NCBI GenBank assembly: GCA_903887775.1
Contig: CAISRB010000011.1
Coordinates: 323,664-387,663 of the forward strand
DNA: 64,000 nt
Direction: 5' to 3'
Source of the DNA: an uncultured Bacteroidales bacterium
Lineage (GTDB): Bacteria; Bacteroidota; Bacteroidia; Bacteroidales; FEN-979
Part shown: positions 1 through 64,000 of the stretch, piece after piece
How the letters are laid out: each line of letters opens with the position of its first letter
Numbering within the stretch: the stretch's first letter is position 1
Translations under genes and position numbers: made by a program
Notes under the pieces: generated by a model
Seen by the model: the letters and a program-made list of their open reading frames with translations, nothing else
The model's database searches: none
What the model was told of the DNA's origin: nothing

Positions 1-408
1 TGGGCTGAAGACAGGCTTGGCCCTGGAAGGGTTAAGTGGGCATATGCCTATAATGACCTGATGAAGCAAAATGGATGGCTTGCTAACGGGACCGACTTCC
101 CGATCGAGAACATCTCGCCGATAAATACCTTTTATGCAGCTGTAGCGAGAAAAGATGTTAAAGGCAATCCCCAGGGAGGTTTTCAGCCCGAAAATGCACT
201 AAGCAGGGAAGAAGCACTTCGTTCAATCACAATCTGGGCGGCGATGGCAGATTTCTGGGATCATGAAACAGGCAGTCTTGAACGCGGTAAAAATGCAGAT
301 TTTGTCATTCTTGACAGGGATATCATGCAGGTAAATGAAAATGAAATTCCTTTGACAAAGGTAATGTCAACCTATCTTTCGGGCAAGCAGGTTTATGAGA
401 ATCCCTGA
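1..408 (+). CDS. Amidohydrolase family protein, C-terminal part (5' end outside window)
   Basis: The reading frame is open from base 1, so this is the last 135 residues or so of a longer protein. The sequence NGTDFPIENISP carries the conserved metal-ligand Asp of YtcJ-like/amidohydrolase-3 enzymes. The tail, with a G-x-L-E-x-G-K-x-A-D-F-V-I-L-D pattern, is the typical C-terminal beta-sandwich return of this superfamily. These enzymes are zinc-dependent hydrolases of amide or related bonds, and Bacteroidota homologues are often exported; the signal peptide cannot be checked here. A strong hairpin follows the stop, so this gene ends its own transcript and is probably unrelated to the biosynthetic cluster. 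The substrate is unknown. Confidence 0.85.
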   Translation, partial: WAEDRLGPGRVKWAYAYNDLMKQNGWLANGTDFPIENISPINTFYAAVARKDVKGNPQGGFQPENALSREEALRSITIWAAMADFWDHETGSLERGKNADFVILDRDIMQVNENEIPLTKVMSTYLSGKQVYENP

Positions 409-425
409 GACGGATAGTATGGGAT

Positions 426-460
426 AAAAAAGGCTGCCTGGGTAAAGGCAGCCTTTTTTA
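426..460. terminator. Rho-independent terminator, probably bidirectional
   Basis: A-rich stretch, then a perfect GGCTGCCT/AGGCAGCC stem around a short loop, then a T run. It is symmetrical, so it can serve both the amidohydrolase gene on the plus strand and the convergent minus-strand gene whose stop lies at 478. Confidence 0.85.
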
Positions 461-477
461 TTGCTGTTTAAATTAAT

Positions 478-1116
478 CTATTTCAATTCTTTACAAACAA
501 ATTTACCAAGGGGTTTGGCAGCACTCTCATAAGCTTCAATAATACGCAACCCTGTATCATAGGTCTCTTTGCTAACAGGGACACCGCCGACTGTCGTTCG
601 GGTAGTGCTTCCCTTGCCTTTGGTCTCAATGGTGGCGACCACCTTTTCGGGAGCTTTTGTTTCTACGATGTCGATAAGAAGATCAACCTCCGATGCTTTT
701 GTTCCAATATAAGCTTCTACACCCTGCTCAAGAAAAGTAGTATGAACGATCATAGTATAGGTTGCATCTGATGCATTTTCCTTCAGTTCCAGACCGCAGT
801 CATCGGCCTTGCCGTTAAATGTCTCAGCAAAGGCCGGTGGAAATCGTTCCGTTTTATCACTTTTCCATTTCACTGCCCAGGCATCGCCGGTACCTTCTTT
901 CTTACTATTCCTGTCTGCAATCCCTTTAGTGATATATTCCTCTTCATTATCAAATTTGCCGACTTTCATTTTTGCATAATCAAACTGAAGATTGACCACT
1001 TTCTGACCTTTCAGAACAGACAGACTCCCTGATTTCAGTTTCTGGGAGAACACCTTGCTTCCGGATAGAACCAGGAAGCACATGAATAAAAGAATGCCGA
1101 TTTTTTTCATATGCAA
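478..1116 (-). CDS. Secreted protein of unknown function
   Basis: A protein of about 210 residues with a clear signal peptide: basic start MHMKKIG, hydrophobic LLFMCFLVLSG and a likely cleavage before QKLKSG. Translation could begin at Met1 or Met3. The mature part is rich in Lys, Glu and Thr and predicted to be mostly beta, with no motif I recognise. A segment near residue 160 reads VVATIETKGKGSTTRTTVGG. It probably acts in the periplasm or at the outer membrane. It is separated from the cluster's last gene by 258 bases containing a repeat, so it is more likely a neighbour than a member. Confidence 0.65.
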   Translation of the reverse strand: MHMKKIGILLFMCFLVLSGSKVFSQKLKSGSLSVLKGQKVVNLQFDYAKMKVGKFDNEEEYITKGIADRNSKKEGTGDAWAVKWKSDKTERFPPAFAETFNGKADDCGLELKENASDATYTMIVHTTFLEQGVEAYIGTKASEVDLLIDIVETKAPEKVVATIETKGKGSTTRTTVGGVPVSKETYDTGLRIIEAYESAAKPLGKFVCKELK

Positions 1117-1240
1117 TAGGTTTTAAGTTCTTGACTAAGGATTTTAACCTTGCGAAACTATAACAAAAAGAATGTTTTTCCAAATTTTTCCTGCTCAAAA
1201 TCTCATGTTCATCCCCGCAAACCAATTCCCCGCTATGTTC

Positions 1241-1365
1241 GGCGGACTTAGTGATTTAAAAATCAAATTCCTGCGGGGTCGAAGAATCCAGGCTGCTTGA
1301 GGCGGGTTAAGTGCTGTAAAATCAGATTTCTTTTGGGTTAAAACATCCACGCTGCTTGAGGCGGG
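1241..1365. repeat. Imperfect 60-bp tandem repeat (about 2.1 copies)
   Basis: Unit 1 starts at 1241 (GGCGGACTTAGTG), unit 2 at 1301 (GGCGGGTTAAGTG) and a partial third at 1360 (GGCGGGCTT). Each full unit ends with a GGCTGCTTGA- or CGCTGCTTGA-like stretch. It fills most of the 258-base non-coding gap 1117-1374; I see no gene, RNA or clear terminator in that gap. Confidence 0.6.
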
Positions 1366-1374
1366 CTTCCTTTA

Positions 1375-2694
1375 TCAGGACCGGGTTGGTGCTTTCCTTT
1401 TATCGATAAATTTAATGGCTTTGCGGCCGCCTTCCGGGAACTGGACTTTATGTACTTCCTCAGGTTTCAGAAACCGTATTTGGGGAGCCACTCTGAGCCT
1501 GGCCCTGAAATGGTCTTTGATATCCTTTTCAAGTTCAGAGTTTACCTGGTTCAGGCCTGCATTGATAATTATTTCATCAGTCCCGATAGAGTTGGTATAT
1601 ACTTCAACATAATAATTCCTGATATACGGGATGTTATCAAGGATATCATACAGTGCCGGAGGGTACAAGGTCGTTCCCTTGAATTTGATCATCTGTTTTT
1701 TACGTCCGATGACCGGCCCAAGCCTCATTGATGTCCTGCCGCAGGAACAGGGTTTGTTGTAATGGATGCAAACATCTCCTGTCTTGAATCGCAAAAGCGG
1801 CATTCCTTCAACTCCCAGGGTTGTAATCGTTACTTCACCAGGCTGTCCTTCACTGACAGGCTTATTATTATCATCGAGGAATTCAACAATAATAAGTTCA
1901 GGATGATGATGCCCTCCGGTACCTTCACTGCATTCTGTAAATGTTGTAGCCATTTCGGTAGAGGCGTACGTAGAATAAAGCCTGATCGGCCATTTTTCCC
2001 GGATTTTCCTTCCGAGGGCATTCAGGCTCAGATCAGGATTCCTGAGAGGCTCACCTATGCAGACTGCCTTAGTGATGCTCGAAGAACGATAGTCAATGCC
2101 ATGCAGTTCGGCATATTCAATGATCTTAAGAATAAAGGATGGTACAACGATGATGGCATTTGGTTGAAACCTGCTGATCGAATCCCACTGCAGTTCAGGG
2201 ATACCGTTGCCCACCCTGATGATCGACGCTCCCAGCATCCTGATACCTAAAAAATAGGCCATGCCCGCCATAAACCGTCGGTCCAGTGTCGTCATTAACT
2301 GGTAGATGTCATCCACCGAACCATCAGCGCATGTAAAAGAAATGGCTTCGTTGTATGCAAGGCGGTCAAGGTCACTGTTGGTCATTGCCACAGTAACCGG
2401 GTCACCCATTGTACCTGAAGTTGTTATATAGTCGACGATCCTGTTCCCTGGTACGCAAATAAAATCCTGGTTAAACTTTTGAAGGTGAGCCTTGTCTGTT
2501 ACCGGTATATGTGCCAGATCCTCCAGATAAAGAATCTTGCTGACATCAACGGAGTATTCTCTGAAAAGCCTCTTGTAATAAGCTGAATTGGATTCTAAAT
2601 ACAACAATAAGTTTCTCAGTGCTGCTTCCTGGAACTTCTTGATCTCCCCCTCGGATTTACGTTCAATCTCAGGGAAAAAGGATTTATCCATCAA
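1375..2694 (-). CDS. PaaK-like adenylate-forming ligase
   Basis: 439 residues, the usual size of phenylacetate-CoA ligase-type enzymes, which activate a carboxylate with ATP to an acyl-adenylate and pass it to CoA or a carrier protein. The phosphate-binding loop TTSGTMGDP lies at 91-99, a YASTEM motif near 242, the C-x-C-G-R cluster typical of PaaK relatives near 317, and a C-terminal GRKAIKF lysine region. It is the last gene of the minus-strand cluster, 14 bases downstream of an outer-membrane protein gene. In this context it could load the aryl starter (4-coumarate from the ammonia-lyase) or a fatty acid onto a carrier protein. That substrate assignment is inference; the enzyme class is well supported. 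Confidence 0.85.
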   Translation of the reverse strand: MMDKSFFPEIERKSEGEIKKFQEAALRNLLLYLESNSAYYKRLFREYSVDVSKILYLEDLAHIPVTDKAHLQKFNQDFICVPGNRIVDYITTSGTMGDPVTVAMTNSDLDRLAYNEAISFTCADGSVDDIYQLMTTLDRRFMAGMAYFLGIRMLGASIIRVGNGIPELQWDSISRFQPNAIIVVPSFILKIIEYAELHGIDYRSSSITKAVCIGEPLRNPDLSLNALGRKIREKWPIRLYSTYASTEMATTFTECSEGTGGHHHPELIIVEFLDDNNKPVSEGQPGEVTITTLGVEGMPLLRFKTGDVCIHYNKPCSCGRTSMRLGPVIGRKKQMIKFKGTTLYPPALYDILDNIPYIRNYYVEVYTNSIGTDEIIINAGLNQVNSELEKDIKDHFRARLRVAPQIRFLKPEEVHKVQFPEGGRKAIKFIDKRKAPTRS

Positions 2695-2708
2695 TTTTGC
2701 TATATGAA

Positions 2709-3398
2709 CTAGAATTTAAATCCTATAAGAACCCGGTATGTAGAATTATCAACCAGGCATTTCAGGCTGTTGTCATTATTATAAGTATAGTTGACTTTAC
2801 CCCAGTTATACTGGAAACCAAACATTATCACCCTGTACCTGATCCCAAAGCTTACCTCATTTAATGCGAGATTCATTCCCCACATATTATTGAACCATGC
2901 TGCTGTTGCATTGATCTTGTATGAAAGATCAATCATCAGGTAGTCGACAGGATTGATGGTGAAAATAGGACCAAATTTCTGACCTGCGAAATAATACCAG
3001 TATTGGAGTTTTTTTGTAGATGAGGAACCTGATGCAAGGTTCTGATCCGAGGGATTGAATGACATGGCCAGAAAGGTCGCATCCAAACCGGCTCTCAGGT
3101 GATTTTTTGCGAAAGCGGGGCCAAGATAAATAATGTAGCCAAGCTCAAAAACACCACCAAACTTTCCACGGTTGAATGCTATTGTATCGGTTTTTCCCTG
3201 GTCATTATATAACTGCTGGTTAGCAAACTCGCCCATCGGAAAAGAACCTCCCAGTTTGATATAAAAACCGCTTTTAATATGGTTTTGATGTGTCGGTTGC
3301 CGGGATTGGACTTGCTGCTGCTGAGGAGGTTGTTCCTGCGAATAGGACAATGTGCTGACAATAGTAAAACATACAAGGGTCAGAAAAAAATTTTTCAT
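2709..3398 (-). CDS. Outer-membrane beta-barrel-like protein
   Basis: 229 residues with a signal peptide (MKNFFLTLVCFTIVSTLSYSQ, cleaved before EQ), then a Gln-rich linker. Alternating hydrophobic and aromatic strands follow, such as GFYIKLGGSFPMGEF, GGVFELGYIIYLG and FGIRYRVIMFGFQYNWG, and the C-terminus ends in Phe (VLIGFKF), as barrel proteins do. It has its own -7-like promoter boxes upstream. No enzymatic motif is visible. Its position between the ligase and the sulfotransferase suggests a role in placing or stabilising the product at the outer membrane, but that is only context. Confidence 0.7.
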   Translation of the reverse strand: MKNFFLTLVCFTIVSTLSYSQEQPPQQQQVQSRQPTHQNHIKSGFYIKLGGSFPMGEFANQQLYNDQGKTDTIAFNRGKFGGVFELGYIIYLGPAFAKNHLRAGLDATFLAMSFNPSDQNLASGSSSTKKLQYWYYFAGQKFGPIFTINPVDYLMIDLSYKINATAAWFNNMWGMNLALNEVSFGIRYRVIMFGFQYNWGKVNYTYNNDNSLKCLVDNSTYRVLIGFKF

Positions 3399-3440
3399 AA
3401 AAACGGGTTTACCTTTCGATTAAAATTCCTGTTACTTTCA

Positions 3441-3456
3441 CAAAGATACAAAGGTA
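3441..3456 (-). promoter_or_regulatory. Two adjacent Bacteroidota -7-like boxes
   Basis: Read on the minus strand, TACCTTTG (3456-3449) is directly followed by TATCTTTG (3448-3441), both matching TAnnTTTG. They lie 43-58 bases before the start of the barrel-protein gene. No convincing -33 TTG box was seen at the right spacing. Confidence 0.4.
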
Positions 3457-4539
3457 TCAGGAATAAGAATATTTTCTCATATAGTCATTTAATTCTGACT
3501 CTATAACTTCCTTATCACTATCCGAAAGGAGGAATTTGTTTTTGGCAAAGTTCCGGTTAATAGCCATGAATTCCTTGATCCTGATTTCAATGCCCTCAGG
3601 AAAATCGAGCTTTAATACAGCATATAATTTTCTTAATGTATTTACTGGATCATGTTCGAGGTCTTCAAACCTGGTCTCAGCAAATGATCCTTCCGGTAAT
3701 GCAGCGGTGCCGGCGCTGATATTCTCCGATATAAGATTCATAACCCTGCAGGTCTCTGCAATTCCGTGCTTATGCAGCTCATTGTTAAGCGCATTCTCCC
3801 TCTGCAGGATATCCCACATGTTTATCGTTGAGGGAACCACCGAAAAGGGATGCCGGTGGATCTGAATAAACCTGGCTTTTGGAAAAGTCTCCATCAGCAT
3901 TCTGATCCTGAATGAATGAAATGGGTTTTTTGACAGGATAGTTCCATTCCGATGGTAATTGATTTTAGTAAAAAAAAATTTAAGCTGTGTTTTGATTTGT
4001 TCTTCGGTTTTGGATAAGGTTTTGCATTCTGCAAATTTCTCCAGGAAATATTCTTCCCTGCAGGGAAATACCAGTTGTTCGAGAGGTGAACAAGCGGTCA
4101 GCCGGAATACAGCATATTCGTCTTCCTGAGGTTCATCCATGCCTATCCTGACATTATCCATAGGCCTGGTTTCCCCGACCAGGGTTTTCATTACAGGTTT
4201 ATAATAAGCATGGGATGTGAGCATGCTGTCAGGCTCAGCTACCTGGAAAAGGGTAGGAGCTGTAAACTGCTCATCAAGGCTCATCAGTTTAAACAGCAAA
4301 CTGGTTCCTGTACGCCAGTGGCCAATAATGAAGACCGGGTCATCAGGACATGGCATAACCTTAATAAGCTTGCCGTAACGGAATTTCTCAACTGTAGCAA
4401 AAATGCTTGACCAGACCGAACTTTGCAATAAAAAAAGTATTCGGCCGGAAGTCTTTAAATTCCAGCTGATGTTATTTCGTGAAAGGACTCTGATCAGCCT
4501 GCCGAACGTCATCCCGGCAGTAAGATAGGAATGCTTCAA
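3457..4539 (-). CDS. Sulfotransferase family protein
   Basis: 360 residues. The 5'-phosphosulfate-binding loop of PAPS-dependent sulfotransferases is clear: FIIGHWRTGTSLL around 70-82. The 3'-phosphate-binding element FIQIHRHPFSVVPST follows in the middle of the protein. Long members of this group (Sulfotransfer_3) transfer sulfate from PAPS to a hydroxyl or amine. It lies 11 bases downstream of an acyl-carrier-protein gene. It could sulfate the aryl hydroxyl or head group of the pigment, or a lipid that carries it. No PAPS-synthesis genes are present, so the donor must come from elsewhere in the genome. The family call is firm; the acceptor is unknown. Confidence 0.85.
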   Translation of the reverse strand: MKHSYLTAGMTFGRLIRVLSRNNISWNLKTSGRILFLLQSSVWSSIFATVEKFRYGKLIKVMPCPDDPVFIIGHWRTGTSLLFKLMSLDEQFTAPTLFQVAEPDSMLTSHAYYKPVMKTLVGETRPMDNVRIGMDEPQEDEYAVFRLTACSPLEQLVFPCREEYFLEKFAECKTLSKTEEQIKTQLKFFFTKINYHRNGTILSKNPFHSFRIRMLMETFPKARFIQIHRHPFSVVPSTINMWDILQRENALNNELHKHGIAETCRVMNLISENISAGTAALPEGSFAETRFEDLEHDPVNTLRKLYAVLKLDFPEGIEIRIKEFMAINRNFAKNKFLLSDSDKEVIESELNDYMRKYSYS

Positions 4540-4550
4540 GAATTATATTA

Positions 4551-4835
4551 TTAAGATTGCTTTCCCTGCTCTGAAACAAGGAATTCAGCAATTGTGTTAA
4601 TGGAGACGATGACCGAACGTGCAAGGTTCTGGTCAGCAATCCTCAGATTATATTTGCGCTGTATTGCCATAATGATCTCCAGGGCGTCGACAGAATCCAG
4701 AGTAAGTGTATTCTCACCGCTAAACAAGGGTTTGTCATTGTCGATCTCACCAGGTTTAATCTCTGTTATTTGAAGTGTCTCCAAAATAAGATTTTTAATC
4801 TCAGTTCTAAGTTCTTCCGTCGGTATCTGGTTCAT
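4551..4835 (-). CDS. Acyl carrier protein
   Basis: 94 residues with the phosphopantetheine site in TLDSVDALE (Ser48) and the expected helical pattern. Acidic, with a slightly long N-terminus. One of four carrier proteins in the cluster. It is 10 bases downstream of a BtrH-like acyl-ACP transferase gene, so the two are probably partners: BtrH in butirosin synthesis takes its acyl group from a carrier protein. It may hold a finished or special acyl group rather than the growing chain; that is inference from position. Confidence 0.9.
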   Translation of the reverse strand: MNQIPTEELRTEIKNLILETLQITEIKPGEIDNDKPLFSGENTLTLDSVDALEIIMAIQRKYNLRIADQNLARSVIVSINTIAEFLVSEQGKQS

Positions 4836-4845
4836 TGATGTTGAT

Positions 4846-5853
4846 TTATTTTATCGTTTTTGATAGTCGTTTAAAAAAATCCTCTTCCTTATCGGCCCTC
4901 TGGTAAATGAGGCTGCTCATCTGTTTAAATTTTTCAGGGCCAAGGTCGCGGTTTTTTCCGATTCTGGCAGCAAAAAGCGAAAATTCCCGCCAGCCGTCAC
5001 CTATTTCCATGAGTTCTTTTGCAAACTCCCTGAGTTCGGGTTTATCGATAATTTCCGAGGCCTGCTGAAGAAATGTCGCGTACATAAAACGGAATCCTGC
5101 TCCGCCGGTTCCCTGGTCCTCTAAAAGGATGTTGATCTTCATGACTTCATGCGACAGGTGTTCGGTATCTCTCGCCATCGCAGGCCAATCGGTTATTTTT
5201 TTAGCAAACATCCTCATGCCCTTGATGCCAAGGAAGGGGATAGGAATTTTTAACATGTAAAAGCATGCCTTTTTGATCCCCTTACGGATTGCCTTTTCGT
5301 AATCGAAGGTCTCAGGAACATATCTTGGATAAAAAATAAATCCCCTGGGTGACATATTTCCATGAGCAAACCGGGCATTGTTCATAGATTTCACAGGCAG
5401 GTCGACAGGCTGAGGAAAATAGCTGTCGCTTACCTTGTATACATCGTTCTCCTTTCCGATGACAACCAGAAAATGTACATTGATGTGAACACGTTCCCAG
5501 GAAGGCACATAATCAAGGTAAAAAAAATCTACCTGAGTTGCAGCGGGAACCCCTTTCGAAATAAGAAGGTCCAGTGCTTCCTGACCGGATCCCTGGTCTT
5601 TGAAGTCCCTGGTATTAAACCTCACCCCTGTCCTTTTTTCCAGGTTTTTCCTCATTTGCCCCGGTTTATTCCTCACGATGAACGTTGGGAATGTAAAGGA
5701 TTTCATGTTGTGGAAATAACCGAAGAAAATTCCGGAGGAGATACCAAACACCATAGGCTCGGTAATCTTAAGACCGGCATGGTTAAGTAAAGAAGTAATC
5801 GAACCCGACTCGCAGTGGGCCGCCATTTTATGATGATAATTCTCAATGATCAT
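4846..5853 (-). CDS. BtrH-like papain-fold acyltransferase (copy A)
   Basis: 335 residues. The N-terminal half fits the BtrH_N family: Cys14 in AAHCESGS, His127 in VHFLVVIG and Asp143 in VSDSYF form a plausible Cys-His-Asp triad. The C-terminal half is helical with a GTGGAGFRFMY motif shared with copy B at 43715-44740. BtrH moves an acyl group from a carrier protein to an amine; here the likely donor is the adjacent ACP. The gene overlaps the HTH-like gene upstream by 11 bases. Together with the ABC permease they form a module that is repeated elsewhere in this cluster. Acyl donor and acceptor are unknown. Confidence 0.8.
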   Translation of the reverse strand: MIIENYHHKMAAHCESGSITSLLNHAGLKITEPMVFGISSGIFFGYFHNMKSFTFPTFIVRNKPGQMRKNLEKRTGVRFNTRDFKDQGSGQEALDLLISKGVPAATQVDFFYLDYVPSWERVHINVHFLVVIGKENDVYKVSDSYFPQPVDLPVKSMNNARFAHGNMSPRGFIFYPRYVPETFDYEKAIRKGIKKACFYMLKIPIPFLGIKGMRMFAKKITDWPAMARDTEHLSHEVMKINILLEDQGTGGAGFRFMYATFLQQASEIIDKPELREFAKELMEIGDGWREFSLFAARIGKNRDLGPEKFKQMSSLIYQRADKEEDFFKRLSKTIK

Positions 5854-6253
5854 TATCCTGTTTTCTGTTTTCTGACTGCTTTCTCACAATTTCTTCGACC
5901 GGAACATTAAAAACCATAGAATATTTCTTTAGTGCAGATTCACTGATCCTTGAAAAGTTCCCGGCTTTCAGGTGCTTTCTCACATTCCACTTCAGTATGC
6001 CTGTTCGTGCAGCAAGCTCTGAAAAAGAAAGGTCTTCCATTACCATAAAATACCCGATGGCATTGATCTCACCTTTTTCAATCTTCTCTCCGAGCATTTT
6101 TTCAAGATTTTTTCTCTTTAGGAAAAAATCGTCAAGATAATTAGCCGAAAGATACGATCCGGTTTGTATGGCTTCATACTTCCCGTCTTCCTTTTCGACA
6201 TATAGTATTACCTGCTGCTCAGGGCATTCTGAATATCCATCCTTCTCTTTCAT
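5843..6253 (-). CDS. Small HTH-like protein paired with BtrH-like gene (copy A)
   Basis: 136 residues. The C-terminal half resembles a Cro/XRE-type helix-turn-helix: LSFSELAARTGILKWNVRKH, then a helix ending KKYSMVFNVPVEEI. The protein at 44751-45155 has the same size, the same layout and a similar tail (A-K-Y-A-E-A-F-N-I-T-I-D-Q-L), and also sits directly upstream of a BtrH-like gene, so the two are paralogues. It may be a regulator, or an HTH-like protein-binding adaptor for its BtrH partner. I do not recognise a named family. Confidence 0.65.
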   Translation of the reverse strand: MKEKDGYSECPEQQVILYVEKEDGKYEAIQTGSYLSANYLDDFFLKRKNLEKMLGEKIEKGEINAIGYFMVMEDLSFSELAARTGILKWNVRKHLKAGNFSRISESALKKYSMVFNVPVEEIVRKQSENRKQDNDH

Positions 6254-6266
6254 TAATCCCCCGGTA

Positions 6267-7463
6267 CTAGAACTTGGTTTTTCTTACTGCAAAAATATAA
6301 ATGCTGGTGATCATTGCAAAAATGAAAAAGGTAAAGAGGAGCAGGCTCCTCGGTAAAATATCAATAATGCCGCCCCCGCGGATAAAAACATCCAGGTAGT
6401 TATCGATTCCCCAGCGCATAGGGGATATCACACTTATCATTTGTATTGCTCTTGGCATCACATGAACGGGAAGGAAGGTCCCGCTGATCACACCAAGAAG
6501 CACGACCATCACGGATCCGAACAGAGATGCCTGGGCCATGGTTCCGGCCGCAGAACCGACCAGAATACCAAAGCCAATAGCTGCCAGTGAAGAAGCAGTT
6601 GTTGCAAAAAGAATTGCCGGTCCATTGTTTCCAACCTGCAATGGGGGCATCTGAAGTAAGTTCGGGAATATCCACAGACCGACCAGCATCATCAGGAGAA
6701 ACTGGATCATGCATACTATAAAATATACTAAGACCTTAGAACCCAGGATGACTCCATATCCCACGGGAAGTGTGTGCAGCCTTTGAAAAGCACCTTCGTT
6801 TTTTTCGCTGATAATACTTGCGGCAAGTGGTATCACAATGAAAAACATGGCAAATAAAATGAAGCCCGGAACTATGTTTTGAATAGCGGTAGGTTTAATT
6901 TCCCGGAGTTCAGATCCGGCAAAGGATTCCCGGACCACTGGCAATTTGCCGGTGGATTCTTCAATTGCTTTATCTATCAGGGGTTTCATATCGCCGGCCG
7001 AGACTGCCAGCATTTCTTCTATCATATAACTGGTCTGCGTTCCCCTTACAAGATACTTAAGTGGAGTGACCAGGTTTGAACGATAAGGCCCTGAAAGAGC
7101 CGGGTCGGAAATAATTTCGATGGCCGAATCACCCGGACCTATATACAAGCCGGCAGAGTATTTTCCTGTGCTGATGATTGCCGCAGCTTGTCTTTTTGTT
7201 ACAGCTTTACCTTCAGCCAGGGTATCTGTATCGAAAAAACCGCTTGACAGAAGGTTCTTATGCAATGAATTTGAGAAGCCTGTATGACTGTCGTCAATAA
7301 ACAGCAGCCTGGTTTTTCCCATTTCGTTTCTAAGGGTGAATTCCTGGGCCATAATAACCACGGTCATCAGCAAAACAGGCATAAGAAAGAGTATAAGAAG
7401 GCCGGGAACATCCCGCACAATAAGGAGCACCTCTTTTTTTGCTGAAAAAAACAGTTTATTCAT
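6267..7463 (-). CDS. ABC-2 type transporter permease (copy A)
   Basis: 398 residues in the classic ABC-2/YhhJ layout: one N-terminal membrane helix (DVPGLLILFLMPVLLMTVVIMA), a soluble domain of about 180 residues, then five or six C-terminal membrane helices containing FVIPLAASIISEKNEGAFQRL and a conserved GTFLPVHVMP turn. It belongs to an exporter but has no ATPase gene beside it. The only ATPase in the window is at 42963-43715 next to permease copy B, so copies A and B may form a heterodimer with one ATPase type. It is 13 bases upstream of the HTH-like gene of the same module. Confidence 0.85.
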   Translation of the reverse strand: MNKLFFSAKKEVLLIVRDVPGLLILFLMPVLLMTVVIMAQEFTLRNEMGKTRLLFIDDSHTGFSNSLHKNLLSSGFFDTDTLAEGKAVTKRQAAAIISTGKYSAGLYIGPGDSAIEIISDPALSGPYRSNLVTPLKYLVRGTQTSYMIEEMLAVSAGDMKPLIDKAIEESTGKLPVVRESFAGSELREIKPTAIQNIVPGFILFAMFFIVIPLAASIISEKNEGAFQRLHTLPVGYGVILGSKVLVYFIVCMIQFLLMMLVGLWIFPNLLQMPPLQVGNNGPAILFATTASSLAAIGFGILVGSAAGTMAQASLFGSVMVVLLGVISGTFLPVHVMPRAIQMISVISPMRWGIDNYLDVFIRGGGIIDILPRSLLLFTFFIFAMITSIYIFAVRKTKF

Positions 7464-7477
7464 TGGGCAAAGGTAAA

Positions 7478-8569
7478 TTATTCCCTGACTGTTTCCAGTA
7501 TAGACAGGGGGGTTATGGTCTGTATGATACGTTTAAGCCGGTATCCTGACTTTTTGAGCAGGATTTCATATTCCTGTGCAGTCCTTTCCTTCCCGCCCGG
7601 CATTGTAGCCAGCATCTGCATATCGACCATCTTTGAAAATGACGGGATATTCGGGCCGGGTATAACCATTTCAATAATCAGCAATGTTGATCTTTTAATC
7701 ATTGTTTTGCCCAGGTTCAGGAGGATCCTCGCCCCATGTTCATCATCCCAGTTGTGCAATACATTTTTCATCAAATACAGATCAGCCTGAATATTGACGG
7801 GTTCGAGAAAACTACCGGGGACGAAGCTCATACGCTGGTCAAGGCCTGAAGTATGAATAAATTCTTCTGCTTTAACGGAGTTTTCAGGCAAGTCAAAAAG
7901 TATTCCTTTTGTATCAGGAAAATTCTGAAGGATATTTGCAAGTAAAAACCCTTCACCTCCTCCAATATCTGCAATGGTTCTGCATTTCGAGAAATCATAC
8001 CGGGAAAGCAAAGGATTTAAGGCCAGTGCAGTAAGATCCGACATTGACTTTTCAAAACGGCGGAGTTCATCCTGATTATGCTGCAGGTACAGATAGATGT
8101 CCATTTGAAATATGCCCTTAAAAGCGCTCTCATTTGTTTTCACAGCGTGCAAAAGATTGCCATTGGCAGACCAGTTGATTTTTCCCAGGTGGTGAAGGAT
8201 CATGTTCCTGATGCTCCCGTCTCCATCGAGCAAGGCTCTGGCGCGGGAATTCAGCTTAAAACGCTTTCCATCCAGCTCCCTGAAGATGCCTGAAGATGCA
8301 AGTGCCCTGAGTACCCTGTAAAGGGGTTCCGGATGTGAATTTGTTTTTTCAGCCAGTTCTTCAATCCCGAGGGGTTTCTCTCTCAGATGTTCTGAAATAT
8401 TCAGTTCAGCGGCAATATACAGGGGCTGAAGCAACCAGAACGACTGGAATTGCTCATACAGGACCACTGATCCGGGAAACATCTTATTGTGCAGGTTAAG
8501 CAGCATGCCCCTTAAGCGGCTGATTATTTGAACCATGATAAAGGGTGGGAATTTTTGTGAACTGTTCAT
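7478..8569 (-). CDS. SAM-dependent O-methyltransferase (COMT/ASMT-like)
   Basis: 363 residues from the Met at 8569, preferred because an earlier in-frame Met would overlap the TonB receptor gene and add non-conserved sequence. The N-terminal winged-helix dimerisation domain (ELAEKTNSHPEPLYRVLRAL) is followed by the SAM-binding motif DIGGGEG at 201-207 and the catalytic LHNWDDE (His272), as in caffeate and acetylserotonin O-methyltransferases. It most likely methylates a phenolic hydroxyl, and the 4-hydroxyphenyl end of an aryl polyene is an obvious candidate. It lies between the receptor gene (10 bases upstream) and the permease gene (14 bases downstream). Confidence 0.88.
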   Translation of the reverse strand: MNSSQKFPPFIMVQIISRLRGMLLNLHNKMFPGSVVLYEQFQSFWLLQPLYIAAELNISEHLREKPLGIEELAEKTNSHPEPLYRVLRALASSGIFRELDGKRFKLNSRARALLDGDGSIRNMILHHLGKINWSANGNLLHAVKTNESAFKGIFQMDIYLYLQHNQDELRRFEKSMSDLTALALNPLLSRYDFSKCRTIADIGGGEGFLLANILQNFPDTKGILFDLPENSVKAEEFIHTSGLDQRMSFVPGSFLEPVNIQADLYLMKNVLHNWDDEHGARILLNLGKTMIKRSTLLIIEMVIPGPNIPSFSKMVDMQMLATMPGGKERTAQEYEILLKKSGYRLKRIIQTITPLSILETVRE

Positions 8570-8579
8570 TGTTGTGATG

Positions 8580-10970
8580 TTAAAATTGAATTCTCCATGT
8601 TGCCATGGGAAAAAACCCCATAGTAAAAAAGTTCCGGATTTCACCCGTGCGGGGATCGATCCGCTGAAGATACACATTTGTATAATTTGTCCTGTATTGC
8701 AGATCCAGAATAAACTCGATGTTGTAACCCGGAAGGTTCCTTTTCAGCCCGAATCTCAGCGAAGCCCTTTTGTAGTCAGGATAACTCACTGCAAATGATG
8801 CTGGCCAATCCATCATAGTCTCGCCGGAAGAAACTGTTGAATTCACATCGAAAGGTATATAAGGATTTCCGCCTGCATAGGTTGCCCTTAACCCCAGCGA
8901 AAGTATTCCCCAGCGGCGTTTCCCGATCACGAAATCATATCCTCCGACCGCATTCAGCACATAATTCACTCCATATGCCGAATTCCTTATGACATGATCG
9001 CTGGCAGTATATGTTGAACTGAACACTGAAGCCGTGAACAGGAAATAATATTGTTTGCTGTAATATCTTTCAAAAGTAAATTCGAGCCCGTAATTGGAAG
9101 CTGTTCCCTGGTTCACCAGGCTATCGGAATACTGCCTGTTCAGAAAGAAGTCATGCCCTTCATTGACCAGCGAATACTCGGGAATCGAAGCTTTCACCGG
9201 CAGGTTGTAAAGGTATTGGTAATAGATCTCGGTTTTCAGATGAAGCTGATGGTTTGGTTTTAAATCGTATGAAAATGCACTTTGTAACGATCTTATGAAA
9301 TCCAGGTTCCGGTTCGGCTCAAACACTGTGCCACCGGGTATCCTGTTTATCAGGAAATAGATCACATGCGGAGGCATCTGGCTATACATACCCGCACCGA
9401 AATTCAGCTCATGTTTCTCCGAAATACGCCAATCCAAACCCAGCCTGGGCTCTGCGGCCCAGGAATTATTCATCGGAAGCCATGATCCGTAAATTCCGGC
9501 TTTGAGATCGACTGAAGGTGAGAGACATTGAAGCCACTGGCCGTAGGCTCTAAAAAAATCCATTTGTTCCTTTGTACCGGTATTAACCTTAAAAGAGCTT
9601 TTAAACATCATGCTGTCGGCAAAATGCATAAAATAATGATCGTAGCTGAAACCTGACTCTAAAGAGCTTTTAGCGGAAAACTTTTTGTAAATCCTCGACG
9701 AGAATGCAAGTTTGACTTCCGAGCTGCGTTCGCCCGCCCACAATGAAGGCGTTATGGCAATATTTGAAAATGTATCCACACGTGTATATGCAAGCGAACC
9801 GACCGCATAAAGCATTGTTTTTATTCGTAATCCTTTTTTTAATGCGAGCTGATGAGTGAGCCCGAGAACTCCGAGGTTTGAGCCGTTGGCAAGATCCTCA
9901 CCATAGTCAGGGAACATCCAATCCGACGGCCCCTTCCGGCTGTCGAAAAGCTTGATATAACTTAGTCCGCCCATACCGGTAATAGTAAGGATACCGGCTT
10001 TCTTTAAGGGCAGGCTTATTTTCAGGCTCAGGTCCTGATATTGGGGCACCACATCCATTTTCACTCCGGTATAGCTCAGTAACTGCAGTATGGATATCCT
10101 GTAAGAGAAAATATAAGATGCATCGCTTTTTTTTGAGAACGGGCCTTCAGAACCAAATTCCAGGCCATTCCATCCCATTCCGAACCAGAATTCATGATGA
10201 TCGCTGTTGCCTGTTTTCATCTTCAGGTCAAACACACCGGCCGTGGTGTTGCCGTACTGGGCCGGGAAAGAACCTGTAAGGAAGTCCGAATTGGTCAGTA
10301 GGTTATCATTCAGCACTGTCACGGGCCCCCCGGTGGTCCCGACAGCGGCAAAATGGTTGGGATTCGGGATCTCCATATCATCGAGCCGCCATTGAAGCCC
10401 GGAAGGTGAGTTCCCCCTGACGATGATATCGTTACGGTTATCAATACCCGAAGTGACCCCTGCAAAATTCTGGGCCATTCGTGCCGGGTCGTTGTAGGTC
10501 CCTGGAAACCTGAATGTTTCGTCGACACTGAACGGCCGTATGCTTACGGAGGCCATCCTGTTCAGCGTTTCACCTTTTCGGTAATCCCCTTTAACTTCGA
10601 CTTCCTTTCCGTTAATGCCGGTTTGTTTAAGATAAATTACGACATCTGCATCTTTCCCGCTGCTGATGACGACCGGATCTGAAATCACCGTGGTATAACC
10701 GATAAAACTCACTTTAAGTTCGGCGATGCCGATAGGTACTCCTTTAAGCCTGAAGCGGCCTGTTCCATCCGATGAGCATGCAATCACAGGGTCGGAGCCT
10801 GCAAGCAGTATACTGGCGCCGGCCAGAGGTTCAAGTGAAGCTGCATCCATTACGATGCCTTTAACTGAGGATCTAAGTACAGGCTGAGCGGCCGTATCAT
10901 CCGCAGTCATTAAAAGAAAGAAAAACAATATCAGGGCAGTGGGGAAGGAACGATAAACAGGGCCTGGCAT
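8580..10970 (-). CDS. TonB-dependent receptor with CarboxypepD_reg-like domain
   Basis: 796 residues. Signal peptide at the N-terminus (hydrophobic LILFFFLLMTADDTAAQ). A CarboxypepD_reg-like beta-sandwich spans about 35-115 (VKGIVMDAASLEPLAGAS). A plug domain (ARMAQNFAGVTSGIDNRNDIIVRGNSP) follows, then a long beta-barrel ending in TWRIQF, a good C-terminal Phe signal. Such receptors import bulky ligands across the outer membrane with TonB energy. No SusD partner is adjacent. Presence inside a pigment cluster, directly upstream of the methyltransferase, is unusual. It could recover a cofactor such as a cobalamin for the radical SAM enzymes, or handle the product; neither is shown by the sequence. 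Confidence 0.88.
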   Translation of the reverse strand: MPGPVYRSFPTALILFFFLLMTADDTAAQPVLRSSVKGIVMDAASLEPLAGASILLAGSDPVIACSSDGTGRFRLKGVPIGIAELKVSFIGYTTVISDPVVISSGKDADVVIYLKQTGINGKEVEVKGDYRKGETLNRMASVSIRPFSVDETFRFPGTYNDPARMAQNFAGVTSGIDNRNDIIVRGNSPSGLQWRLDDMEIPNPNHFAAVGTTGGPVTVLNDNLLTNSDFLTGSFPAQYGNTTAGVFDLKMKTGNSDHHEFWFGMGWNGLEFGSEGPFSKKSDASYIFSYRISILQLLSYTGVKMDVVPQYQDLSLKISLPLKKAGILTITGMGGLSYIKLFDSRKGPSDWMFPDYGEDLANGSNLGVLGLTHQLALKKGLRIKTMLYAVGSLAYTRVDTFSNIAITPSLWAGERSSEVKLAFSSRIYKKFSAKSSLESGFSYDHYFMHFADSMMFKSSFKVNTGTKEQMDFFRAYGQWLQCLSPSVDLKAGIYGSWLPMNNSWAAEPRLGLDWRISEKHELNFGAGMYSQMPPHVIYFLINRIPGGTVFEPNRNLDFIRSLQSAFSYDLKPNHQLHLKTEIYYQYLYNLPVKASIPEYSLVNEGHDFFLNRQYSDSLVNQGTASNYGLEFTFERYYSKQYYFLFTASVFSSTYTASDHVIRNSAYGVNYVLNAVGGYDFVIGKRRWGILSLGLRATYAGGNPYIPFDVNSTVSSGETMMDWPASFAVSYPDYKRASLRFGLKRNLPGYNIEFILDLQYRTNYTNVYLQRIDPRTGEIRNFFTMGFFPMATWRIQF

Positions 10971-10990
10971 GCTGTAAAGATAGGAAGATT

Positions 10991-11377
10991 TTATTCTTCC
11001 ATTAAGCTGTCAACCCATTCCTTTGTAAGCCTTGTCCAGACCGGATTTGAAAAGTTTTCGCCATTCCAGTCAAATTCCACCCTGTCGAAAGTTTCGCCAT
11101 AAAAACTTAGTTTGCTTCCGAGGTCGGGGGTATGCTCGATAAAGATAAAATTACCAGGACTTTCACCTGTGATCTTCAGGATCCGGGTTGCAAGCAGGGC
11201 GACCACTTCAGTTACAGGGGAACCCGGGTTTTGCCTGTATATCTCGGTTGCTATGGCTAGTGTTTTCCCGTCTTTCCTTTTGACCAGCCTCAGCCCGCAT
11301 TTCGAAGGACTGTCCCAATGGCCGGGGTAATCAAAGTAACTGTCCATGTATTTGTTGAATGCGGGATTTGTTTCCAT
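10991..11377 (-). CDS. Conserved-looking small protein, function unknown
   Basis: 128 residues, no signal peptide and no membrane segment. Acidic and aromatic-rich, with SYFDYPGHWDSPSKCGLRLV near the start and a mixed alpha/beta pattern. I do not recognise the family. It lies 20 bases upstream of the TonB receptor gene and 53 bases downstream of a radical SAM gene, on the same strand, so it is probably co-transcribed. Confidence 0.55.
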   Translation of the reverse strand: METNPAFNKYMDSYFDYPGHWDSPSKCGLRLVKRKDGKTLAIATEIYRQNPGSPVTEVVALLATRILKITGESPGNFIFIEHTPDLGSKLSFYGETFDRVEFDWNGENFSNPVWTRLTKEWVDSLMEE

Positions 11378-11430
11378 GGGTAAATACTGAGGTAGCGAGG
11401 TAGCGAGGGAGCGGAATTATTGAATTTTAT

Positions 11431-12702
11431 TTATACAATATCAGTAACTTTTTTCCCGAAGCTTATATCAGCCAGGTCGCGGCGGCGGGGAGTGAATGTA
11501 CCGTCCGCGAGTTCTTTTGACATCACTCTGTTGATGAGGTTGAACATTTTCATCGTCTGTGGTTCGTCCTTGTAGAAGGTATCCCAGGCGTATTGATAAA
11601 GTTCGGCCAGCCGTTCAGGGCTCATATGCTTTGGGTAATAAACGACCTTCCCGGCATTGTAATGATTCCAGTCTTTATCAAAGATGCGGTTCTGCTTCAG
11701 CAGGTCGCTGTATGCTTTGGTATGGGGGAAAGGTGCAAGAACCGTGAATTCGGCAAGGTCAAGGTCTATTTCCAGCAGAAAATCGATAAGCCGTTTGATG
11801 TCATCTTCAGTCTGGTTATCAAGGCCAAGCAGGATAGTTCCCTCAACGGCAATACCGTAATCATGATATTGCTTTATGCGGTTCCGTATCACGTCGGAAG
11901 TGTCGAAAACAGCCTGGTAAACATACCATGCTCCGGCCTGGGCTGCAAGGTCAAGCACTTCATTTTTATCTTCTATTGTATGGCTGACCCATTTCTTTTT
12001 AAGCGGGATCATTGCCCTGAAAAGATCCTTTTCCCATTGGGTGTCAAGAGCCAATGAATTATCAACAATAAAGAGGCGGTTGTTATCCATCTGTGAAAGT
12101 TCTTCAACAACACGCTCAATAGGGCGGGGGCGGAAGCCCCGGCCACCAAGATACCTTACCGCACAGGGATAACAGTCGTAAATACATCCGCGTGAAGCAT
12201 GAAACAGGTCTACCATTCTGAATCCTTTATGGTAATACAGGTCTTTCTTCAGTATCTCCCTGTTTGCCGGCCCCACGAGGTTCATATCGGGGGGCTTGCT
12301 GAGGAAGTTGTAGGACTTTTTCAGGTCGTTTTTACGAAAGTCTGAGAAAACCTGATGAAGGCGGCCTTCCACTTCGCCAAGAAAGACGGAGTCGGCATGA
12401 AGCATGGTTTCTTCTGCATGAAGCATCGTGGAAATACCCCCGAAAATAACCTTCTTACCTAATGCCCGGTATTCGTCGGCGATTTCCCAGCCCCGTTTCA
12501 CCTGGGTGGTCAGCATCATCGAAATACCAACGAAATCAGCAGAGTCATCAATAACAAGATCTTCTACGTTCTCATCGGTAAAATCGATTTCAACATCTTC
12601 AGGTACTTCCGCTGCCATAACAACAGGCCCGTGAGGAGGGAGATTAAAGATTGTTTGTCCTTCGAGTTTTTCCCAACGGGGATATATCAGTTTGAACTTC
12701 AT
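11431..12702 (-). CDS. Radical SAM protein with B12-binding-like N-terminus
   Basis: 423 residues from the Met at 12702. That start overlaps the upstream stop as ATGA, so I prefer it to a Met 15 codons earlier. The N-terminal 150 residues form a Rossmann-like B12-binding-type domain (DFVGISMMLTTQVKRGWEIA, VIFGGIST) without the D-x-H-x-x-G cobalamin-lower-ligand motif. The [4Fe-4S] cysteines are Cys173, Cys177 and Cys180 in RGCIYDCYPC. Relatives include BchE/HpnJ-type methyltransferases, cyclases and oxidoreductases. Its partners in the overlapping operon are a C45 hydrolase and a CrtI-like flavoenzyme. The reaction cannot be assigned. Confidence 0.87.
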   Translation of the reverse strand: MKFKLIYPRWEKLEGQTIFNLPPHGPVVMAAEVPEDVEIDFTDENVEDLVIDDSADFVGISMMLTTQVKRGWEIADEYRALGKKVIFGGISTMLHAEETMLHADSVFLGEVEGRLHQVFSDFRKNDLKKSYNFLSKPPDMNLVGPANREILKKDLYYHKGFRMVDLFHASRGCIYDCYPCAVRYLGGRGFRPRPIERVVEELSQMDNNRLFIVDNSLALDTQWEKDLFRAMIPLKKKWVSHTIEDKNEVLDLAAQAGAWYVYQAVFDTSDVIRNRIKQYHDYGIAVEGTILLGLDNQTEDDIKRLIDFLLEIDLDLAEFTVLAPFPHTKAYSDLLKQNRIFDKDWNHYNAGKVVYYPKHMSPERLAELYQYAWDTFYKDEPQTMKMFNLINRVMSKELADGTFTPRRRDLADISFGKKVTDIV

Positions 12703-14426
12703 CTGTCTTTGTTTAAGCTGTAATTTCTTTTTAACCCGGCACTGCATTCGGCAATACGCCTGATTATTTTCTGTTTCTCCTGCATTGCCGGCACTTCACA
12801 TTGAAGAGCCTTGTAGTAATATGATCTCGCAAGAGCCGTTTTTTTCATCCTGTAAAAGTACTCAGCGGCAAGAAACCAGGATTCATAGTACCCGGGATTG
12901 GTATGAATAAATGCTGAAACGAAAGAACTCTCGTTAGTCAGTTTACTGCCACTTTTTATACAATTAAAAAGGATTCGCTTCATGCTCCTGAACTCAATAA
13001 AAGCTTTGTATCCGTTTGACTTCAGGAAGATATCGGGTTGAATCGCCTTCGCAGTCTCATCAATTTCCATCCCCTGATCTGAGGGTGCAAAATTATGAAA
13101 AATTTTTCTCAGGTCGAAGCATTTATAAGCGCCTAATTGCCATGGACCTGTTGAAACCCATACCAGCAGCCGGGATGGCATGAAAATAACAGAATGGTGG
13201 GCAATAAGCTGATTCATTGCTTTTTCATTTCCCAAGCCTATGTCCCGGCCCTTTAATCCTGCCCGGTCCCTAAGTATCCAGGCTGCTTTTTCGACATTTA
13301 ATGGTGCCTGAAGATTCATATCCTCACGCAATCTTCTCATCCTGTATAAAGAGGTACCAGACCTGATGTTTTGCTGATTGAGGGAATCCCCTGCAAAATC
13401 TGCCGATTGAAAATGATTGGTACATAATACCGTGGTTCCTTTTGGTTGCAGCAAGGCAGTTTTAAATGGTGATTTCTCGATGATGGCCGCCCGCCCGTCT
13501 TTGGCAGAGCCAATGAGCAGGGATTCAGATACGAATGTGTGACGTTTTTCAGCAATGGCATATGCTTCATAAACTGTTGAAGCATATTGAAGTATTTCCC
13601 TGGCCAGAAGAGAGATTGGTGTTCGAGCCGAGAGAGGGATTTTCGACCGGGCCGCGTTAATGGTTACTGTAAGCCCCTCTTCATTCATGCCGGAAACGGC
13701 GCCTATCATGCCTCCCCAGGTAACCATCATGAAAGCATGTCCACTGTCGGGCTGCTCAAAACAAACGATCTTGTTCCTTGCGAACTCATCACCCATATAA
13801 AAATCAAAATTTCTCCCCAGGATAAGGCTGCCGTCGGCAGAGGAGTTCCCCCATGCGGCAAAGGATGTACATCCAACAAGGCTCAGCTGCTCCAGGGCAT
13901 GGCCAATATCATGAGCCGAATGATAGTTTAACATCCGCTGATAATTGTTGCCTATAAAAGCAAAGTCATCACTCGCACTCCGGCTCACTCCGAAGATCTC
14001 CTGCTTATATTCGAGAGGAACGTAGGTGTCGAGATCACGGTTGAACCAGTAAATAAAATACCTCAGAAAATGGAGATAGAAATCGGAGGGGATCATTTTC
14101 CTGATCTGGGAGATGAAAGCTTTTTCCTGGGTATATATAAGGTTCCGGGCAAGCCTGCCGTTTGTAAGGCCGCATTGGTAAGGACTTCCCTTTAAGTACA
14201 TCAGCCAAAGGCCTGACGAATCCTTTTTTAGCCAGGATTGTCCGCATCGGCTCATCTCGTCAGTGAGTTTTATGACTTTTAAGGTATCTGAGGAACGATC
14301 TGCAACAGCAGGGGGATTGATGTTAATGGATATCCTGAACCATGACCAAAGGCTGAGAATGATGGCTGCCAGGATGAAAATTGTCAGCCAGATACGTCTT
14401 TTCCTGCGAAATCCATTATTCTGCAT
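12699..14426 (-). CDS. C45-family (acyl-CoA:6-APA acyltransferase-like) Ntn hydrolase
   Basis: About 575 residues from the Met at 14426; an upstream Met at 14471 is possible but overlaps more of the preceding gene. A single N-terminal membrane anchor (RIWLTIFILAAIILSLWSW) puts the enzyme in the periplasm. The nucleophile motif LVGCTSFAAWG contains Cys186, where autoproteolysis should create the N-terminal Cys. The GRNFDFYMGDEF and GMIGAVSGMNEEGL segments are typical of C45/AAT relatives. A C-terminal TPR-like helical tail follows. The family transfers acyl groups to amines or hydrolyses amides. Here it may attach or release the polyene acyl chain outside the cytoplasm; that is inference. Confidence 0.82.
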   Translation of the reverse strand: MQNNGFRRKRRIWLTIFILAAIILSLWSWFRISININPPAVADRSSDTLKVIKLTDEMSRCGQSWLKKDSSGLWLMYLKGSPYQCGLTNGRLARNLIYTQEKAFISQIRKMIPSDFYLHFLRYFIYWFNRDLDTYVPLEYKQEIFGVSRSASDDFAFIGNNYQRMLNYHSAHDIGHALEQLSLVGCTSFAAWGNSSADGSLILGRNFDFYMGDEFARNKIVCFEQPDSGHAFMMVTWGGMIGAVSGMNEEGLTVTINAARSKIPLSARTPISLLAREILQYASTVYEAYAIAEKRHTFVSESLLIGSAKDGRAAIIEKSPFKTALLQPKGTTVLCTNHFQSADFAGDSLNQQNIRSGTSLYRMRRLREDMNLQAPLNVEKAAWILRDRAGLKGRDIGLGNEKAMNQLIAHHSVIFMPSRLLVWVSTGPWQLGAYKCFDLRKIFHNFAPSDQGMEIDETAKAIQPDIFLKSNGYKAFIEFRSMKRILFNCIKSGSKLTNESSFVSAFIHTNPGYYESWFLAAEYFYRMKKTALARSYYYKALQCEVPAMQEKQKIIRRIAECSAGLKRNYSLNKDR

Positions 14427-15915
14427 CCCGAATCTTTTTAAACAGATACTCAAGCCCCAGTATTTCAGCACAGGTCATGATCGCACCGATTGTAACTCCC
14501 GGAGCTCCATGCATATTAAGGTTCTGACCCGTAAAATAAAACCCGGGAATTTTTGTATGCGGCAGTATCATTGTCCTCAGAAAATTTCCTGATTCTTTTC
14601 TGATGCCATACATTGAACCTTCCGGGCTGCCGGTATAGTCCCGCCAGGTGAGGGGTGTTGAGATTTCGATAGTATTTATTAATGAACGCAGGCCGGGGAA
14701 TTTTCTTTCAACCAGCTGTAACAATGTTTCAGCATGTTCCTTTTTAAAGGTCCTGTAATCCGGCCCCCTGCTTCCCGTCAGCGTATTTTCCCAACGCCGG
14801 ACCTCATCAAACCTCATATACGACAGGATGCACAAGGCTGATGCATATTCGCCGCTTTTTGCAGTGGCAGGTGTATAAGCAAAATACATTCCAGGCCATT
14901 GTTCATTTCCGGCTTCGGAAGCAGCCCAAACGTCCTGACCACGGTGATAATACAGGTTATTATTAAAATAAGGAAAACTGCCTGGTTTGAGCCCGAGATA
15001 CAATCCGAAAGAAGAAACCGTATTCTCCATGCTCATGATCCTTGAACGGAAGGATTTTTTGACCAGGGAAGGTTCAAGAAGCCCGATAACTGCCTGAGGA
15101 TGAATTCCTGCAATGATCCGCTTTGAAACAAACATTTCATTTCCGGAGGTGTCGACCTGGAATTTATCTTTCAGAGGTGATATTTTTTTAACTTCTTTAC
15201 GGGTCAGGACCTGGCCTCCGCTTGCAGTAATGGCAGAGATAAGATGGCCGGCGATTTGCATACTGCCTTGCCTGAGCCTCCAGGCACTGCTGATAAAGGA
15301 ATGGTTGATGAGAGCGTACTGATGCCAGGGGGTTGATTGTTTTCGCCCTGCGTATAAAAAATTATTGCCCGACAGCACTTCAAGAAGCCTGAGGTTTCCC
15401 GGATCAGAACCAGCCATTGATTTCAGAAAATCCCAGGCATTGATACCCATCCAGGTATTTTTTGTAGGACTGTCGTTCAGTTCAAAATTATATAAAGGGA
15501 AAGCAGATACAGTTTCCTTAAGCGAATCAACATAGCGTTTAAGAAAAGTCCCGGATGATGGAAAATGACCTGCCAGTTGTTCGACAAAATTGTCGAAACC
15601 CTGGGCCAGGCGATAATCTTTTCCATCAATCGAAATCATATCGAAGCAGTTTTCATTCAATCTTTCAATATTGAGCATTCTTGACAGCCCGAAGTACTTC
15701 CAGTAGGAGTGAAGGGTCTGTCCGGGTAGCATACTGCCTATATAATGGATCCCTGTGTCAAAAAGATTCTCCCCTCTCCGGAAACTTTGCAGGCAGCCTC
15801 CCGGGACTGAGTGTTTTTCAAGTACGCACACACTGAATCCTTCTTTGCTCAGAATATACCCGCAAAGTAAACTCCCTAATCCGGACCCGATTATTACAAC
15901 GTCATAGCGGTTCAT
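14416..15915 (-). CDS. CrtI/retinol-saturase-like FAD-dependent oxidoreductase
   Basis: 499 residues. The N-terminal dinucleotide-binding fold YDVVIIGSGLGSLLCGYIL continues into LEKHSVPGGCLQSF, the signature of the phytoene desaturase/carotene isomerase/retinol saturase group. The C-terminal FAD-binding element reads FYFTGQNLNMHGAPGVTIGA. Such enzymes desaturate, saturate or isomerise conjugated chains, which fits a polyene pathway. A second, divergent member is at 52058-53596. The gene overlaps the MMPL fusion gene by 4 bases and the C45 gene by 11 bases. The exact reaction is unknown. Confidence 0.85.
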   Translation of the reverse strand: MNRYDVVIIGSGLGSLLCGYILSKEGFSVCVLEKHSVPGGCLQSFRRGENLFDTGIHYIGSMLPGQTLHSYWKYFGLSRMLNIERLNENCFDMISIDGKDYRLAQGFDNFVEQLAGHFPSSGTFLKRYVDSLKETVSAFPLYNFELNDSPTKNTWMGINAWDFLKSMAGSDPGNLRLLEVLSGNNFLYAGRKQSTPWHQYALINHSFISSAWRLRQGSMQIAGHLISAITASGGQVLTRKEVKKISPLKDKFQVDTSGNEMFVSKRIIAGIHPQAVIGLLEPSLVKKSFRSRIMSMENTVSSFGLYLGLKPGSFPYFNNNLYYHRGQDVWAASEAGNEQWPGMYFAYTPATAKSGEYASALCILSYMRFDEVRRWENTLTGSRGPDYRTFKKEHAETLLQLVERKFPGLRSLINTIEISTPLTWRDYTGSPEGSMYGIRKESGNFLRTMILPHTKIPGFYFTGQNLNMHGAPGVTIGAIMTCAEILGLEYLFKKIRDAE

Positions 15916-18900
15916 GCATCCTGAGCTTTTTGTAAGCTCTTTTTTATAAGAAAATACGTGTTTGAACTATATGTTTTCGAACCTATGATATCAAGGCTGA
16001 AGCCGGCCTGTGAAGTGATCAACTCAAGGAATTCAGCGGACAGAAAGTGCAGGAGGTGTCTGTCGTCGTATGTTTTATTAAACTTCATTCCTGTAGAAAA
16101 ACGTTCAGTCAGCTTAGATCGGAAATGCCCTGTTTTACGGTTTTCATCGGCATCACGGATTAAAATCATCCCTCCCGGTTTCAGGTTTGACATACATTTC
16201 ACCAGTATGTGTTCCTGATCTGAAGGCGGAAGATAATGAAGAACATCGCTGAGAATGATACAGTCCTCCGGCGAAAATTCAAAGGACCTGATATCGGCAG
16301 TTTTAAAAGTCAGCTGTTTCGACATGAGAAATCCGCATTCAGCCACCCTGATCTTTTCCGCGTCAAAATCAATTCCTGTAATATTTCTTTCTGCGGATGT
16401 AAGAGCAAGGATACAGCTGATAAAGCCGTATCCGCAGCCAAGGTCAAGGATATCACCCCGCTTTGGTACATATTGGTCGAGGAGCTGATAATTTTGCTCG
16501 AGTCTCAGTTTGATCCTGAGGTACCACTCAAGCAGAGGGCCTTTATAGATATAATTCAGGATCAGCCTGCGCCGGTAATATGATGTATTGCCTTCTTCTG
16601 CACGGAATAATGCATATTCATGTTTATAGTACCGGCGGATAGCTTTTGTCCTTTCCTGATAGCCTGCCCCAAAAGAAATATCATCCGGAGATATCCTTTT
16701 AAAGACCTTTTGCCTGAACATGTTCGGCCTTCCCCAGAATTCACCCCGTTCAAGAAAGTCTCCGCTTCCGAACATCATCAATGGAAGGATGTCCAGTTCT
16801 AATTGCTGGGCGAGATAAAACGCCCCCCTGTGAAACCTTTGTATTGTATGATCTGTCGAACGGTGAGCTTCAGGGAAAATAAGGATGGAGTATCCCTGAT
16901 TCACTTTTTCCTTCAGCTTTCCGATGATGGGATCAAGTCCGTAATCAACATTATAAAAGCTTGCCAGCCTCGCGATAGGTCCGAAAACAATCGATTTGTG
17001 AACCCAGGTCCTCGTGAGGATGATGATCTTCGGATACAGCCTGAGCATAGCAGGAGTTTCGATCAGCGACTGGTGATTGCTGATAATCACCGCAGGCTTT
17101 TTAAAATCTTCACGATAAGGATTATATAATCTGCGGTTGGGGAATACAACAAATATATACAGCTGTGAAAGCCGGCAGAACATATAGTGAAAGGCGGTCT
17201 CCTTCCATCTGCGTTTCACCGGAAGCAGGAAATACATCAAAGAACCAACTACAGTCAGGATTAAAGCGATAAACACAATATTGAACCAGGTAATGATGGT
17301 CTTAATAAAAATTCTTGCCGTGATTGGGAAAGTGTGTTTCTTCAGCCTGCCGGTCATGAACCAGCCGGCAAGCAGAGGCTGTATGCTGAATGTGATCAGA
17401 ACAAGAACAACTATCCCGAATACCGAAATCAGTGCGATTGAATTCAGTGCAGGATGCTTCGCTGCAAATAAGGCAGTAACTCCAAAAAGAGTGGTTGCAG
17501 AGGATAGCATTACCGACACCTTGTATGATGAAATATTTTGGGTCCCGTATTTGTAATCCTGCATAATTCCTCTCATCATTAAAATGCTGTAATCAACTCC
17601 CAGCCCGAAAATAAACGATGAAATGATAATATTGAAAATATTGAAGCGTATCCCGCCTGCCCCCATAAACCCAAGGGTTATCAGCCAGGAAAGGTACATC
17701 GGCACGGAAGTGAACAGGGCAAGTTCAATACGGCCAAAGGAGAACCATAATAAGAGACTTACAAAAACCATCGAAAGTAAAACCAGCCTGTCAAAATCGC
17801 GTCTGACACTGTCAACAAAGAGCTGGGTCAGCTTTTGCCTGTCGAAGACCACAATGCCGGGCAGGCCCCTGAATTCACTGTAAATCTTTTCAATATTTAC
17901 TGGTTTCACCTTTGTGATACTTGTGATCATCGACATTCCGGCCTGGTCGTTGAGCCATTCTGAAAACAATGATTTCCCGAATCCTTGCGTAAACTTAACG
18001 TCAGCTGGCTGATATGATTTCCTGATCTGAGTTGAAAACCCCTGAAAAGCTCCGGTCGCAAACCCGGTTTTTTGTGCAGCTTGGCCGACTTCAGAAATAA
18101 GCTTTTCCGACTTTTCTGCACAAAAACATGTTTTCCATCTGTCGAGGCGGATCTTTGTGAGAGAATCAGACAGAAGCAGGGTGCGCACTCCCGAGCAGCT
18201 TGCAATGGTCCCGTTTTGAATAAGCATGTCAAGCCGGGACTGTATGCGTTCGTTCAGCCGCAAAGCTTCTTCCCTGTTACTGCCGGTAGCGACAAGGTAA
18301 ATGTTTTTAAGCTGTCCGCTTGACAAGCTGTCCAGGTCTTCGCCAGCTTTACGCAACCCCGGCTCCATATAATTCAGGGTGTTCATATCCGTTTCAAAAC
18401 CAGCTTTCCTGAAGAAAAAGAGGCTTGCAAGGCAAAGGAGGCCCAAAACTATGATCAGGGGTGCATTTTGCTCGAAACGGATACGGCCAACACGATCTAT
18501 AAATGAAGAAAATACTGAAGGACGTTTTTCACGGAAACCTGCCGAAAACATCTGTGGCAGGAAGACCAGGGCAAACAATGCCGCCCCTGCAACACTTAAT
18601 GAAGCGAACCATCCCAGGTCATGAAGCACGCTTGACTCGAGAAAAACCAGGCAAAGAAATGCGGCTGCAGAGGTTACAGCACAAATGACGATACTCTGTG
18701 ACATTTCCCTGAGAGTTTGCTTTACGTCCCCGCAGCTCCGGTACTGGTTGATCATGTATAAAGAATAGTCGATGATCAGCCCCAGTATGACTGAACCGAT
18801 GCCCAGGGAAATGGCAGAAACAGAACCCTTAACCAGGGCCAGGACCGTAATTGCAAGGCCGCCGCCGAAAACGGCAGGGAGAAGGCCGAGTATAGGAACC

Positions 18901-19787
18901 ATGACCGATCTGAAATAAAATCCGAGCAGCAGGAAGATGGCAACAAATGCAATCCCCAGCGTCAGCATGATATCTTTTTTCAGACGTTCTGCGTTTCCGA
19001 CGGCAACAGCTGCCGCCCCGAAATATTCCGCCCTGAAGGTATGTCCCGAATTGATTTTTTCGTCGAGGATCTTATCCAGCTTTTTCAGGAACTCCCCATT
19101 CTTTCCCGTTTCTCCGGGCGGGTTTGAAGGCGTAATGAATATCAGGAGGTGTCGATGATCTTTGCTGAGAATATATCCGTTGTATGATTCGTACTGATCA
19201 CTGCCCTGTAATTTCCGTAATTTCTTTAATGCAAGGCCCTGTATCCCCAGGGGATCATTCAGGACCTGGCTTCTGATTGCTATCGAAGCAGGGGATATCA
19301 GCTGCCTGTAAGACTTTTTGACCGCTTTTTCAATATTTACTGCGGATGTCATAGTATCTATGCCCCGGTAATCGTCTTCTTCAAGAAACAGAGGGAGATA
19401 CTCCCGGGTGCACCTCATCAGTTCAGTGAATAACGAATCATCAGGCTTATAAAACAGTTTGCTGATATTCTCACTGCATTCCCTGGTAATTGTTTCTGCC
19501 AGGGAATCGGCTGCGAGGCAAAGACCGGCTTCTGACCCTTTTGCTGAGTTATTTACATATGACAGGGTGATGACCAGTTTTTCGGCAAACCGGAAGTGGC
19601 TGAGGACGACATTAAAAAGTTCAGAATTTTCGGGATTTGCAGAGCTTCCTGAGATGTCTTCAACAAACCGCATCCGCGAAACGCCAAACAGAATGACAGC
19701 AAGGCTGGCTCCAATTGCGATAAAGAAGAGCCATCTTCTTTTAGCAAATAAGTTATATATGTTAATAAACAGCGTTGACATCAGCAA
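15912..19787 (-). CDS. MMPL/RND exporter fused to PlsC-like acyltransferase and methyltransferase
   Basis: 1291 residues in three parts. Residues 1 to about 840 are an RND/MMPL exporter: an N-terminal helix, a large periplasmic loop, a membrane bundle (ISLGIGSVILGLIIDYSLYM) and a second repeat with GLGVDYSILMMRG. Residues about 880-1080 are a PlsC-like acyltransferase with NHQSLIE (His905...Glu910, so H-x4-E rather than the usual H-x4-D) and FPEAHR at 972-977. Residues about 1095-1291 are a class I methyltransferase with LDLGCGYG at 1114-1121. MMPL proteins and acyltransferases are standard in aryl polyene clusters. The methyltransferase tail makes this a one-chain machine that could acylate, methylate and export the product. 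Confidence 0.9.
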   Translation of the reverse strand: MLMSTLFINIYNLFAKRRWLFFIAIGASLAVILFGVSRMRFVEDISGSSANPENSELFNVVLSHFRFAEKLVITLSYVNNSAKGSEAGLCLAADSLAETITRECSENISKLFYKPDDSLFTELMRCTREYLPLFLEEDDYRGIDTMTSAVNIEKAVKKSYRQLISPASIAIRSQVLNDPLGIQGLALKKLRKLQGSDQYESYNGYILSKDHRHLLIFITPSNPPGETGKNGEFLKKLDKILDEKINSGHTFRAEYFGAAAVAVGNAERLKKDIMLTLGIAFVAIFLLLGFYFRSVMVPILGLLPAVFGGGLAITVLALVKGSVSAISLGIGSVILGLIIDYSLYMINQYRSCGDVKQTLREMSQSIVICAVTSAAAFLCLVFLESSVLHDLGWFASLSVAGAALFALVFLPQMFSAGFREKRPSVFSSFIDRVGRIRFEQNAPLIIVLGLLCLASLFFFRKAGFETDMNTLNYMEPGLRKAGEDLDSLSSGQLKNIYLVATGSNREEALRLNERIQSRLDMLIQNGTIASCSGVRTLLLSDSLTKIRLDRWKTCFCAEKSEKLISEVGQAAQKTGFATGAFQGFSTQIRKSYQPADVKFTQGFGKSLFSEWLNDQAGMSMITSITKVKPVNIEKIYSEFRGLPGIVVFDRQKLTQLFVDSVRRDFDRLVLLSMVFVSLLLWFSFGRIELALFTSVPMYLSWLITLGFMGAGGIRFNIFNIIISSFIFGLGVDYSILMMRGIMQDYKYGTQNISSYKVSVMLSSATTLFGVTALFAAKHPALNSIALISVFGIVVLVLITFSIQPLLAGWFMTGRLKKHTFPITARIFIKTIITWFNIVFIALILTVVGSLMYFLLPVKRRWKETAFHYMFCRLSQLYIFVVFPNRRLYNPYREDFKKPAVIISNHQSLIETPAMLRLYPKIIILTRTWVHKSIVFGPIARLASFYNVDYGLDPIIGKLKEKVNQGYSILIFPEAHRSTDHTIQRFHRGAFYLAQQLELDILPLMMFGSGDFLERGEFWGRPNMFRQKVFKRISPDDISFGAGYQERTKAIRRYYKHEYALFRAEEGNTSYYRRRLILNYIYKGPLLEWYLRIKLRLEQNYQLLDQYVPKRGDILDLGCGYGFISCILALTSAERNITGIDFDAEKIRVAECGFLMSKQLTFKTADIRSFEFSPEDCIILSDVLHYLPPSDQEHILVKCMSNLKPGGMILIRDADENRKTGHFRSKLTERFSTGMKFNKTYDDRHLLHFLSAEFLELITSQAGFSLDIIGSKTYSSNTYFLIKKSLQKAQDA

Positions 19788-19816
19788 AAAACGTTCATAC
19801 CATCAAAAGAAGATGA

Positions 19817-21013
19817 TTAAGATTCTGTCCGGTTTGGCTTCCTGAAGATCTGCAGCAAAAAGTAAGTAAGGCCGCTAAGGGTCAGAGATAACAAGACACC
19901 AAAAATAACACTTCCCACAATATATTGAACGAAGTTTGCCTTGAACCACTGTAAATCAAATCCTGATGAAAGGTGGCCCGCGGAAGTATTCGTCCCAAGC
20001 ACCCAGCCTCCGGTCAGATAGCTTAAGTAGAGTACCAGCGGGAGCATCGGGGGAATACTGATATTTGATGCACTTACAGTCACGAATTTATTCAGCCTGA
20101 GAACATGGGCAAGGCCGAATGCTGCCACCATCTGCCATCCCCATATAGGAAGGATTCCAATGAAAACGCCGGTCATCACAGAAAGAGTAATTTTTTTGTT
20201 CGAATCAGAACTGTCAACAATATATTCTTTTATAAAGCCCGTTACCGATTTTTTCTTTAAGCCTTTTGCAAACATAAATGGCCTTACCCATAGCAGTGCC
20301 ATGAAAACAAGTATGGCATTCAGGACGCTGGTCCGGGTAAAATCAGGTCCCTTCCGGAAATGAGAAACCCTGGTTTCCTTCGGGGCGTAATAGACCTCGA
20401 TCGGTACAGAGAATATTTTAACTCCCCTCCAGGCAAGGCGCACAAGGATCTCTACCTCGAATTCATAGTTACCGGTATAAAGTTTCCCTATTTCCTTTAT
20501 CTTCTCAAGAGGGTAAAGGCGGAAACCAGTTTGTACATCGGCTATTTTCAGGCCCGTCTCTACCCTGAACCAGAATATGGAAAATTTATGACCGAAGCGG
20601 CTTGAACGAGGAACAGAAGGGTCATCCATGTTTCTGGCACCCACGATAAGGCTCCCTTCTTCCTTTTCGATCAGTTCGATAAACAGGGGGATATCGGCTG
20701 CCATATGCTGCCCGTCACTGTCGATGGTGATGGCGTATTTGAACCCTTTGGTCATTGCCAGAGCAAAGCCCTGCTGAAGCGCACGGCCTTTGCCATGGTT
20801 GACAGGCAAAGTGACAGTTACGGCTTCAGGCATTCCTGCCAGGATATCAGCAGTCTGGTCGGTAGAACCGTCATTTACTACAATGACATTGCCGGTCAGG
20901 GACAATACATCACGAATCACCTTCCCGAGCGTTTCCCCGTTGTTATATGTCGGGATAATGACACAGCATCTGAGATCAGCTATCTTTTGGCGGACTTCCT
21001 GGTTGGTTTGCAT
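19817..21013 (-). CDS. Family 2 glycosyltransferase with C-terminal DUF2062 domain
   Basis: 398 residues from the Met at 21013, preferred because an earlier in-frame Met reaches into the short divergent intergenic region. The GT-A fold is clear: CVIIPTYNNGE, VIVVNDGSTDQT and TIDSDGQHM (nucleotide-sugar and metal site), like dolichyl-phosphate-mannose synthases. The last 150 residues are DUF2062-type, with membrane helices and the GVFIGILPIWGWQM and SNISIPPMLP motifs. It may glycosylate a lipid or polyprenyl acceptor at the inner membrane. GT2/acyltransferase genes are common in aryl polyene clusters, so it may build the lipid anchor of the pigment. Confidence 0.88.
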   Translation of the reverse strand: MQTNQEVRQKIADLRCCVIIPTYNNGETLGKVIRDVLSLTGNVIVVNDGSTDQTADILAGMPEAVTVTLPVNHGKGRALQQGFALAMTKGFKYAITIDSDGQHMAADIPLFIELIEKEEGSLIVGARNMDDPSVPRSSRFGHKFSIFWFRVETGLKIADVQTGFRLYPLEKIKEIGKLYTGNYEFEVEILVRLAWRGVKIFSVPIEVYYAPKETRVSHFRKGPDFTRTSVLNAILVFMALLWVRPFMFAKGLKKKSVTGFIKEYIVDSSDSNKKITLSVMTGVFIGILPIWGWQMVAAFGLAHVLRLNKFVTVSASNISIPPMLPLVLYLSYLTGGWVLGTNTSAGHLSSGFDLQWFKANFVQYIVGSVIFGVLLSLTLSGLTYFLLQIFRKPNRTES

Positions 21014-21074
21014 TTGCTGTGGTATGGTTTCTGGCAGATAAGACAAAAATAACAAAAATCAGTAATTTTGGTGA

Positions 21075-22415
21075 ATGAAAATTCTCCTGATCAATACGCC
21101 GCGTTCTCCCGAAAACAGGATTCTCAGGTTCGCACCTGAACCGGCAAAACCTTTTATTCACAGGAGGCTTATCGGCCCTCCCCTGGGGCTGATGACAATT
21201 GCAGCAGCCGTTAAGGACCATGATGTAATGCTTTTTGACACAAAAGGAGAGTTTGACCTCACGTCTGAGCCAACTTCACTTGCAGGTCTGGTCAACAGGC
21301 TGGTCGGTGAATTCAAACCGGATATCATTGCAAGTTCAGCGATAACCTCTGAGCTCTATTATGCCTTCGAAATATTCTCGGAAGCCAAAAAAATCGATCC
21401 CGGTATTATTGCTGTTTTGGGCGGATTGCATCCCACGCTTCTTCCGTACGATTGTTTTCACCCTGCGGTGGATATTGTTTGCCCTGGTCAAAGCGCTCAT
21501 ATATTCAGGGATGTGGTTGACGCGATCGAAAAAAAGTCCCCACTGGAAGCCATCCCCGGCATTTTACTGAATAACGGAATAACGTTAAAACGCACTGCAG
21601 GCAAGGTCCGCATGCTGGATCCGGCGAATGCCGGCTTCCTGATGCCTGAACGGGCTGCCCTGAAAAAATGGATCAGCACCTACAAAGTCGGCGGCAGCCC
21701 TGATCCAAGCACTTATGTGTACACATCCCTTGGCTGTCCTTATAAATGTACCTTCTGTTCGATCTGGCCGCAGTTTAAGGGCAGGTACTACCAGAGGACC
21801 ATCGATAGCCTGATCACAGAGCTTCAATCCATTCCCGATTATCCTGTAGTGAGGTTTGCAGATGCAAATACTGTTGTCGACCTCAATTTCATGAATGCCT
21901 TGTTCGACCGGATACTGGAAGACGGAATAAAAAAGACTTTTGTGATGGACATCAGGGCCGATGTGGCGGCACAGAACCCTTCAATCATCCGGAAAATGGC
22001 AAAAGGGGGGCTTAAAGTGGTCATCTGCGGGTTCGAATCATACAGAGATGAGGATCTTAAAAAATATCACAAGGATTCTCCGGCCAGTGACATTGCAAAA
22101 GCTATAAAGGTATTTGATGACAATAATATCATGATCAGGGGTAATTATGTTATCCCCAACGATTATTCGGAAGATGATTTCAAATCACTTGAAGAATATT
22201 CATCGAACAATCCCGTGGTCTACGCAGGCTACACGATACTTACACCCATGCCCGGAACGGTGTTTTACAAACAGGTAAAACACCAGATTATCGATCATGA
22301 TTACCTGAAGTACAACTTCTTTAACTCAGTGATGCGTACCACACTTCCCTACGAAAAATTTCATGAACGTGTAGGCAGCCTCTGGCTGATTAAAAAAGGG
22401 AAAGATGTGATATGA
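21075..22415 (+). CDS. Radical SAM protein with B12-binding-like N-terminus
   Basis: 446 residues. N-terminal B12-binding-type Rossmann domain (MKILLINTPRSPENRIL, RLIGPPLGLMTIAAAV, IAVLGGLHPTLLPYD) lacking D-x-H-x-x-G. The radical SAM cysteines are Cys221, Cys225 and Cys228 in GCPYKCTFCSIW. It is one of two plus-strand genes that interrupt the minus-strand cluster and diverges from the glycosyltransferase. A TAATTTTG box at 21063-21070 lies only 4 bases before the start codon, so the mRNA may be nearly leaderless. The stop overlaps the next gene as ATGA. The reaction is not predictable. Confidence 0.87.
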   Translation: MKILLINTPRSPENRILRFAPEPAKPFIHRRLIGPPLGLMTIAAAVKDHDVMLFDTKGEFDLTSEPTSLAGLVNRLVGEFKPDIIASSAITSELYYAFEIFSEAKKIDPGIIAVLGGLHPTLLPYDCFHPAVDIVCPGQSAHIFRDVVDAIEKKSPLEAIPGILLNNGITLKRTAGKVRMLDPANAGFLMPERAALKKWISTYKVGGSPDPSTYVYTSLGCPYKCTFCSIWPQFKGRYYQRTIDSLITELQSIPDYPVVRFADANTVVDLNFMNALFDRILEDGIKKTFVMDIRADVAAQNPSIIRKMAKGGLKVVICGFESYRDEDLKKYHKDSPASDIAKAIKVFDDNNIMIRGNYVIPNDYSEDDFKSLEEYSSNNPVVYAGYTILTPMPGTVFYKQVKHQIIDHDYLKYNFFNSVMRTTLPYEKFHERVGSLWLIKKGKDVI

Positions 22416-23836
22416 AAAAACTTTTACTGATCAATACCAACACGGAAAAATCACCGTATCCCATTCCGCCTCTGGGCCTTTGCCAGATCGCTTCATATCT
22501 GCAAGGCCTTTATGAAGTAAGGATTTATGATGGGATGTTCGATGAAGGCCGCAGCCTGGGTTCGGTCATCAGCAGTTTTAATCCTGATTTTATGGGATTC
22601 AGTATTCGCAATGTGGATGAGATGATCCCCGAGCGAAGTACATTTTTTATTGAAGGCGTTTACCGTAACTTTATCAAGCCGGCGCGTAAACTTACAAAGG
22701 CCCCCTGCATCCTGGGCGGAAGCGGGTACACGATGTTTCCTCGGGAAATCCTTGAGTATACAGGAGCCGATTACGGTATTGCAGGTGAAGGCGGAAAATC
22801 CCTGCATGCATTGCTTCAAAGCCTTGAAAGGGGAGAGGATGTAAACGGAATCCCGGCTGTATATAGCAGGGACGGGCAGGGTGCACGGCTTCCGTGGACC
22901 AATGGAGATAACATTTTAAGCCTTTTTTCTGAGATTGACCGGAAAATTGATTTTAAGCCCTATACGGAAAGGGGAGTTTACAGCATACAAACAAAAAGAG
23001 GATGTGCACTGAGATGCCTGTATTGTTCTTATCCACTCCTTGAAGGCAGCAAATACCGATTGCGGACTCCCGCACTTATCGTGAATGAAATTGAAGAAGC
23101 ATCCGGAAGGCTTGGTATGGGCGTAACTTTCGAGTTTGTTGATTCCACCTTCAATGAGCCCAAGGGGCATGCCGAGGAGATCTGCCGGGAGCTCATCCGC
23201 AGAAAGCTGAAGGTTAAGCTCAGGACTATGGGAGTGAATCCCCGGAATACCAGCAAAGAACTGTTCAGACTTATGATCGAAGCAGGGTTTGTACAGATCG
23301 ATGTTACCCCTGATTCCGCTTCACCCGCAATGATAAAGAACCTGCGTAAGGGGTTTAGCATTGAAGATATACGGAGGACTGCAGACCTCATCAACAAATT
23401 CAATCTCCCTTCGATGTGGTTTTTCCTGTTTGGCGGGCCGGGGGAGTGCCGGAAAACGTTTAACGAAACGATTGATTTTATTGACGGATATATAAACCCG
23501 GCCGACCTGGTTTATATGTCGGCCGGTCTCAGGATATACCCGGGAACCCCTTTATATAAAACTGCCTTGAAAGAGGGCATTATTTCTGCGACAGATAATT
23601 TGCTTAATCCTTCGGTTTTTTATTTTTCGAAGGCTGCTCCCAGGTTGGAGCTGAAGGAGTGGATACTGGATGCATGCAAAGACCGTCTGCATTGCCTGCC
23701 TGCTTATGAGACAACCCCTCCGGCTGAAATGATGCGTGAGGCTGTTGCTGTGCGCAAAGCTCAAAACCTTGCTGAACCCATGTTCCGCACGTTGCTGAGG
23801 ATCAGGAAGGGATGGAAGTCAAAAGGGAAATTATAA
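22412..23836 (+). CDS. Radical SAM protein with B12-binding-like N-terminus, paralogue of the 45.6 kb fusion
   Basis: 474 residues. The N-terminal B12-type domain starts KKLLLINTNTEKSPYPIPPLG. The Fe-S cysteines are Cys198, Cys202 and Cys205 in KRGCALRCLYCSYP. It shares many blocks with the C-terminal half of the protein at 45584-47914: the PxPPLGL start, SIRNVDE against SLRNIDD, IAGEGGKSL against ITGEGEESL, IQTKRGC, YPL-EG and RIYPGT. The two are therefore duplicated and may act on related intermediates. It is coupled to the preceding radical SAM gene by an ATGA overlap, so the two are probably translated together. Confidence 0.87.
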   Translation: MKKLLLINTNTEKSPYPIPPLGLCQIASYLQGLYEVRIYDGMFDEGRSLGSVISSFNPDFMGFSIRNVDEMIPERSTFFIEGVYRNFIKPARKLTKAPCILGGSGYTMFPREILEYTGADYGIAGEGGKSLHALLQSLERGEDVNGIPAVYSRDGQGARLPWTNGDNILSLFSEIDRKIDFKPYTERGVYSIQTKRGCALRCLYCSYPLLEGSKYRLRTPALIVNEIEEASGRLGMGVTFEFVDSTFNEPKGHAEEICRELIRRKLKVKLRTMGVNPRNTSKELFRLMIEAGFVQIDVTPDSASPAMIKNLRKGFSIEDIRRTADLINKFNLPSMWFFLFGGPGECRKTFNETIDFIDGYINPADLVYMSAGLRIYPGTPLYKTALKEGIISATDNLLNPSVFYFSKAAPRLELKEWILDACKDRLHCLPAYETTPPAEMMREAVAVRKAQNLAEPMFRTLLRIRKGWKSKGKL

Positions 23837-23875
23837 ATAAAAAATATTGTAAAACCGCGATCTGAAACGTTTTCT

Positions 23876-24784
23876 TCACTGTGACAGCAGGGAGTTCCAG
23901 TTGACAAATCTTCCGCAATCGGGAATAAACCTGGAATTCTTACGCAATGACTGAGACGGACCGCATTCGGTAAACAGTCGTATACCCGAACGGCACATCT
24001 GCATTTGCGTTGCCTGCCAGTTAAAGGGATTGAAAATATTATTCACGACCTCATTCCTGGCTCTCCCTGCATCAGTTATCAGATCCTGGTTCAACACGGA
24101 AATGATGGGCAATTCAGGCGCCTTTACATCCGAAGAAAAAACAGTCGCCGATAAAACCTTCGCAGCTTCCGCCAAAAGATTCGAATGGTAGGGGATAGTC
24201 ACTCCCAGTGATTTTGAATTCAGGGCTCCCTCTTCCCTGGCTTTCAGAAGAAAAACATTCACATGAAAACTGCTTCCTGCCACGATGAATGAATAATCGC
24301 TGTTGCGGTTGACAATCATCAGGTCCAGGTTATGCTGAGATGCAATTTCTTTGATATCTTCCTCCTTCAGGCCGATCACACCGCCCATGGCGTAATATGT
24401 GTTCGGGAGAGTTTGCCTGATCGCTTCATAAGCTTTGTTAATGAACAGCAGTCCGGTTTCAAACGTTATGGACCCTGAAAAACATAAGGATGCATAAATC
24501 CCCATGCTGTAACCGGCAGTAATTTCAGGCCTGATGCCTGATTTCTGAAGAAGATCTGCACAACTGCAGCTATAGATATATGAAATATACTGGTTCCTTA
24601 ATTCATCCTGGAGCATCGGATTGGATTCAGGATGAAAGGCAAGAAGCTCCTGGTCAATGAAGGATGCTGCCCTCGCCAGATAGCTTTGAAAAACAGGTCC
24701 GAAAGATGGTATCCCGCCGGAAGGATCATCCCGGTAGTCACTGATAAACGCCGGAAAAACGAAAGCGATCTTGTCTTCTGCCAA
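23876..24784 (-). CDS. FabD-like acyltransferase (AT) with altered substrate-binding residues
   Basis: 302 residues with the malonyl-CoA:ACP transacylase fold. The nucleophile is Ser93 in AGYSMGIYA and the catalytic His is His200 in IPYHSNLL. Two usual features are changed. The N-terminal FPGQGSQ oxyanion motif reads FPAFISDY. The Arg of the R-G-x-x-M-Q motif, which binds the malonyl carboxylate, appears to be Ala in INKAYEAIRQ. The enzyme may therefore carry a monocarboxylic acyl group (acetyl, fatty acyl or aryl) rather than malonate, or act as a hydrolase. It is directly upstream of nothing on its own strand but 6 bases downstream of an ACP gene, its likely partner. Confidence 0.85.
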   Translation of the reverse strand: MAEDKIAFVFPAFISDYRDDPSGGIPSFGPVFQSYLARAASFIDQELLAFHPESNPMLQDELRNQYISYIYSCSCADLLQKSGIRPEITAGYSMGIYASLCFSGSITFETGLLFINKAYEAIRQTLPNTYYAMGGVIGLKEEDIKEIASQHNLDLMIVNRNSDYSFIVAGSSFHVNVFLLKAREEGALNSKSLGVTIPYHSNLLAEAAKVLSATVFSSDVKAPELPIISVLNQDLITDAGRARNEVVNNIFNPFNWQATQMQMCRSGIRLFTECGPSQSLRKNSRFIPDCGRFVNWNSLLSQ

Positions 24785-24790
24785 TGGGAA

Positions 24791-25099
24791 TTATTTATCC
24801 AGTTCGAGAAGCCGGTTCTCGTGCTCAATGATCAGCATCTGCATTTCAATGAGCTGGCCAATAGTATCAACCGGATGTTTAACTGCATATTTGCCAATTG
24901 TTTTCAGTTCAATATCCAGATTGTATTTCTTTTTGAAAATCTCAATGAGCTCAAGGAACATCAGTGAATCTCCATCAAGATCCCTGATTATATTGGTGTT
25001 ATCTGTGATCTTTGATAGTTCAGCCTCACATTCTTCAGCAAAGAACGCAAAGACAATCTCTCTGACTTCATTCCGGGTCTTCTCCGTGATTTTTGCCAT
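24791..25099 (-). CDS. Acyl carrier protein
   Basis: 102 residues. Phosphopantetheine site in LDGDSLMFLEL (Ser45), flanked by typical ACP helices. The C-terminus is longer than usual and helical (IGQLIEMQMLIIEHENRLLEL). It sits between a ketosynthase gene and the FabD-like acyltransferase gene, an AT-ACP-KS set that may work as a unit. A -7-like box, TATTTTTG on the minus strand at 25126-25119, lies 20 bases before the start and could give an internal promoter. Confidence 0.9.
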   Translation of the reverse strand: MAKITEKTRNEVREIVFAFFAEECEAELSKITDNTNIIRDLDGDSLMFLELIEIFKKKYNLDIELKTIGKYAVKHPVDTIGQLIEMQMLIIEHENRLLELDK

Positions 25100-25129
25100 T
25101 TATATAATTTTTTTTTTGCAAAAATAATA

Positions 25130-26353
25130 TTAAATTCCGGGATATTTCTTAAAAACAAGTGTTGCATTATGGCCGCCAAACCCGAAGGAGTTTGAGAGAG
25201 CAACATGAATTTCTTTTTGCCTGCATACATTCGGCACATAATCCAGGTCAAGTTCCGGATCCGGATCGGTATAATTAATGGTTGGGGTGAGCATGTTGTT
25301 CTTCAGGCTCAGGACCGTAATGATACTTTCAATTGCTCCTGCAGCCCCTATGGTATGACCGATCATCGATTTGGATGAAGATACGGGTATCCGGTATGCC
25401 CGTTCACCAAATACCTTTTTTACAGCCATGGTCTCATACCGGTCGTTGAGCTCGGTGGAAGTCCCATGGGCATTAATATAATCCACTTCAGATTTATCAA
25501 TACCTGAATCGGTTATAGCTTTCTCCATTGTAGCAGCCATTCCTTCCCCGTCCCTCATAGGGGCCATGATATTATACCCCTCGCTGGTCAGTGCATAGCC
25601 GGCCAGTTCGCAATGGATGGGAGCACCTCTTTTCAAGGCATGTTCCTCAGATTCCAGAATTAAAACCCCTGCTCCTTCACCTATTACAAACCCGTCCCGT
25701 TTTGACGTGAAAGGCCTGCTGGCTGCTTCTGGCGGGTCATTTGCAACTGAAAGAGCATACAGGGCGTTGAATCCATTTATTTCCTCCGGGTTGATGATGG
25801 AATCAGAACCTCCTGTAATCACAATATCGGCCATATTATTCCTGATCATCTGCATGCCCATTGCAATAGCGTAGGCCGATGAAGCACAGGCTGTGTTGAT
25901 TGCGAAACTGGGGCCCAGAAGCTGGTATTCAAGAGATATCCAGGCAGGCATCGAATTAGTCATGCTTTTGAATACAGTATTCTGGAGTGAAGTATCTTTT
26001 TCGACGCTGGAATTACCGGTGTTGACCACTCCCATGATGACTGCACAGCGGGACTTGTTCTCTTTCTCAAAATCCAATGCGGATAATGTTACCGCCTGTT
26101 TGGCTGCAACAAGGCACATCCTCGTAACCCTTGTCATTTGTCCGGCTGCGCGCTTTTTAACAAGGGACTTCGAATATTCTTCAAATTCTTTACAAACTTC
26201 TGCTGCAATCTGTGTTGCGCATGCAGAAGCATCAAACAGGGTTATTTTCTTAACTCCGCTTTTGCCTTCAATAAGGTTTTTCCAAAAGGTCTCCAAATCA
26301 TAACCCAGGGATGAAACAATGCCCATCCCGCTTATTACAACTTTCACGGCCAT
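25130..26353 (-). CDS. Beta-ketoacyl-ACP synthase, FabF type
   Basis: 407 residues, normal length. The full catalytic set is present: Cys156 in NTACASSAYA, the first His in NAHGTST and the second His in GHTIGAAGAIES. It also has the C-terminal NSFGFGGHNATL motif. It should perform decarboxylative condensation with malonyl-ACP. It lies next to an ACP and an atypical acyltransferase gene and upstream, across a heme protein gene, of the dehydrogenase-crotonase group. In HCS beta-branching cassettes the KS has Ser in place of Cys; here Cys is kept. Confidence 0.92.
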   Translation of the reverse strand: MAVKVVISGMGIVSSLGYDLETFWKNLIEGKSGVKKITLFDASACATQIAAEVCKEFEEYSKSLVKKRAAGQMTRVTRMCLVAAKQAVTLSALDFEKENKSRCAVIMGVVNTGNSSVEKDTSLQNTVFKSMTNSMPAWISLEYQLLGPSFAINTACASSAYAIAMGMQMIRNNMADIVITGGSDSIINPEEINGFNALYALSVANDPPEAASRPFTSKRDGFVIGEGAGVLILESEEHALKRGAPIHCELAGYALTSEGYNIMAPMRDGEGMAATMEKAITDSGIDKSEVDYINAHGTSTELNDRYETMAVKKVFGERAYRIPVSSSKSMIGHTIGAAGAIESIITVLSLKNNMLTPTINYTDPDPELDLDYVPNVCRQKEIHVALSNSFGFGGHNATLVFKKYPGI

Positions 26354-26362
26354 TCTCAGATA

Positions 26363-26749
26363 TTAATTGTTCAGTGACTTTGCCCAATTTTTAATTAAAC
26401 CGACTTCGGCTTGTGTAGGAATATTATCGGGGTTGCTTTTCCGCCATTTTCCCGGGGGCATTGAGCCTTTCGAAAGCTCTTTACTGATATCAAATGCCTT
26501 GCCTGCTTGTTTTTTAATGTCGTATGTATTCCAGCTTGAAATATTTAAGTGCATTTTTGCCATGCTGCTTCCATCCTGGCCGTGACAATCCATGCAAGCT
26601 TTTTGGAAGACTTTCATGACAGAATCGGGAAGTTCGGGATTCCCTTCGCTGTATTTAACCGAACCGGATACGTTTACAGGTCTGAATGCCAGGGCCAGGA
26701 AAAAGATTACGGCCAGCGAGACTCCTATAAATGCAAATGTTGTTTTCAT
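26363..26749 (-). CDS. Exported heme-binding (c-type cytochrome-like) protein
   Basis: 128 residues with an N-terminal signal or membrane anchor (FAFIGVSLAVIFFLALAF) and one c-type heme site, Cys52-x-x-Cys55-His56 in KACMDCHGQDG. SMAKMHLNISSWNTYD, then the Met in GSMPPGKWR, which could be the sixth ligand, match the Bacteroidota haem_bd/DUF-type cytochromes. It is the only electron-transfer protein in the cluster and sits among cytoplasmic acyl-chain enzymes, which is odd. It may belong to a periplasmic redox step or be an inserted gene. It has a good -7 box just upstream. Confidence 0.8.
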   Translation of the reverse strand: MKTTFAFIGVSLAVIFFLALAFRPVNVSGSVKYSEGNPELPDSVMKVFQKACMDCHGQDGSSMAKMHLNISSWNTYDIKKQAGKAFDISKELSKGSMPPGKWRKSNPDNIPTQAEVGLIKNWAKSLNN

Positions 26750-26771
26750 GTTGTCAAAGTTAATGTTAAGG

Positions 26772-26779
26772 CAAAGATA
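26772..26779 (-). promoter_or_regulatory. Bacteroidota -7-like box before the cytochrome gene
   Basis: TATCTTTG on the minus strand (26779-26772), matching TAnnTTTG, about 22 bases before the cytochrome start. A second weaker match, TAACTTTG, lies at 26762-26755. The spacing to any -33 TTG is poor, so this is a moderate call. Confidence 0.4.
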
Positions 26780-26784
26780 CGCAA

Positions 26785-27816
26785 TTAATCAAAGGGGCCT
26801 TTTTCTGTTCCGAAATATTCTTTCAGTGCTTCATTGAGTTCATCGATAGTCAGTCCCGAATGCATGATAAACCTCCGGGCTGCATTTTTATAGGTAAATT
26901 CGAGGTGGTTCCTGATCTCTTCAGCACTCACAGTCGCTGCCTGATCAGGTGAGAACCCGGGTTCACTTCCTGAATAATCGTAAAATCCCTGTCCGGATTT
27001 CCGGCCGAGCTTCCCTTTGGCTACCATCTTTTCAAGTCCGCTGATGAGAGAAGAATAATAATCGGCATGGGGGTATTCAGAGACATAATTCTTTATGCTC
27101 AGGAGCATCGTATCGAGGCCCACATGGTCGAAGAACTCAAAAATACCTGAAGGGAAGAGAGATTCCTTAACCATCTGATCAATATCTCTGAAGGTGGCAT
27201 GCCCCTGATCAACAATCCGGTAGGCTTCATTCTGAACATCCAGAAATATCCTGTTAAGAATAAAGCCTTCGGCCTCATTCAGCAGGATAAAGTTACGTTT
27301 GATGGTATCAAGAAACGCTTTAAGCCTTGAGACCGTATCATCAGAAGTTTGAGGAGTCCTGATGATTTCAACTATATTCGAAAGGTTCACAGGGTAAAAG
27401 AAATGAAGACCTGCGAAGTTTTTCCCACGTTCTCCTGAGGGGCAAAGAAGCGAAGGAATGATCGATGAAGAGTTGGAAACCAGGATCGCATCCTTGTTAA
27501 CAACTTTATCGACAGATGTAAAAATCCGTTTTTTCGTATTCACGTCCTCGTCCACAGCTTCTATAACAAGCGTGCAACCAGCAAGAGCAGAAATGTCTTT
27601 TGAAACACTTGATTGCCTGAGCTGTTCATATTTTTCCTGGCTGATGATGCGGTTCTCGAAAAGCCTCCTGAGCTTTTTATCGACATTTTTCGACAGTTTG
27701 CCCAGGTCAGCCTTCGGGCTTGAGATCCAGTGAACTGTAAATCCGCAGTCAAGAAAATAATTAAGCAGGTTAATGCCCATTTTACCCTGGCCTATGATTC
27801 CTATTGGTCCTTCCAT
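26785..27816 (-). CDS. 3-hydroxyacyl-CoA dehydrogenase family protein
   Basis: 343 residues from the Met at 27816, whose ATG overlaps the upstream TAA by one base (TAATG); a Met six codons earlier is also possible. The NAD-binding motif GIIGQGKMGINLL opens the protein, the catalytic His lies in LHFFYPVNLSNIVEII, and a C-terminal 3HCDH helical domain contains GRKSGQGFYDYS. It oxidises or reduces a 3-hydroxyacyl thioester. With two crotonase genes a little upstream on the same strand it could shorten or modify an acyl or aryl-acyl chain, for instance taking 4-coumaroyl to 4-hydroxybenzoyl. That pathway idea is inference. Confidence 0.88.
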   Translation of the reverse strand: MEGPIGIIGQGKMGINLLNYFLDCGFTVHWISSPKADLGKLSKNVDKKLRRLFENRIISQEKYEQLRQSSVSKDISALAGCTLVIEAVDEDVNTKKRIFTSVDKVVNKDAILVSNSSSIIPSLLCPSGERGKNFAGLHFFYPVNLSNIVEIIRTPQTSDDTVSRLKAFLDTIKRNFILLNEAEGFILNRIFLDVQNEAYRIVDQGHATFRDIDQMVKESLFPSGIFEFFDHVGLDTMLLSIKNYVSEYPHADYYSSLISGLEKMVAKGKLGRKSGQGFYDYSGSEPGFSPDQAATVSAEEIRNHLEFTYKNAARRFIMHSGLTIDELNEALKEYFGTEKGPFD

Positions 27817-29360
27817 TATGATTTGTCCTTCCATTTGCCTGTATCCTGGGCCATAACCATTTTCCGGTACTCATTCATCCTGGTATGGTGCCGGAGTATA
27901 TGCCGGTGGTAACCCAGCATTGACAAGAGAAACCCAAGCCCCTTGTCTATTGCAATCTGTTTCGAAATGATAAGTTTGAAAATAAAGCTGAATAATGCTC
28001 TTCGGTCTTTGTCGGATGTAAGGATAAACTCCTTAAAGGTGATCCAGGAAAGCCGGGCTTTCAGCCAGGCCGGTATATCTCCGCCCGGACGGGTAAAAGC
28101 CCCGTTACTGAACAGGGCAAAGGCTTTCTGTCGTATCACGGGGAAGGAATACATCCTTGTGATAGTTTCCATGTATTTGTCGAAGATCCCGATCTGTGAC
28201 ATATTCATGTATTGAATGGTAGGGAAGTGGCCCACGCCCATTTCAGGATCACAATTCACGAGTCTTCCTTCAGCCCTGAGTTTTTTATGTGTTTCAGTGC
28301 CCGGAGGGGCATTCAGGAGGTGCAGGTTAACATTTGGAAGATTATGTTCGAGGGTAAAATTGAAAATTCTTTCAAATTCATCCTCCGTATCATGATCAAA
28401 GCCAACGACAAAACTTGCATTGATATGTATACCTGCTGCATGTATTTTAGTGATTGCTTCAGTGTATATCGAACCTCCCCGGTTATGGTGTTTCCTTGTT
28501 TCGTCCAGGCTTTCAGGATTGAGAGATTCGAATCCCACCAGGATGTTGAAGCAGCCTGCTTCCGCCATAAGCTGCAGAAGTTCGTCATCGGTAGCCACAT
28601 CGAGACTGCACATGCATCCCCATGAAATGCCAAGGGGTTTAATGGCTTTCATCAGCTCCTTTGCATAACGTTTATTGATGGTCAGGTTGTCATCGACAAA
28701 AAAGAAATATTTTGAAGGAGCCGACCTGATCTCATCCACGACATTATCGATCCCCCTGTACCTCATTTTCCGGCCAAAGATCTTTGAAACAAGGCAGAAA
28801 TCACAGTTAAAAGGGCATCCCCTCGAAACCTGGATTGCTACCTGAAAAATTCTTTTCATATTCACGAGGTCCCAGCGGGGAGGTTTTTGGGACCGGTATT
28901 CTGCATAGGTTGTCGATTCGTATACCTGCTTCAGTTCTCCTTTTTCAAAATCGGCAAGGCATTGTTCCCATTTGCCTTCAGCTTCTCCTACAACAACAGC
29001 ATCACCATGCTTCAGGGTTTCATCGGTGGCAAAAGAGGCGTATGGTCCTCCGAAAATAACTTTTGCCCCGAGGCCGCGGTAATGGTCGCCAAGCTCGAAT
29101 GCCCTTCTGGCTGTTGCAGCCAGCGTGGTGATCCCAACGATATCAGGTTTTATGTTTTCAGGGATATCCTCTATCTCTTCGTCATAAATTGCGATCCTGT
29201 AATGAGCGGGAGTAAGTGCCGCGATGGTAGGCAGGGCCAGAGGCACCATGAGGCGTTTCTTCCCGAACATCCTGGCCATTTCAGAATGGGCAGGGTAGTT
29301 AATATAGCGCTGCCTGGGGCTGAGCAGGAAAAGAGTATATCTGTATTTGTCTGCCGGCAT
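27816..29360 (-). CDS. Radical SAM protein with B12-binding-like N-terminus
   Basis: 514 residues. The B12-type domain (VPLALPTIAALTPAHYRIAIYD, VGITTLAATARRAFEL, VIFGGPYASF, VVVGEAEG) has IYDEEIEDIP in place of the cobalamin D-x-H-x-x-G motif. The radical SAM cysteines are Cys182, Cys186 and Cys189 in SRGCPFNCDFC. The long C-terminal extension contains GGDIPAWLKARLSWI and a run of basic helices, as in HpnJ/BchE-like subfamilies with DUF4070-type tails. The gene is translationally coupled to the 3-hydroxyacyl-CoA dehydrogenase gene. Its chemistry (methylation, ring closure or C-C coupling) cannot be told from sequence. Confidence 0.87.
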   Translation of the reverse strand: MPADKYRYTLFLLSPRQRYINYPAHSEMARMFGKKRLMVPLALPTIAALTPAHYRIAIYDEEIEDIPENIKPDIVGITTLAATARRAFELGDHYRGLGAKVIFGGPYASFATDETLKHGDAVVVGEAEGKWEQCLADFEKGELKQVYESTTYAEYRSQKPPRWDLVNMKRIFQVAIQVSRGCPFNCDFCLVSKIFGRKMRYRGIDNVVDEIRSAPSKYFFFVDDNLTINKRYAKELMKAIKPLGISWGCMCSLDVATDDELLQLMAEAGCFNILVGFESLNPESLDETRKHHNRGGSIYTEAITKIHAAGIHINASFVVGFDHDTEDEFERIFNFTLEHNLPNVNLHLLNAPPGTETHKKLRAEGRLVNCDPEMGVGHFPTIQYMNMSQIGIFDKYMETITRMYSFPVIRQKAFALFSNGAFTRPGGDIPAWLKARLSWITFKEFILTSDKDRRALFSFIFKLIISKQIAIDKGLGFLLSMLGYHRHILRHHTRMNEYRKMVMAQDTGKWKDKS

Positions 29361-29377
29361 GTTGTTTTATTAGTAAA

Positions 29378-30520
29378 TCAGAATTGACGCCAGCTCATGA
29401 CATAACCTGCCTGCATGAACTTGCTTACCTCTGTGACAAAACTGAGAACGACATCCCTGTTTGATAATTTTTCTTCTTTTAATATTTTGTCAAGGCACAG
29501 AAAAGCCATCGGGGGGCCCAGGTATCCCATCGCGGACATTTTCGAATATAACGCATCACGACGGATGCCAAGCCCCGTGCATTCGTCCATGACCAGCTCG
29601 GAGATATGCCTTGAAGGAAAATTTACCTGGAAAAATTTCACCTCTTCAGGATCGACAGGATATTGCTTTAACATTCGTTTGAGACCGTTCACAAAAACCG
29701 TTCCTTCCGCTTCATGAAAATTCTGCCTTAGTTCCTCCTGGAACATCTGGGCCAGGTGGTGATAGCCTTTTTCAAACTCTTCTTTAGGGTTCATCCAGTA
29801 AGCAGGCCGTTTGTTACCCATTGCTGAAGGCTTGTTCCCGCCAGCAGATTCCATGTAAACATGGTCAATGTACAGTCCTGATTTTTTATCCGGGGCGGCC
29901 TTTAATAAAAGTGCTGAGGCTCCATCCGATAAAAAATATCTCAGGAAAAGCTCCTCTTTCGTAACCAGGGGCTGGTTGTAATATTCTGCAACAAGTTCCG
30001 ACGATGACATGCTGGAAGATATAACCAGGGCATTGTCATAACGGCCGTACCTGATCATATCCGAAGCAACAAGCAGTGCCTTGTATGCCGATGTACAATT
30101 GGCATGAATTGACAGCTCCGCACACCGGTCTATTCCCAGTGCTTCCTGTATCCTGACAGAAGCTGTCGGCATCTGGTCCTGGTGTGCGCTGCCATAAACG
30201 ATGAGCTGAACATCCTTTGCATCTTCACCTGCTGACTCCAGAGCCAGTGTTGCTGCTTTGACCGACATGCTGACATTATCTTCCGTGAACTTCCTGCTAA
30301 CAGGATCGATTGCAAAATGGTAAAATTCAACTTCGAGCAATTCAGCCATCAGGCCCCTGATTCTTTGAAGCCATTTTCGGATCTTCAGGGGCGCATCTGT
30401 AAGTTCCCCGAGATAATAGTCAACCTCTGCTTTAGGGACAGGATTTCCCGGGAGGTAAGAGCCGCTGCCGGAAACCAGCACAGGCCTTCTGATTTCATGA
30501 TTTGAATCCTGTTTCTTCAT
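29378..30520 (-). CDS. KAS III-superfamily protein with altered catalytic triad
   Basis: 380 residues. The KAS III fold is clear: GSGSYLPGNPVPKAEVDYY, QDQMPTASVRIQEALGI, Cys142 in SIHANCTSAYKALL and SDGASALLLK. At the usual H-Q-A-N position the sequence is FFQVNFPSRHI (Asn300 where His is expected, though His305 is close). At the usual G-N-T-S position it is MGYLGPP (Tyr333 where Asn is expected). Such changes are seen in KAS III relatives that transfer acyl groups instead of condensing. It might be a DarB-like partner or a divergent HMG synthase-type enzyme. It overlaps the downstream crotonase gene by 4 bases. Confidence 0.83.
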   Translation of the reverse strand: MKKQDSNHEIRRPVLVSGSGSYLPGNPVPKAEVDYYLGELTDAPLKIRKWLQRIRGLMAELLEVEFYHFAIDPVSRKFTEDNVSMSVKAATLALESAGEDAKDVQLIVYGSAHQDQMPTASVRIQEALGIDRCAELSIHANCTSAYKALLVASDMIRYGRYDNALVISSSMSSSELVAEYYNQPLVTKEELFLRYFLSDGASALLLKAAPDKKSGLYIDHVYMESAGGNKPSAMGNKRPAYWMNPKEEFEKGYHHLAQMFQEELRQNFHEAEGTVFVNGLKRMLKQYPVDPEEVKFFQVNFPSRHISELVMDECTGLGIRRDALYSKMSAMGYLGPPMAFLCLDKILKEEKLSNRDVVLSFVTEVSKFMQAGYVMSWRQF

Positions 30521-31206
30521 GAAAAATATTTCTTGATATATAATCCCCGCTTTTCTACCCTGAAATCCTGCATCACCTCCCTGGCAAAGTTAAAAGCTGT
30601 TGGCATCAGCGCTTTTTTGGGAACAATTTTATCAATAATCTTGTATTTCAGGGCATCTTCAGCAGTGAAAGTACTTCCTTTTAGGACTCTTTCCAGAGCT
30701 AAAGCTTCTCCTGAAATGCAGGCCAGCTTATATATGCCACCAAGCCCGGGCACCAGGTTGAATGAGGCTTCAGGCAGACCGAAAACAGCATCTTCGCCGC
30801 AGAGCCTGAAGTGGCTGAACAGGGCAAGTTCAAGCGCCGAACCAAGACAAACTCCCCTGATGGCCGAGATTATCGGTATACTGAAACTCTCAAGCATCAG
30901 CAGTGACCTGTAATTGTTTGAAAGAAAATCCGGAACAACCGTCAGCCTGCCATGTTCATCGGTCTTTGTTTTTTCAAGAATTTCCTTCAGGAGAACCGGG
31001 ACGTCGGCCCCGGAAGAGTAATGACGGCCATGGCCTGTGATAACAAGGGCTTTAAATTCCTGACTATTACTTATGAATTCAAGTACCGATGAGAATTCCG
31101 TAAAGAATTTCATCGTCATCGTATTTGAAGGAGGTGTATTCAGCTCAAGCCTGCCAATACCTTCATCAATCTGTAACAGTATCGTGGAATACCCTGGTAT
31201 GTTCAT
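30517..31206 (-). CDS. Enoyl-CoA hydratase/isomerase family protein
   Basis: 229 residues, slightly short for a crotonase. The oxyanion-hole segments are HYSSGADVPVLL and GVCLGSALELALFSH. Both positions of the two catalytic glutamates are filled: Glu in ALELAL and Glu in GLPEASFNLVPGLGG. Hydration or dehydration is therefore feasible. The C-terminal helices are shortened. It lies between the KAS III-like gene (4-base overlap) and a second crotonase gene (2-base gap), so these three are surely co-expressed. Confidence 0.87.
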   Translation of the reverse strand: MNIPGYSTILLQIDEGIGRLELNTPPSNTMTMKFFTEFSSVLEFISNSQEFKALVITGHGRHYSSGADVPVLLKEILEKTKTDEHGRLTVVPDFLSNNYRSLLMLESFSIPIISAIRGVCLGSALELALFSHFRLCGEDAVFGLPEASFNLVPGLGGIYKLACISGEALALERVLKGSTFTAEDALKYKIIDKIVPKKALMPTAFNFAREVMQDFRVEKRGLYIKKYFS

Positions 31207-31208
31207 TT

Positions 31209-31964
31209 CTATGATTCTGAGGAACCGTTTCTCCGTTTGGCTTCAGCAAGAGCAAGCTCGCAAAACATTCTGGTTTCCTCTTTCATTGCCTCTTCGGGGC
31301 TGAGCGACCTGGCATTTTTCAGGGCTTTCATGACGGCGTTTATGACCGGCAAAGGCCTGTCCCTGGTCAGTTTCTGTAAAAAGGTGAAAGAAAAATCAAA
31401 CACCTTTTGTTTGCTGACAATAAAATCCACCAGACGCATTTCCATCGCATCTTCGGCGTTGATCATATCGCCGCTCATAATGAATTTAATTGCTTTCGGG
31501 AATCCCGTTTTGGCCGGGCATCTCACTGTCCCTCCCAATCCGGGAATAATTCCCTGGTTTATTTCAGGGAAGGCAAATAAGGCATTTTCGGAACACACCC
31601 TGATATGGCTGGCAAGAGCGATCTCAAGCCCTCCTCCGAAACATATCCCCTGAATAGCTGCAACAACAGGTATGTCAAGGTTCTCAAGATGTTCCAGGAC
31701 GGCTTTCCCTTTTCCCATTGTTTCACTGATCGGCTCTTTGTCACCGATCATTTTAAAAAGATTCTCGAGCTTGCCTCCGCCTGAAAAATGCTTTCCGGCA
31801 CCACAGATCATGATCCCTTTGAGATAATCATAGGAAGTCCATTTCTTAAGTGTTTCAATAGGAACAAATTCGGGTTGCACAAGGTAGTTCTCGGGAGGAT
31901 TCACTAATGTTATGATCCCGATATCATTCCTTATTTCCCAGCTTATTTTATTTATAGTTTCCAT
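31209..31964 (-). CDS. Enoyl-CoA hydratase/isomerase family protein
   Basis: 251 residues, normal crotonase size. Oxyanion-hole motifs HFSGGGKLENLF and GICFGGGLEIALASH; both catalytic-type glutamates are kept (LEIAL and FPEINQGIIPGLGG). It overlaps the FabZ-like gene by 17 bases. Paired crotonases next to an HMGS/KASIII-like gene recall the ECH1-ECH2 pair of beta-branching cassettes, but ECH2 decarboxylases normally lack these glutamates, so ordinary hydratase chemistry is equally likely. Confidence 0.88.
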   Translation of the reverse strand: METINKISWEIRNDIGIITLVNPPENYLVQPEFVPIETLKKWTSYDYLKGIMICGAGKHFSGGGKLENLFKMIGDKEPISETMGKGKAVLEHLENLDIPVVAAIQGICFGGGLEIALASHIRVCSENALFAFPEINQGIIPGLGGTVRCPAKTGFPKAIKFIMSGDMINAEDAMEMRLVDFIVSKQKVFDFSFTFLQKLTRDRPLPVINAVMKALKNARSLSPEEAMKEETRMFCELALAEAKRRNGSSES

Positions 31965-32361
31965 CAGGTTTTTCAGACAATAAACGGCCTTTCATTTTCA
32001 TAAAAACACTATCGCCGGAGTTTATTTCGGCAGAAACATCAAATTCATCCGGCCCGATATCAGTAAATTTCAAATTTACCAGGAGCCGCGGATCTTTTAC
32101 CGGGTTGATCAGGCTAAGGTATTTGACCTGGCCGGCCTGCGACAGCAGAAGCTTCCGCTCAAGTATTTCCCCTGCAAGTTCCCTCACTATTTCAACCTGG
32201 CAAACACCAGGCAAAACAGGGTTTCCGGGAAAATGTCCCTTGAAAATTCCGTGATTGCCGTCGAGACTCAGAGTCACACAAAACCTTCTTATTGCAGGAC
32301 TCTCCCCATCCTTCGGCGTCTTCTCTATTTTATTTATCCTGTATAATTTGCCTTTCAACAT
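31948..32361 (-). CDS. FabZ-like 3-hydroxyacyl-ACP dehydratase
   Basis: 137 residues, single hot-dog fold. The catalytic region KGHFPGNPVLPGVCQVEIV gives His43 and Glu57, matching the FabZ/FabA active-site pair. It removes water from 3-hydroxyacyl-ACP to form the trans double bonds of the polyene. It has a second, more divergent hot-dog partner at 45195-45605; aryl polyene clusters usually have two such proteins. A TAATTTTG box lies 35-42 bases upstream, so a new transcript may start here. Confidence 0.85.
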   Translation of the reverse strand: MLKGKLYRINKIEKTPKDGESPAIRRFCVTLSLDGNHGIFKGHFPGNPVLPGVCQVEIVRELAGEILERKLLLSQAGQVKYLSLINPVKDPRLLVNLKFTDIGPDEFDVSAEINSGDSVFMKMKGRLLSEKPDGNYK

Positions 32362-32395
32362 TATTGCAGATAAGGTTTCGGAATGCGTAAAAGTA

Positions 32396-32403
32396 CAAAA
32401 TTA
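32396..32403 (-). promoter_or_regulatory. Possible -7 box before the FabZ-like gene
   Basis: TAATTTTG on the minus strand (32403-32396), inside the 104-base gap that separates the FabZ-like gene from the lipoprotein gene. This is one of the longer gaps in an otherwise gene-packed strand. No good -33 element was found. Confidence 0.3.
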
Positions 32404-32465
32404 TGTTAAAATACCTCGGTCATCCCCCGCGTCAAGTCAGCTTTACATGTTGTATAATGATGAAT

Positions 32466-33101
32466 TCAATGACCCAGCACGTTAAACGTAAGTGTCATCC
32501 CGATTCTTGGGTTCTCTATCTGAATCTCACCGGGGAATCCATTTTCGTATTCCCTGAATTTGACGATGATCGCATCAAAGTAATTGCTCCATCCGGCAAG
32601 CCCTGTCAGGGTATTCTGCCGTATATCCATCCATACGTAAAGGTTCAGCCCCAAATACATATAAACTGCTTCCCCCGAGCCCTTCTGTATGTATTTGCGC
32701 GTTGGCTTTCCTTCCGAAAAGCTGAAAAACAAAACCGAAAAATCCCTCTGTAAAACTTTCAGAAAAGATTTTTTGTCCAATGGATCAAAAATATAATCAG
32801 GTTTGAATTTATTCCGGTATAGCTCCATATCAAAATATGTCATACCGATCTCATTGGCAAAAGTGAAATGGAAACTGCTGTCGGAGGTTCTTTTAATAAT
32901 TGAAATCCCCGTCAAATGCTTGTCAGCAATATTCAGAGAAGTACGGAATAACGCTTTATTATATGCTTTCAGGAATGGCGAACTCCAAACGGGAACCTTA
33001 AACGAAGTTTCCCCGGATGAGCTTAACTGGGATTTATTAACCGGGTTACAGGCGGTTAGACACAGAAAAAGAATAATATTAAGGGATAATAAATTTCGCA
33101 T
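32466..33101 (-). CDS. Lipoprotein of aryl-polyene-cluster type, function unknown
   Basis: 211 residues. Lipoprotein signal MRNLLSLNIILFLCLTAC with lipobox LTAC (Cys18). The mature part is beta-rich (SFHFTFANEIGMTYFDMEL, AVYMYLGLNLYVW). It overlaps the LolA-like gene by 23 bases. Aryl polyene clusters of Proteobacteria carry a DUF3261 lipoprotein beside LolA and MMPL genes, and position and size fit such a role here. I judge the likeness by context more than by motif. It should sit in the outer membrane and may accept the lipid-like pigment. Confidence 0.7.
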   Translation of the reverse strand: MRNLLSLNIILFLCLTACNPVNKSQLSSSGETSFKVPVWSSPFLKAYNKALFRTSLNIADKHLTGISIIKRTSDSSFHFTFANEIGMTYFDMELYRNKFKPDYIFDPLDKKSFLKVLQRDFSVLFFSFSEGKPTRKYIQKGSGEAVYMYLGLNLYVWMDIRQNTLTGLAGWSNYFDAIIVKFREYENGFPGEIQIENPRIGMTLTFNVLGH

Positions 33102-33723
33102 CTGAAATATCCTGGTTTACCTTCCTGTCGCTGAATTCTATTTTTGTGTAATCTCCCGAAACTTCCCTCATAACAAGCTTGTCGACGGTATAGTCATTCT
33201 TGTTGAAATACAGAATGATTTCGCTCAGGGTTTCTTTGATGCGCGGGCTTAATGGAACCATCGTTGCCTGGAACTGGTTGCCCAGGTCGATGATACTGCA
33301 CTGAAAATTCTTTGTATCGGAAAGCAGGGTTCCCTGAACAGCACCGATCAGTATATTATTCACTTCCCTGAAAACCTTGTTCGACTGAAGGCTGATGTGG
33401 TTTTCCTTATCCTCATCCTTCACGTAAATCCGGTCGTTGTTGAGGATGATCAAATATGGAAAAGGATCAGTATACTCCCACCTGAGAAGCTTCTCCTTTT
33501 TAAAATAAAAATCCCCCTTTGAAATGATCTTTTCGCTTATAACACTGAGTTCTTTTGTTTGCGTGAACCGGGCTTCTACTGAACTGACCGACTTCGCTGC
33601 TTCACTTATACTTTTTCTGACATCCTGGGCATCGGTTGGTGAAAGAAGCTTGCCCTGGGCCTGGCCCGATATGCTGCCGAGTAGCAGGATCATGACCAAT
33701 AATAAACTTTCAGAGTGTTTCAT
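33079..33723 (-). CDS. LolA-like outer-membrane lipoprotein carrier protein
   Basis: 214 residues from the Met at 33723; an upstream Met would add 22 residues ahead of a clean signal peptide (MKHSESLLLVMILLLGSISG). The mature protein has the half-barrel pattern of LolA: VEARFTQTKELSVISEKII, KGDFYFKKEKLLRWEYTDP and DRIYVKDEDKE. LolA carries lipoproteins or, in aryl polyene clusters, probably the lipid-like product across the periplasm. It overlaps the lipoprotein gene downstream and the deacetylase gene upstream. Confidence 0.87.
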   Translation of the reverse strand: MKHSESLLLVMILLLGSISGQAQGKLLSPTDAQDVRKSISEAAKSVSSVEARFTQTKELSVISEKIISKGDFYFKKEKLLRWEYTDPFPYLIILNNDRIYVKDEDKENHISLQSNKVFREVNNILIGAVQGTLLSDTKNFQCSIIDLGNQFQATMVPLSPRIKETLSEIILYFNKNDYTVDKLVMREVSGDYTKIEFSDRKVNQDISDAKFIIP

Positions 33724-34534
33724 AGGTTTGCAACTTAAACATTTCATCCAGCGAAATAAAACTAAATCCCCGGCCCTGCAATGATACAATTATTTTATCC
33801 AGGATTCCGGCTGTGAGCTTCGAGCTGTCATGAAACAGCAGGATATCGCCGGGTCTTATGCCGGCAGTGGTTTTTTTAAGCAATGATTCAGGGCTGACGG
33901 AAGCAGTATCAAAGGATCTGAAGCTCCATCCAACAACCTTTACTCCGGTTTTGCTGATCGCCTTGGCCACCATGGGGTTGATAACCCCGTAAGGAGGCCT
34001 GAACAGATTCATCCTTTTACCGGTAATTTTTTTCGTTTCAAGAATATTCTGCCTGATTTCCTCAGCCATTCTTCCTGCAGAGTAGAAATCCCAGAAAAAA
34101 CTATGCGACCATGAATGATTCCCTGTAATATGTCCTTCATCCGAGATCCTTTGAAGCAGTGCCTCATTGCCAGCTATCTTTTTCCCGATAATAAAGAAAG
34201 CCGCTTTGATTCTATGTTTTTTGAGGATGTCAAGTACTATTGGAGTTGACCCGGGATCCGGCCCATCATCAAAAGTCAGGGCCAGTAAAGGTTTACTCCG
34301 GTCTCCGTGGGAAAGAACATTGCTGTAGTGAAATCCGGAGGATGAAAAAAACGCCATACCCACTGATATTCCAAGGTAAACGAAAACAAGACCCAGGTAA
34401 AACACTATGGGATTGTTACAGAAAGCCGACAGGAAGCATTGTCCGCATGGACAGATAAAAATACGGCTGATCGTGAAAATACCGAACAGCAGAAGAAACA
34501 GCCTTGATGTATTTCTGAAATTCAGGATCTTCAC
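33710..34534 (-). CDS. Membrane-anchored polysaccharide deacetylase-family protein
   Basis: 274 residues. N-terminal membrane helices with a CPCGQC cluster, then a NodB-homology domain: Asp89 and Asp90 in LTFDDGPDPGS, His140 and His144 in NHSWSH, plus RPPYGV and LLFHDSS motifs. The metal triad Asp-His-His and both catalytic residues are present, so it should be an active zinc-dependent de-N-acetylase or esterase-like enzyme facing the periplasm. Overlaps LolA by 14 bases and the CLF-like gene by 4. It could free an amine on a sugar or lipid anchor so that the C45 or BtrH-like enzymes can acylate it; that is inference. Confidence 0.87.
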   Translation of the reverse strand: MKILNFRNTSRLFLLLFGIFTISRIFICPCGQCFLSAFCNNPIVFYLGLVFVYLGISVGMAFFSSSGFHYSNVLSHGDRSKPLLALTFDDGPDPGSTPIVLDILKKHRIKAAFFIIGKKIAGNEALLQRISDEGHITGNHSWSHSFFWDFYSAGRMAEEIRQNILETKKITGKRMNLFRPPYGVINPMVAKAISKTGVKVVGWSFRSFDTASVSPESLLKKTTAGIRPGDILLFHDSSKLTAGILDKIIVSLQGRGFSFISLDEMFKLQTYETL

Positions 34535-35604
34535 GGTTTTTTAATCAGGATGAAGGAATGATTGAGATCGAGGTAATGATTATAAATAAGAATTGTCCTG
34601 ATCGGCCTGTCTCCCTGTGGCCTCATCAAAGCTGCTTCAGGCACATTCTGATATTTCATGATCATTGAGGCCATCCAAAGCCCGAAGGCAGAGGAGGTCA
34701 TGTACTCACCGCTGAGATGTTTCCAGGCAGCAATTCCGGCTCCTGTAAGTGAATCTGTAAGCTCCTTATATAGTTTGCCGGATTTACTGTCCCCGTTCAT
34801 CCCGCTGACTACAAGGTCAACTTCCCCGGGCTTCGTACCCGAATTTTCAAGAAAATCTGAGAGGATTGAATGTAATGGCTTGCCCGCAGTTTTACGGTTA
34901 AACGTGAGGATGTCGGCTAATACGGCATATGTTCCGGGAGAAAATGAGGAGGAAAGCAGGAAAAAGGCCGATCCTTCACCTGCCACACTGCCCCTTGCAG
35001 AGGAAGCAAGCAGATCAAAAGTATCGACCGGTTTTCTTCTCCAGTGACCCAGTCTTTCCGTGATGGCAAAGGAGCCATTGGTGATTTCGTCGAAGCCCCC
35101 GGCAAGCACGTTTGAAGCCCGTCCATTATTTAAATGGATCAGAGAATCTATCAGGGCCGATTCAAATGACCAGCCGCGATGGACATAAGTGAAGTTATAA
35201 TTATGACATTTCAGCAATAAAGCGATCTGGGCCGAGACAGTATTATGGGTCGACTGTATAAAGGAAGTGGGAGTGAGCAATTCCTCCTTGTTCCTGATCA
35301 GGGTGGTAAGAAATTTCTCTGTATCTTCCAGGCATCCCAGCCCCGTTCCGGTAATGATGGCATCAGGCATTGCACAGCCTGCATCCTGAAGGCATATCCT
35401 GGAAGAAGCCACACTCATCTTGATCAGCCTGCCCATTCTGCGAAGGATGTCAGGACTGATAAACTCCCTGTAGTTGGGCTCTATGCAGGACAGCCGGTTG
35501 GCCTGTACCCTGTTCACGTCATCAAGGAAATGGCTGTTATCCGTAGTTTTCTGGGGTGAAACATTCCCGAGGCCGTTGATATATATGGCTTTTGTTGAAG
35601 TCAT
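34531..35604 (-). CDS. Chain-length-factor-like ketosynthase partner (pair 1)
   Basis: 357 residues with the thiolase fold of FabF relatives but no catalytic residues. The active-site Cys position is Gly144 in YVHRGWSFESAL, and the H-G-T-G-T motif is absent. LAGGFDEIT and VAGEGSAFFLL show the KS heritage. It matches the ketosynthase chain-length factors of aryl polyene systems, which form heterodimers with an active KS. Its partner should be the KS gene directly upstream (35612-36823, 7-base gap). A second such pair follows. Confidence 0.87.
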   Translation of the reverse strand: MTSTKAIYINGLGNVSPQKTTDNSHFLDDVNRVQANRLSCIEPNYREFISPDILRRMGRLIKMSVASSRICLQDAGCAMPDAIITGTGLGCLEDTEKFLTTLIRNKEELLTPTSFIQSTHNTVSAQIALLLKCHNYNFTYVHRGWSFESALIDSLIHLNNGRASNVLAGGFDEITNGSFAITERLGHWRRKPVDTFDLLASSARGSVAGEGSAFFLLSSSFSPGTYAVLADILTFNRKTAGKPLHSILSDFLENSGTKPGEVDLVVSGMNGDSKSGKLYKELTDSLTGAGIAAWKHLSGEYMTSSAFGLWMASMIMKYQNVPEAALMRPQGDRPIRTILIYNHYLDLNHSFILIKKP

Positions 35605-35611
35605 CGAATGG

Positions 35612-36823
35612 TCAGGAATTATATTTTGAAAAAATCAGGGATGAATTATTTCCGCCAAACCCGAATGAATTTGATAACACATGTTCAACAGCGACATTCT
35701 GCCGTATTGAGGTCACCGGGCAAATCCTGAGCTCCTTCATGGGTGTTTGCCATCTGAGGTTGGAAAAAACACAGTGATGATTAATTGCAAGCAGGGAAAT
35801 AACGGCTTCAATGGCACCTGCAGCCCCCAGGGTATGGCCGGTAAAAGATTTGGTAGAGCTGAAAGGAGGCACCTTCTCCCCGAAAATTTTCTGAACTGCC
35901 ATACCTTCACTGAGATCATTATTCTGGGTCCCGGTTCCGTGAACGTTGATATAACTGATATTTTCGGGTAAAAAGCCGCTCATTTTAATTGCTTTGTCCA
36001 TAGCCAGTGCTGCGCCCGTACCATCGGGTGAAGAAGCAGTCTGGTGGTAAGCGTCATTTGCATTTCCATAGCCGCTAAGGACACCATAAATTGGTTTACC
36101 CTGCCTCAATGCCCGTTCGGATGTTTCCAGAACAAGAAAAGCAGCTCCTTCTCCGATAGTCAGACCGGCCCGGTTCTCATCGAAAGGTTTGCAACCATCC
36201 TTGTCCAATATCATCAGGGTATTGAAGCCGTTGAGAGTGAACCTGGTCACTGCATCTGTTCCCCCGGCAATGACACGGTCGAGCATTCCCGCTTTGAGCA
36301 TCTCAGCTCCCAGCATGATCGCATTTGCCGAAGAGCTGCAAGCCGTGCTGATAGTCGTCATGAAATCAAAAACGCCCAGATATCCGGCTATTGCTTCAGT
36401 GCTTTCACCGCAATCATGGTTGATGACATCAGCCAATTTTCCCTTTGAGGGGTTCCCTAGAAACAGGGGATAGAAATCCTCGCTGCAGTCCATCCCGCCA
36501 ACAGTAGTGGCTGAGATAAGCCCGGTTTTTAAGGCCTTGTCCAGTTTCAATCCGGCCAATTCAGCTGCCTGGCGTGCAGCTGCAATCCCGAGAAGGGTGG
36601 TACGGGTATATTTCTTTTTTGACTGCAGACCGCAGTTCATTTTTAATTCCCCGTTCGACTGTTTGACTTCAGCGAGAGGCAGCCTGCCTTTATGAATCGT
36701 TTCAAACTGTGTAATCCCACCAATGCCCGACTTGCCGCTGATCAATGAATTCAGCGCCTCCTCCGCATCCATTCCGATCGAAGAGATCATCCCGTAACCA
36801 GTTATCACAATAGGATTTGCCAT
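35612..36823 (-). CDS. Beta-ketoacyl-ACP synthase, FabF type (pair 1)
   Basis: 403 residues. Full catalytic set: Cys162 in ISTACSSSANAI, His in NVHGTGTQNND and His in GHTLGAAGAIEA. NSFGFGGNNSSL closes the protein. Directly followed by a CLF-like gene, so it probably acts as the extending half of a KS-CLF heterodimer. It resembles the KS of pair 2 (37915-39123) strongly, including TTVGGMD and ESTEAIAGYLG-type blocks, so the pairs arose by duplication. Confidence 0.92.
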   Translation of the reverse strand: MANPIVITGYGMISSIGMDAEEALNSLISGKSGIGGITQFETIHKGRLPLAEVKQSNGELKMNCGLQSKKKYTRTTLLGIAAARQAAELAGLKLDKALKTGLISATTVGGMDCSEDFYPLFLGNPSKGKLADVINHDCGESTEAIAGYLGVFDFMTTISTACSSSANAIMLGAEMLKAGMLDRVIAGGTDAVTRFTLNGFNTLMILDKDGCKPFDENRAGLTIGEGAAFLVLETSERALRQGKPIYGVLSGYGNANDAYHQTASSPDGTGAALAMDKAIKMSGFLPENISYINVHGTGTQNNDLSEGMAVQKIFGEKVPPFSSTKSFTGHTLGAAGAIEAVISLLAINHHCVFSNLRWQTPMKELRICPVTSIRQNVAVEHVLSNSFGFGGNNSSLIFSKYNS

Positions 36824-36872
36824 GAAATTACCAGGGTTTCAAGGCTGCAAATTTAGAAAAAATCTGGAGGTA

Positions 36873-37928
36873 TTATTTTCTGATCAGGATAAAGGCATGG
36901 TCGGTATTCCTGAAATGATTGTGGATCAGAATGTTTGTTAGTTTTTTTCGAGGGGATGGTAAAGTCAGAAGTGAAGCCGGGATGTATTGCTTTTTGAGGA
37001 TGTTTGCCGCTATATACATTGCAAAACCTGAAACCGTATGGTATTCTCCGCAAAGATGCTTATATAATATACGGGCTGCGCCAGGCACAGACTGCATGAT
37101 GATCTCATTGCATATCATGTCGTGTTCCGCATGACCATTATTGCCCATAAGAACAATATCCACATCACCAGGCAAGAGCCCGTTATCAGAAAGGAATTGT
37201 CTGACAAAAGAGGCAGTATACGATACGGATACCGGCCTGTATAAGGTTTCTGCAGCAGCAAGACGGGCATAGGTTTTTTCCGTCCTTTCCCCTGAAATCA
37301 TAAAGTATGCTGAGCCTTCCCCTGCCAGGGCGCCTGGTGTATCAGTCGTCCACAGGTCCAGGTTCCTGATTGCTTCTTTTTTCCATAAACCGAGCCTGCG
37401 GATTATAGTCAGGTGATTCAGGGTCATCTCGTCAATTCCCCCGGCCAGGACATTGGTTGCAGAGCCTTCCCTGATCTGCAGAATCGCATCGGTAAGACAG
37501 CTTTCGAGCGAGAAGCAGCGATGTACAAAGGTAGAATTATACTGATGGCATTTCAGGTTGATGGCAATCTGGGAACTGATCGTATTGTATGTGGACTGGA
37601 TGAAAGGAGTCGGGTTAAGAAATTTCTCCTCTTTCGTAAGCTCTCCCAATATCTTTTCGGTATCCTCAACGCTGCCCAGGCCGGTTCCTGTGATGATAGC
37701 GTCGGGCGATTGAATACCTGCGTCCTGCAGACAGATCTTTGCAGAGCTGATCCCCATTTTGATAAGGCGGCTCATCCTCCTGGAGGCGATAGGATCGATA
37801 TAGGCCTTGTAAACGGGCTCAACTGATTTCATGAAATCGGCTGTTTGCACAACTACCGGTTCAAGAAAGCCCGAGCCGGGGAGAGTGTTCTGGGGAGAAA
37901 TAATTCCGATTCCGTTAATGTATTCCAT
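36873..37928 (-). CDS. Chain-length-factor-like ketosynthase partner (pair 2), retains a Cys
   Basis: 351 residues, paralogous to the protein at 34531-35604 over the whole length (DAIITGTGLGSVEDTEK, PTPFIQSTYNTISSQIAI and LAGGIDEMT are nearly shared). At the catalytic position it has Cys138 in FVHRCFSLES, where the pair 1 protein has Gly. The H-G-T-G-T motif is missing, while a His lies in CGEYHTVSGFA near the second KS His. It may be a CLF with a residual nucleophile, possibly able to hold or decarboxylate an acyl group. It overlaps the pair 2 KS gene by 14 bases. Confidence 0.87.
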   Translation of the reverse strand: MEYINGIGIISPQNTLPGSGFLEPVVVQTADFMKSVEPVYKAYIDPIASRRMSRLIKMGISSAKICLQDAGIQSPDAIITGTGLGSVEDTEKILGELTKEEKFLNPTPFIQSTYNTISSQIAINLKCHQYNSTFVHRCFSLESCLTDAILQIREGSATNVLAGGIDEMTLNHLTIIRRLGLWKKEAIRNLDLWTTDTPGALAGEGSAYFMISGERTEKTYARLAAAETLYRPVSVSYTASFVRQFLSDNGLLPGDVDIVLMGNNGHAEHDMICNEIIMQSVPGAARILYKHLCGEYHTVSGFAMYIAANILKKQYIPASLLTLPSPRKKLTNILIHNHFRNTDHAFILIRK

Positions 37929-39123
37929 ACTTTTTAAATATCAGGGAGCTGTCGTTCCCGCCGAAACCAAAAGAGTTGCTCATCACCACATTCAGTTCGC
38001 ACCCCCTGATCATTTCTTTCACAGGCTGGAATTTCAATTCAGGCATGGGGTTTGAAAAGTTCAGGTTGGGCCAGATAATGCCATGAACAAGGCCCAAAAT
38101 CGAAATAATTGCTTCTGCTGATCCCGCCGCTGAAGTCATATGCCCGGTCAACGGCTTCGTTGAACTGATAAAGGGTATTTTCCCTGTAAATAATCTCTCA
38201 ATTGCACGGCCTTCAGAAAGATCATTGTTATCGGTACCTGTACCGTGGGCATTGATGTAATCTATTGAATCAGGGCTTTCACCGCTCATTTCCAAAGCTT
38301 TCTTCATAGCAAGGTATGCACCGGTACCGTCAGGGGAGGAGGCCGTCTGGTGAAACGCTTCACAGGCATTACCGTAGCCGGCGAGTTCGCAGATCACCTG
38401 GTTGCCTGTTTGCCTGTTTGCGTCCTCTGTTTCAAGGATCAGGTAAGCTGCTCCTTCACCCAGGTTGATGCCGTTCCGGCTGGCATCGAATGGCCGGCAT
38501 GGCTGCTTGTCAAGGATCTTAAGGGCATTGAAACCATTCAGATGAAATTTTGTAAGGGATTCGGTTCCTCCTGCAATTGCACAGTCGAGTTTCCCGGCTT
38601 TCATCAGCCTGGAAGCAAACATGATTGAGTTGGCAGCGCTGGAACAGGCTGTGCTGATCGTAGTGAGGAATCCTTTTAAACCCAGGTAATCAGCAATCTT
38701 CTCGGTGCTGTCGGCACAGTCATAAATGTCAATAAAAGCATTTTTACTGTCATTGTTAAGAAAATCCTGGTAATATTTTTCACATTGATCCATACCACCC
38801 ACGGTGGTGCCTGAAATCAGCCCGGTCCTCAGATTGTCATGCTCATTCAAACGGGCATGGAGAAAGGCTTCTTTCGCAGCGATTATACCGAGTAATGTGT
38901 TCCTTGAACAAGCCTGGCCGTCGGTCAATGCTGCTTCACGTATCAGTTCATCGTTCGTCTTTAAGACTTCCGAAACAACCAATTCATCCTTCAGGCTGGT
39001 CTCAATATGTCTGATAGGGCCAATCCCGCTATGGAGATGTAATAATGAGTTGAGGTTTTCCTGAACATTGTTTCCCAGGCCGGATATTAAACCCAGGCCG
39101 GTAACAAAGATCCTTGAAGGCAT
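37915..39123 (-). CDS. Beta-ketoacyl-ACP synthase, FabF type (pair 2)
   Basis: 402 residues. Cys160 in ISTACSSAANSI, His in NAHGTGTDNND, and His in TGHMTSAAGSAEA where most KS proteins read G-H-T. Closely related to the pair 1 KS. Overlaps its CLF-like partner gene and abuts an ACP gene with no gap, giving an ACP-KS-CLF set. Probably extends an acyl chain as a heterodimer. Confidence 0.92.
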   Translation of the reverse strand: MPSRIFVTGLGLISGLGNNVQENLNSLLHLHSGIGPIRHIETSLKDELVVSEVLKTNDELIREAALTDGQACSRNTLLGIIAAKEAFLHARLNEHDNLRTGLISGTTVGGMDQCEKYYQDFLNNDSKNAFIDIYDCADSTEKIADYLGLKGFLTTISTACSSAANSIMFASRLMKAGKLDCAIAGGTESLTKFHLNGFNALKILDKQPCRPFDASRNGINLGEGAAYLILETEDANRQTGNQVICELAGYGNACEAFHQTASSPDGTGAYLAMKKALEMSGESPDSIDYINAHGTGTDNNDLSEGRAIERLFTGKIPFISSTKPLTGHMTSAAGSAEAIISILGLVHGIIWPNLNFSNPMPELKFQPVKEMIRGCELNVVMSNSFGFGGNDSSLIFKKYGIH

Positions 39124-39384
39124 TTATGCTTTCTTTTGGTGTTCGGTGATATACTCGGCCATTGTACGGATGGAATAGAAAATCTTTTTACCGTCTTTGG
39201 GATCTTCTATTTTAATACCATAATTCTTTTCGAGGAGGACTATCAGTTCCAGAGCATCTATCGAATCCAGGCCAAGGCCTTCGCCAAACAACGGGGCATC
39301 GGGATTAATTTCATCCACAGAAATATCTTCGAGATTAAGCTGTGCAATAACTTCTTTTTTCAGTTTGTCGATCAGTTCGTCCAT
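39124..39384 (-). CDS. Acyl carrier protein
   Basis: 86 residues with Ser41 in GLGLDSIDALEL, strongly acidic helices and no extensions. It starts the ACP-KS-CLF-KS-CLF stretch and directly abuts the pair 2 KS gene, so it is the best candidate for the main polyene-chain carrier. Confidence 0.92.
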   Translation of the reverse strand: MDELIDKLKKEVIAQLNLEDISVDEINPDAPLFGEGLGLDSIDALELIVLLEKNYGIKIEDPKDGKKIFYSIRTMAEYITEHQKKA

Positions 39385-39394
39385 TTTTCTTTTT

Positions 39395-40039
39395 TCAGTT
39401 TACTTTTATTAAATCATTAAGCGAGGCTTCAGTAAAAGGCAGGGAGTTAAACCCGGTTTCCCGTGAGATGGTGTTTTCATTTTCCACAAGAACCATCATT
39501 GCCCTGAAATTGTTCTGAAGTACTTCAACCCAGCCGCAAATACATGCTTCTGCCCGTTTGTTATCTATAATATCCGTGACATAATCATAAAGTTGTGACG
39601 GATTGAATTTCTCACTGACCAGAAATGCAGTTTCCCCTGTCAGTCTATGCCTTATGCAAATCTCCCCGATCACTATATTGGCCAGGGTATAAACAAAAAC
39701 CGAAGGGCTCGGAAAGTATGCCGAGCGGTTCCGTATACTTTCCTGGTGAGCCAGGTCGGTATCGAGGCTGGAACTCGAATTAGCCAGCACTACTGCAAGC
39801 GATCCGGGTTTAAACCTTTGTGAGTTTTCATTTCTGATCAGCAGTTCGGCACACATAAATCCAAGTTTACTCAATGCATCCATCTTGTAGAACTTGGGAT
39901 ATGCAATCTGTTCCTGCTTATACAGAGCCTTGATAAACCCCGCAAAAGTAGGAATTTTTTCCTGATAAAAGATAAGGTTCTTATTAACAACCACTTTACC
40001 TTCACCGATATAAGTATATGCCGTGATCAGTTTCTTCAT
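39395..40039 (-). CDS. Ketosynthase-like N-terminal half protein, no catalytic Cys
   Basis: 214 residues. It has the shape of the N-terminal half of a FabF-type ketosynthase: LAVVLANSSSSLDTDLAHQ corresponds to the G-T-G-x-G block, and ANIVIGEICIRHRLTGETAFLVSE to the strand before the active site, where no Cys follows. The C-terminal half with the two His motifs is absent. Similar half-size proteins are often labelled 3-oxoacyl-ACP synthase in Bacteroidota aryl polyene clusters. It may stabilise a KS or bind an ACP. It lies between KS and ACP genes with small gaps. Confidence 0.7.
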   Translation of the reverse strand: MKKLITAYTYIGEGKVVVNKNLIFYQEKIPTFAGFIKALYKQEQIAYPKFYKMDALSKLGFMCAELLIRNENSQRFKPGSLAVVLANSSSSLDTDLAHQESIRNRSAYFPSPSVFVYTLANIVIGEICIRHRLTGETAFLVSEKFNPSQLYDYVTDIIDNKRAEACICGWVEVLQNNFRAMMVLVENENTISRETGFNSLPFTEASLNDLIKVN

Positions 40040-40041
40040 GC

Positions 40042-41214
40042 TCAGGTCTTCTGAAATACAAGTGCTGCATTACAACCACCAAATCCGCTGGCGGTTTTCA
40101 GGCAGTTATTAACAGGTTTATATATCGTTTCTGCCGCAATATTTATTCGTTCAGACACTCCCGGGGTCTCAAAGCCTACCGATTTATAAATGCAATTCGT
40201 TTTCATCGATCCGATCAGGGCTGCCGATTCCATGACACCTGAGGCGCCAAGCGTATGCCCCCAGTAACCCTTGAAACTGTTTACAGGCACATCATTAAGA
40301 TTGCACAGTGACAGGGCTTTTGCTTCCATCTCATCATTAAAAGGAGTAGCGGTGCCATGAGCCGAAATATAATCAAGCCCGGCTTTTTCAATACCTGATT
40401 CATTCATGGCCCTGGTTATTGCCATGCTGAGTTCCTCGCCTGTCCTCGACGGCCCGGAAATATGATTCGCATCATTGCTCACCGAGCCTCCCATAAGCAT
40501 GATCCGTACATTGGTGTTTTCAGGCGGATTTGAAGACAGCACTATAGATCCGCAGCCTTCACCAAGCGAAAGCCCGTTCCTGCGAAGATCGAAAGGTTTG
40601 CATGGTTCCGGGCTCAGAGCCTGGAATGACTGAAAACCGGAGATCACGAATTCCGTGGCAATATCGCCACCTGTAACTACAGCAGAATCATATGTTCCGG
40701 AGCGAAGAAGCCTGCTCGCAGCAATCAGTGCGATGACCCCTGAAATACAGGCATTACTGATGATAAGGGGAGTATTTTTGAATCCGAAGAAATTCCTGAT
40801 GACAGAAGCCAGGGCCCAGAGATACACCCGGTTATGGTCGAACTTTGCCATAAAGCGGTCTTCCAGAAGATCAATATTCCCTTTCGTAGTCGAAAGGATA
40901 AGAATCGTCTTTTCATTTTCCGGGTTGATAGAAGATCCGCGTAAGGCATCAGCTGCTGAAAGTATCAACATCTTTTCGAGCCTCGTAAAGAATGCAGGGC
41001 TATGCTGTTTTTTATACTCAGCAAGAACGCTTTCAAATCTCTGTTCAAGCTGAACCGAATCCACAAGAGAGAGCGGAACAGGCTGTGGATAAAGCGTCTC
41101 GTTATGATGGACTGTTATCCCGGTCTTTCCCGAAAGCAATGATTCCAAATTCTCCCGGGAAGTAAAACCAAGGGAAGAGATAATGTTTTCCGAAACAGCG
41201 TAAACAGTTTTCAT
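40042..41214 (-). CDS. Beta-ketoacyl-ACP synthase, FabF type (divergent)
   Basis: 390 residues. Cys146 in ISNACISGVIAL, His in SAHGTATPFND and His in GHTLGASGVMES, so catalytically complete. Less like the paired KS proteins and with a shorter N-terminus. It is 2 bases upstream of the KS-like half protein, which might be its partner. Aryl polyene clusters typically contain a separate KS for the first condensation with the aryl starter; this could be it, but sequence alone cannot decide. Confidence 0.9.
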   Translation of the reverse strand: MKTVYAVSENIISSLGFTSRENLESLLSGKTGITVHHNETLYPQPVPLSLVDSVQLEQRFESVLAEYKKQHSPAFFTRLEKMLILSAADALRGSSINPENEKTILILSTTKGNIDLLEDRFMAKFDHNRVYLWALASVIRNFFGFKNTPLIISNACISGVIALIAASRLLRSGTYDSAVVTGGDIATEFVISGFQSFQALSPEPCKPFDLRRNGLSLGEGCGSIVLSSNPPENTNVRIMLMGGSVSNDANHISGPSRTGEELSMAITRAMNESGIEKAGLDYISAHGTATPFNDEMEAKALSLCNLNDVPVNSFKGYWGHTLGASGVMESAALIGSMKTNCIYKSVGFETPGVSERINIAAETIYKPVNNCLKTASGFGGCNAALVFQKT

Positions 41215-41223
41215 CAGTAAAAC

Positions 41224-41640
41224 TTATTCGATCCCCCATTTCCTTTTCCACCCGGTATAAAATTCCGGAGAGTTTAAGAGCAGTTCCCCATCGGGAGTAA
41301 GAAATACCTGGGTAGAACTTCCGGAGGCCATTACTTCATCGTCTTTCTTTCTAGTAATTGTATAAGAAAAAACGATCTTGGCTGCGTCGGTAGGGATATA
41401 TTTGGTTTCAACGATCAAAACATCACCATATACCAGGGGCTTTTTATAGTCGCAGTTGACTTTAACGATGGGGATCATCACATTGTGCCGGTAAACATCA
41501 AGGTACCCAAGGTCATATTTAAGACCAAACGATTCACGCCCGTCCTCGAAATATTTCAGGTAATGTCCATGCCAGACGATTCTCAACGAATCGACTTCAC
41601 TAAATCTGACAGTGATCTCTTTATTGTCGGTAAGTGTCAT
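41224..41640 (-). CDS. 4-hydroxybenzoyl-CoA thioesterase-family (YbgC-like) protein
   Basis: 138 residues, hot-dog fold. RFSEVDSLRIVWHGHYLKYFEDGRE is the family signature, with Asp17 as the catalytic acid and the H-G-H-Y-L-K-Y-F-E helix start. It hydrolyses acyl-CoA or acyl-ACP thioesters and could release or proofread chains. Aryl polyene clusters commonly have one such thioesterase. 9 bases downstream lies the KS gene, 2 bases upstream the ABC permease gene. Confidence 0.88.
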   Translation of the reverse strand: MTLTDNKEITVRFSEVDSLRIVWHGHYLKYFEDGRESFGLKYDLGYLDVYRHNVMIPIVKVNCDYKKPLVYGDVLIVETKYIPTDAAKIVFSYTITRKKDDEVMASGSSTQVFLTPDGELLLNSPEFYTGWKRKWGIE

Positions 41641-41642
41641 GT

Positions 41643-42944
41643 TCAGCTGTTTAAGGGAGAATTAATCCTGCGGTAGAGCATCGCGATCGAGATCATAACA
41701 ATAAAGAATGCAAGAAGCTTTATTATCTGGGGGAGGATATCTGCTATTGTTGCCTGCCTGAGGAAAAGGTCGATAAAGCCGACATGGCCCCAATTCAAAG
41801 GGGAACACCCAGCTATTGTTCTCATTACTTCCGGCATAAAATAAACAGGCACCCACAAACCGCCTAAAGCCGTAAATACTACCACGGAAACCACACCAAA
41901 AGCTGCAGCCTGCTGATTGGTCCGCGCAATTGTGCCAACAGCAATAGCAAAGCCCAGCGCTGCAAGGCTCGAGACTATCATCATAAGCAGGATACCGATG
42001 TAATTTGACCCAATGGTAAGAGGAGGGATACTTGCCAGGGGAAGTAAATAGCGGCCGGCCAGCATCATCAGGATGAATTGAATGATACAAACAACAGTGT
42101 ACACACCAACCTTCGCCATGAAAATTGTAAGATACGAAACAGGCATGGTATAAATCCTGATCATACTGCCTTCTTCACGTTCCTTGATCATACTTCCGCT
42201 CAATGGGATAACAATAAAAAACATTGCGAACAGGGCCCAGGCCGGGACATTATGCTGGGTTGTTGAAGGCACGGTTTTTTCATTCCTGCCTGATGGAAAA
42301 ATCTCAGAAAAATATACGGTTTCCTTATAATCCATTTTTGGAGAACGGTATTGGGGGAACATTTTTTTCAGTTCCGAGTTGAATGAACTGAAGATCATCG
42401 AGGATTCGATGAACATACTGTATTCCTTCATCGTCGCCATAAAGGCGTATTTAAAAGTCCCTTTGATCCCCGGATCGAAATAGATTGCAATGTTGATCGA
42501 ATCATTCGATTGAATGTCGAGAAAGGGATTGTCAAGGGGCATAATGATCCCTGAGACGATCTGGGTTACCATCACCTGGACTTTATGTCTGATGATCCTT
42601 GTGGATCCTTTCGGGATAATAACCGCAACATTATAGACTCCCTTTGCGACCTTTTCCTTTGCAATCTCACGGGTCAGTTTTTTTCCGTCAAGACTTGTAT
42701 AAATTTTAAAAACATTTGAACTTTTCAGGCCTTCCCCGATTTTGGCGCCAAGAGTATCATGGTCTTCATCCACCAGCAGGACTGGTATCGATGGATCCTT
42801 TGTAAGAGAACTCCAACCTTGTTCCTGGACAAGTGCCAGGATCACAACCATGATCATAGGCATTATGAAAAGGAGGATAAGCCCGGCCATATCCCTGATC
42901 AGGATCAATGATTCTTTTCGGCAAGCGGAAAAAAATTTGAACAT
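41643..42944 (-). CDS. ABC-2 type transporter permease (copy B)
   Basis: 433 residues with the same layout as copy A at 6267-7463: an N-terminal helix (MAGLILLFIMPMIMVVILALV), a periplasmic-type domain of about 220 residues, then FVIPLSGSMIKEREEGSMIRI and GGLWVPVYFMP within the C-terminal helix bundle. The motifs around the first C-terminal helix match copy A closely, so the two are paralogues. The ATPase gene lies 18 bases upstream. Likely exports an intermediate or the product, or moves lipid across the inner membrane. Confidence 0.88.
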   Translation of the reverse strand: MFKFFSACRKESLILIRDMAGLILLFIMPMIMVVILALVQEQGWSSLTKDPSIPVLLVDEDHDTLGAKIGEGLKSSNVFKIYTSLDGKKLTREIAKEKVAKGVYNVAVIIPKGSTRIIRHKVQVMVTQIVSGIIMPLDNPFLDIQSNDSINIAIYFDPGIKGTFKYAFMATMKEYSMFIESSMIFSSFNSELKKMFPQYRSPKMDYKETVYFSEIFPSGRNEKTVPSTTQHNVPAWALFAMFFIVIPLSGSMIKEREEGSMIRIYTMPVSYLTIFMAKVGVYTVVCIIQFILMMLAGRYLLPLASIPPLTIGSNYIGILLMMIVSSLAALGFAIAVGTIARTNQQAAAFGVVSVVVFTALGGLWVPVYFMPEVMRTIAGCSPLNWGHVGFIDLFLRQATIADILPQIIKLLAFFIVMISIAMLYRRINSPLNS

Positions 42945-42962
42945 TACGTCTTTCTTATCCTG

Positions 42963-43715
42963 TTAATCTCTGAGATCCTTTCCTGTAAAGTGCAGAAAAA
43001 TATTTTCAAGATCCTTGAACTCCGGATGTTCAGCGACAAGTTCACGGGGATTTCCCATAGACACAACTCTGCCGCGGTCAATGATGGCGACGCGTGTACA
43101 GAGTTTTTCTGCCTCCTCCATATAGTGGGAAGTATAGATGACGGTAGTACCTGTCTTGTTAAGCTCTTTCAGATAATCCAGGATAACAACCCTTGACTGC
43201 ACATCAATGCCAACCGTAGGCTCGTCGAGGAAAATAACTTTGGGATCATGTAAAAGGCCCGCGATCAGGTTGATCCTCCTTTTAATTCCACCGGAACAGT
43301 TGGCTATTTTTTTATCTGCATGTTTTTCAAGCCCGAATACGGCGAATCCTTCTGCTATTTTCTGCCTGAGCTTAGCCCCCCTGAGGCCGTACATATTTCC
43401 AAAGAAAGTCAGGTTTTCCCAGGCTGTGAGGGTAGGATAGAGGGCCACATCCTGGGGTACGACCCCTATAATATGTTTGATCTTATCCCGGTTCGAATGA
43501 ATATCCATACCGTCAATACTGGCTTTCCCCCGGGTTGCATTAAAAAGGCCGCAGAGTATTGAAATAGTGGTGGTCTTCCCGGCGCCATTGGGACCCAGCA
43601 GGCCAAAAATCTCACCCTCGAAAATATCCAGGGATATGCCATTTATTGCAGGCTCGTCTGATCCCTTATAAATTTTAACAAGGTCCTTTATTTCAATAAT
43701 CGCCTTTCCGGACAT
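42963..43715 (-). CDS. ABC transporter ATP-binding protein
   Basis: 250 residues. Walker A GPNGAGKTT at 41-49, signature NCSGGIKRR, Walker B VIFLDEPT, and a switch His in VIYTSHYMEEAE. It belongs to the drug/lipid exporter (DrrA/CcmA-like) group. It is the only ABC ATPase in the cluster and must serve permease copy B and possibly copy A. Its stop abuts permease copy B, and it overlaps the BtrH-like gene upstream by one base. Confidence 0.93.
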   Translation of the reverse strand: MSGKAIIEIKDLVKIYKGSDEPAINGISLDIFEGEIFGLLGPNGAGKTTTISILCGLFNATRGKASIDGMDIHSNRDKIKHIIGVVPQDVALYPTLTAWENLTFFGNMYGLRGAKLRQKIAEGFAVFGLEKHADKKIANCSGGIKRRINLIAGLLHDPKVIFLDEPTVGIDVQSRVVILDYLKELNKTGTTVIYTSHYMEEAEKLCTRVAIIDRGRVVSMGNPRELVAEHPEFKDLENIFLHFTGKDLRD

Positions 43716-44740
43716 CAGATTTTAAGCTTTTCAATTGTTTTAAATACCTGCTCCTCCATACCTGCTATCTCCATCATCATATCTCCCAAGGTGTTATAAT
43801 CTTCGGCCGGCTGGGACGACCTGTTCTTACAGTTCCTCGCACCAAGGTAAGTAAACTCCCTCCATTTATTTGCAGTGCGGCCCATGATATCCGAGGCTTC
43901 CAGAAGCTGACTGTTATTGAACATCTCCCCGCTCTCTTTCAGGAAAGCTCCGTAAATATATCGGAACCCTGCGCCTCCCGTCCCATAATCCTCGGCCATC
44001 CTGAGTATCTGCCCGAGGTAAAATGCAGCTTTTTGATTCCCGTGTTTTTTAGGCCACTTCCTGATATCCTTTGCCATCACACGCATTCCTTTTATCCCTA
44101 TGAGCCAGAAAGGCACCTTTGTCATTTCATAAACACTCTTGTCAACACCCAGCTTGACAGCTTTTCGGATATCAAGTTCCCCGGGCATCGAATTAATCCA
44201 GTACATTTTACCTTTTGGAGCAAATGCGCCTTTGGCCCAACGCACCCTTACCAGGTCTTCATAAGTTAATGTCTGCGGATGTTCCATTACCGTATCGCTT
44301 ACGTGGTAAAGGTTCCCTTCCTTCCCGAAAACGACCATATTGTGCATATTATAATGCTGGCGGTATTCGGGAGGGAAAAAGGTAAGATTGAACACCCCGA
44401 CCTGCACGCCTGTAGGAATGCCTTTTTCAAGGTTCCTGTCGAGGGCATCCATCGAATCCTTTACATTGCTGAATTTCCTGATCACGGTGGAATCAACCCC
44501 GAGATATTTCGTCGAACGGCGGAATACCGTATTCGGCAGGTTCCTGAACGACATCATCGGGGCAAACATCAGCTTGATAAAGGGGAGGTAACTGAAATAA
44601 ATGCCTGTTCCAATACCAAAAGCCATGGGCTCTGACATCTTAACACCATAAAAATTAAACAGATTGGAGGTGGCGCCGCTTTCGCAATGACCGGCCTGGC
44701 GGTGTGTATAATTAATCATTACAGGTTTGCTGTCCATCAT
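43715..44740 (-). CDS. BtrH-like papain-fold acyltransferase (copy B)
   Basis: 341 residues, paralogue of 4846-5853. Plausible triad: Cys19 in RQAGHCESGA, His133 in NMHNMVVFG, Asp149 in HVSDTV. The shared C-terminal motifs are IGIKGMRVMAKDI and DYGTGGAGFRYIYGAF. BtrH-type proteins move an acyl group from a carrier protein to an amine. Together with an HTH-like gene upstream and ABC genes downstream it forms module B. Two copies in one cluster suggest two acylation events or two acyl donors. Confidence 0.8.
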   Translation of the reverse strand: MMDSKPVMINYTHRQAGHCESGATSNLFNFYGVKMSEPMAFGIGTGIYFSYLPFIKLMFAPMMSFRNLPNTVFRRSTKYLGVDSTVIRKFSNVKDSMDALDRNLEKGIPTGVQVGVFNLTFFPPEYRQHYNMHNMVVFGKEGNLYHVSDTVMEHPQTLTYEDLVRVRWAKGAFAPKGKMYWINSMPGELDIRKAVKLGVDKSVYEMTKVPFWLIGIKGMRVMAKDIRKWPKKHGNQKAAFYLGQILRMAEDYGTGGAGFRYIYGAFLKESGEMFNNSQLLEASDIMGRTANKWREFTYLGARNCKNRSSQPAEDYNTLGDMMMEIAGMEEQVFKTIEKLKI

Positions 44741-44750
44741 TGTTGTTTTA

Positions 44751-45155
44751 TTATTCGATGTTTTTTAACTGATCAATTGTAATATTAAATGCTTCGGCAT
44801 ATTTTGCCAGTGTTTTATCGCTGAGCCGCTTGAAGAAAGCCGGCCTGCAGTGCAGTTTGAGCTTCCATAGCGACACTCCTGCCATCATCGACAAACCCAT
44901 GGGATCGGCCAGGATCTTTTCCATATAATATACAATGGGGCTTGCTTTTCCTGCCAGGACCTTCTGCCGTGCTTCTTCAATACGTTCGTTAAACAGGTCC
45001 CATGCCTGTTCAAGAGGTACCCTGGTAGTTGTCCCATGGAAACCTACCGATTTTTGAAAGTTCCCGTTCTCATCATAAGAATAAAACAATTCACGGTACT
45101 GACCATAATTTTTATTCTTATATACAGGGTCTGTGTTTTCTTCTGAATTTTCCAT
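44751..45155 (-). CDS. Small HTH-like protein paired with BtrH-like gene (copy B)
   Basis: 134 residues, paralogue of 5843-6253. The tail MAGVSLWKLKLHCRPAFFKR, then LSDKTLAKYAEAF, aligns with ARTGILKWNVRKH and LKKYSMVF of copy A. The N-terminal half differs more (YGQYRELFYSYDENGNF). It is 10 bases upstream of BtrH-like copy B. It may be a DNA-binding regulator or a protein adaptor; its strict pairing with BtrH-like genes favours the second idea. Confidence 0.65.
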   Translation of the reverse strand: MENSEENTDPVYKNKNYGQYRELFYSYDENGNFQKSVGFHGTTTRVPLEQAWDLFNERIEEARQKVLAGKASPIVYYMEKILADPMGLSMMAGVSLWKLKLHCRPAFFKRLSDKTLAKYAEAFNITIDQLKNIE

Positions 45156-45194
45156 CCTGTTTCTTTTATTGAAGTTTGCGAAATTAATTAAAAT

Positions 45195-45605
45195 TTACTT
45201 TTCAAGAAATATCCTGAGCTCGCATTCAGCAATCAGTTCATCATGCAATATGATCTGCCCTGCAACCACTGTGGCATTAAGGATCTCATGCGTGACTGTC
45301 ACCGTGGTTCTGATCTCATCTCCTGATTTCGGAAGTTTGAAGATCTTCAGTTCCCTGATAGCTCCTATAAATCCCGTTTTAGGCTCTTCATCCGCATTGA
45401 GGGTCACAGATGCTATGCCTGCTGCCGCACTTTGTGCAATATTTTCAATCAGTCCGGGTTCCCTGAAGAATCCATCCTCAAGAAAAACATTGTCATCCCT
45501 GATCAGAAAAGTGGTGACAGTTTTCTTGCCGATGATCCCAATGATGCGGTCGACCATCACCATGGGTGGCTTCTGAGGGATATTTATTTCTTTAAATGAT
45601 GCCAT
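45195..45605 (-). CDS. Hot-dog fold 3-hydroxyacyl-ACP dehydratase-like (ApeP/ApeI type)
   Basis: 136 residues. IPQKPPMVMVDRI at 9-21 and FLEDGFFREPGLIENIAQSAA (Glu54) are typical of the second dehydratase family of aryl polyene clusters. The FabZ H-F-P-G motif is absent. It probably works with the FabZ-like protein at 31948-32361 to make the alternating double bonds. The gene overlaps the acyltransferase-radical SAM fusion gene by 22 bases. Confidence 0.82.
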   Translation of the reverse strand: MASFKEINIPQKPPMVMVDRIIGIIGKKTVTTFLIRDDNVFLEDGFFREPGLIENIAQSAAAGIASVTLNADEEPKTGFIGAIRELKIFKLPKSGDEIRTTVTVTHEILNATVVAGQIILHDELIAECELRIFLEK

Positions 45606-47914
45606 AGTGATCCTTTACGGTTTCTGCTTCTCATGCGGTTCATCGATGTTGACACATCCTCATCGGCGAAAACCCAGCGACGCCCGGTCTTTTCAGCTCT
45701 TTCCTTCAGGGTTGCATAATTTACCGACTGTGAAAGATAAAATACGGGTGCGATGATGGGATCATCGGGAGCGATCAGCCCTTCTGCAATGCTGATTTCG
45801 TGCAGTTTTGTCCCGGGGTAGATCCGCATTCCCACATATGGAAAAAATACAGTGTTTTCAATGCGCTTTGAGTTCTCAAAGCTTTCATTTACAGTCTGGT
45901 CGGTTTCACCGTATCCGCCAATGATCATAAAATGGCAGAAATAAACATTTGATTCGTTGCAGTAATCAGACACTCTGACCACTTCATCCACATCAAAGTG
46001 CTTGCCATAAGCCTTGAGGGTGGTATCCGACAGGGATTCCGTGCCAAATTCAATATGGGTAAGGCCGGCCTTTGCAAACAGCCGAAGCACGTCCCTCGAA
46101 AGATTATAAGGCGAGAAATAGGCTCCCCACTTAATCTTCATGTTCGATTTGATGATCTTTTCGGCAAGCTCAATATTGAAATTATTGCTGATATTGAAAA
46201 CCGAGTCGGTGAAAAAGTAATAATCTATATTATGGTGATAGTACAGGTCGCGCAGTGTGTGAAGGATGCGGTCAGGATCAAGATTCCTCACGTTATGCCC
46301 TTCGATAAGGGGATAGGTGCAATAAATACAATTGAACGGGCATCCGCGTTTCGTCTGAATATTGATCATCCCGCTTTTCTGCCAGTAATACTGCACCATG
46401 GCCGGGTCAAATGACAGTTCTGGTGTTTTAATGAACATATCACGGCCGTTCAGCTTTGTCACTCCATCTTTTCTCCAGACAAGCCCCTGGATGCCCAGGT
46501 CAGGAATACCCGTCTCAAGTGATTTTAAAAGCCTGTACAGACTTTCTTCACCCTCGCCTGTAATTCCAAAATCAGGTTGTAAAAGTTCAAACAATTCCGT
46601 TGGATAAATAGAAAATGCGGATCCTCCAATGATAAAAGTTGTAAGAATTCCGGATCCTTTTATAATATCGGCAATTGCTTTGTACCCTGCCACGAAGCTT
46701 TCCTTCGTATAGAAATTGACATCATCGATATTTCTCAGTGAAAGTCCGGTATAATCGGGTTTGTAAGAAATCAGGAGGTTTTTAAGGTCATCATTTCCGT
46801 TAAGATTAGAATCAAATGAAAGGATGTCGAGATCAGGCAATCGCTCACTCAGGTATGAGTATAGGTATGAAAGGCCAAGTGGATAAACCGGGTATGGGTT
46901 TGCATACCGGTTAGCGGATATCAGAAGGAGTTTCCTGTTCCTTTTTTTTTTGATTTCTGTATTATCGCCTTTCGGATTTCCTAAAGGAAGATTAGGATCC
47001 CGCGCCACTGGCTGCTGGTGCGCAATATCGGGCAGCTTCCAGAAATCATAGTAGTTAAACCATTGTAAAGGATATTTATATACCACCGTCTCAAAAGCAT
47101 CTGCAAATTTTATCACTGCAGACGCCAGGATTGCATCCCTTTTCTTCAGGTTATTTGAAAATTCTATATACTGAAGAGGGGTCGAATAAAAATGGTAATG
47201 TGTATTGGTTTCCTTGACTGCAAAAACATAGGCGGCAGGTACATTGAATCTTGCAGCAAGGTTTACAGGGCCTATTGGGAAAGCCGCATTTTTACCAAGG
47301 AATTCAGTGACAACGGTCTTATTTCCTTCGATATAACGATCGCCATGCATGGCAATGATCTCACCTCTTGAGAAAGCTTCCTTGATCTCCTGAAGATGTG
47401 AATAATCTTCCCTGATAATTATAAAGTGAACGTTTCGCTGAAGCACATCCGCCAGGTAACCCTTAATCTTCTGATGTTCTGCATCATACATCAGGATGTT
47501 GATCTTTTTTTCAAGTCTTACAAGAAGTTGCCCGGCAATTTCCCAGTTGCCTGCATGGCCGCTGATCAGCAATCCCCCCTTATCCATCTGACGAAGGTAT
47601 TCCTCTCCTTCAAAATCAAACGTGAACTTATGCTGAAAACCTGCAAGCAATGCAAGTTTATCGACCAGGATCTGGCCAAAAACATAATAATTCCTGTAAA
47701 TGCTGATGAGGGATTTCAGCTTACCGTAGTTCATCCTCTCATGAAAGTACCGGTAAACTGCCCTGAAGGCTTTGCCTGAGGTAAAGATGAAATACGATAC
47801 AACGAAAACTAGCAGAAAATAGGCAAAGGAAATGCCAAAGTTCCTGAGTGTCCAGACAAAAATTTTATAACCAAGGACTCCTCCGCGGGTTTTACCTTCC
47901 CAGGATTCCATCAC
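45584..47914 (-). CDS. LpxL-like acyltransferase fused to radical SAM/B12-type protein
   Basis: 776 residues. Residues 1 to about 295 are an LpxL/HtrB-type lysophospholipid acyltransferase: a membrane helix near 28-48, His120...Glu125 in SGHAGNWEIAG (H-x4-E, normal for LpxL) and GDRYIEGNKTVVTEFLGK. After a polar linker (300-325) a complete B12-type radical SAM protein follows, with Cys525, Cys529 and Cys532 in KRGCPFNCIYC. This half is a paralogue of the protein at 22412-23836. Stand-alone LpxL-like acyltransferases occur in aryl polyene clusters; the fusion ties a radical modification to acyl transfer at the membrane. The frame is open with no sign of a sequencing join. Confidence 0.9.
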   Translation of the reverse strand: MMESWEGKTRGGVLGYKIFVWTLRNFGISFAYFLLVFVVSYFIFTSGKAFRAVYRYFHERMNYGKLKSLISIYRNYYVFGQILVDKLALLAGFQHKFTFDFEGEEYLRQMDKGGLLISGHAGNWEIAGQLLVRLEKKINILMYDAEHQKIKGYLADVLQRNVHFIIIREDYSHLQEIKEAFSRGEIIAMHGDRYIEGNKTVVTEFLGKNAAFPIGPVNLAARFNVPAAYVFAVKETNTHYHFYSTPLQYIEFSNNLKKRDAILASAVIKFADAFETVVYKYPLQWFNYYDFWKLPDIAHQQPVARDPNLPLGNPKGDNTEIKKKRNRKLLLISANRYANPYPVYPLGLSYLYSYLSERLPDLDILSFDSNLNGNDDLKNLLISYKPDYTGLSLRNIDDVNFYTKESFVAGYKAIADIIKGSGILTTFIIGGSAFSIYPTELFELLQPDFGITGEGEESLYRLLKSLETGIPDLGIQGLVWRKDGVTKLNGRDMFIKTPELSFDPAMVQYYWQKSGMINIQTKRGCPFNCIYCTYPLIEGHNVRNLDPDRILHTLRDLYYHHNIDYYFFTDSVFNISNNFNIELAEKIIKSNMKIKWGAYFSPYNLSRDVLRLFAKAGLTHIEFGTESLSDTTLKAYGKHFDVDEVVRVSDYCNESNVYFCHFMIIGGYGETDQTVNESFENSKRIENTVFFPYVGMRIYPGTKLHEISIAEGLIAPDDPIIAPVFYLSQSVNYATLKERAEKTGRRWVFADEDVSTSMNRMRSRNRKGSLWHHLKK

Positions 47915-47916
47915 TG

Positions 47917-48165
47917 CTAATTTGAACGGACACGGTTAATGATATAGTCGTAAAAGTCCTGCAAACTCTTAATATCAGCCATTTCTTCAGCTTTCATTTT
48001 CACTCCGAAGTTACGTTCGATTATGACAAACAGATCAACAAAGTCAAGGCTGTCAATTTCAAGATCTTTCTTAAGATCAGCATTGGGGTTGATTTTTTCT
48101 TCCTCAATCTCTATTTCATCCACCAGTAACTGATTTATCTTAGAGATAATCTCGTCGTTTCGCAT
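47917..48165 (-). CDS. Acyl carrier protein
   Basis: 82 residues with Ser39 in LEIDSLDFVDL, the standard FAS-type ACP site. Two bases upstream of the acyltransferase-radical SAM fusion gene, suggesting it delivers an acyl group to that protein. It has a candidate promoter box of its own. Confidence 0.92.
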   Translation of the reverse strand: MRNDEIISKINQLLVDEIEIEEEKINPNADLKKDLEIDSLDFVDLFVIIERNFGVKMKAEEMADIKSLQDFYDYIINRVRSN

Positions 48166-48187
48166 TTTCAGGACTTCTTACAAAATG

Positions 48188-48195
48188 CAAAAGTA
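48188..48195 (-). promoter_or_regulatory. Possible -7 box before the ACP-fusion-dehydratase genes
   Basis: TACTTTTG on the minus strand (48195-48188), 23 bases before the ACP start, in the 46-base gap after the ketosynthase gene. Matches TAnnTTTG. No -33 box identified. Confidence 0.35.
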
Positions 48196-48211
48196 AGAAA
48201 ATATTTGAGAA

Positions 48212-49435
48212 TCAGAAAGAGGCCTTCTTAACGACGAGTGAGGAATTTGTTCCCCCGAACCCAAAAGAATTTGACAGGAAAGCATTGATCTCATGCGGGA
48301 TTGTTGCAGTTGCAAGGTTAAGGCATGAGGTGGCTTCATCAGGGTTTTCAAAGTTTATATTTGGCGCCACAAAGTTATTATGCATCATTAATGTGGAATA
48401 AATGATCTCACTTGCTCCTCCCATCCACATTTCATGCCCTGTCATCGATTTTGTGCTGCTGACAAGGGGCATTTCTTTTCCGAAGATCTGGTAAATTGCA
48501 AGGGCTTCATTACCATCGCCTGCAGGTGTTGAGGTGGCATGGGCATTAATGTAGTCAATGTCCTTAGGGCTTATCCCTGCAGCTTTAAGCGACATCTGCA
48601 TGGCCCTGGCGGGGCCTTCAACATTTGGCAGGGATATATGTTCTCCGTTCGAAGAGAAGCCGTACCCCACAACCTCTGCAAGTATTGTGGCACCCCGCTT
48701 TTTTGCCGATTCGTAGCTTTCAAGTATCACTGTTGCTGCGCCGCCGCTTGGCACCAGCCCGTCGCGGTCGCGGTCGAACGGCCTTGATGCTTTCGTGGGT
48801 TCTGATTCGCGGACCGAGAAAGCATTCAAGGCATCAAAACTGGCGGTAGACTCCGGGTTGATCTCCTGAGCGCCTCCACAAATAATGACATCCTGCAAAC
48901 CCTGTTTTATCAGGAGGTATCCAATCCCGATCGCATGTGAACCGCTGGCACAGGCGCCGCTCACGGTGAAATTGATGCCCTTAAGCTTAAAGATCACCGA
49001 CAGGTTCATCGAAACGGTTGAGTTCATAGACTGGAATATGTATCCGGAACCTATGAGCATCGTGTCTTTTTTCTTTCGGAGAATGTCAACGGACTCTACG
49101 ACAGGAACCGCGGAGCTGTCATTTCCGTACAGGATCCCGGCTTCGTGCTGATCAAGAAACTTCTGGTCAATACCTGAGTTCTTCAACGCTTCAACTGTAG
49201 CCATATAGGCATATTCTGCCTGTACAGGCATGCCGACGCGCATGCGGCGGTCAAGAATACCTTTAAGAGCGGGGCGTTCAACCATTCCTGTAAGTGCTGA
49301 CCGGAATCCCAGTTCTTTCCGGCTCGCATCAAAAATAATCCCGGACCTTCCATGCCATAACGAGTCTTTTACATCGGCAAGGTTCCTGCCAATGACAGAG
49401 TAGATGCCCATTCCGGTGATGACGACGCGGGTCAT
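48212..49435 (-). CDS. Beta-ketoacyl-ACP synthase, FabF type, behind a repeat tract
   Basis: 407 residues from the Met at 49435 (MTRVVITGMGIYSVIG), the normal KS start. The frame stays open 50 codons upstream, but that stretch only translates the 21-bp repeat as copies of LFAFRFS and is not real coding sequence. Catalytic residues: Cys162 in VSGACASGSHA, His in NAHATSTPAGD (the motif is H-A-T-S-T) and His in GHEMWMGGAS. The C-terminus NSFGFGGTNSSL is standard. It lies just downstream of FabG and the ammonia-lyase, so it may do the first elongation of the aryl starter. Confidence 0.9.
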   Translation of the reverse strand: MTRVVITGMGIYSVIGRNLADVKDSLWHGRSGIIFDASRKELGFRSALTGMVERPALKGILDRRMRVGMPVQAEYAYMATVEALKNSGIDQKFLDQHEAGILYGNDSSAVPVVESVDILRKKKDTMLIGSGYIFQSMNSTVSMNLSVIFKLKGINFTVSGACASGSHAIGIGYLLIKQGLQDVIICGGAQEINPESTASFDALNAFSVRESEPTKASRPFDRDRDGLVPSGGAATVILESYESAKKRGATILAEVVGYGFSSNGEHISLPNVEGPARAMQMSLKAAGISPKDIDYINAHATSTPAGDGNEALAIYQIFGKEMPLVSSTKSMTGHEMWMGGASEIIYSTLMMHNNFVAPNINFENPDEATSCLNLATATIPHEINAFLSNSFGFGGTNSSLVVKKASF

Positions 49436-49439
49436 AGTT

Positions 49440-49544
49440 GAAAAGCGAAAAGCGAAAAGTGAAAAGCGAAAGGCGAAAAGTGAGAAGCGAAAGGCGAAAA
49501 GTGAAAAGCGAAAGGCGAAAAGTGAGAAGCGAAAGGCGAAAAGC
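49440..49544. repeat. Heptanucleotide tandem repeat, 15 units (5 x 21 bp)
   Basis: Fifteen uninterrupted 7-base units, GAAAAGC with variants GAAAAGT, GAAAGGC and GAGAAGC, ordered as five 21-base super-units. It ends 4 bases before the ketosynthase start codon, so on the coding strand a pyrimidine-rich GCTTTTC run occupies the ribosome-binding region. Gain or loss of units would change the leader by 7 bases. The rest of the 188-base gap, 49545-49623, shows no other signal. Confidence 0.9.
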
Positions 49545-49623
49545 GTTTTGGAAAGCCAAAATGAGCAAGCAAATGAAATAAACAATAGCTGCGAATAGAA
49601 GCGAAATTAATCATATCCAGGCT

Positions 49624-50352
49624 TTATGTGTATAAACCGCCATTGACGTTGATTACCGAGCCGGTAATGTATGAGGCTTCGTCGGATGCGAGGAAACGCA
49701 CAGCTGCCGCAACTTCTTCCGGTTTTCCAAACCGGCCCATCGGGATCATCATTTTAAGCTGGCCTTCATCAAGATCTTTCGTCATATCAGTCCTGATGAA
49801 ACCAGGTGCCACTGCGTTCACGGTCACATTCTTTTTTGCAATCTCCTGCGCCAGGGCCTTCGTTGCTGCAATAACCCCACCTTTCGCGGCAGAATAGTTG
49901 GCCTGGCCCGGAAGCCCTTTTATACCGCTAAGGGAGACTACGTTGATGATCCTTCCGAACTTGTTCACCAGCATGTCTTTAATCAGAAACCTCGTGATAT
50001 AGAAGAAACTGTTCAGGTTTGTATTCAGAACATCATGCCATTCCTCGTTTTTCATCCACATCACAAGTGCATCTTTCCTGATGCCTGCATTATTTACAAG
50101 CACATGAATGTATTTGCCTTCATTCCGTTCCTGCCAGGCCTGAAGGGCCTTGTCAGCTGCTTCCTGGCTTGCAACGTCGAACTGCATGATTTCACCGCTG
50201 CCCCCGTTTTCACTGACCATGGCCAGAGTGCGTTCAGCTTCTTCAGTATTTGAATTGTAATTGATGATGACGTAAAAACCATCTTTTGCCAGGCTTGTAC
50301 AGATAGCCCGTCCGATTCCCCGGGATCCGCCAGTCACTAATGCATATCTCAT
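49624..50352 (-). CDS. fabG: 3-oxoacyl-ACP reductase (FabG-type SDR)
   Basis: 242 residues, typical FabG. NADPH-binding TGGSRGIGRAI near the N-terminus, NNAG at 87-90, and the catalytic Ser140, Tyr153 and Lys157 (ANYSAAKGG). The tail YITGSVINVNGGLYT is standard. It reduces the beta-keto groups during polyene synthesis. It is the only ketoreductase in the cluster, so it must serve all KS systems unless the primary FabG helps. Located 27 bases downstream of the ammonia-lyase gene. Confidence 0.93.
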   Translation of the reverse strand: MRYALVTGGSRGIGRAICTSLAKDGFYVIINYNSNTEEAERTLAMVSENGGSGEIMQFDVASQEAADKALQAWQERNEGKYIHVLVNNAGIRKDALVMWMKNEEWHDVLNTNLNSFFYITRFLIKDMLVNKFGRIINVVSLSGIKGLPGQANYSAAKGGVIAATKALAQEIAKKNVTVNAVAPGFIRTDMTKDLDEGQLKMMIPMGRFGKPEEVAAAVRFLASDEASYITGSVINVNGGLYT

Positions 50353-50379
50353 CCAGGAACTGTTATTCAGGTTTGTACT

Positions 50380-51933
50380 TTATTCTTCGACGGAAAACTG
50401 AGGTTTGTTCTCCATAATGTACTGTTCAATATTCCAGATATCCTTATACTTGCTGGTATCCTCGGTGAAAACCGGGACTATTTTCCTGAGGTCTTCATAT
50501 TTGCTCCTCGAATATGAAGAAAGTTTATCCTTTATATTCAGATAATCTATTGCCTGCAATATGGATATCATTTCGATGGCAATCACCTGATAGGTATTAT
50601 CAATTACCTTCATCGTAATTAAAGCTGCGTTGGTTCCCATGCTTACAATATCCTGGTTGTCGTTATTATTTGTGATACTGTGCAACGACATCGGGTAGGA
50701 GAGGGTTTGGTTTTCAGCAACAGTCGAAACGGCCGTAAACTGTGCGCCCTGCATGCCAAGGTTCAGGCCCAGTTTTCCCAGGTTAACAAACGGTGGCAAT
50801 TTCTCATTCAGTTTCGGGTTCATCAGGTAATTCAGCTGACGCTCGGCAAGCATCGACAATTTTGTTATTGCGATCTTCAGTTTGTCCATTTCAAGAGCAA
50901 CATAATCTCCATGAAAATTCCCTCCATGATACACATTATGGTGTTCTCCGTCAATAATAGGGTTATCACTGGTTGAATTCACTTCATTCATGAGGATATG
51001 GGTGGCATAAAGGATCGTATCCTGAACCGGGCCAATGACCTGGGGAACACAGCGAAGGGAATAATATTCCTGGACCTTATGTTTGAACACTTCGACCTCT
51101 ACAGCCTTGTCATCATTATAAAGATGATCGGCACGCCGGCGGATCAACTGGCTGTCTTTGAGGATATACTTCATCGTCCTGGCAACAACTCTCTGGCCAT
51201 GATGGGTCTTCGCACGGTTGAGCCCGTCAGAAAAATGATCATCATAGGACTCCACGATCTCAGTAATCATCGATGATGCGAGGATGGCCCAGTCAGCAAG
51301 GTTCCTGGCATGGATCACATTGATCATTCCTATGCCTGTCATTGCTGATGTACCGTTAATGAGTCCAAGTCCCTCGCGGATATGCATTGAAATAGGAGTA
51401 AGGCCTTCAGCTTTAAAGACATCTGCAGCTGGAAGTGTTTGCCCTTTGTACAAAACATCACCTTCTCCTATAAGATTAAGGGCCAGGTGGGCAAGCTGAA
51501 CAAGATCGCCGCTGGCGCCAACACCTCCATGTTCAGGAATATATGGGTTGACATCGCGGTTAATGAATTCCTTTAAAAGGTCAACAACCTCGATATGGAT
51601 ACCCGACTTGGCCTGGACCAGCGAGCTCACCCTTGCGAGCATAGTGGCTTTGGCATAGAGAGGTGGGAGAGGAGAACCGCATCCTGCAGCGTGACTGCGG
51701 ATAAGGTTGTACTGTAGTTCAAGCTCTCTGTTGCCATTGATCTTAAACTGGGCCATTGGCCCAAGACCGGTATTAATTCCGTAAATAACTTTTCCCTTGG
51801 CAAATTCTTTCAGAAACTCATAATCTTCTTCAACTTTGCGGCGTGCTTCTATATCGATATCGATTTTCTCACCCTCAAAAAGGACTTTAAAGAAATCATT
51901 GACCGTAAGTTTCCTGCTTCCGACTGTAATCAT
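50380..51933 (-). CDS. Aromatic amino acid ammonia-lyase, probably tyrosine ammonia-lyase
   Basis: 517 residues. The MIO-forming Ala140-Ser141-Gly142 is in HGGVGASGDLVQLAHLAL, the catalytic Tyr51 in IYGINTGLGPMAQ, and YHGGNFHGDYVALEMDK is present. The blocks LQYNLIRSH, HGGVGASGDLVQL, QEYYSLRCVPQ and TNNNDNQDIVSMGTN match, from memory, the characterised F. johnsoniae tyrosine ammonia-lyase far better than histidine ammonia-lyases. The substrate-selectivity pair is Ser80-His81. It converts tyrosine to 4-coumarate, the starter of flexirubin and aryl polyene pigments. First gene of the minus-strand cluster, with a good promoter box upstream. Confidence 0.9.
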   Translation of the reverse strand: MITVGSRKLTVNDFFKVLFEGEKIDIDIEARRKVEEDYEFLKEFAKGKVIYGINTGLGPMAQFKINGNRELELQYNLIRSHAAGCGSPLPPLYAKATMLARVSSLVQAKSGIHIEVVDLLKEFINRDVNPYIPEHGGVGASGDLVQLAHLALNLIGEGDVLYKGQTLPAADVFKAEGLTPISMHIREGLGLINGTSAMTGIGMINVIHARNLADWAILASSMITEIVESYDDHFSDGLNRAKTHHGQRVVARTMKYILKDSQLIRRRADHLYNDDKAVEVEVFKHKVQEYYSLRCVPQVIGPVQDTILYATHILMNEVNSTSDNPIIDGEHHNVYHGGNFHGDYVALEMDKLKIAITKLSMLAERQLNYLMNPKLNEKLPPFVNLGKLGLNLGMQGAQFTAVSTVAENQTLSYPMSLHSITNNNDNQDIVSMGTNAALITMKVIDNTYQVIAIEMISILQAIDYLNIKDKLSSYSRSKYEDLRKIVPVFTEDTSKYKDIWNIEQYIMENKPQFSVEE

Positions 51934-51992
51934 GTTCTTTTATTCACTGTTTTAACTTCAGAAAGAAATCCTTCTAAAGCCATTTAATGGTG

Positions 51993-52000
51993 CAAAGGTA
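51993..52000 (-). promoter_or_regulatory. Candidate -7 box of the main cluster promoter
   Basis: TACCTTTG on the minus strand (52000-51993), followed by CACC, about 60 bases upstream of the ammonia-lyase start. A TTG lies about 25 bases further upstream, a little too far for an ideal -33 element. The 124-base divergent gap 51934-52057 is the most likely start of the long minus-strand transcript. Confidence 0.5.
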
Positions 52001-52032
52001 ATTTTTTTTACATTAGCGGGACATCAATTTCT

Positions 52033-52040
52033 TACTTTTG
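52033..52040 (+). promoter_or_regulatory. Candidate -7 box for the CrtI-like gene
   Basis: TACTTTTG at 52033-52040, 17 bases before the ATG at 52058. With the minus-strand box at 51993-52000 it makes a compact divergent promoter region. No clear -33 box. Confidence 0.4.
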
Positions 52041-52057
52041 ATACATAGTATAATAAA

Positions 52058-53596
52058 ATGGAAGTCAGCATTATCGGAGCGGGAGTGTCAGGGTTGATTG
52101 CAGGGTGCTATCTGCAGATGAGCGGTTTCCATTCTAAAATTTTTGAACGTCATACAAGTTCAGGAGGACTTTGCACCAGCTGGAAGAAAAACAAATATAC
52201 GTTTGAAAGCGGCTTTCAATGGCTTCTGGGATCCGGGCCTGCAAATCCATTTTACGAATTGTGGTCAGAATTACTGGATATGCAATCCATTCCGTTCATC
52301 ACTCATGAAAGCAGGATGGATATTGAAGTAAAGCATTCCTGCAGTCCTGGCGGAGACAACGTTTTCCACCTTTACACGAATCTCAGCAAACTCAGGAATT
52401 ATCTTATTGAAAATTCCCCTGATGATGAACGCGTCATCAATAAACTCATCCGTTCCATACGTCAGATACAATCCTTTGAGATACCGCCAATGATCAAAAA
52501 GGTGCCCGGGATATTGCCCCTGAAAGAAAAGATAGTGTATATCCGTTTCCTTCCGTTACTCTGGTTCCTGAATAAACTGAAAAAGGAGACCAATTATTCT
52601 TTTGCGAAGAAACTGAAAAGCCCGTTTCTAAGGGAAGCATTTGAATTACTGTTCGATGGCGATGAGTTGCCTTTGATGATCATAACCATGCCACTGGCCT
52701 ATGGTGATCTTAAGGCTGCGGCCTATCCCGTAGGCGGTGCAAGTGTTTTTACAAGCAGGTTATTGCAAAAGTACCTTTCACTGGGCGGCCGGGTTCAATA
52801 TCAGTCTCCGGTCAGAAATATCTTGCTGCAGGACAATCACGCAACCGGAATCCAGCTTGAAAACGGGGACAAGATACTCTCAGATCTTGTGCTGTCGGCC
52901 GCCGACTGGCATTTTACCGTATTTCAGGCGCTGGGTGGCAGGTATGTCGACAAAACAATCCTCGAGCTGGGAAGTCAGAAGAAATTAGAAGTATACTATT
53001 CACTTTTCATCGTTTCTTTGGGAGTAGGAAGGAGTTTCGAAGGAGAACCTCACTTCCTCAGGTTCCCCCTGGATCAGGACCTGGTCTCACCTGATCATAC
53101 AAAATATTCCCGGCTTGAAGCTCATATTTACAATTATGATCCGACCCTGGCACCTTCAGGAAAAACGGTTGTTTCAATCAGCTTCTATACCCGCAATGCT
53201 GATTTCTGGATCAATCTCAGGGAATCAAACAGGGAAGAGTATGATAAAAGTAAAAGGGAATTTGCCACAGAGGTAATAGATATCATCGAAAAGAAGTTCG
53301 GGAGGATAAAGGAATTCATTGAAGAGACAGATATTGCGACACCTGCGACATTTTACCGGTATACCAATAGCTGGAAGGGATCGGCTCAGGGCTGGCTTCC
53401 CGGGAAAAATCTGATTGCCCGCTCACCTGTTGAATTTACACTTCCGGGGCTTAAAAATTTCTATTATTCGGGCCACTGGTGTATTCCCGGCGGCGGATTA
53501 CCCGTTGCGTTAAAATCGGCCAGGGACGTTGTACAGACCATTTGCCATCAAACAGGGGTAAAGTTTGGGGTTGATCAACAGGCAGTTACCGGCTAA
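52058..53596 (+). CDS. CrtI/carotene-isomerase-like FAD-dependent oxidoreductase
   Basis: 512 residues. N-terminal MEVSIIGAGVSGLIAGCYL and FERHTSSGGLCTSW give the FAD-binding fold of the phytoene desaturase family. The C-terminal FYYSGHWCIPGGGLPVA is its second FAD motif. Distinct from the member at 14416-15915 (differing motifs and C-terminus). It could desaturate or isomerise the polyene chain. Divergent from the ammonia-lyase gene and sharing its intergenic promoter region, so it is probably co-regulated. Confidence 0.86.
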   Translation: MEVSIIGAGVSGLIAGCYLQMSGFHSKIFERHTSSGGLCTSWKKNKYTFESGFQWLLGSGPANPFYELWSELLDMQSIPFITHESRMDIEVKHSCSPGGDNVFHLYTNLSKLRNYLIENSPDDERVINKLIRSIRQIQSFEIPPMIKKVPGILPLKEKIVYIRFLPLLWFLNKLKKETNYSFAKKLKSPFLREAFELLFDGDELPLMIITMPLAYGDLKAAAYPVGGASVFTSRLLQKYLSLGGRVQYQSPVRNILLQDNHATGIQLENGDKILSDLVLSAADWHFTVFQALGGRYVDKTILELGSQKKLEVYYSLFIVSLGVGRSFEGEPHFLRFPLDQDLVSPDHTKYSRLEAHIYNYDPTLAPSGKTVVSISFYTRNADFWINLRESNREEYDKSKREFATEVIDIIEKKFGRIKEFIEETDIATPATFYRYTNSWKGSAQGWLPGKNLIARSPVEFTLPGLKNFYYSGHWCIPGGGLPVALKSARDVVQTICHQTGVKFGVDQQAVTG

Positions 53597-53663
53597 GCCT
53601 GGCATAGACATATAAAATTCTCTTGCAGTTTTATTGAAAATTCATACCTTTGCAGCACAAAAT

Positions 53664-53737
53664 GGCCTCGTAGCTCAACTGAATAGAGCATCTGACTACG
53701 GATCAGAAGGTTACAGGTTTGAATCCTGTCGGGGTCA
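53664..53737 (+). tRNA. tRNA-Arg (anticodon ACG)
   Basis: A 74-base cloverleaf. Acceptor stem GGCCTCG/CGGGGTC with wobble pairs, D-arm AGCTCAACTGAATAGAGC, anticodon stem TCTGA/TCAGA around the loop CTACGGA (anticodon ACG, reading CGN), T-arm ACAGG TTTGAAT CCTGT, discriminator A. CCA is not encoded. Confidence 0.95.
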
Positions 53738-53746
53738 CTGAAAATC

Positions 53747-53782
53747 AGCCACTTACAAATAAAATGTAGGTGGCTTTTTTTA
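53747..53782 (+). terminator. Rho-independent terminator after tRNA-Arg
   Basis: AGCCACTTACA pairs with TGTAGGTGGCT around a 7-base loop, one G-T-type pair, followed by a run of T. Confidence 0.85.
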
Positions 53783-54120
53783 TTAGTACACATAAAAGTA
53801 CACATCAAAGTTTTGGATTACAATATTGTTTTTCGAAAGAGGGATGTGATAAAATTCTGCAAAAATATTGTGGTCTATAATTGAACTGGAATACTTTATT
53901 ATCTTTGCTTTACTGACTATACCGGTGCAACCAGCGCCACCCATTCCGGTCGAACCAGCGCCAGTGATTCCGGCGCAAGCAGCGCCACCCTTTAGGAGCT
54001 ATTTTTTAGCTCAAAAAGGAAGAATCGAAGAATTTTTGACCTGACATTCCGGCATAAGCAGCGCCACCTACAAAAGCGGATTTGTAACAACATAGTATCT
54101 TTTCTCAAAAAGGAGATACG

Positions 54121-55683
54121 ATGTCTTATCCACCAATTACGATGTTACAAATCAGACGCATTCTACAACTTTTAGAACAAGGCCAGTCCAAACGGAAGAT
54201 ATCCCGAGTACTTCATGCAAGCCGTCATACCATTGATGGTTATGTCTTGAAGATTGAAGAATCCGGCTTAAGTTTACCCTTGTTGACCAAGCTTTCAGAT
54301 GCAGATTTAGGAACCCTTATTTATTCAAGTAACAATGATCCACAGCCGGATCAACGATATGAGGATTTAAAAGCAAGGCTGGATAATTTTCTTAAAGATC
54401 TTTCTCGCACCGGGGTTACGAAGCTCAGGCTTTGGGAAGAATACCGGGGGGAAGTCCCTGAAGGTTATGGATACTCCCAGTTCTGTGAGCACTTAGCGGC
54501 TTACAACCAAAGGAGTGCAGCCACAATGCACTTTGAACATAAACCGGGTGAACGTGTCCAGATCGACTTTGCCGGTAAACCCCTTTCATATATTGATTCA
54601 TCCTCCGGTGAAATTATCACTTGCCCTGTTCTTGTTTGTGTTTTGCCTTTCAGCGGGTACTCTTACGTTGAAGCTTTGAAATCCGCTTGCCAGGAACAGC
54701 TCTTTCCTGCATTGGGCAGGTGCATGAGCTATTTAGGAGGAGTGCCTCAAAATGTGTTAAGCGACAACATGAAGCAGTACGTTCACAAAAGCAACCGGTA
54801 TGAGCCGCTTTTTTCAGAGGTCTGTGAGCAATGGTCGTTGCATTATAACACCACGTTGTCAGCTACCCGCGTAGGAAAGCCCAAAGACAAGCCCTCGGTT
54901 GAGAACACAGTTCACCTTACCTATATGCGGGTGTATGCACCCTTGCGTAATGAGACTTTTTACAGCCTCCAAGAACTTAACCAGGGCATCCTCTCCGCCC
55001 TGATCAAACATCACCGCACCCTCTTTCAAAAACGCTCATACAGTCGCTTAGATCGTTTTACTCAGGAAGAACAGCCGCTTCTTAAACCCCTTCCCGATGA
55101 GCCTTTTGTCCTCAAACATAGAGTCATGGCCAAGGTTCAGAAGAATTACCATGTTATCCTCGGAGAAGACTGGCACCAATACAGTGTTCCCTATCAACTC
55201 ATTGGCAAGCAGGTTAAGATCATCTATGACAGTGATGAGGTTGAAATCTATCTTGGGATGCAGCGGATCGCTGCACACAAGCGGGATTACCGTAAGCATG
55301 GATATACGACCCTTGCGGAACACATGCCGGAAAAACATAAAAAGTATCATGAAACCAAGGGCTGGGATGCTGATTATTTTCTACGCAAAGCCAAGGAACT
55401 GGGTGAGTGTTCTTTTGAGATCATGACACGGATCCTTGAGGCCAGGACCTTCACCGAACAAGCTTACAATGCCTGCCTGGGTCTTTTAAGATTAGCGGAC
55501 CGCTATGGGAATGATCGTTTTGAAAATGCCTGCAAACGGGCCATCCTGGCTCCCCGGGTAAATTACCGGCTGATCGATAACATCCTGACCAATAATCTTG
55601 ACCAACAAGCGGAAGATCAAATCACCCTTTTTACGGTAATACCGGATCACGAGAATCTGCGTGGTCCGCAAGCATATCTCTAA
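54121..55683 (+). CDS. istA: IS21-family transposase IstA
   Basis: 520 residues. An N-terminal helix-turn-helix (QSKRKISRVLHASRHTIDGY) is followed by the integrase core with Asp149 (VQIDFAG), Asp215 (VLSDNMK) and Glu261 (KPSVENTV), so the DDE triad is complete. A good AAGGAG ribosome-binding site lies at 54110-54115, unlike most genes in this window. Works with IstB to move the element. Confidence 0.96.
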   Translation: MSYPPITMLQIRRILQLLEQGQSKRKISRVLHASRHTIDGYVLKIEESGLSLPLLTKLSDADLGTLIYSSNNDPQPDQRYEDLKARLDNFLKDLSRTGVTKLRLWEEYRGEVPEGYGYSQFCEHLAAYNQRSAATMHFEHKPGERVQIDFAGKPLSYIDSSSGEIITCPVLVCVLPFSGYSYVEALKSACQEQLFPALGRCMSYLGGVPQNVLSDNMKQYVHKSNRYEPLFSEVCEQWSLHYNTTLSATRVGKPKDKPSVENTVHLTYMRVYAPLRNETFYSLQELNQGILSALIKHHRTLFQKRSYSRLDRFTQEEQPLLKPLPDEPFVLKHRVMAKVQKNYHVILGEDWHQYSVPYQLIGKQVKIIYDSDEVEIYLGMQRIAAHKRDYRKHGYTTLAEHMPEKHKKYHETKGWDADYFLRKAKELGECSFEIMTRILEARTFTEQAYNACLGLLRLADRYGNDRFENACKRAILAPRVNYRLIDNILTNNLDQQAEDQITLFTVIPDHENLRGPQAYL

Positions 55684-55702
55684 CCCTTAAAACAAAGCCA
55701 AC

Positions 55703-56443
55703 ATGAACACACAAATCACGTTAGATCAGTTGAAACAGTTAAAATTGTTCGGCATGGCCGATGCATACCAGGCTGTCTTGTCACTACCTGTTCAGGACCA
55801 GCCTTCGATCCATCAGTTTATCGCCCGGTTATCAGAGGCAGAAATCCAACACCGGGTTCACCTTAAAACCGAGGCTTACATTAAACTAAGCAAACTCCGT
55901 TACCATGCGGTGATGGAACAGGTCTATTGCAATGCGGGGAGGAATCTCACCCAGGATCATCTTATGACCATTGCTGACTGCGGCTTTATTGAACGTTCTG
56001 AGAACGTCCTGATCACTGGTGCCACAGGTTGTGGCAAAAGTTACCTGGCTTGCGCCATTGGACGACAGGCATGTTCTTTTGGTTATAAAACGCTTTACCT
56101 CGGAATGACCCGTTTTCTTGAAAAAATCTCCCAGACTAAACTGGATGGCACCTATATCAAGATGCTCAATCAGATCGAAAAAACTCATTTATTAATCCTG
56201 GACGACTTCGGCCTTCATCCAATGGAGAAAGTTACCCGGCTTGCTTTACTTCAGATGCTTGAAGACCGGTACGGAAAGAAAGCAACCCTTATATCCTCTC
56301 AACTTCCAGTGGACAAATGGCACCAGTATATTGGAGAAAATACCATCGCCGATGCGATCATGGACAGATTGTCAGGAAATGCACATCGGTTCGATCTGAA
56401 AGGAGACTCTTTAAGAAAAAAAAGAAATGAAAAAAATGATTAA
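55703..56443 (+). CDS. istB: IS21-family helper ATPase IstB
   Basis: 246 residues. DnaC-like AAA+ ATPase: Walker A GATGCGKS at 106-113, Walker B LLILDDFG, and the typical N-terminal region LKLFGMADAYQ. It assembles on target DNA and activates IstA. 19 bases downstream of istA; full length. Confidence 0.96.
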   Translation: MNTQITLDQLKQLKLFGMADAYQAVLSLPVQDQPSIHQFIARLSEAEIQHRVHLKTEAYIKLSKLRYHAVMEQVYCNAGRNLTQDHLMTIADCGFIERSENVLITGATGCGKSYLACAIGRQACSFGYKTLYLGMTRFLEKISQTKLDGTYIKMLNQIEKTHLLILDDFGLHPMEKVTRLALLQMLEDRYGKKATLISSQLPVDKWHQYIGENTIADAIMDRLSGNAHRFDLKGDSLRKKRNEKND

Positions 56444-56590
56444 TATTGTATAACAGATCCGCCCATTGTTAGGTGGCGCTGCTTGCGCCGGAACGGTGGC
56501 GCTGCTTCGTCGGAATAGTCAGCTTTACTGAAACATCACTAAAGATAGCATCTTTGGTCCGACGCTCCGAAAGGGGCGTTTCTCATTTAT

Positions 56591-56656
56591 TTTCTTCCCT
56601 TTTAAGGTCAATCGGTATTTTTGAAACCGGCTTCGAGGTTTCTCAGAGGTTAAATC
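56591..56656 (-). pseudogene. Fragment of an AlbA_2-type protein gene (C-terminus)
   Basis: On the minus strand the bases encode DLTSEKPRSRFQKYRLTLKG and then KK. This aligns with the last residues of the intact AlbA_2 protein at 57372-59042 (SRYQKYRLTEKGKK). Upstream the frame is broken by stops within a few codons, so only the tail of a second, related gene survives. The surrounding stretch 56529-56763 has no other supportable gene; it also holds a short hairpin (ACGCTCC/GGGGCGT, 56562-56579). Confidence 0.7.
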
Positions 56657-56763
56657 TTATTCCCTGGAATTCAAGGGATCGATTTTACTTTCTACCGGAA
56701 GCAGAAATTTCCCTGGAGGTTTTTGCACCCGCAGGGAAATAACAATACTGAAGCCAAGGGAAA

Positions 56764-57012
56764 TTACCCCCAGATCATGTACCGTGGAGGCTGATTAAGC
56801 CGGATGAAGTTCATGGCCTCATGGATATTGAGGAACCTGAACCTTGAAGCTTCTTTACCGGTTGGCGAAAACAAGGTGACCTTAATTGTTGAGGACCAGT
56901 TGATGGGCTGGCCGCTATGGTGCAGGATAACCTGACCAGATTCGGTGACATGATAGCCGCAGGTTAAATCATTGATAACCTGATTTGATAAATGATTGGA
57001 CTGAATTAACAT
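56764..57012 (-). CDS. Small protein of unknown function
   Basis: 82 residues. A GGAGG ribosome-binding site 5 bases before the ATG supports real translation, which is notable in a genome with few such sites. The sequence is polar with no signal peptide, no membrane helix and no motif known to me (HESGQV-like strand, SPTGKEASRFRFLNIHEAM). It lies between the gene fragment and IS-end-like repeats, so it may belong to mobile DNA. Confidence 0.5.
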   Translation of the reverse strand: MLIQSNHLSNQVINDLTCGYHVTESGQVILHHSGQPINWSSTIKVTLFSPTGKEASRFRFLNIHEAMNFIRLNQPPRYMIWG

Positions 57013-57246
57013 ACAAACCTCCGCTTTTAAGTGTTACAAATGGTTTAATGCATAAAATGCAAATCGTAAGCACCAAACAGCGGAGTAAATTTTAATACGC
57101 AAGGCTGCCGGTCATTTTTTTACCCCGGAAGATATACAATGAAAAAAAATGACGGCACCCGGAGGGCCAGGGCCTTGAGGATTATAAATTTACGGAGATA
57201 CCTTTGGTGAGATTTGCATTGAAGCAAATGATTTTTCAGCAAGTAG

Positions 57247-57346
57247 CTTGGCACCTGTTTCGGCTGAGCTTGGCACCTTTTTGAAAAATTCTTTTATGAG
57301 TACTTGATAATCAACATCGTTTTCAAAACCGACTTGGCACCTGTTT
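57247..57346. repeat. Three CTTGGCACCT direct repeats, IS-end-like
   Basis: CTTGGCACCTGTTT at 57247-57260 and 57333-57346, and CTTGGCACCTTTTT at 57269-57282. Repeated short motifs of this kind make up the ends of IS21-type elements, but no transposase gene accompanies them. They lie in the 359-base gap 57013-57371, where I see no gene. Confidence 0.6.
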
Positions 57347-57371
57347 AGGTCCAATATAGCACATGAGGCTA

Positions 57372-59042
57372 TTATTTTAGCAACTTTTTCCCTTTTTCGG
57401 TCAAGCGGTATTTTTGATAGCGACTATTGGGTTTATCCGGAATTGTCAATTCGATAATTTTATAATCCAACAAAGGTTTAATATATGAATTGAAATTCTT
57501 GGTGTGATTAATCAGACCAAAATGATGCAAAATTTCGGCACGGGATTTTTCGTTCGTAAGAAAATCGATAATGGCTATTGACTTAGACACTGACTTAGAC
57601 ACTGACTTAGACACTTTCTTAGTTAATTCCTGAGCGTTTAGCCTATTCCTTATTTCGTTTCTGACTTCACTGATGTCACTTTCCAATAGATCGCTTAATG
57701 TTTGCAAATCAATACTTTCAGAGAAGATTTGGGCAATAGTCTGTTTAGTTAATTTAGCCCCCTTCTTAGTTAATATCTTAGTTAATGACTTAGTCCCCTG
57801 TAGCTCGGGATGACAGGGGAGAGTGACCATAAAGAGGACCTGATCTTTGTCGGTATGGAATATTGGCACGGGGCTTCCGTTGGCGGCCATGGCGTCGCGA
57901 ATGATCGGGAATCCGGTGGATTTGCCTTCGGTGAGATCGAGCTCTTTGAGGAAATCTCCAATACGACGGTTTCGATAGGCCCGGGAAACTACTCTCCGCT
58001 GCTGTAAATCGGTATTGGTGATTGGCGGCATGGGGCCAGGATAACTCAGAACGGTGATTTTATCGGGGAATACCTGTATTTCGATCGGCGCTTCTTCGGC
58101 ATAACTTTTATGATAGACCGCGTTACTGATCACTTCCTCCAGTGCATTATAGGGATAATTGCTGATGGTTTTACTTTCGGCCTGGCCTGTAATTTTAAGG
58201 ACTTCGGTACGGATGACTTCCTTTTTAAGGTAGGCGAGGCTGTTGCGGATTTGATGGTGCAAAGGCCCTTTGAAGGTTTCGGTGATAAAATTACGGCCCG
58301 TATCGTCAGGATGAATGGCCAACTCAATCCAGGCACGGTTAAAAAACTTGTGAGGCTCCCGGTTAAAGAACATGAGCCCGACATTCACCGGCCTTAAAAA
58401 CTCGGCCGGGCCCCGGGAAATCTGCATCTGCCGACATAATTCAGGAAAAGGAATCTTCACACTTTCATCGAACAATTCGCTACCGACCTCCTGCAGAAAC
58501 TCACGGATCAAACCAAGATCAAGATCGTTGAGCTGGGCCTGCTGGTTTACACGATCATCGAAAGGAACCTTTGCCGTAAGCTCAATAAGCCGGGCCAGAT
58601 TATCACCATGAGGCACAATGCTGCGGGAACCAGCACGGATGTAATATTGCCTGCGGGCATCGTTGCCAAGGGTTGAAGGACCGGAATACGGACGCAGATC
58701 CCCGGCCGGGGCCCAAATGACCAGGATATGCCGATCATCAAGACTATACGGTTGAATTATCGGCAGGTAATTGGGTTGAATCTTATAGCAGATGTTGATC
58801 AATTCACCCTGGATGGCATCGATACTATTCAACGTTAATCCGACCGGAGGGAACTGAGGCACACCATCGACCGTTGCAATACCCACAATAATATAGCCAC
58901 CGCCCCAATTGTTGAAATCATTAGCAAACGCACAGATCGAATGCAGGAAATCTTCGGGATTCCAACCCGCCTTAAATTCCAGACGTTCCCATTCCACAAC
59001 CTTTCCGTGAACTAATTCTTTAATGTTGATAGGGAGTGCCAT
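57372..59042 (-). CDS. AlbA_2-domain ATP-binding protein (putative DNA-binding regulator)
   Basis: 556 residues. N-terminal AlbA_2/Schlafen-type domain: EWERLEFKAGWNPEDFLHSI, AFANDFNNWGGGYIIVGI. The middle has a GHKL-like ATP-binding part (NALEEVISNAVYHKSYAEEAPIEI in two pieces, RNRRIGDFLKELDLTEGKSTG). The C-terminus is a winged helix (YKIIELTIPDKPNSRYQKY). Near 476-488 an S-K-S-V repeat is coded by three 12-bp repeats. Such proteins often sit beside restriction or defence genes; here the stop of the RM gene upstream is 6 bases away. Likely co-expressed regulator or effector; the function is not certain. Confidence 0.82.
   Translation of the reverse strand: MALPINIKELVHGKVVEWERLEFKAGWNPEDFLHSICAFANDFNNWGGGYIIVGIATVDGVPQFPPVGLTLNSIDAIQGELINICYKIQPNYLPIIQPYSLDDRHILVIWAPAGDLRPYSGPSTLGNDARRQYYIRAGSRSIVPHGDNLARLIELTAKVPFDDRVNQQAQLNDLDLGLIREFLQEVGSELFDESVKIPFPELCRQMQISRGPAEFLRPVNVGLMFFNREPHKFFNRAWIELAIHPDDTGRNFITETFKGPLHHQIRNSLAYLKKEVIRTEVLKITGQAESKTISNYPYNALEEVISNAVYHKSYAEEAPIEIQVFPDKITVLSYPGPMPPITNTDLQQRRVVSRAYRNRRIGDFLKELDLTEGKSTGFPIIRDAMAANGSPVPIFHTDKDQVLFMVTLPCHPELQGTKSLTKILTKKGAKLTKQTIAQIFSESIDLQTLSDLLESDISEVRNEIRNRLNAQELTKKVSKSVSKSVSKSIAIIDFLTNEKSRAEILHHFGLINHTKNFNSYIKPLLDYKIIELTIPDKPNSRYQKYRLTEKGKKLLK
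57580..57615. repeat. Three in-frame 12-bp repeats inside the AlbA_2 gene
   Basis: GACTTAGACACT three times without change. On the coding strand this gives the repeated V-S-K-S linker between the ATP-binding part and the winged helix. The unit is a multiple of three, so copy changes would alter linker length without breaking the frame. Confidence 0.85.
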
Positions 59043-59048
59043 AGATAG

Positions 59049-62000
59049 TTAAGATTGCTCGATAATTTTTATCTCTTCCTCGGTCAAACCGTACAAGGAA
59101 TAAACCAGTTGGTCAATTTCTGCTTCAAATGAAGAAACATCTGCAGCAGGATTAGAACCCTTAATAATAAGAATTTGGTCAACTAATTGAATCAAAACTG
59201 ACCTGAATTCAGAAGAACTATATTTGATTGGTAATTCTTTTAACTCATTTATCTTTATTTTGGGGAATAAATCATTTTCTTCCCCATATACTGTTCTAAA
59301 ATACCAACCGATTAATTTTGAATTAATTATCGCTAGGATAAATCTCAATGAAACCTTGTCGTTTTCGAGGATCATATGAGTAGTATCATTTGTAAAGTAG
59401 CCCAAATAATCAACACCAGCTGTTATTGTTTTTCCAGAAACCTCTCTAACTATTATTTTGGGATTAATAAAATACTCACGTTTTTTTGGAGACATTAACC
59501 AATCACCCCATTTAACCCATTGCTTATTAGGAGTGATATAATATTTATGAATATTCTCACCTTTAATATCTGGGTAAAATGTTTCATCAATTTTGGCTGT
59601 TGAATGATAAACCCTGTTTGAAACATCTTCGATAGTTTGAGGAAAATCCCCTTTTATCGATTTGCCATAACCTACTTGATACGGTTTGTAGCCACCTATT
59701 ATAAAATAAGACTCCCCAAGTCGAGTCGATTCATCCTCAATCTTTTGAATTATTCCAAAAATATTCAAATTTAACCCACAGTTAAATTTGTCAAGTAAAA
59801 TCCATATATCTTGACCAATGATATTATAATCCTTGAAAGAAAGGATGTTCTTAGGAGAAATAATATCAGAAACTAAAATCTGATTTGTCTTCAATTCTTC
59901 TTTTGAAAAAATGATAATTGCCGTATCAATATTAGCATCTTCAAATACTTGTTCACGAAAATTTACACCAATGTTGAATTTATAGGATTTAATTTTAGAT
60001 CGAAATTCTTTACCTGATTTTCTATTCATCCAACTATTCGGAATTATTAATGCTGTAAATCCACCTTGTTTAAGTAGCTCGTAGGATTCTAAAACAAATA
60101 ATTGATAAGAATCAAAATTTGTAATAAGATCAAATTTGTCCTTAAAATATTGAGATTCTTGAATTTTAACGCCATATGGTGGATTTCCAATCACTACATC
60201 AAACCCAATAAAATCCCCTTCATCGTTAATTACTTCCGGGAATTCGAAACGCCACTCAAAGGCATTCTCATAGATTATATTGTTCTTGATCTCTTCGAGT
60301 TCTGTTTCGAGTTTCTTGATTTTACCAGCGAGATCACTTACTTTTTTATTCCATTCGGCAAGTTCTTTTTTTGATCGCTCAAACAGGGATATTTGATTCG
60401 TTAGGGTGAAAAGATCACCATTAAGTTTTCTCAGTTGAATTAATCGTTTATCGTTGGCAGCTACTTCGGTTTCAAAATCAGACTTAATGGAAGCTATCAA
60501 TCTTTCCATTTCCCTTTTTTGCTCTTTGCTGGTGGCTTTGTGATAGGTCTCCACTGCCAACCGGTAGCTTTCAATACTCCATTTGCTTTTCTTCAATGCC
60601 TGTTTAATATCGGCATCCAGAGCATAGCGGGAGATGAGAGAATTACCGCATTTAATGTTGATATCGATGTTAGGAAGCGTTTCAAGCTCGGTATAACTGC
60701 TTTCGGCCATGTAATATGAGCTCTTCAGCAATTCAATCCATAACCTCAATCGGCATATCTTAACAGAGTTTGGATTGAGGTCGACACCAAACAGGCAATT
60801 TTCAATGATCGTTTGCTTTTCATGAAATAGTGTTTCCTGAATTCTCTGGCTCTCGGGATTCCGGGGATTATACTCAAACAATTCGCCATCTTCATCGGTA
60901 ATGATGAGTTCATCATTGGCAACCTCTACGTGGTATTCTTTTAATCTCCTCCCATCACTATCTGATAGTATTTTCATTTCGCTTTTGATGGCAATTATCT
61001 CGTTCAGGGCTGAAACCAGGAAATGCCCGGAACCGACGGCTGGATCACAAATCTTAAGCTGGTTAACGATATCGTTAGCTTCCTTTCGGTCTCCGCATTT
61101 ATCATAAACTTCATCCAGATTCGTGCAACTCCAGCCTTTCAGATCATTAAACTTCTGAACAACTGCCCGGCGGATGGTTTCGCGGCACATATACATGGTA
61201 ATGAACCCCGGAGTAAAGAATGAGCCGTCTTTATACCCATTGATCTTTTCAAAAATAAGGCCGAGAACCGAAGCATTGATTAGGGTTTTATTCTCTTCCT
61301 GGATCTCTTCGGCACCTTCACCTGAAAAATCATACGCCTCAAGGAATGCAAATAGATAATCTATTCCTGATAAGGAACCGGTGAGTCTTTTACCTGTATT
61401 ATTCTTCAAAACGGTGCCGGAATAAATCGGGATGAGACTATCATCCTGCAGGTTACTGATAAATATTGTTTCCCGCTCAAGATCTGTCGGGTCAAACAGG
61501 GAACTGTTCAAATAAGGAACCTTTTCAAATAAGGTCGCTACACCAGGATCCCGTTCCTGAATCTTTTTTGCGAGTACACGAAAAAACAGGCTATCCAGGG
61601 CATCATATCCATGGATTTTATCAGTGGAAAGGAAAGAGTAAGAGGAATCTCCCTTATGATATTTGATCAGTTGAGCTTCGAGCAATTTCAGGAATAGTAC
61701 CCGATTCATCCATGTGATCACCAATTCAAGGGAAACATTGAACAGACGGTCCTGGGAGGTTGCACCAAACCGGGAAGGTTTACTGACCCGGCTTATCATA
61801 TCCCGGCTTTCGATCTGGATCATGGCGTTCTCGATGAGGGAACCGGGATCACGCTGTACTTCCGGCTTTCGGCCAATCAGCTTTTTACTGCCATCTTTTG
61901 TTTCGGATAACCCCATGATGTGAAGCAATTCCGTGTAGAATGCTTTATCAAGACTATTGCTATCATTCGCAAAGGGAAGCTTTAATAAATGTTCAGGTGA

Positions 62001-62690
62001 TAGAAGCTTATAAAGTGCTATTAATTTGGAATCATCTTTTTTATCATCATTTCGCAGAGGCTTCTCATACTCCCTGAAATCGAACCATGTGAAACAAAGA
62101 TCGGCAATTATCGAGGTCATTAAAGGTTCGGCAATCTCCTTATAGAAGAAGTCAGTGGTTTTACCGGCCAGCCGGCCTTCCTCAAAATCGGTGAACTGCT
62201 TTACCAGAGTCTTGTTTTGAGCGAAAGTCTTTTCGAAAAAATTGGCATCGAACACGTACCATTCGTAGACATTGGTGGCGATGAGATGCTTTATCTCAAG
62301 GTTGTGATTCGTAATCCGCTCGCGGAAATAGTACAGGATAAGTTCATGGAAAGCTTTTGCATTCAGGTTATCGGGCCGGATCATCTCGGCTTTATTCGAT
62401 GGCTTTTTGGCTTCGATCAGAACTGCAGGGAAACTCTTTGAGTCAGGGCCATTATGGATCACGAGATCGGTGCGATCTTTGGTATTGATATAAAATCTTG
62501 GATGGTAGAAGGTGTTCTTTAGAAAGTCGCCCAGGTCATTTTTGTTGTGCTCCTCAGTTTCCGTTTCATCGAGACCATCGAGCAAGCCTATCAGGTTTTT
62601 CTTGAACAATTCAATTTCACTCCTGGAGGGTTTTACCTTGAGGTAGGCTTTATTAAGGGATTTGCGGGGGGATAACAGAGTTAAATTCAT
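59049..62690 (-). CDS. Fused restriction endonuclease-DNA methyltransferase (type IIG-like)
   Basis: 1213 residues. An N-terminal nuclease-like part has Asp75 (RTDLVIHNG) and Glu93-x-Lys95 (VLIEAKKP), a PD-(D/E)xK pattern. The N6-adenine methyltransferase domain has DPAVGSG at 549-555 and NPPY at 836-839. A coiled coil lies between about 720 and 805. The C-terminal TaqI_C-like specificity region contains YHSTAKIDETFYPDIKG and WLMSPKKREYF. One chain thus carries cutting, modification and target recognition, as in Eco57I-like enzymes. It is followed by the AlbA_2 gene and preceded by a DUF2726-like gene. Confidence 0.9.
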   Translation of the reverse strand: MNLTLLSPRKSLNKAYLKVKPSRSEIELFKKNLIGLLDGLDETETEEHNKNDLGDFLKNTFYHPRFYINTKDRTDLVIHNGPDSKSFPAVLIEAKKPSNKAEMIRPDNLNAKAFHELILYYFRERITNHNLEIKHLIATNVYEWYVFDANFFEKTFAQNKTLVKQFTDFEEGRLAGKTTDFFYKEIAEPLMTSIIADLCFTWFDFREYEKPLRNDDKKDDSKLIALYKLLSPEHLLKLPFANDSNSLDKAFYTELLHIMGLSETKDGSKKLIGRKPEVQRDPGSLIENAMIQIESRDMISRVSKPSRFGATSQDRLFNVSLELVITWMNRVLFLKLLEAQLIKYHKGDSSYSFLSTDKIHGYDALDSLFFRVLAKKIQERDPGVATLFEKVPYLNSSLFDPTDLERETIFISNLQDDSLIPIYSGTVLKNNTGKRLTGSLSGIDYLFAFLEAYDFSGEGAEEIQEENKTLINASVLGLIFEKINGYKDGSFFTPGFITMYMCRETIRRAVVQKFNDLKGWSCTNLDEVYDKCGDRKEANDIVNQLKICDPAVGSGHFLVSALNEIIAIKSEMKILSDSDGRRLKEYHVEVANDELIITDEDGELFEYNPRNPESQRIQETLFHEKQTIIENCLFGVDLNPNSVKICRLRLWIELLKSSYYMAESSYTELETLPNIDINIKCGNSLISRYALDADIKQALKKSKWSIESYRLAVETYHKATSKEQKREMERLIASIKSDFETEVAANDKRLIQLRKLNGDLFTLTNQISLFERSKKELAEWNKKVSDLAGKIKKLETELEEIKNNIIYENAFEWRFEFPEVINDEGDFIGFDVVIGNPPYGVKIQESQYFKDKFDLITNFDSYQLFVLESYELLKQGGFTALIIPNSWMNRKSGKEFRSKIKSYKFNIGVNFREQVFEDANIDTAIIIFSKEELKTNQILVSDIISPKNILSFKDYNIIGQDIWILLDKFNCGLNLNIFGIIQKIEDESTRLGESYFIIGGYKPYQVGYGKSIKGDFPQTIEDVSNRVYHSTAKIDETFYPDIKGENIHKYYITPNKQWVKWGDWLMSPKKREYFINPKIIVREVSGKTITAGVDYLGYFTNDTTHMILENDKVSLRFILAIINSKLIGWYFRTVYGEENDLFPKIKINELKELPIKYSSSEFRSVLIQLVDQILIIKGSNPAADVSSFEAEIDQLVYSLYGLTEEEIKIIEQS

Positions 62691-62754
62691 GTTTAGCAGC
62701 CTTGATAATTAGGTAAGCCGATAATATTTTTGTTAACAGCCAATAAAGTGCATG

Positions 62755-63612
62755 TCATTTTAATGTTTCTCTAATCAGCTTAGTAAAGTCAGTTTCACCT
62801 TCCTTGAAAAGTGCACATCTAACCCGGATTAACTTCTGACCAGCTATAGCTAAGATATTATCTTTCATTTGATCCCTTAGAAGTTGATCCTCATTATCAT
62901 GGTAAATGCTATCAAGTTCAATTAATCGAATTGGTTTAAAGTTGTCCTCAGTATCAATGACAGCACAATCTATAAGCGCTTTAAAGAAATAGCTTTTCTC
63001 CTCTTTTTTTAAATCGTCTTTGACTAGAGCAAAATTTATTATTGCTGAAAGTGCAACATTTGGAATTACAAGAAAATTTGGGAATACCTCAATAGTTGAT
63101 CGATAGAACTGATACTCCTGCCTGGATTTAAAGAGCCCGATTCGTGCATCAATTTTCCTTACATTTTTGTTTTCAGTTACTTGAATTTCTCCTTCTTGAG
63201 AATGTTCAACATATTGAGATAGTAGCTCATTATATTGCTGGATTATTTGTTTGCAAATCAGCTCTTCCGGAAATAATACTGCATACTTATAGGCATAATC
63301 AAGAGATTTTTCGACTTCAACTATTTTTACAATTAACTTTTTGTAGTCGTCTTCTTTAAGGTTGAATTTGAATTTTCGATTGCTATGCAATATGGAAAAC
63401 TGTTCCAAATAATGTTTGTAAGCCGGATCATTATTTAAATTGGAACTGCTTAATAATTCGGTCAAAAAATATTGATCAATTATAGGCATTAATACTGTAT
63501 CAGAGCATATTGAATCGTAAGTGTCATTGTCTTTAAACACTTCAATCAGATTCGGCCATTCTTGCTTATTTACGAATTGCAATATCTTTTCCCTGTCAAA
63601 GATTTTCTTCAT
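62755..63612 (-). CDS. DUF2726-like protein
   Basis: 285 residues. The C-terminal part (ALIDCAVIDTEDNFKPIRLI, DQMKDNILAIAGQKLIRVRC) resembles the DUF2726 domain, a restriction-endonuclease-like fold with Asp and Glu-x-Asp residues. The N-terminal half is helical and has no known motif. It lies 64 bases upstream of the restriction-modification gene on the same strand, so it may belong to the same defence locus. The assignment rests on pattern recognition and is moderate. Confidence 0.65.
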   Translation of the reverse strand: MKKIFDREKILQFVNKQEWPNLIEVFKDNDTYDSICSDTVLMPIIDQYFLTELLSSSNLNNDPAYKHYLEQFSILHSNRKFKFNLKEDDYKKLIVKIVEVEKSLDYAYKYAVLFPEELICKQIIQQYNELLSQYVEHSQEGEIQVTENKNVRKIDARIGLFKSRQEYQFYRSTIEVFPNFLVIPNVALSAIINFALVKDDLKKEEKSYFFKALIDCAVIDTEDNFKPIRLIELDSIYHDNEDQLLRDQMKDNILAIAGQKLIRVRCALFKEGETDFTKLIRETLK

Positions 63613-63768
63613 TGTAGAGCATTAAAGTATTAATTTTCAAGCAAGTACTACATGATTGCCCACTTTTTAACTTTGTTAAATTGCTACTGACAAGTTGCCT
63701 CTAAACGCAGCAAAAGTTTAGCCTTTGATAAGCAACTTTGCCTGGCATTGTTGCGATTTAGCAGTATT

Positions 63769-64000
63769 TTAAGGCATGCTGAATTTTAATTTCTCAATAG
63801 TCTTTTTACCTTTCTCTGATATATGAATGCTAATCAAATAGTTATTTTCAATTTTAAATTTAATAGGTTTCTTAGGAACTGATGGGAAAAAACCATTAAA
63901 TCCTTTAATATTCAGACTATCTATTCTATAACGATTAGAATTGACCTTTAAAATTAATGAATCGTTTTTTATAAACCAGGTTCCATTCAATATATTCCCA
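63769..64000 (-). CDS. C-terminal part of a small lipocalin-like or hypothetical protein (cut by window end)
   Basis: The frame is open to the last base of the window; no ATG occurs in it, so the gene starts outside. The visible 77 residues begin GNILNGTWFIKNDSLILKVN, a strand pattern common to lipocalin-like Bacteroidota proteins, and end EKLKFSMP. The 156-base gap 63613-63768 to the DUF2726 gene has no visible feature. Confidence 0.5.
   Translation of the reverse strand, partial: GNILNGTWFIKNDSLILKVNSNRYRIDSLNIKGFNGFFPSVPKKPIKFKIENNYLISIHISEKGKKTIEKLKFSMP

Follow-up and report, generated by a model that had tools for sequence, protein, structure and literature searches.

An enlarged flexirubin-type gene cluster with a conserved accessory module in an uncultured Bacteroidales bacterium

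Gene content of the cluster

We placed 48 genes between positions 1375 and 51933 (about 50 kb) of the window, the 64,000-nucleotide stretch of DNA analyzed here; 46 of them lie on the minus strand, and the only two on the plus strand encode the B12/radical SAM proteins rSAM2 and rSAM3. Pfam and NCBIfam profile searches recovered every enzyme class listed in a preliminary description of the locus, which had also remarked on the near one-strand packing: ammonia-lyase, FabG, two hot-dog dehydratases, KS/CLF genes, four ACPs, thioesterase, MMPL, LolA, LpxL-like, two BtrH-like proteins, two crotonases, 3-hydroxyacyl-CoA dehydrogenase (3HCDH), O-methyltransferase, sulfotransferase, C45 hydrolase, deacetylase, and TonB-type receptor. 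Five radical SAM/B12-type proteins had been counted, and all five gave radical SAM and B12-binding hits and carry a CxxxCxxC motif. The LpxL-like function is present, but not as a separate gene, its LpxL-like part being fused to the fifth radical SAM protein. The description had read the locus as an aryl-polyene/flexirubin-type pathway with many extra enzymes; the pathway type and the abundance of additions hold, but the choice of extras does so only in part. DarH/BtrH, C45, and deacetylase are ordinary members of flexirubin clusters (cluster comparisons and NCBI models), as are CrtI, MMPL, and LolA (cluster comparisons), and half of the 48 genes make up the ordinary flexirubin set. What goes beyond it is the LpxL-radical SAM fusion, the second copies of KS/CLF and DarG/DarH genes, and a KASIII/crotonase/3HCDH/KS/AT/ACP module accompanied by further B12 radical SAM proteins. 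Genes missing from the earlier list were the FlxY ligase (starting at 1375), a CrtI-like flavoprotein (14416), and an StlD/DarB-like KASIII (29378).

Genes described below are on the minus strand unless stated otherwise, and scores are in bits against the model cut-off. Comparison genomes are G001 (congeneric), G010 (another genus), G456 and G468 (a second lineage), and G214, G222, and G158 (carrying flexirubin clusters). Adjoining the cluster, outside the 48, is an exported-looking protein of unassigned function and no Pfam hit (478-1116), homologues of which were found in the fetched stretches of G001, G010, G456, G468, and G214. The core acyl-CoA ligase FlxY (1375-2694; NF053551, 708 against 520) is followed by unk229 (2709-3398), with no Pfam or NCBIfam family and matched in G001 and G010 only; a sulfotransferase (3457-4539; PF13469) also found in G456 and G468; ACP1 (4551-4835; PF00550; 37% identical to ACP3); second copies of DarH, a BtrH-related acyltransferase (4846-5853; NF053550, 331 against 300), of a DarG-like protein (5843-6253; NF053536, 63.8, below the cut-off of 70), and of an ABC-2 permease (6267-7463; PF12698; 32% to the gene at 41643); an O-methyltransferase (7478-8677; PF00891 and PF08100); and a TonB-type receptor (8580-10970) with the carboxypeptidase-regulatory domain PF13715 over its cut-off and Plug below. 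The orphan protein unk128 (10991-11377; no Pfam or NCBIfam hit) is paired with rSAM1 (11431-12747; PF02310 over cut-off, PF04055 27.2 against 29.5). Core genes resume with a C45 autoproteolytic acyltransferase/hydrolase (12699-14471; NF040521, 231 against 85; in G214, G222, and G158), a CrtI/CrtD-like flavoprotein (14416-15915; PF13450, PF01593; in G214 and G222), an MMPL exporter fused to acyltransferase and methyltransferase domains (15912-19787; PF03176, PF01553, PF13649; in G214, G222, and G158), and a GT2-DUF2062 glycosyltransferase (19817-21055; PF00535 and PF09835).

The accessory module region begins with the plus-strand genes for the HpnR/BchE-like rSAM2 (21075-22415; PF02310, PF04055; best NCBIfam model HpnR, 136 against 650) and the TIGR04072-like rSAM3 (22412-23836; 305.5, below 360). 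On the minus strand follow a FabD/MdcH-like acyltransferase, AT (23876-24784; PF00698); ACP2 (24791-25099; PF00550); KSa, a FabF-like ketosynthase (25130-26353; PF00109) in which a residue check found Cys-His-Lys-His; a small haem-binding protein (26363-26749; PF14376); 3HCDH (26785-27834; PF02737 and PF00725); rSAM4 (27816-29360; PF04055, PF02310); KASIII (29378-30520); and the crotonases ECH1 (30517-31206) and ECH2 (31209-31964), both PF00378.

The core continues with an ApeI-like dehydratase (31948-32361; PF22818, 29.6 against 28.5), LolB2 (32466-33101; NF053540, 87.1 against 60), LolA2 (33079-33789; NF053544, 205 against 125), and a polysaccharide deacetylase family protein (33710-34534; PF01522). 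KS/CLF genes come next: the chain-length-factor-like CLFa (34531-35604; PF00109; Gly/Gly/Lys/Glu at the KS catalytic columns), KSb (35612-36823; 53% to KSc), a second chain-length-factor-like protein, CLFb (36873-37928; 46% to CLFa; Cys/Gly/Lys/Glu), and KSc (37915-39123). The remaining genes, all core except the fusion, are ACP3 (39124-39384; PF00550), a truncated KS-like protein (39395-40039) with a weak fabF hit, matched in 10/10 clusters compared, KSd (40042-41214), a 4HBT thioesterase (41224-41640; PF13279), an ABC-2 permease (41643-42944; PF12698), an ABC ATPase (42963-43715; PF00005), DarH (43715-44740; NF053550, 394 against 300), a DarG family protein (44751-45155; NF053536, 114 against 70), a FabZ-like dehydratase (45195-45605; NCBIfam FabZ, 34.9 against 113; no Pfam hit), the LpxL-like acyltransferase fused to rSAM5 (45584-47914; PF03279 and PF04055 over cut-off, PF02310 27.3 against 32.1), ACP4 (47917-48165; PF00550), KSe (48212-49585), a FabG-type ketoreductase (49624-50352; PF13561), and the tyrosine ammonia-lyase FlxA (50380-51933; NF053541, 819 against 700). 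KSb, KSc, KSd, and KSe all hit PF00109 and PF02801. A second CrtI-like flavoprotein at the cluster edge (52058-53596, plus strand; PF01593) adjoins the cluster within the genus only (G001, L049, L051, L053, L055, and L071); in the cluster comparison it was present in G001 and unmatched in the stretches fetched from the nine other genomes.

Flexirubin core and the resorcinol genes

NCBI flexirubin/dialkylresorcinol models were passed by FlxA, FlxY, LolA2, LolB2, DarG (at the subfamily level), and both "BtrH" proteins, which are DarH; the core DarG missed the stricter flexirubin_DarG model (111 against 170). Flexirubin clusters of the same class in G214 and G222 matched 24/48 and 25/48 genes in nearly the same order, with the KS/CLF, FabG, dehydratase, and ACP genes for the polyene in flx order. 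Likeness to the flx/dar clusters of Bacteroidota such as those of Chitinophaga pinensis and Flavobacterium johnsoniae was judged by curated models and by the clusters of G214 and G222. Unlike those clusters, the window lacks DarA/DarB, and it has the LpxL fusion, four more radical SAM proteins, a second KS/CLF pair, a second DarG/DarH/ACP/ABC-permease set, the KASIII/ECH/HCDH/KS/AT/ACP module, a sulfotransferase, and a TonB-type receptor. Proteobacterial aryl polyene (APE) type II PKS systems are also related: the best PDB match of the ApeI-like dehydratase was 6qsr, and KSc and KSd matched 6qsp, though not as best hit (both PDB entries are APE proteins), whereas the window has the FlxA/FlxY start, DarG/DarH, and the accessory genes. 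The celluxanthenes, aryl polyenes from anaerobic bacteria, have two KASIII-type enzymes in their cluster, but differ in having an iterative type I PKS, a tetronate, and another gene set (PMC12144888).

The preliminary description had recognized no DarA, and DarA was found in none of the 43 genomes of the host family, while the same query, a gene without a curated model hit that was named by its position beside DarB, matched in 19/28 genomes of another set. A DarB-like gene is present in the G214 and G222 clusters, that of G214 passing NF053539 (672 against 550); in the fetched stretches of five family genomes, a search for canonical DarB met only KASIII, at 22 to 24% identity. KASIII is the window's only StlD/DarB-like gene (84 against 550 for DarB; 111 against 450 for StlD/DarB), with StlD/DarB as its best NCBIfam and PDB neighbors. 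It shares their nucleophile Cys (Cys142), but the catalytic His and Asn are replaced by Asn300 and Tyr333, and this Cys-Asn-Tyr triad was read in 24/24 distinct orthologues. Cys-His-Asn was read in 7/9 DarB-like relatives; in the other two the His column is gapped or shifted in the alignment, and one of these, the G214 DarB, reads PHVSS. The earlier suggestion that the product may not be a classical flexirubin finds support only for the resorcinol half; the polyene half looks classical, FlxA and FlxY passing equivalog cut-offs.

Conservation of the additions

G001 and G010 keep the same gene order across the entire locus; as one of them is a congener and the other belongs to a different genus, the arrangement is not a product of chance. 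The additions stay in order among the family members compared and reappear in rearranged form in other Bacteroidales; all relatives encountered were metagenome assembled. KASIII was found in 40 of the 43 family genomes (in a few, only as pieces at contig ends); among 26 more distant genomes carrying rSAM5, 15 have it at 63 to 72% identity. As 12 of these 15 do have DarA, the module does not simply stand in for DarAB. Around the same core, G456 and G468 carry 15 accessory genes in a different order; rSAM3, rSAM4, the haem protein, ABCp1, unk229, and one KS/CLF pair had no match in these two loci, so not all extras form one unit. Where matched in the cluster comparison, rSAM1 was 75 to 93% identical (70 to 76% in the wider genome set). 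Its neighbor unk128 adjoined it in all 16 genomes having unk128 among 28 searched, and was present in 14/15 KASIII genomes versus 2/11 others (Fisher p 1.6e-4, not corrected for kinship); an AF2 model of unk128 (pLDDT 86) had no PDB match at E<=0.001.

Alternative readings and proposed pathway

We consider it rather probable that the locus encodes an enlarged flexirubin-type pathway without the dialkylresorcinol, plus a conserved accessory module building a second acyl moiety. An unlikely alternative is that two independent pathways adjoin each other, one being a plain aryl-polyene (flexirubin-like) operon and the other a KASIII/ECH/HCDH/rSAM lipid pathway, with only export genes in common. 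It would fit the position of the module, which is bounded by GT2 and ApeI in the window yet located outside the core of G456 and G468, and the 11/26 rSAM5 genomes without KASIII at >=63% identity. Against this, the extras are interspersed with core genes along 50 kb in those family members that were compared, include second copies of core genes (DarG, DarH, ABC permease, KS/CLF), and again flank the same core in the second lineage.

There is little chance that the module acts on the polyene as a beta-branching cassette of the HMG-synthase type, with AT, donor ACP, KS, HMG synthase-like protein, ECH1, and ECH2. Such cassettes have the set and order AT-ACP-KS-...-KASIII-ECH-ECH, which the module matches, and their KS usually lacks the active Cys. 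KSa, however, retains it; KASIII is nearest to StlD/DarB and gave no HMG synthase match in Pfam at E<=0.01 (NCBIfam HMG synthase, 31.6 against 244); and both crotonases keep two Glu in the crotonase motif, which we take to speak against this role.

Slimmer still is the chance of a ladderane-like pathway, in which TIGR04072 radical SAM proteins and CrtI-like flavoproteins would rearrange or cyclize the polyene. The fused rSAM5 does pass TIGR04072 (397.8 against 360; 399.8 in an own-genome scan), a model named rSAM_ladder_B12 and annotated "lipid biosynthesis." According to Rattray 2009, the candidate loci of Kuenenia and Desulfotalea hold gene types resembling those here: radical SAM proteins, phytoene-desaturase-like proteins, a divergent FabF, a membrane protein, a ligase and, in Kuenenia, a deacetylase-like protein; the tyrosine ammonia-lyase start and DarG/DarH set the window apart. 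CLFa and CLFb also have Lys and Glu at the columns of Lys328 and Glu333 of Kuste3606 and Kuste2805 (Rattray 2009, Table 2), and so do 33/41 scorable distinct CLF sequences in the examined loci, including the flexirubin ones of G214, G222, and G158. These residues may be common to chain-length factors, however. Ordinary flexirubin clusters likewise contain CrtI, deacetylase, MMPL, ligase, and CLF, so the likeness may reflect no more than common descent from one lipid-cluster type, and expression of the Kuenenia genes in E. coli is reported not to have uncovered the pathway (PMC4790861). Kinship with the anammox "ladderane" candidate loci is suggestive but unproven. Least probable of all, and already disfavored, is a classical flexirubin with resorcinol genes elsewhere in the genome: darAB is indeed separated from the flx genes in G468 (by about 0.38 Mb), in G456 (on another contig), and in C. 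pinensis (PMC3992019), but the failure to find DarA in any of the 43 family genomes, with a query that matched in 19/28 others, argues against it.

In the enlarged flexirubin-type pathway, FlxA would deaminate tyrosine to 4-coumarate, which FlxY would then activate; PMC3992019 reports tyrosine ammonia-lyase and 4-coumarate-CoA ligase activities for the C. pinensis homologues. Following the literature on homologues, the type II system (KS/CLF pairs, FabG, FabZ/ApeI dehydratases, and ACPs) would extend 4-coumarate to an aryl polyene, DarH/DarG and acyltransferases would pass it to a lipid partner, and the MMPL, ABC, and LolA/LolB proteins would move the polyene lipid outwards. The probable task of the module AT-ACP2-KSa-3HCDH-KASIII-ECH1-ECH2, together with B12 radical SAM proteins, is to build a second acyl moiety. 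From gene content, we infer that AT might load ACP2 and KSa elongate the chain; 3HCDH and the crotonases, which could also act in another pathway, might reduce and dehydrate it; the radical SAM proteins may methylate or rearrange it; the non-canonical KASIII may join or release it; and DarH/DarG/ACP1 and the sulfotransferase may finish it. As the family searches recovered no DarA, the pathway probably does without dialkylresorcinol, the usual partner, and probably yields an aryl-polyene lipid of a new kind.

Flexirubin-type core and surroundings

We placed 48 genes at 1375-51933, some ORF starts being set mechanically; 46/48 lie on the minus strand, in line with the near one-strand packing over 50 kb given in the preliminary description, and 46 of the 47 neighbour gaps are shorter than 60 bases or are overlaps. 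Family searches, with NCBIfam supplying further names, recovered all of the enzyme classes listed in that description. Curated NCBIfam cut-offs were passed by FlxA (819 bits; cut-off 700), FlxY (708; 520), LolA2 (205; 125), LolB2 (87.1; 60), the DarG subfamily (114; 70) and, twice, DarH (394 and 331; 300); the window DarG failed the stricter flexirubin_DarG model (111 versus 170).

For reference, the FlxY model was searched against 198 genomes of the phylum, 13 of which scored over the cut-off (the own genome included), and stretches were fetched from seven genomes, six from this search and one, G294, found in the KASIII search. Two of the seven, G214 and G222, carry complete clusters and G158 a shorter one; G139 has TAL and FlxY followed by the contig edge, the G294 stretch holds a DarB-like gene only, and those of G052 and G057, which cover one side of FlxY, show no other core gene. 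The order in G214 and G222, which are termed flexirubin clusters by gene content and not by product, is FlxY, C45, CrtI, MMPL, GT2, ApeI, LolA, deacetylase, CLF, KS, ACP, short KS, KS, thioesterase, ABC, DarH, DarG, dehydratases, DarB, putative DarA, LpxL, ACP, KS, FabG and TAL, close to that of the window, with a second CrtI-like gene before LpxL in G214. Matches were found for 24/48 window genes in G214 and 25/48 in G222; judged from sequence, about half of the window cluster is the ordinary flexirubin set. Because DarH, C45, the deacetylase, CrtI and MMPL are all matched in these complete clusters, they are parts of the core, and the earlier view of the DarH/BtrH transferases, C45 hydrolase and deacetylase as extras does not hold.

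Flexirubins, aryl polyenes joined to a dialkylresorcinol, are chemotaxonomic markers, and the available text of PMC3992019 reports TAL and ligase activities for C. pinensis; the polyene half would be made by the route proposed there. Since flexirubin-type clusters were called by antiSMASH in groundwater bins of uncultured Bacteroidales (PMC5383146, available text), their occurrence in such organisms is not new. A KS remnant of 214 residues (39395-40039) lacks the catalytic residues and is matched in 10/10 clusters compared. At two loci of family members (L065:12212-19785 and L067:13707-21353), homologues of C45, CrtI and MMPL (34-47% identity) lie inverted within the core, after DarG, as either a rearrangement or a second set.

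The host genome (3.83 Mb, 33 contigs) is 98% complete. Among the best 80 of 276 rSAM5 relatives in the genome collection, the closest named ones are metagenome-assembled Bacteroidales/Bacteroidetes, and the isolate names LacPavin, Loclat and Alinen suggest that relatives come from lake water; among the 80 there are also a few under other taxon labels (Alphaproteobacteria for L060, Ignavibacteria for L097, delta proteobacterium for L100). Just past the cluster, a tRNA-Arg (53664) is followed by an IS21-type transposase with Mu C-terminal/rve domains and its IstB helper (54121-56443, plus strand), neither matched in the stretches fetched from relatives. The minus strand at 57372-63612 then encodes a Schlafen/AlbA_2 protein whose C-terminal domain is Fic-like, neighboured by a 1213-aa restriction-methylase of the Eco57I type and by a DUF2726 protein; the group looks like a defence island adjoining the IS element. 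Relatives of the 57372 gene occur near cluster contigs in G012 (C15, 93%; the end of C31, 61%) and at L051 (68%). The tRNA-Leu called by ARAGORN at 9975-10047 (plus strand), within the TonB receptor gene on the opposite strand, is probably a false positive.

Accessory module and the resorcinol half

The cluster also contains a second KS/CLF pair (KSb versus KSc, 53%; CLFa versus CLFb, 46%), second copies of DarG, DarH and the ABC permease with a related ACP, and an added module of AT, ACP2, KSa, a haem protein, 3HCDH, rSAM4, KASIII, ECH1 and ECH2, with rSAM2 and rSAM3 on the opposite strand. Further additions are rSAM1 with the orphan protein unk128 (10991-11377, minus strand), a sulfotransferase, an O-methyltransferase and a TonB-type receptor. 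The module holds an elongation set (AT, ACP, a KS with Cys-His-Lys-His, a 3-hydroxyacyl dehydrogenase and two crotonases) and no enoyl reductase was recognised in it, so its simplest product would be an unsaturated or hydroxylated acyl chain. This chain may receive methyl groups through the B12 radical SAM proteins, with KASIII and the DarH pairs joining it. An HMG-synthase beta-branching cassette was discarded in view of family scores and KS residues. No paper pairing flexirubin with radical SAM was found in the literature searched, which lay outside subscription journals.

Gene order is the same over the full length in G001 (same genus) and G010 (another genus) and in the covered parts of G012, G016 and G018, whose blanks at the FlxY end reflect parts that were not fetched or that lie past a contig end. 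Of the family genomes, 40/43 carry KASIII. In an even sample of 395 phylum genomes, the KASIII query (1e-20) matched nothing apart from the own genome and a single DarB-like protein (26%), and unk128 matched the own genome only. From 42 rSAM5 loci below 60% identity we took 26 distant genomes: 15 have KASIII at 63-72% identity and three others a DarB-like match near 25% only, while unk128 occurs in 16 and rSAM1 in 17. In the genomes searched unk128 was found solely beside rSAM1, and it accompanies KASIII (14/15 KASIII genomes versus 2/11 others; Fisher p 1.6e-4, not corrected for kinship). Neither rSAM1 nor unk128 was found in the flexirubin references G214 and G222, nor rSAM1 in G158. Sixteen of the 17 distinct unk128 copies were aligned, one with masked letters being omitted, and 28 columns are invariant; the AF2 model is good, yet gave no PDB match at E<=0.001. 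Two more distant Bacteroidales, G456 (GWB2_32_14) and G468, carry 15 accessory genes around the same core in a different arrangement; rSAM3, rSAM4, the haem protein, the second ABC-2 permease (ABCp1), unk229 and one KS/CLF pair were not matched at these loci, and DarB and DarA lie away from the core, on another contig in G456 and about 0.38 Mb off in G468.

The sequence and fold neighbours closest to KASIII (29378-30520, minus strand) are StlD (model pLDDT 70 from eight rows, the fold scores being indicative), and its best NCBIfam matches, StlD/DarB and DarB, are both far under cut-off. Compared with StlD and DarB it retains the Cys, with His replaced by Asn300 and Asn by Tyr333. All 24 distinct orthologues (at least 63% identity, related loci) have Cys-Asn-Tyr. 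Among nine DarB-like relatives, seven have His and Asn; for the remaining two, a gap or shift in the pairwise alignment affects the His column, and one of them, G214 DarB, reads PHVSS. In the KASIII superfamily the His/Asn pair serves decarboxylative condensation, and its loss therefore points to a predicted role in acyl transfer or another condensation.

The preliminary description had recognised no DarA-like protein, and this stands. In G214, DarB scores above the cut-off of its model (672 bits versus 550), and DarA, named by place and a sub-cut-off flavodoxin-like trace with no passing model, served as query: it matched 0/43 family genomes versus 19/28 others, among them G222 and G467. The host family is therefore probably without dialkylresorcinol made by the DarA route. 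That the module replaces DarAB is a weakened explanation, since 12 of the 15 KASIII carriers from outside the family possess DarA as well; the module is accordingly an addition and not merely a replacement. The idea of a strictly anaerobic version of flexirubin is likewise weakened, with a haem-copper oxidase-family gene (PF00115) in 38/43 family genomes, the own one included; by gene content the hosts are not strict anaerobes.

The rSAM5-LpxL fusion and candidate ladderane loci

In the rSAM5 gene (45584-47914, minus strand) an LpxL-like part and a B12 radical SAM protein are fused, and the latter scores over the TIGR04072 cut-off (397.8 versus 360). Outside the host genus the two parts are often separate genes, and coverage of the fusion in G214, G222 and G158 is just 38-45%, corresponding in G214 to a 293-residue LpxL-like ORF. 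Among the best 80 of 276 relatives, an LpxL-like gene lies directly upstream of the rSAM5 homologue at 67/75 loci with room (33/35 plus 34/40), and TAL lies nearby at 48/60 (27/31 plus 21/29). One locus, L110:3864-5963 of Bacteroidales genome M55B132, holds rSAM5, DarA and DarB together, in the position usual for flexirubin clusters; rSAM5 is thus compatible with darAB.

For the Kuenenia and Desulfotalea loci, Rattray 2009 describes radical SAM proteins and proteins resembling phytoene desaturase, together with a ligase, a membrane protein and divergent paralogues of FabF, and for Kuenenia a deacetylase-like protein as well; going by that description, most of the listed genes have counterparts in ordinary flexirubin clusters. 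Table 2 of that paper shows Lys328 retained and Glu333 present in Kuste3606 and Kuste2805, whereas Kuste3348, the third deviating protein, carries Asp and Asn at these positions. Both window CLFs, CLFa and CLFb, have Lys and Glu at the corresponding columns. Of 46 distinct CLF sequences from related loci, five were not covered at a column, and the 41 scorable ones are Lys/Glu in 33, Lys/Asp in seven and Lys/Thr in one. This suggests that Kuste3606 and Kuste2805 resemble chain-length factors and that the two kinds of locus are cousins, with the Kuenenia side taken solely from the published Table 2 and description. PDB searches with the MMPL-fused methyltransferase, the ApeI-like protein and ACP3 returned no anammox relative recognisable by molecule name; the best chain for ACP3 was 9ls6 (66.5 bits; next chain, 31.7).

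As a long shot, which we consider very improbable, the window would form one branch, and the anammox "ladderane" loci the other, of a single lipid-cluster class whose TIGR04072 B12 radical SAM proteins work on an ACP-held polyene beside an LpxL-type acyltransferase; here the substrate would be an aryl polyene, the product an aryl lipid, methylated or ring-closed, that resembles no flexirubin, and the Cys-Asn-Tyr KASIII a new non-decarboxylative joining enzyme. If the class is shared, flexirubin genetics would open the ladderane question to study. In this cluster, a TIGR04072 protein stands in a pathway for which a starter unit can plausibly be named; the anammox loci as described by Rattray 2009 offer no such unit.

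For biology, the finding is of an uncultured Bacteroidales family that has kept its polyene genes, with no DarA in the 43 genomes searched, and in which a set of B12 radical SAM and beta-oxidation-type enzymes is conserved next to these genes; rSAM5-LpxL, rSAM1-unk128 and the Cys-Asn-Tyr KASIII stand out as concrete proteins of interest.
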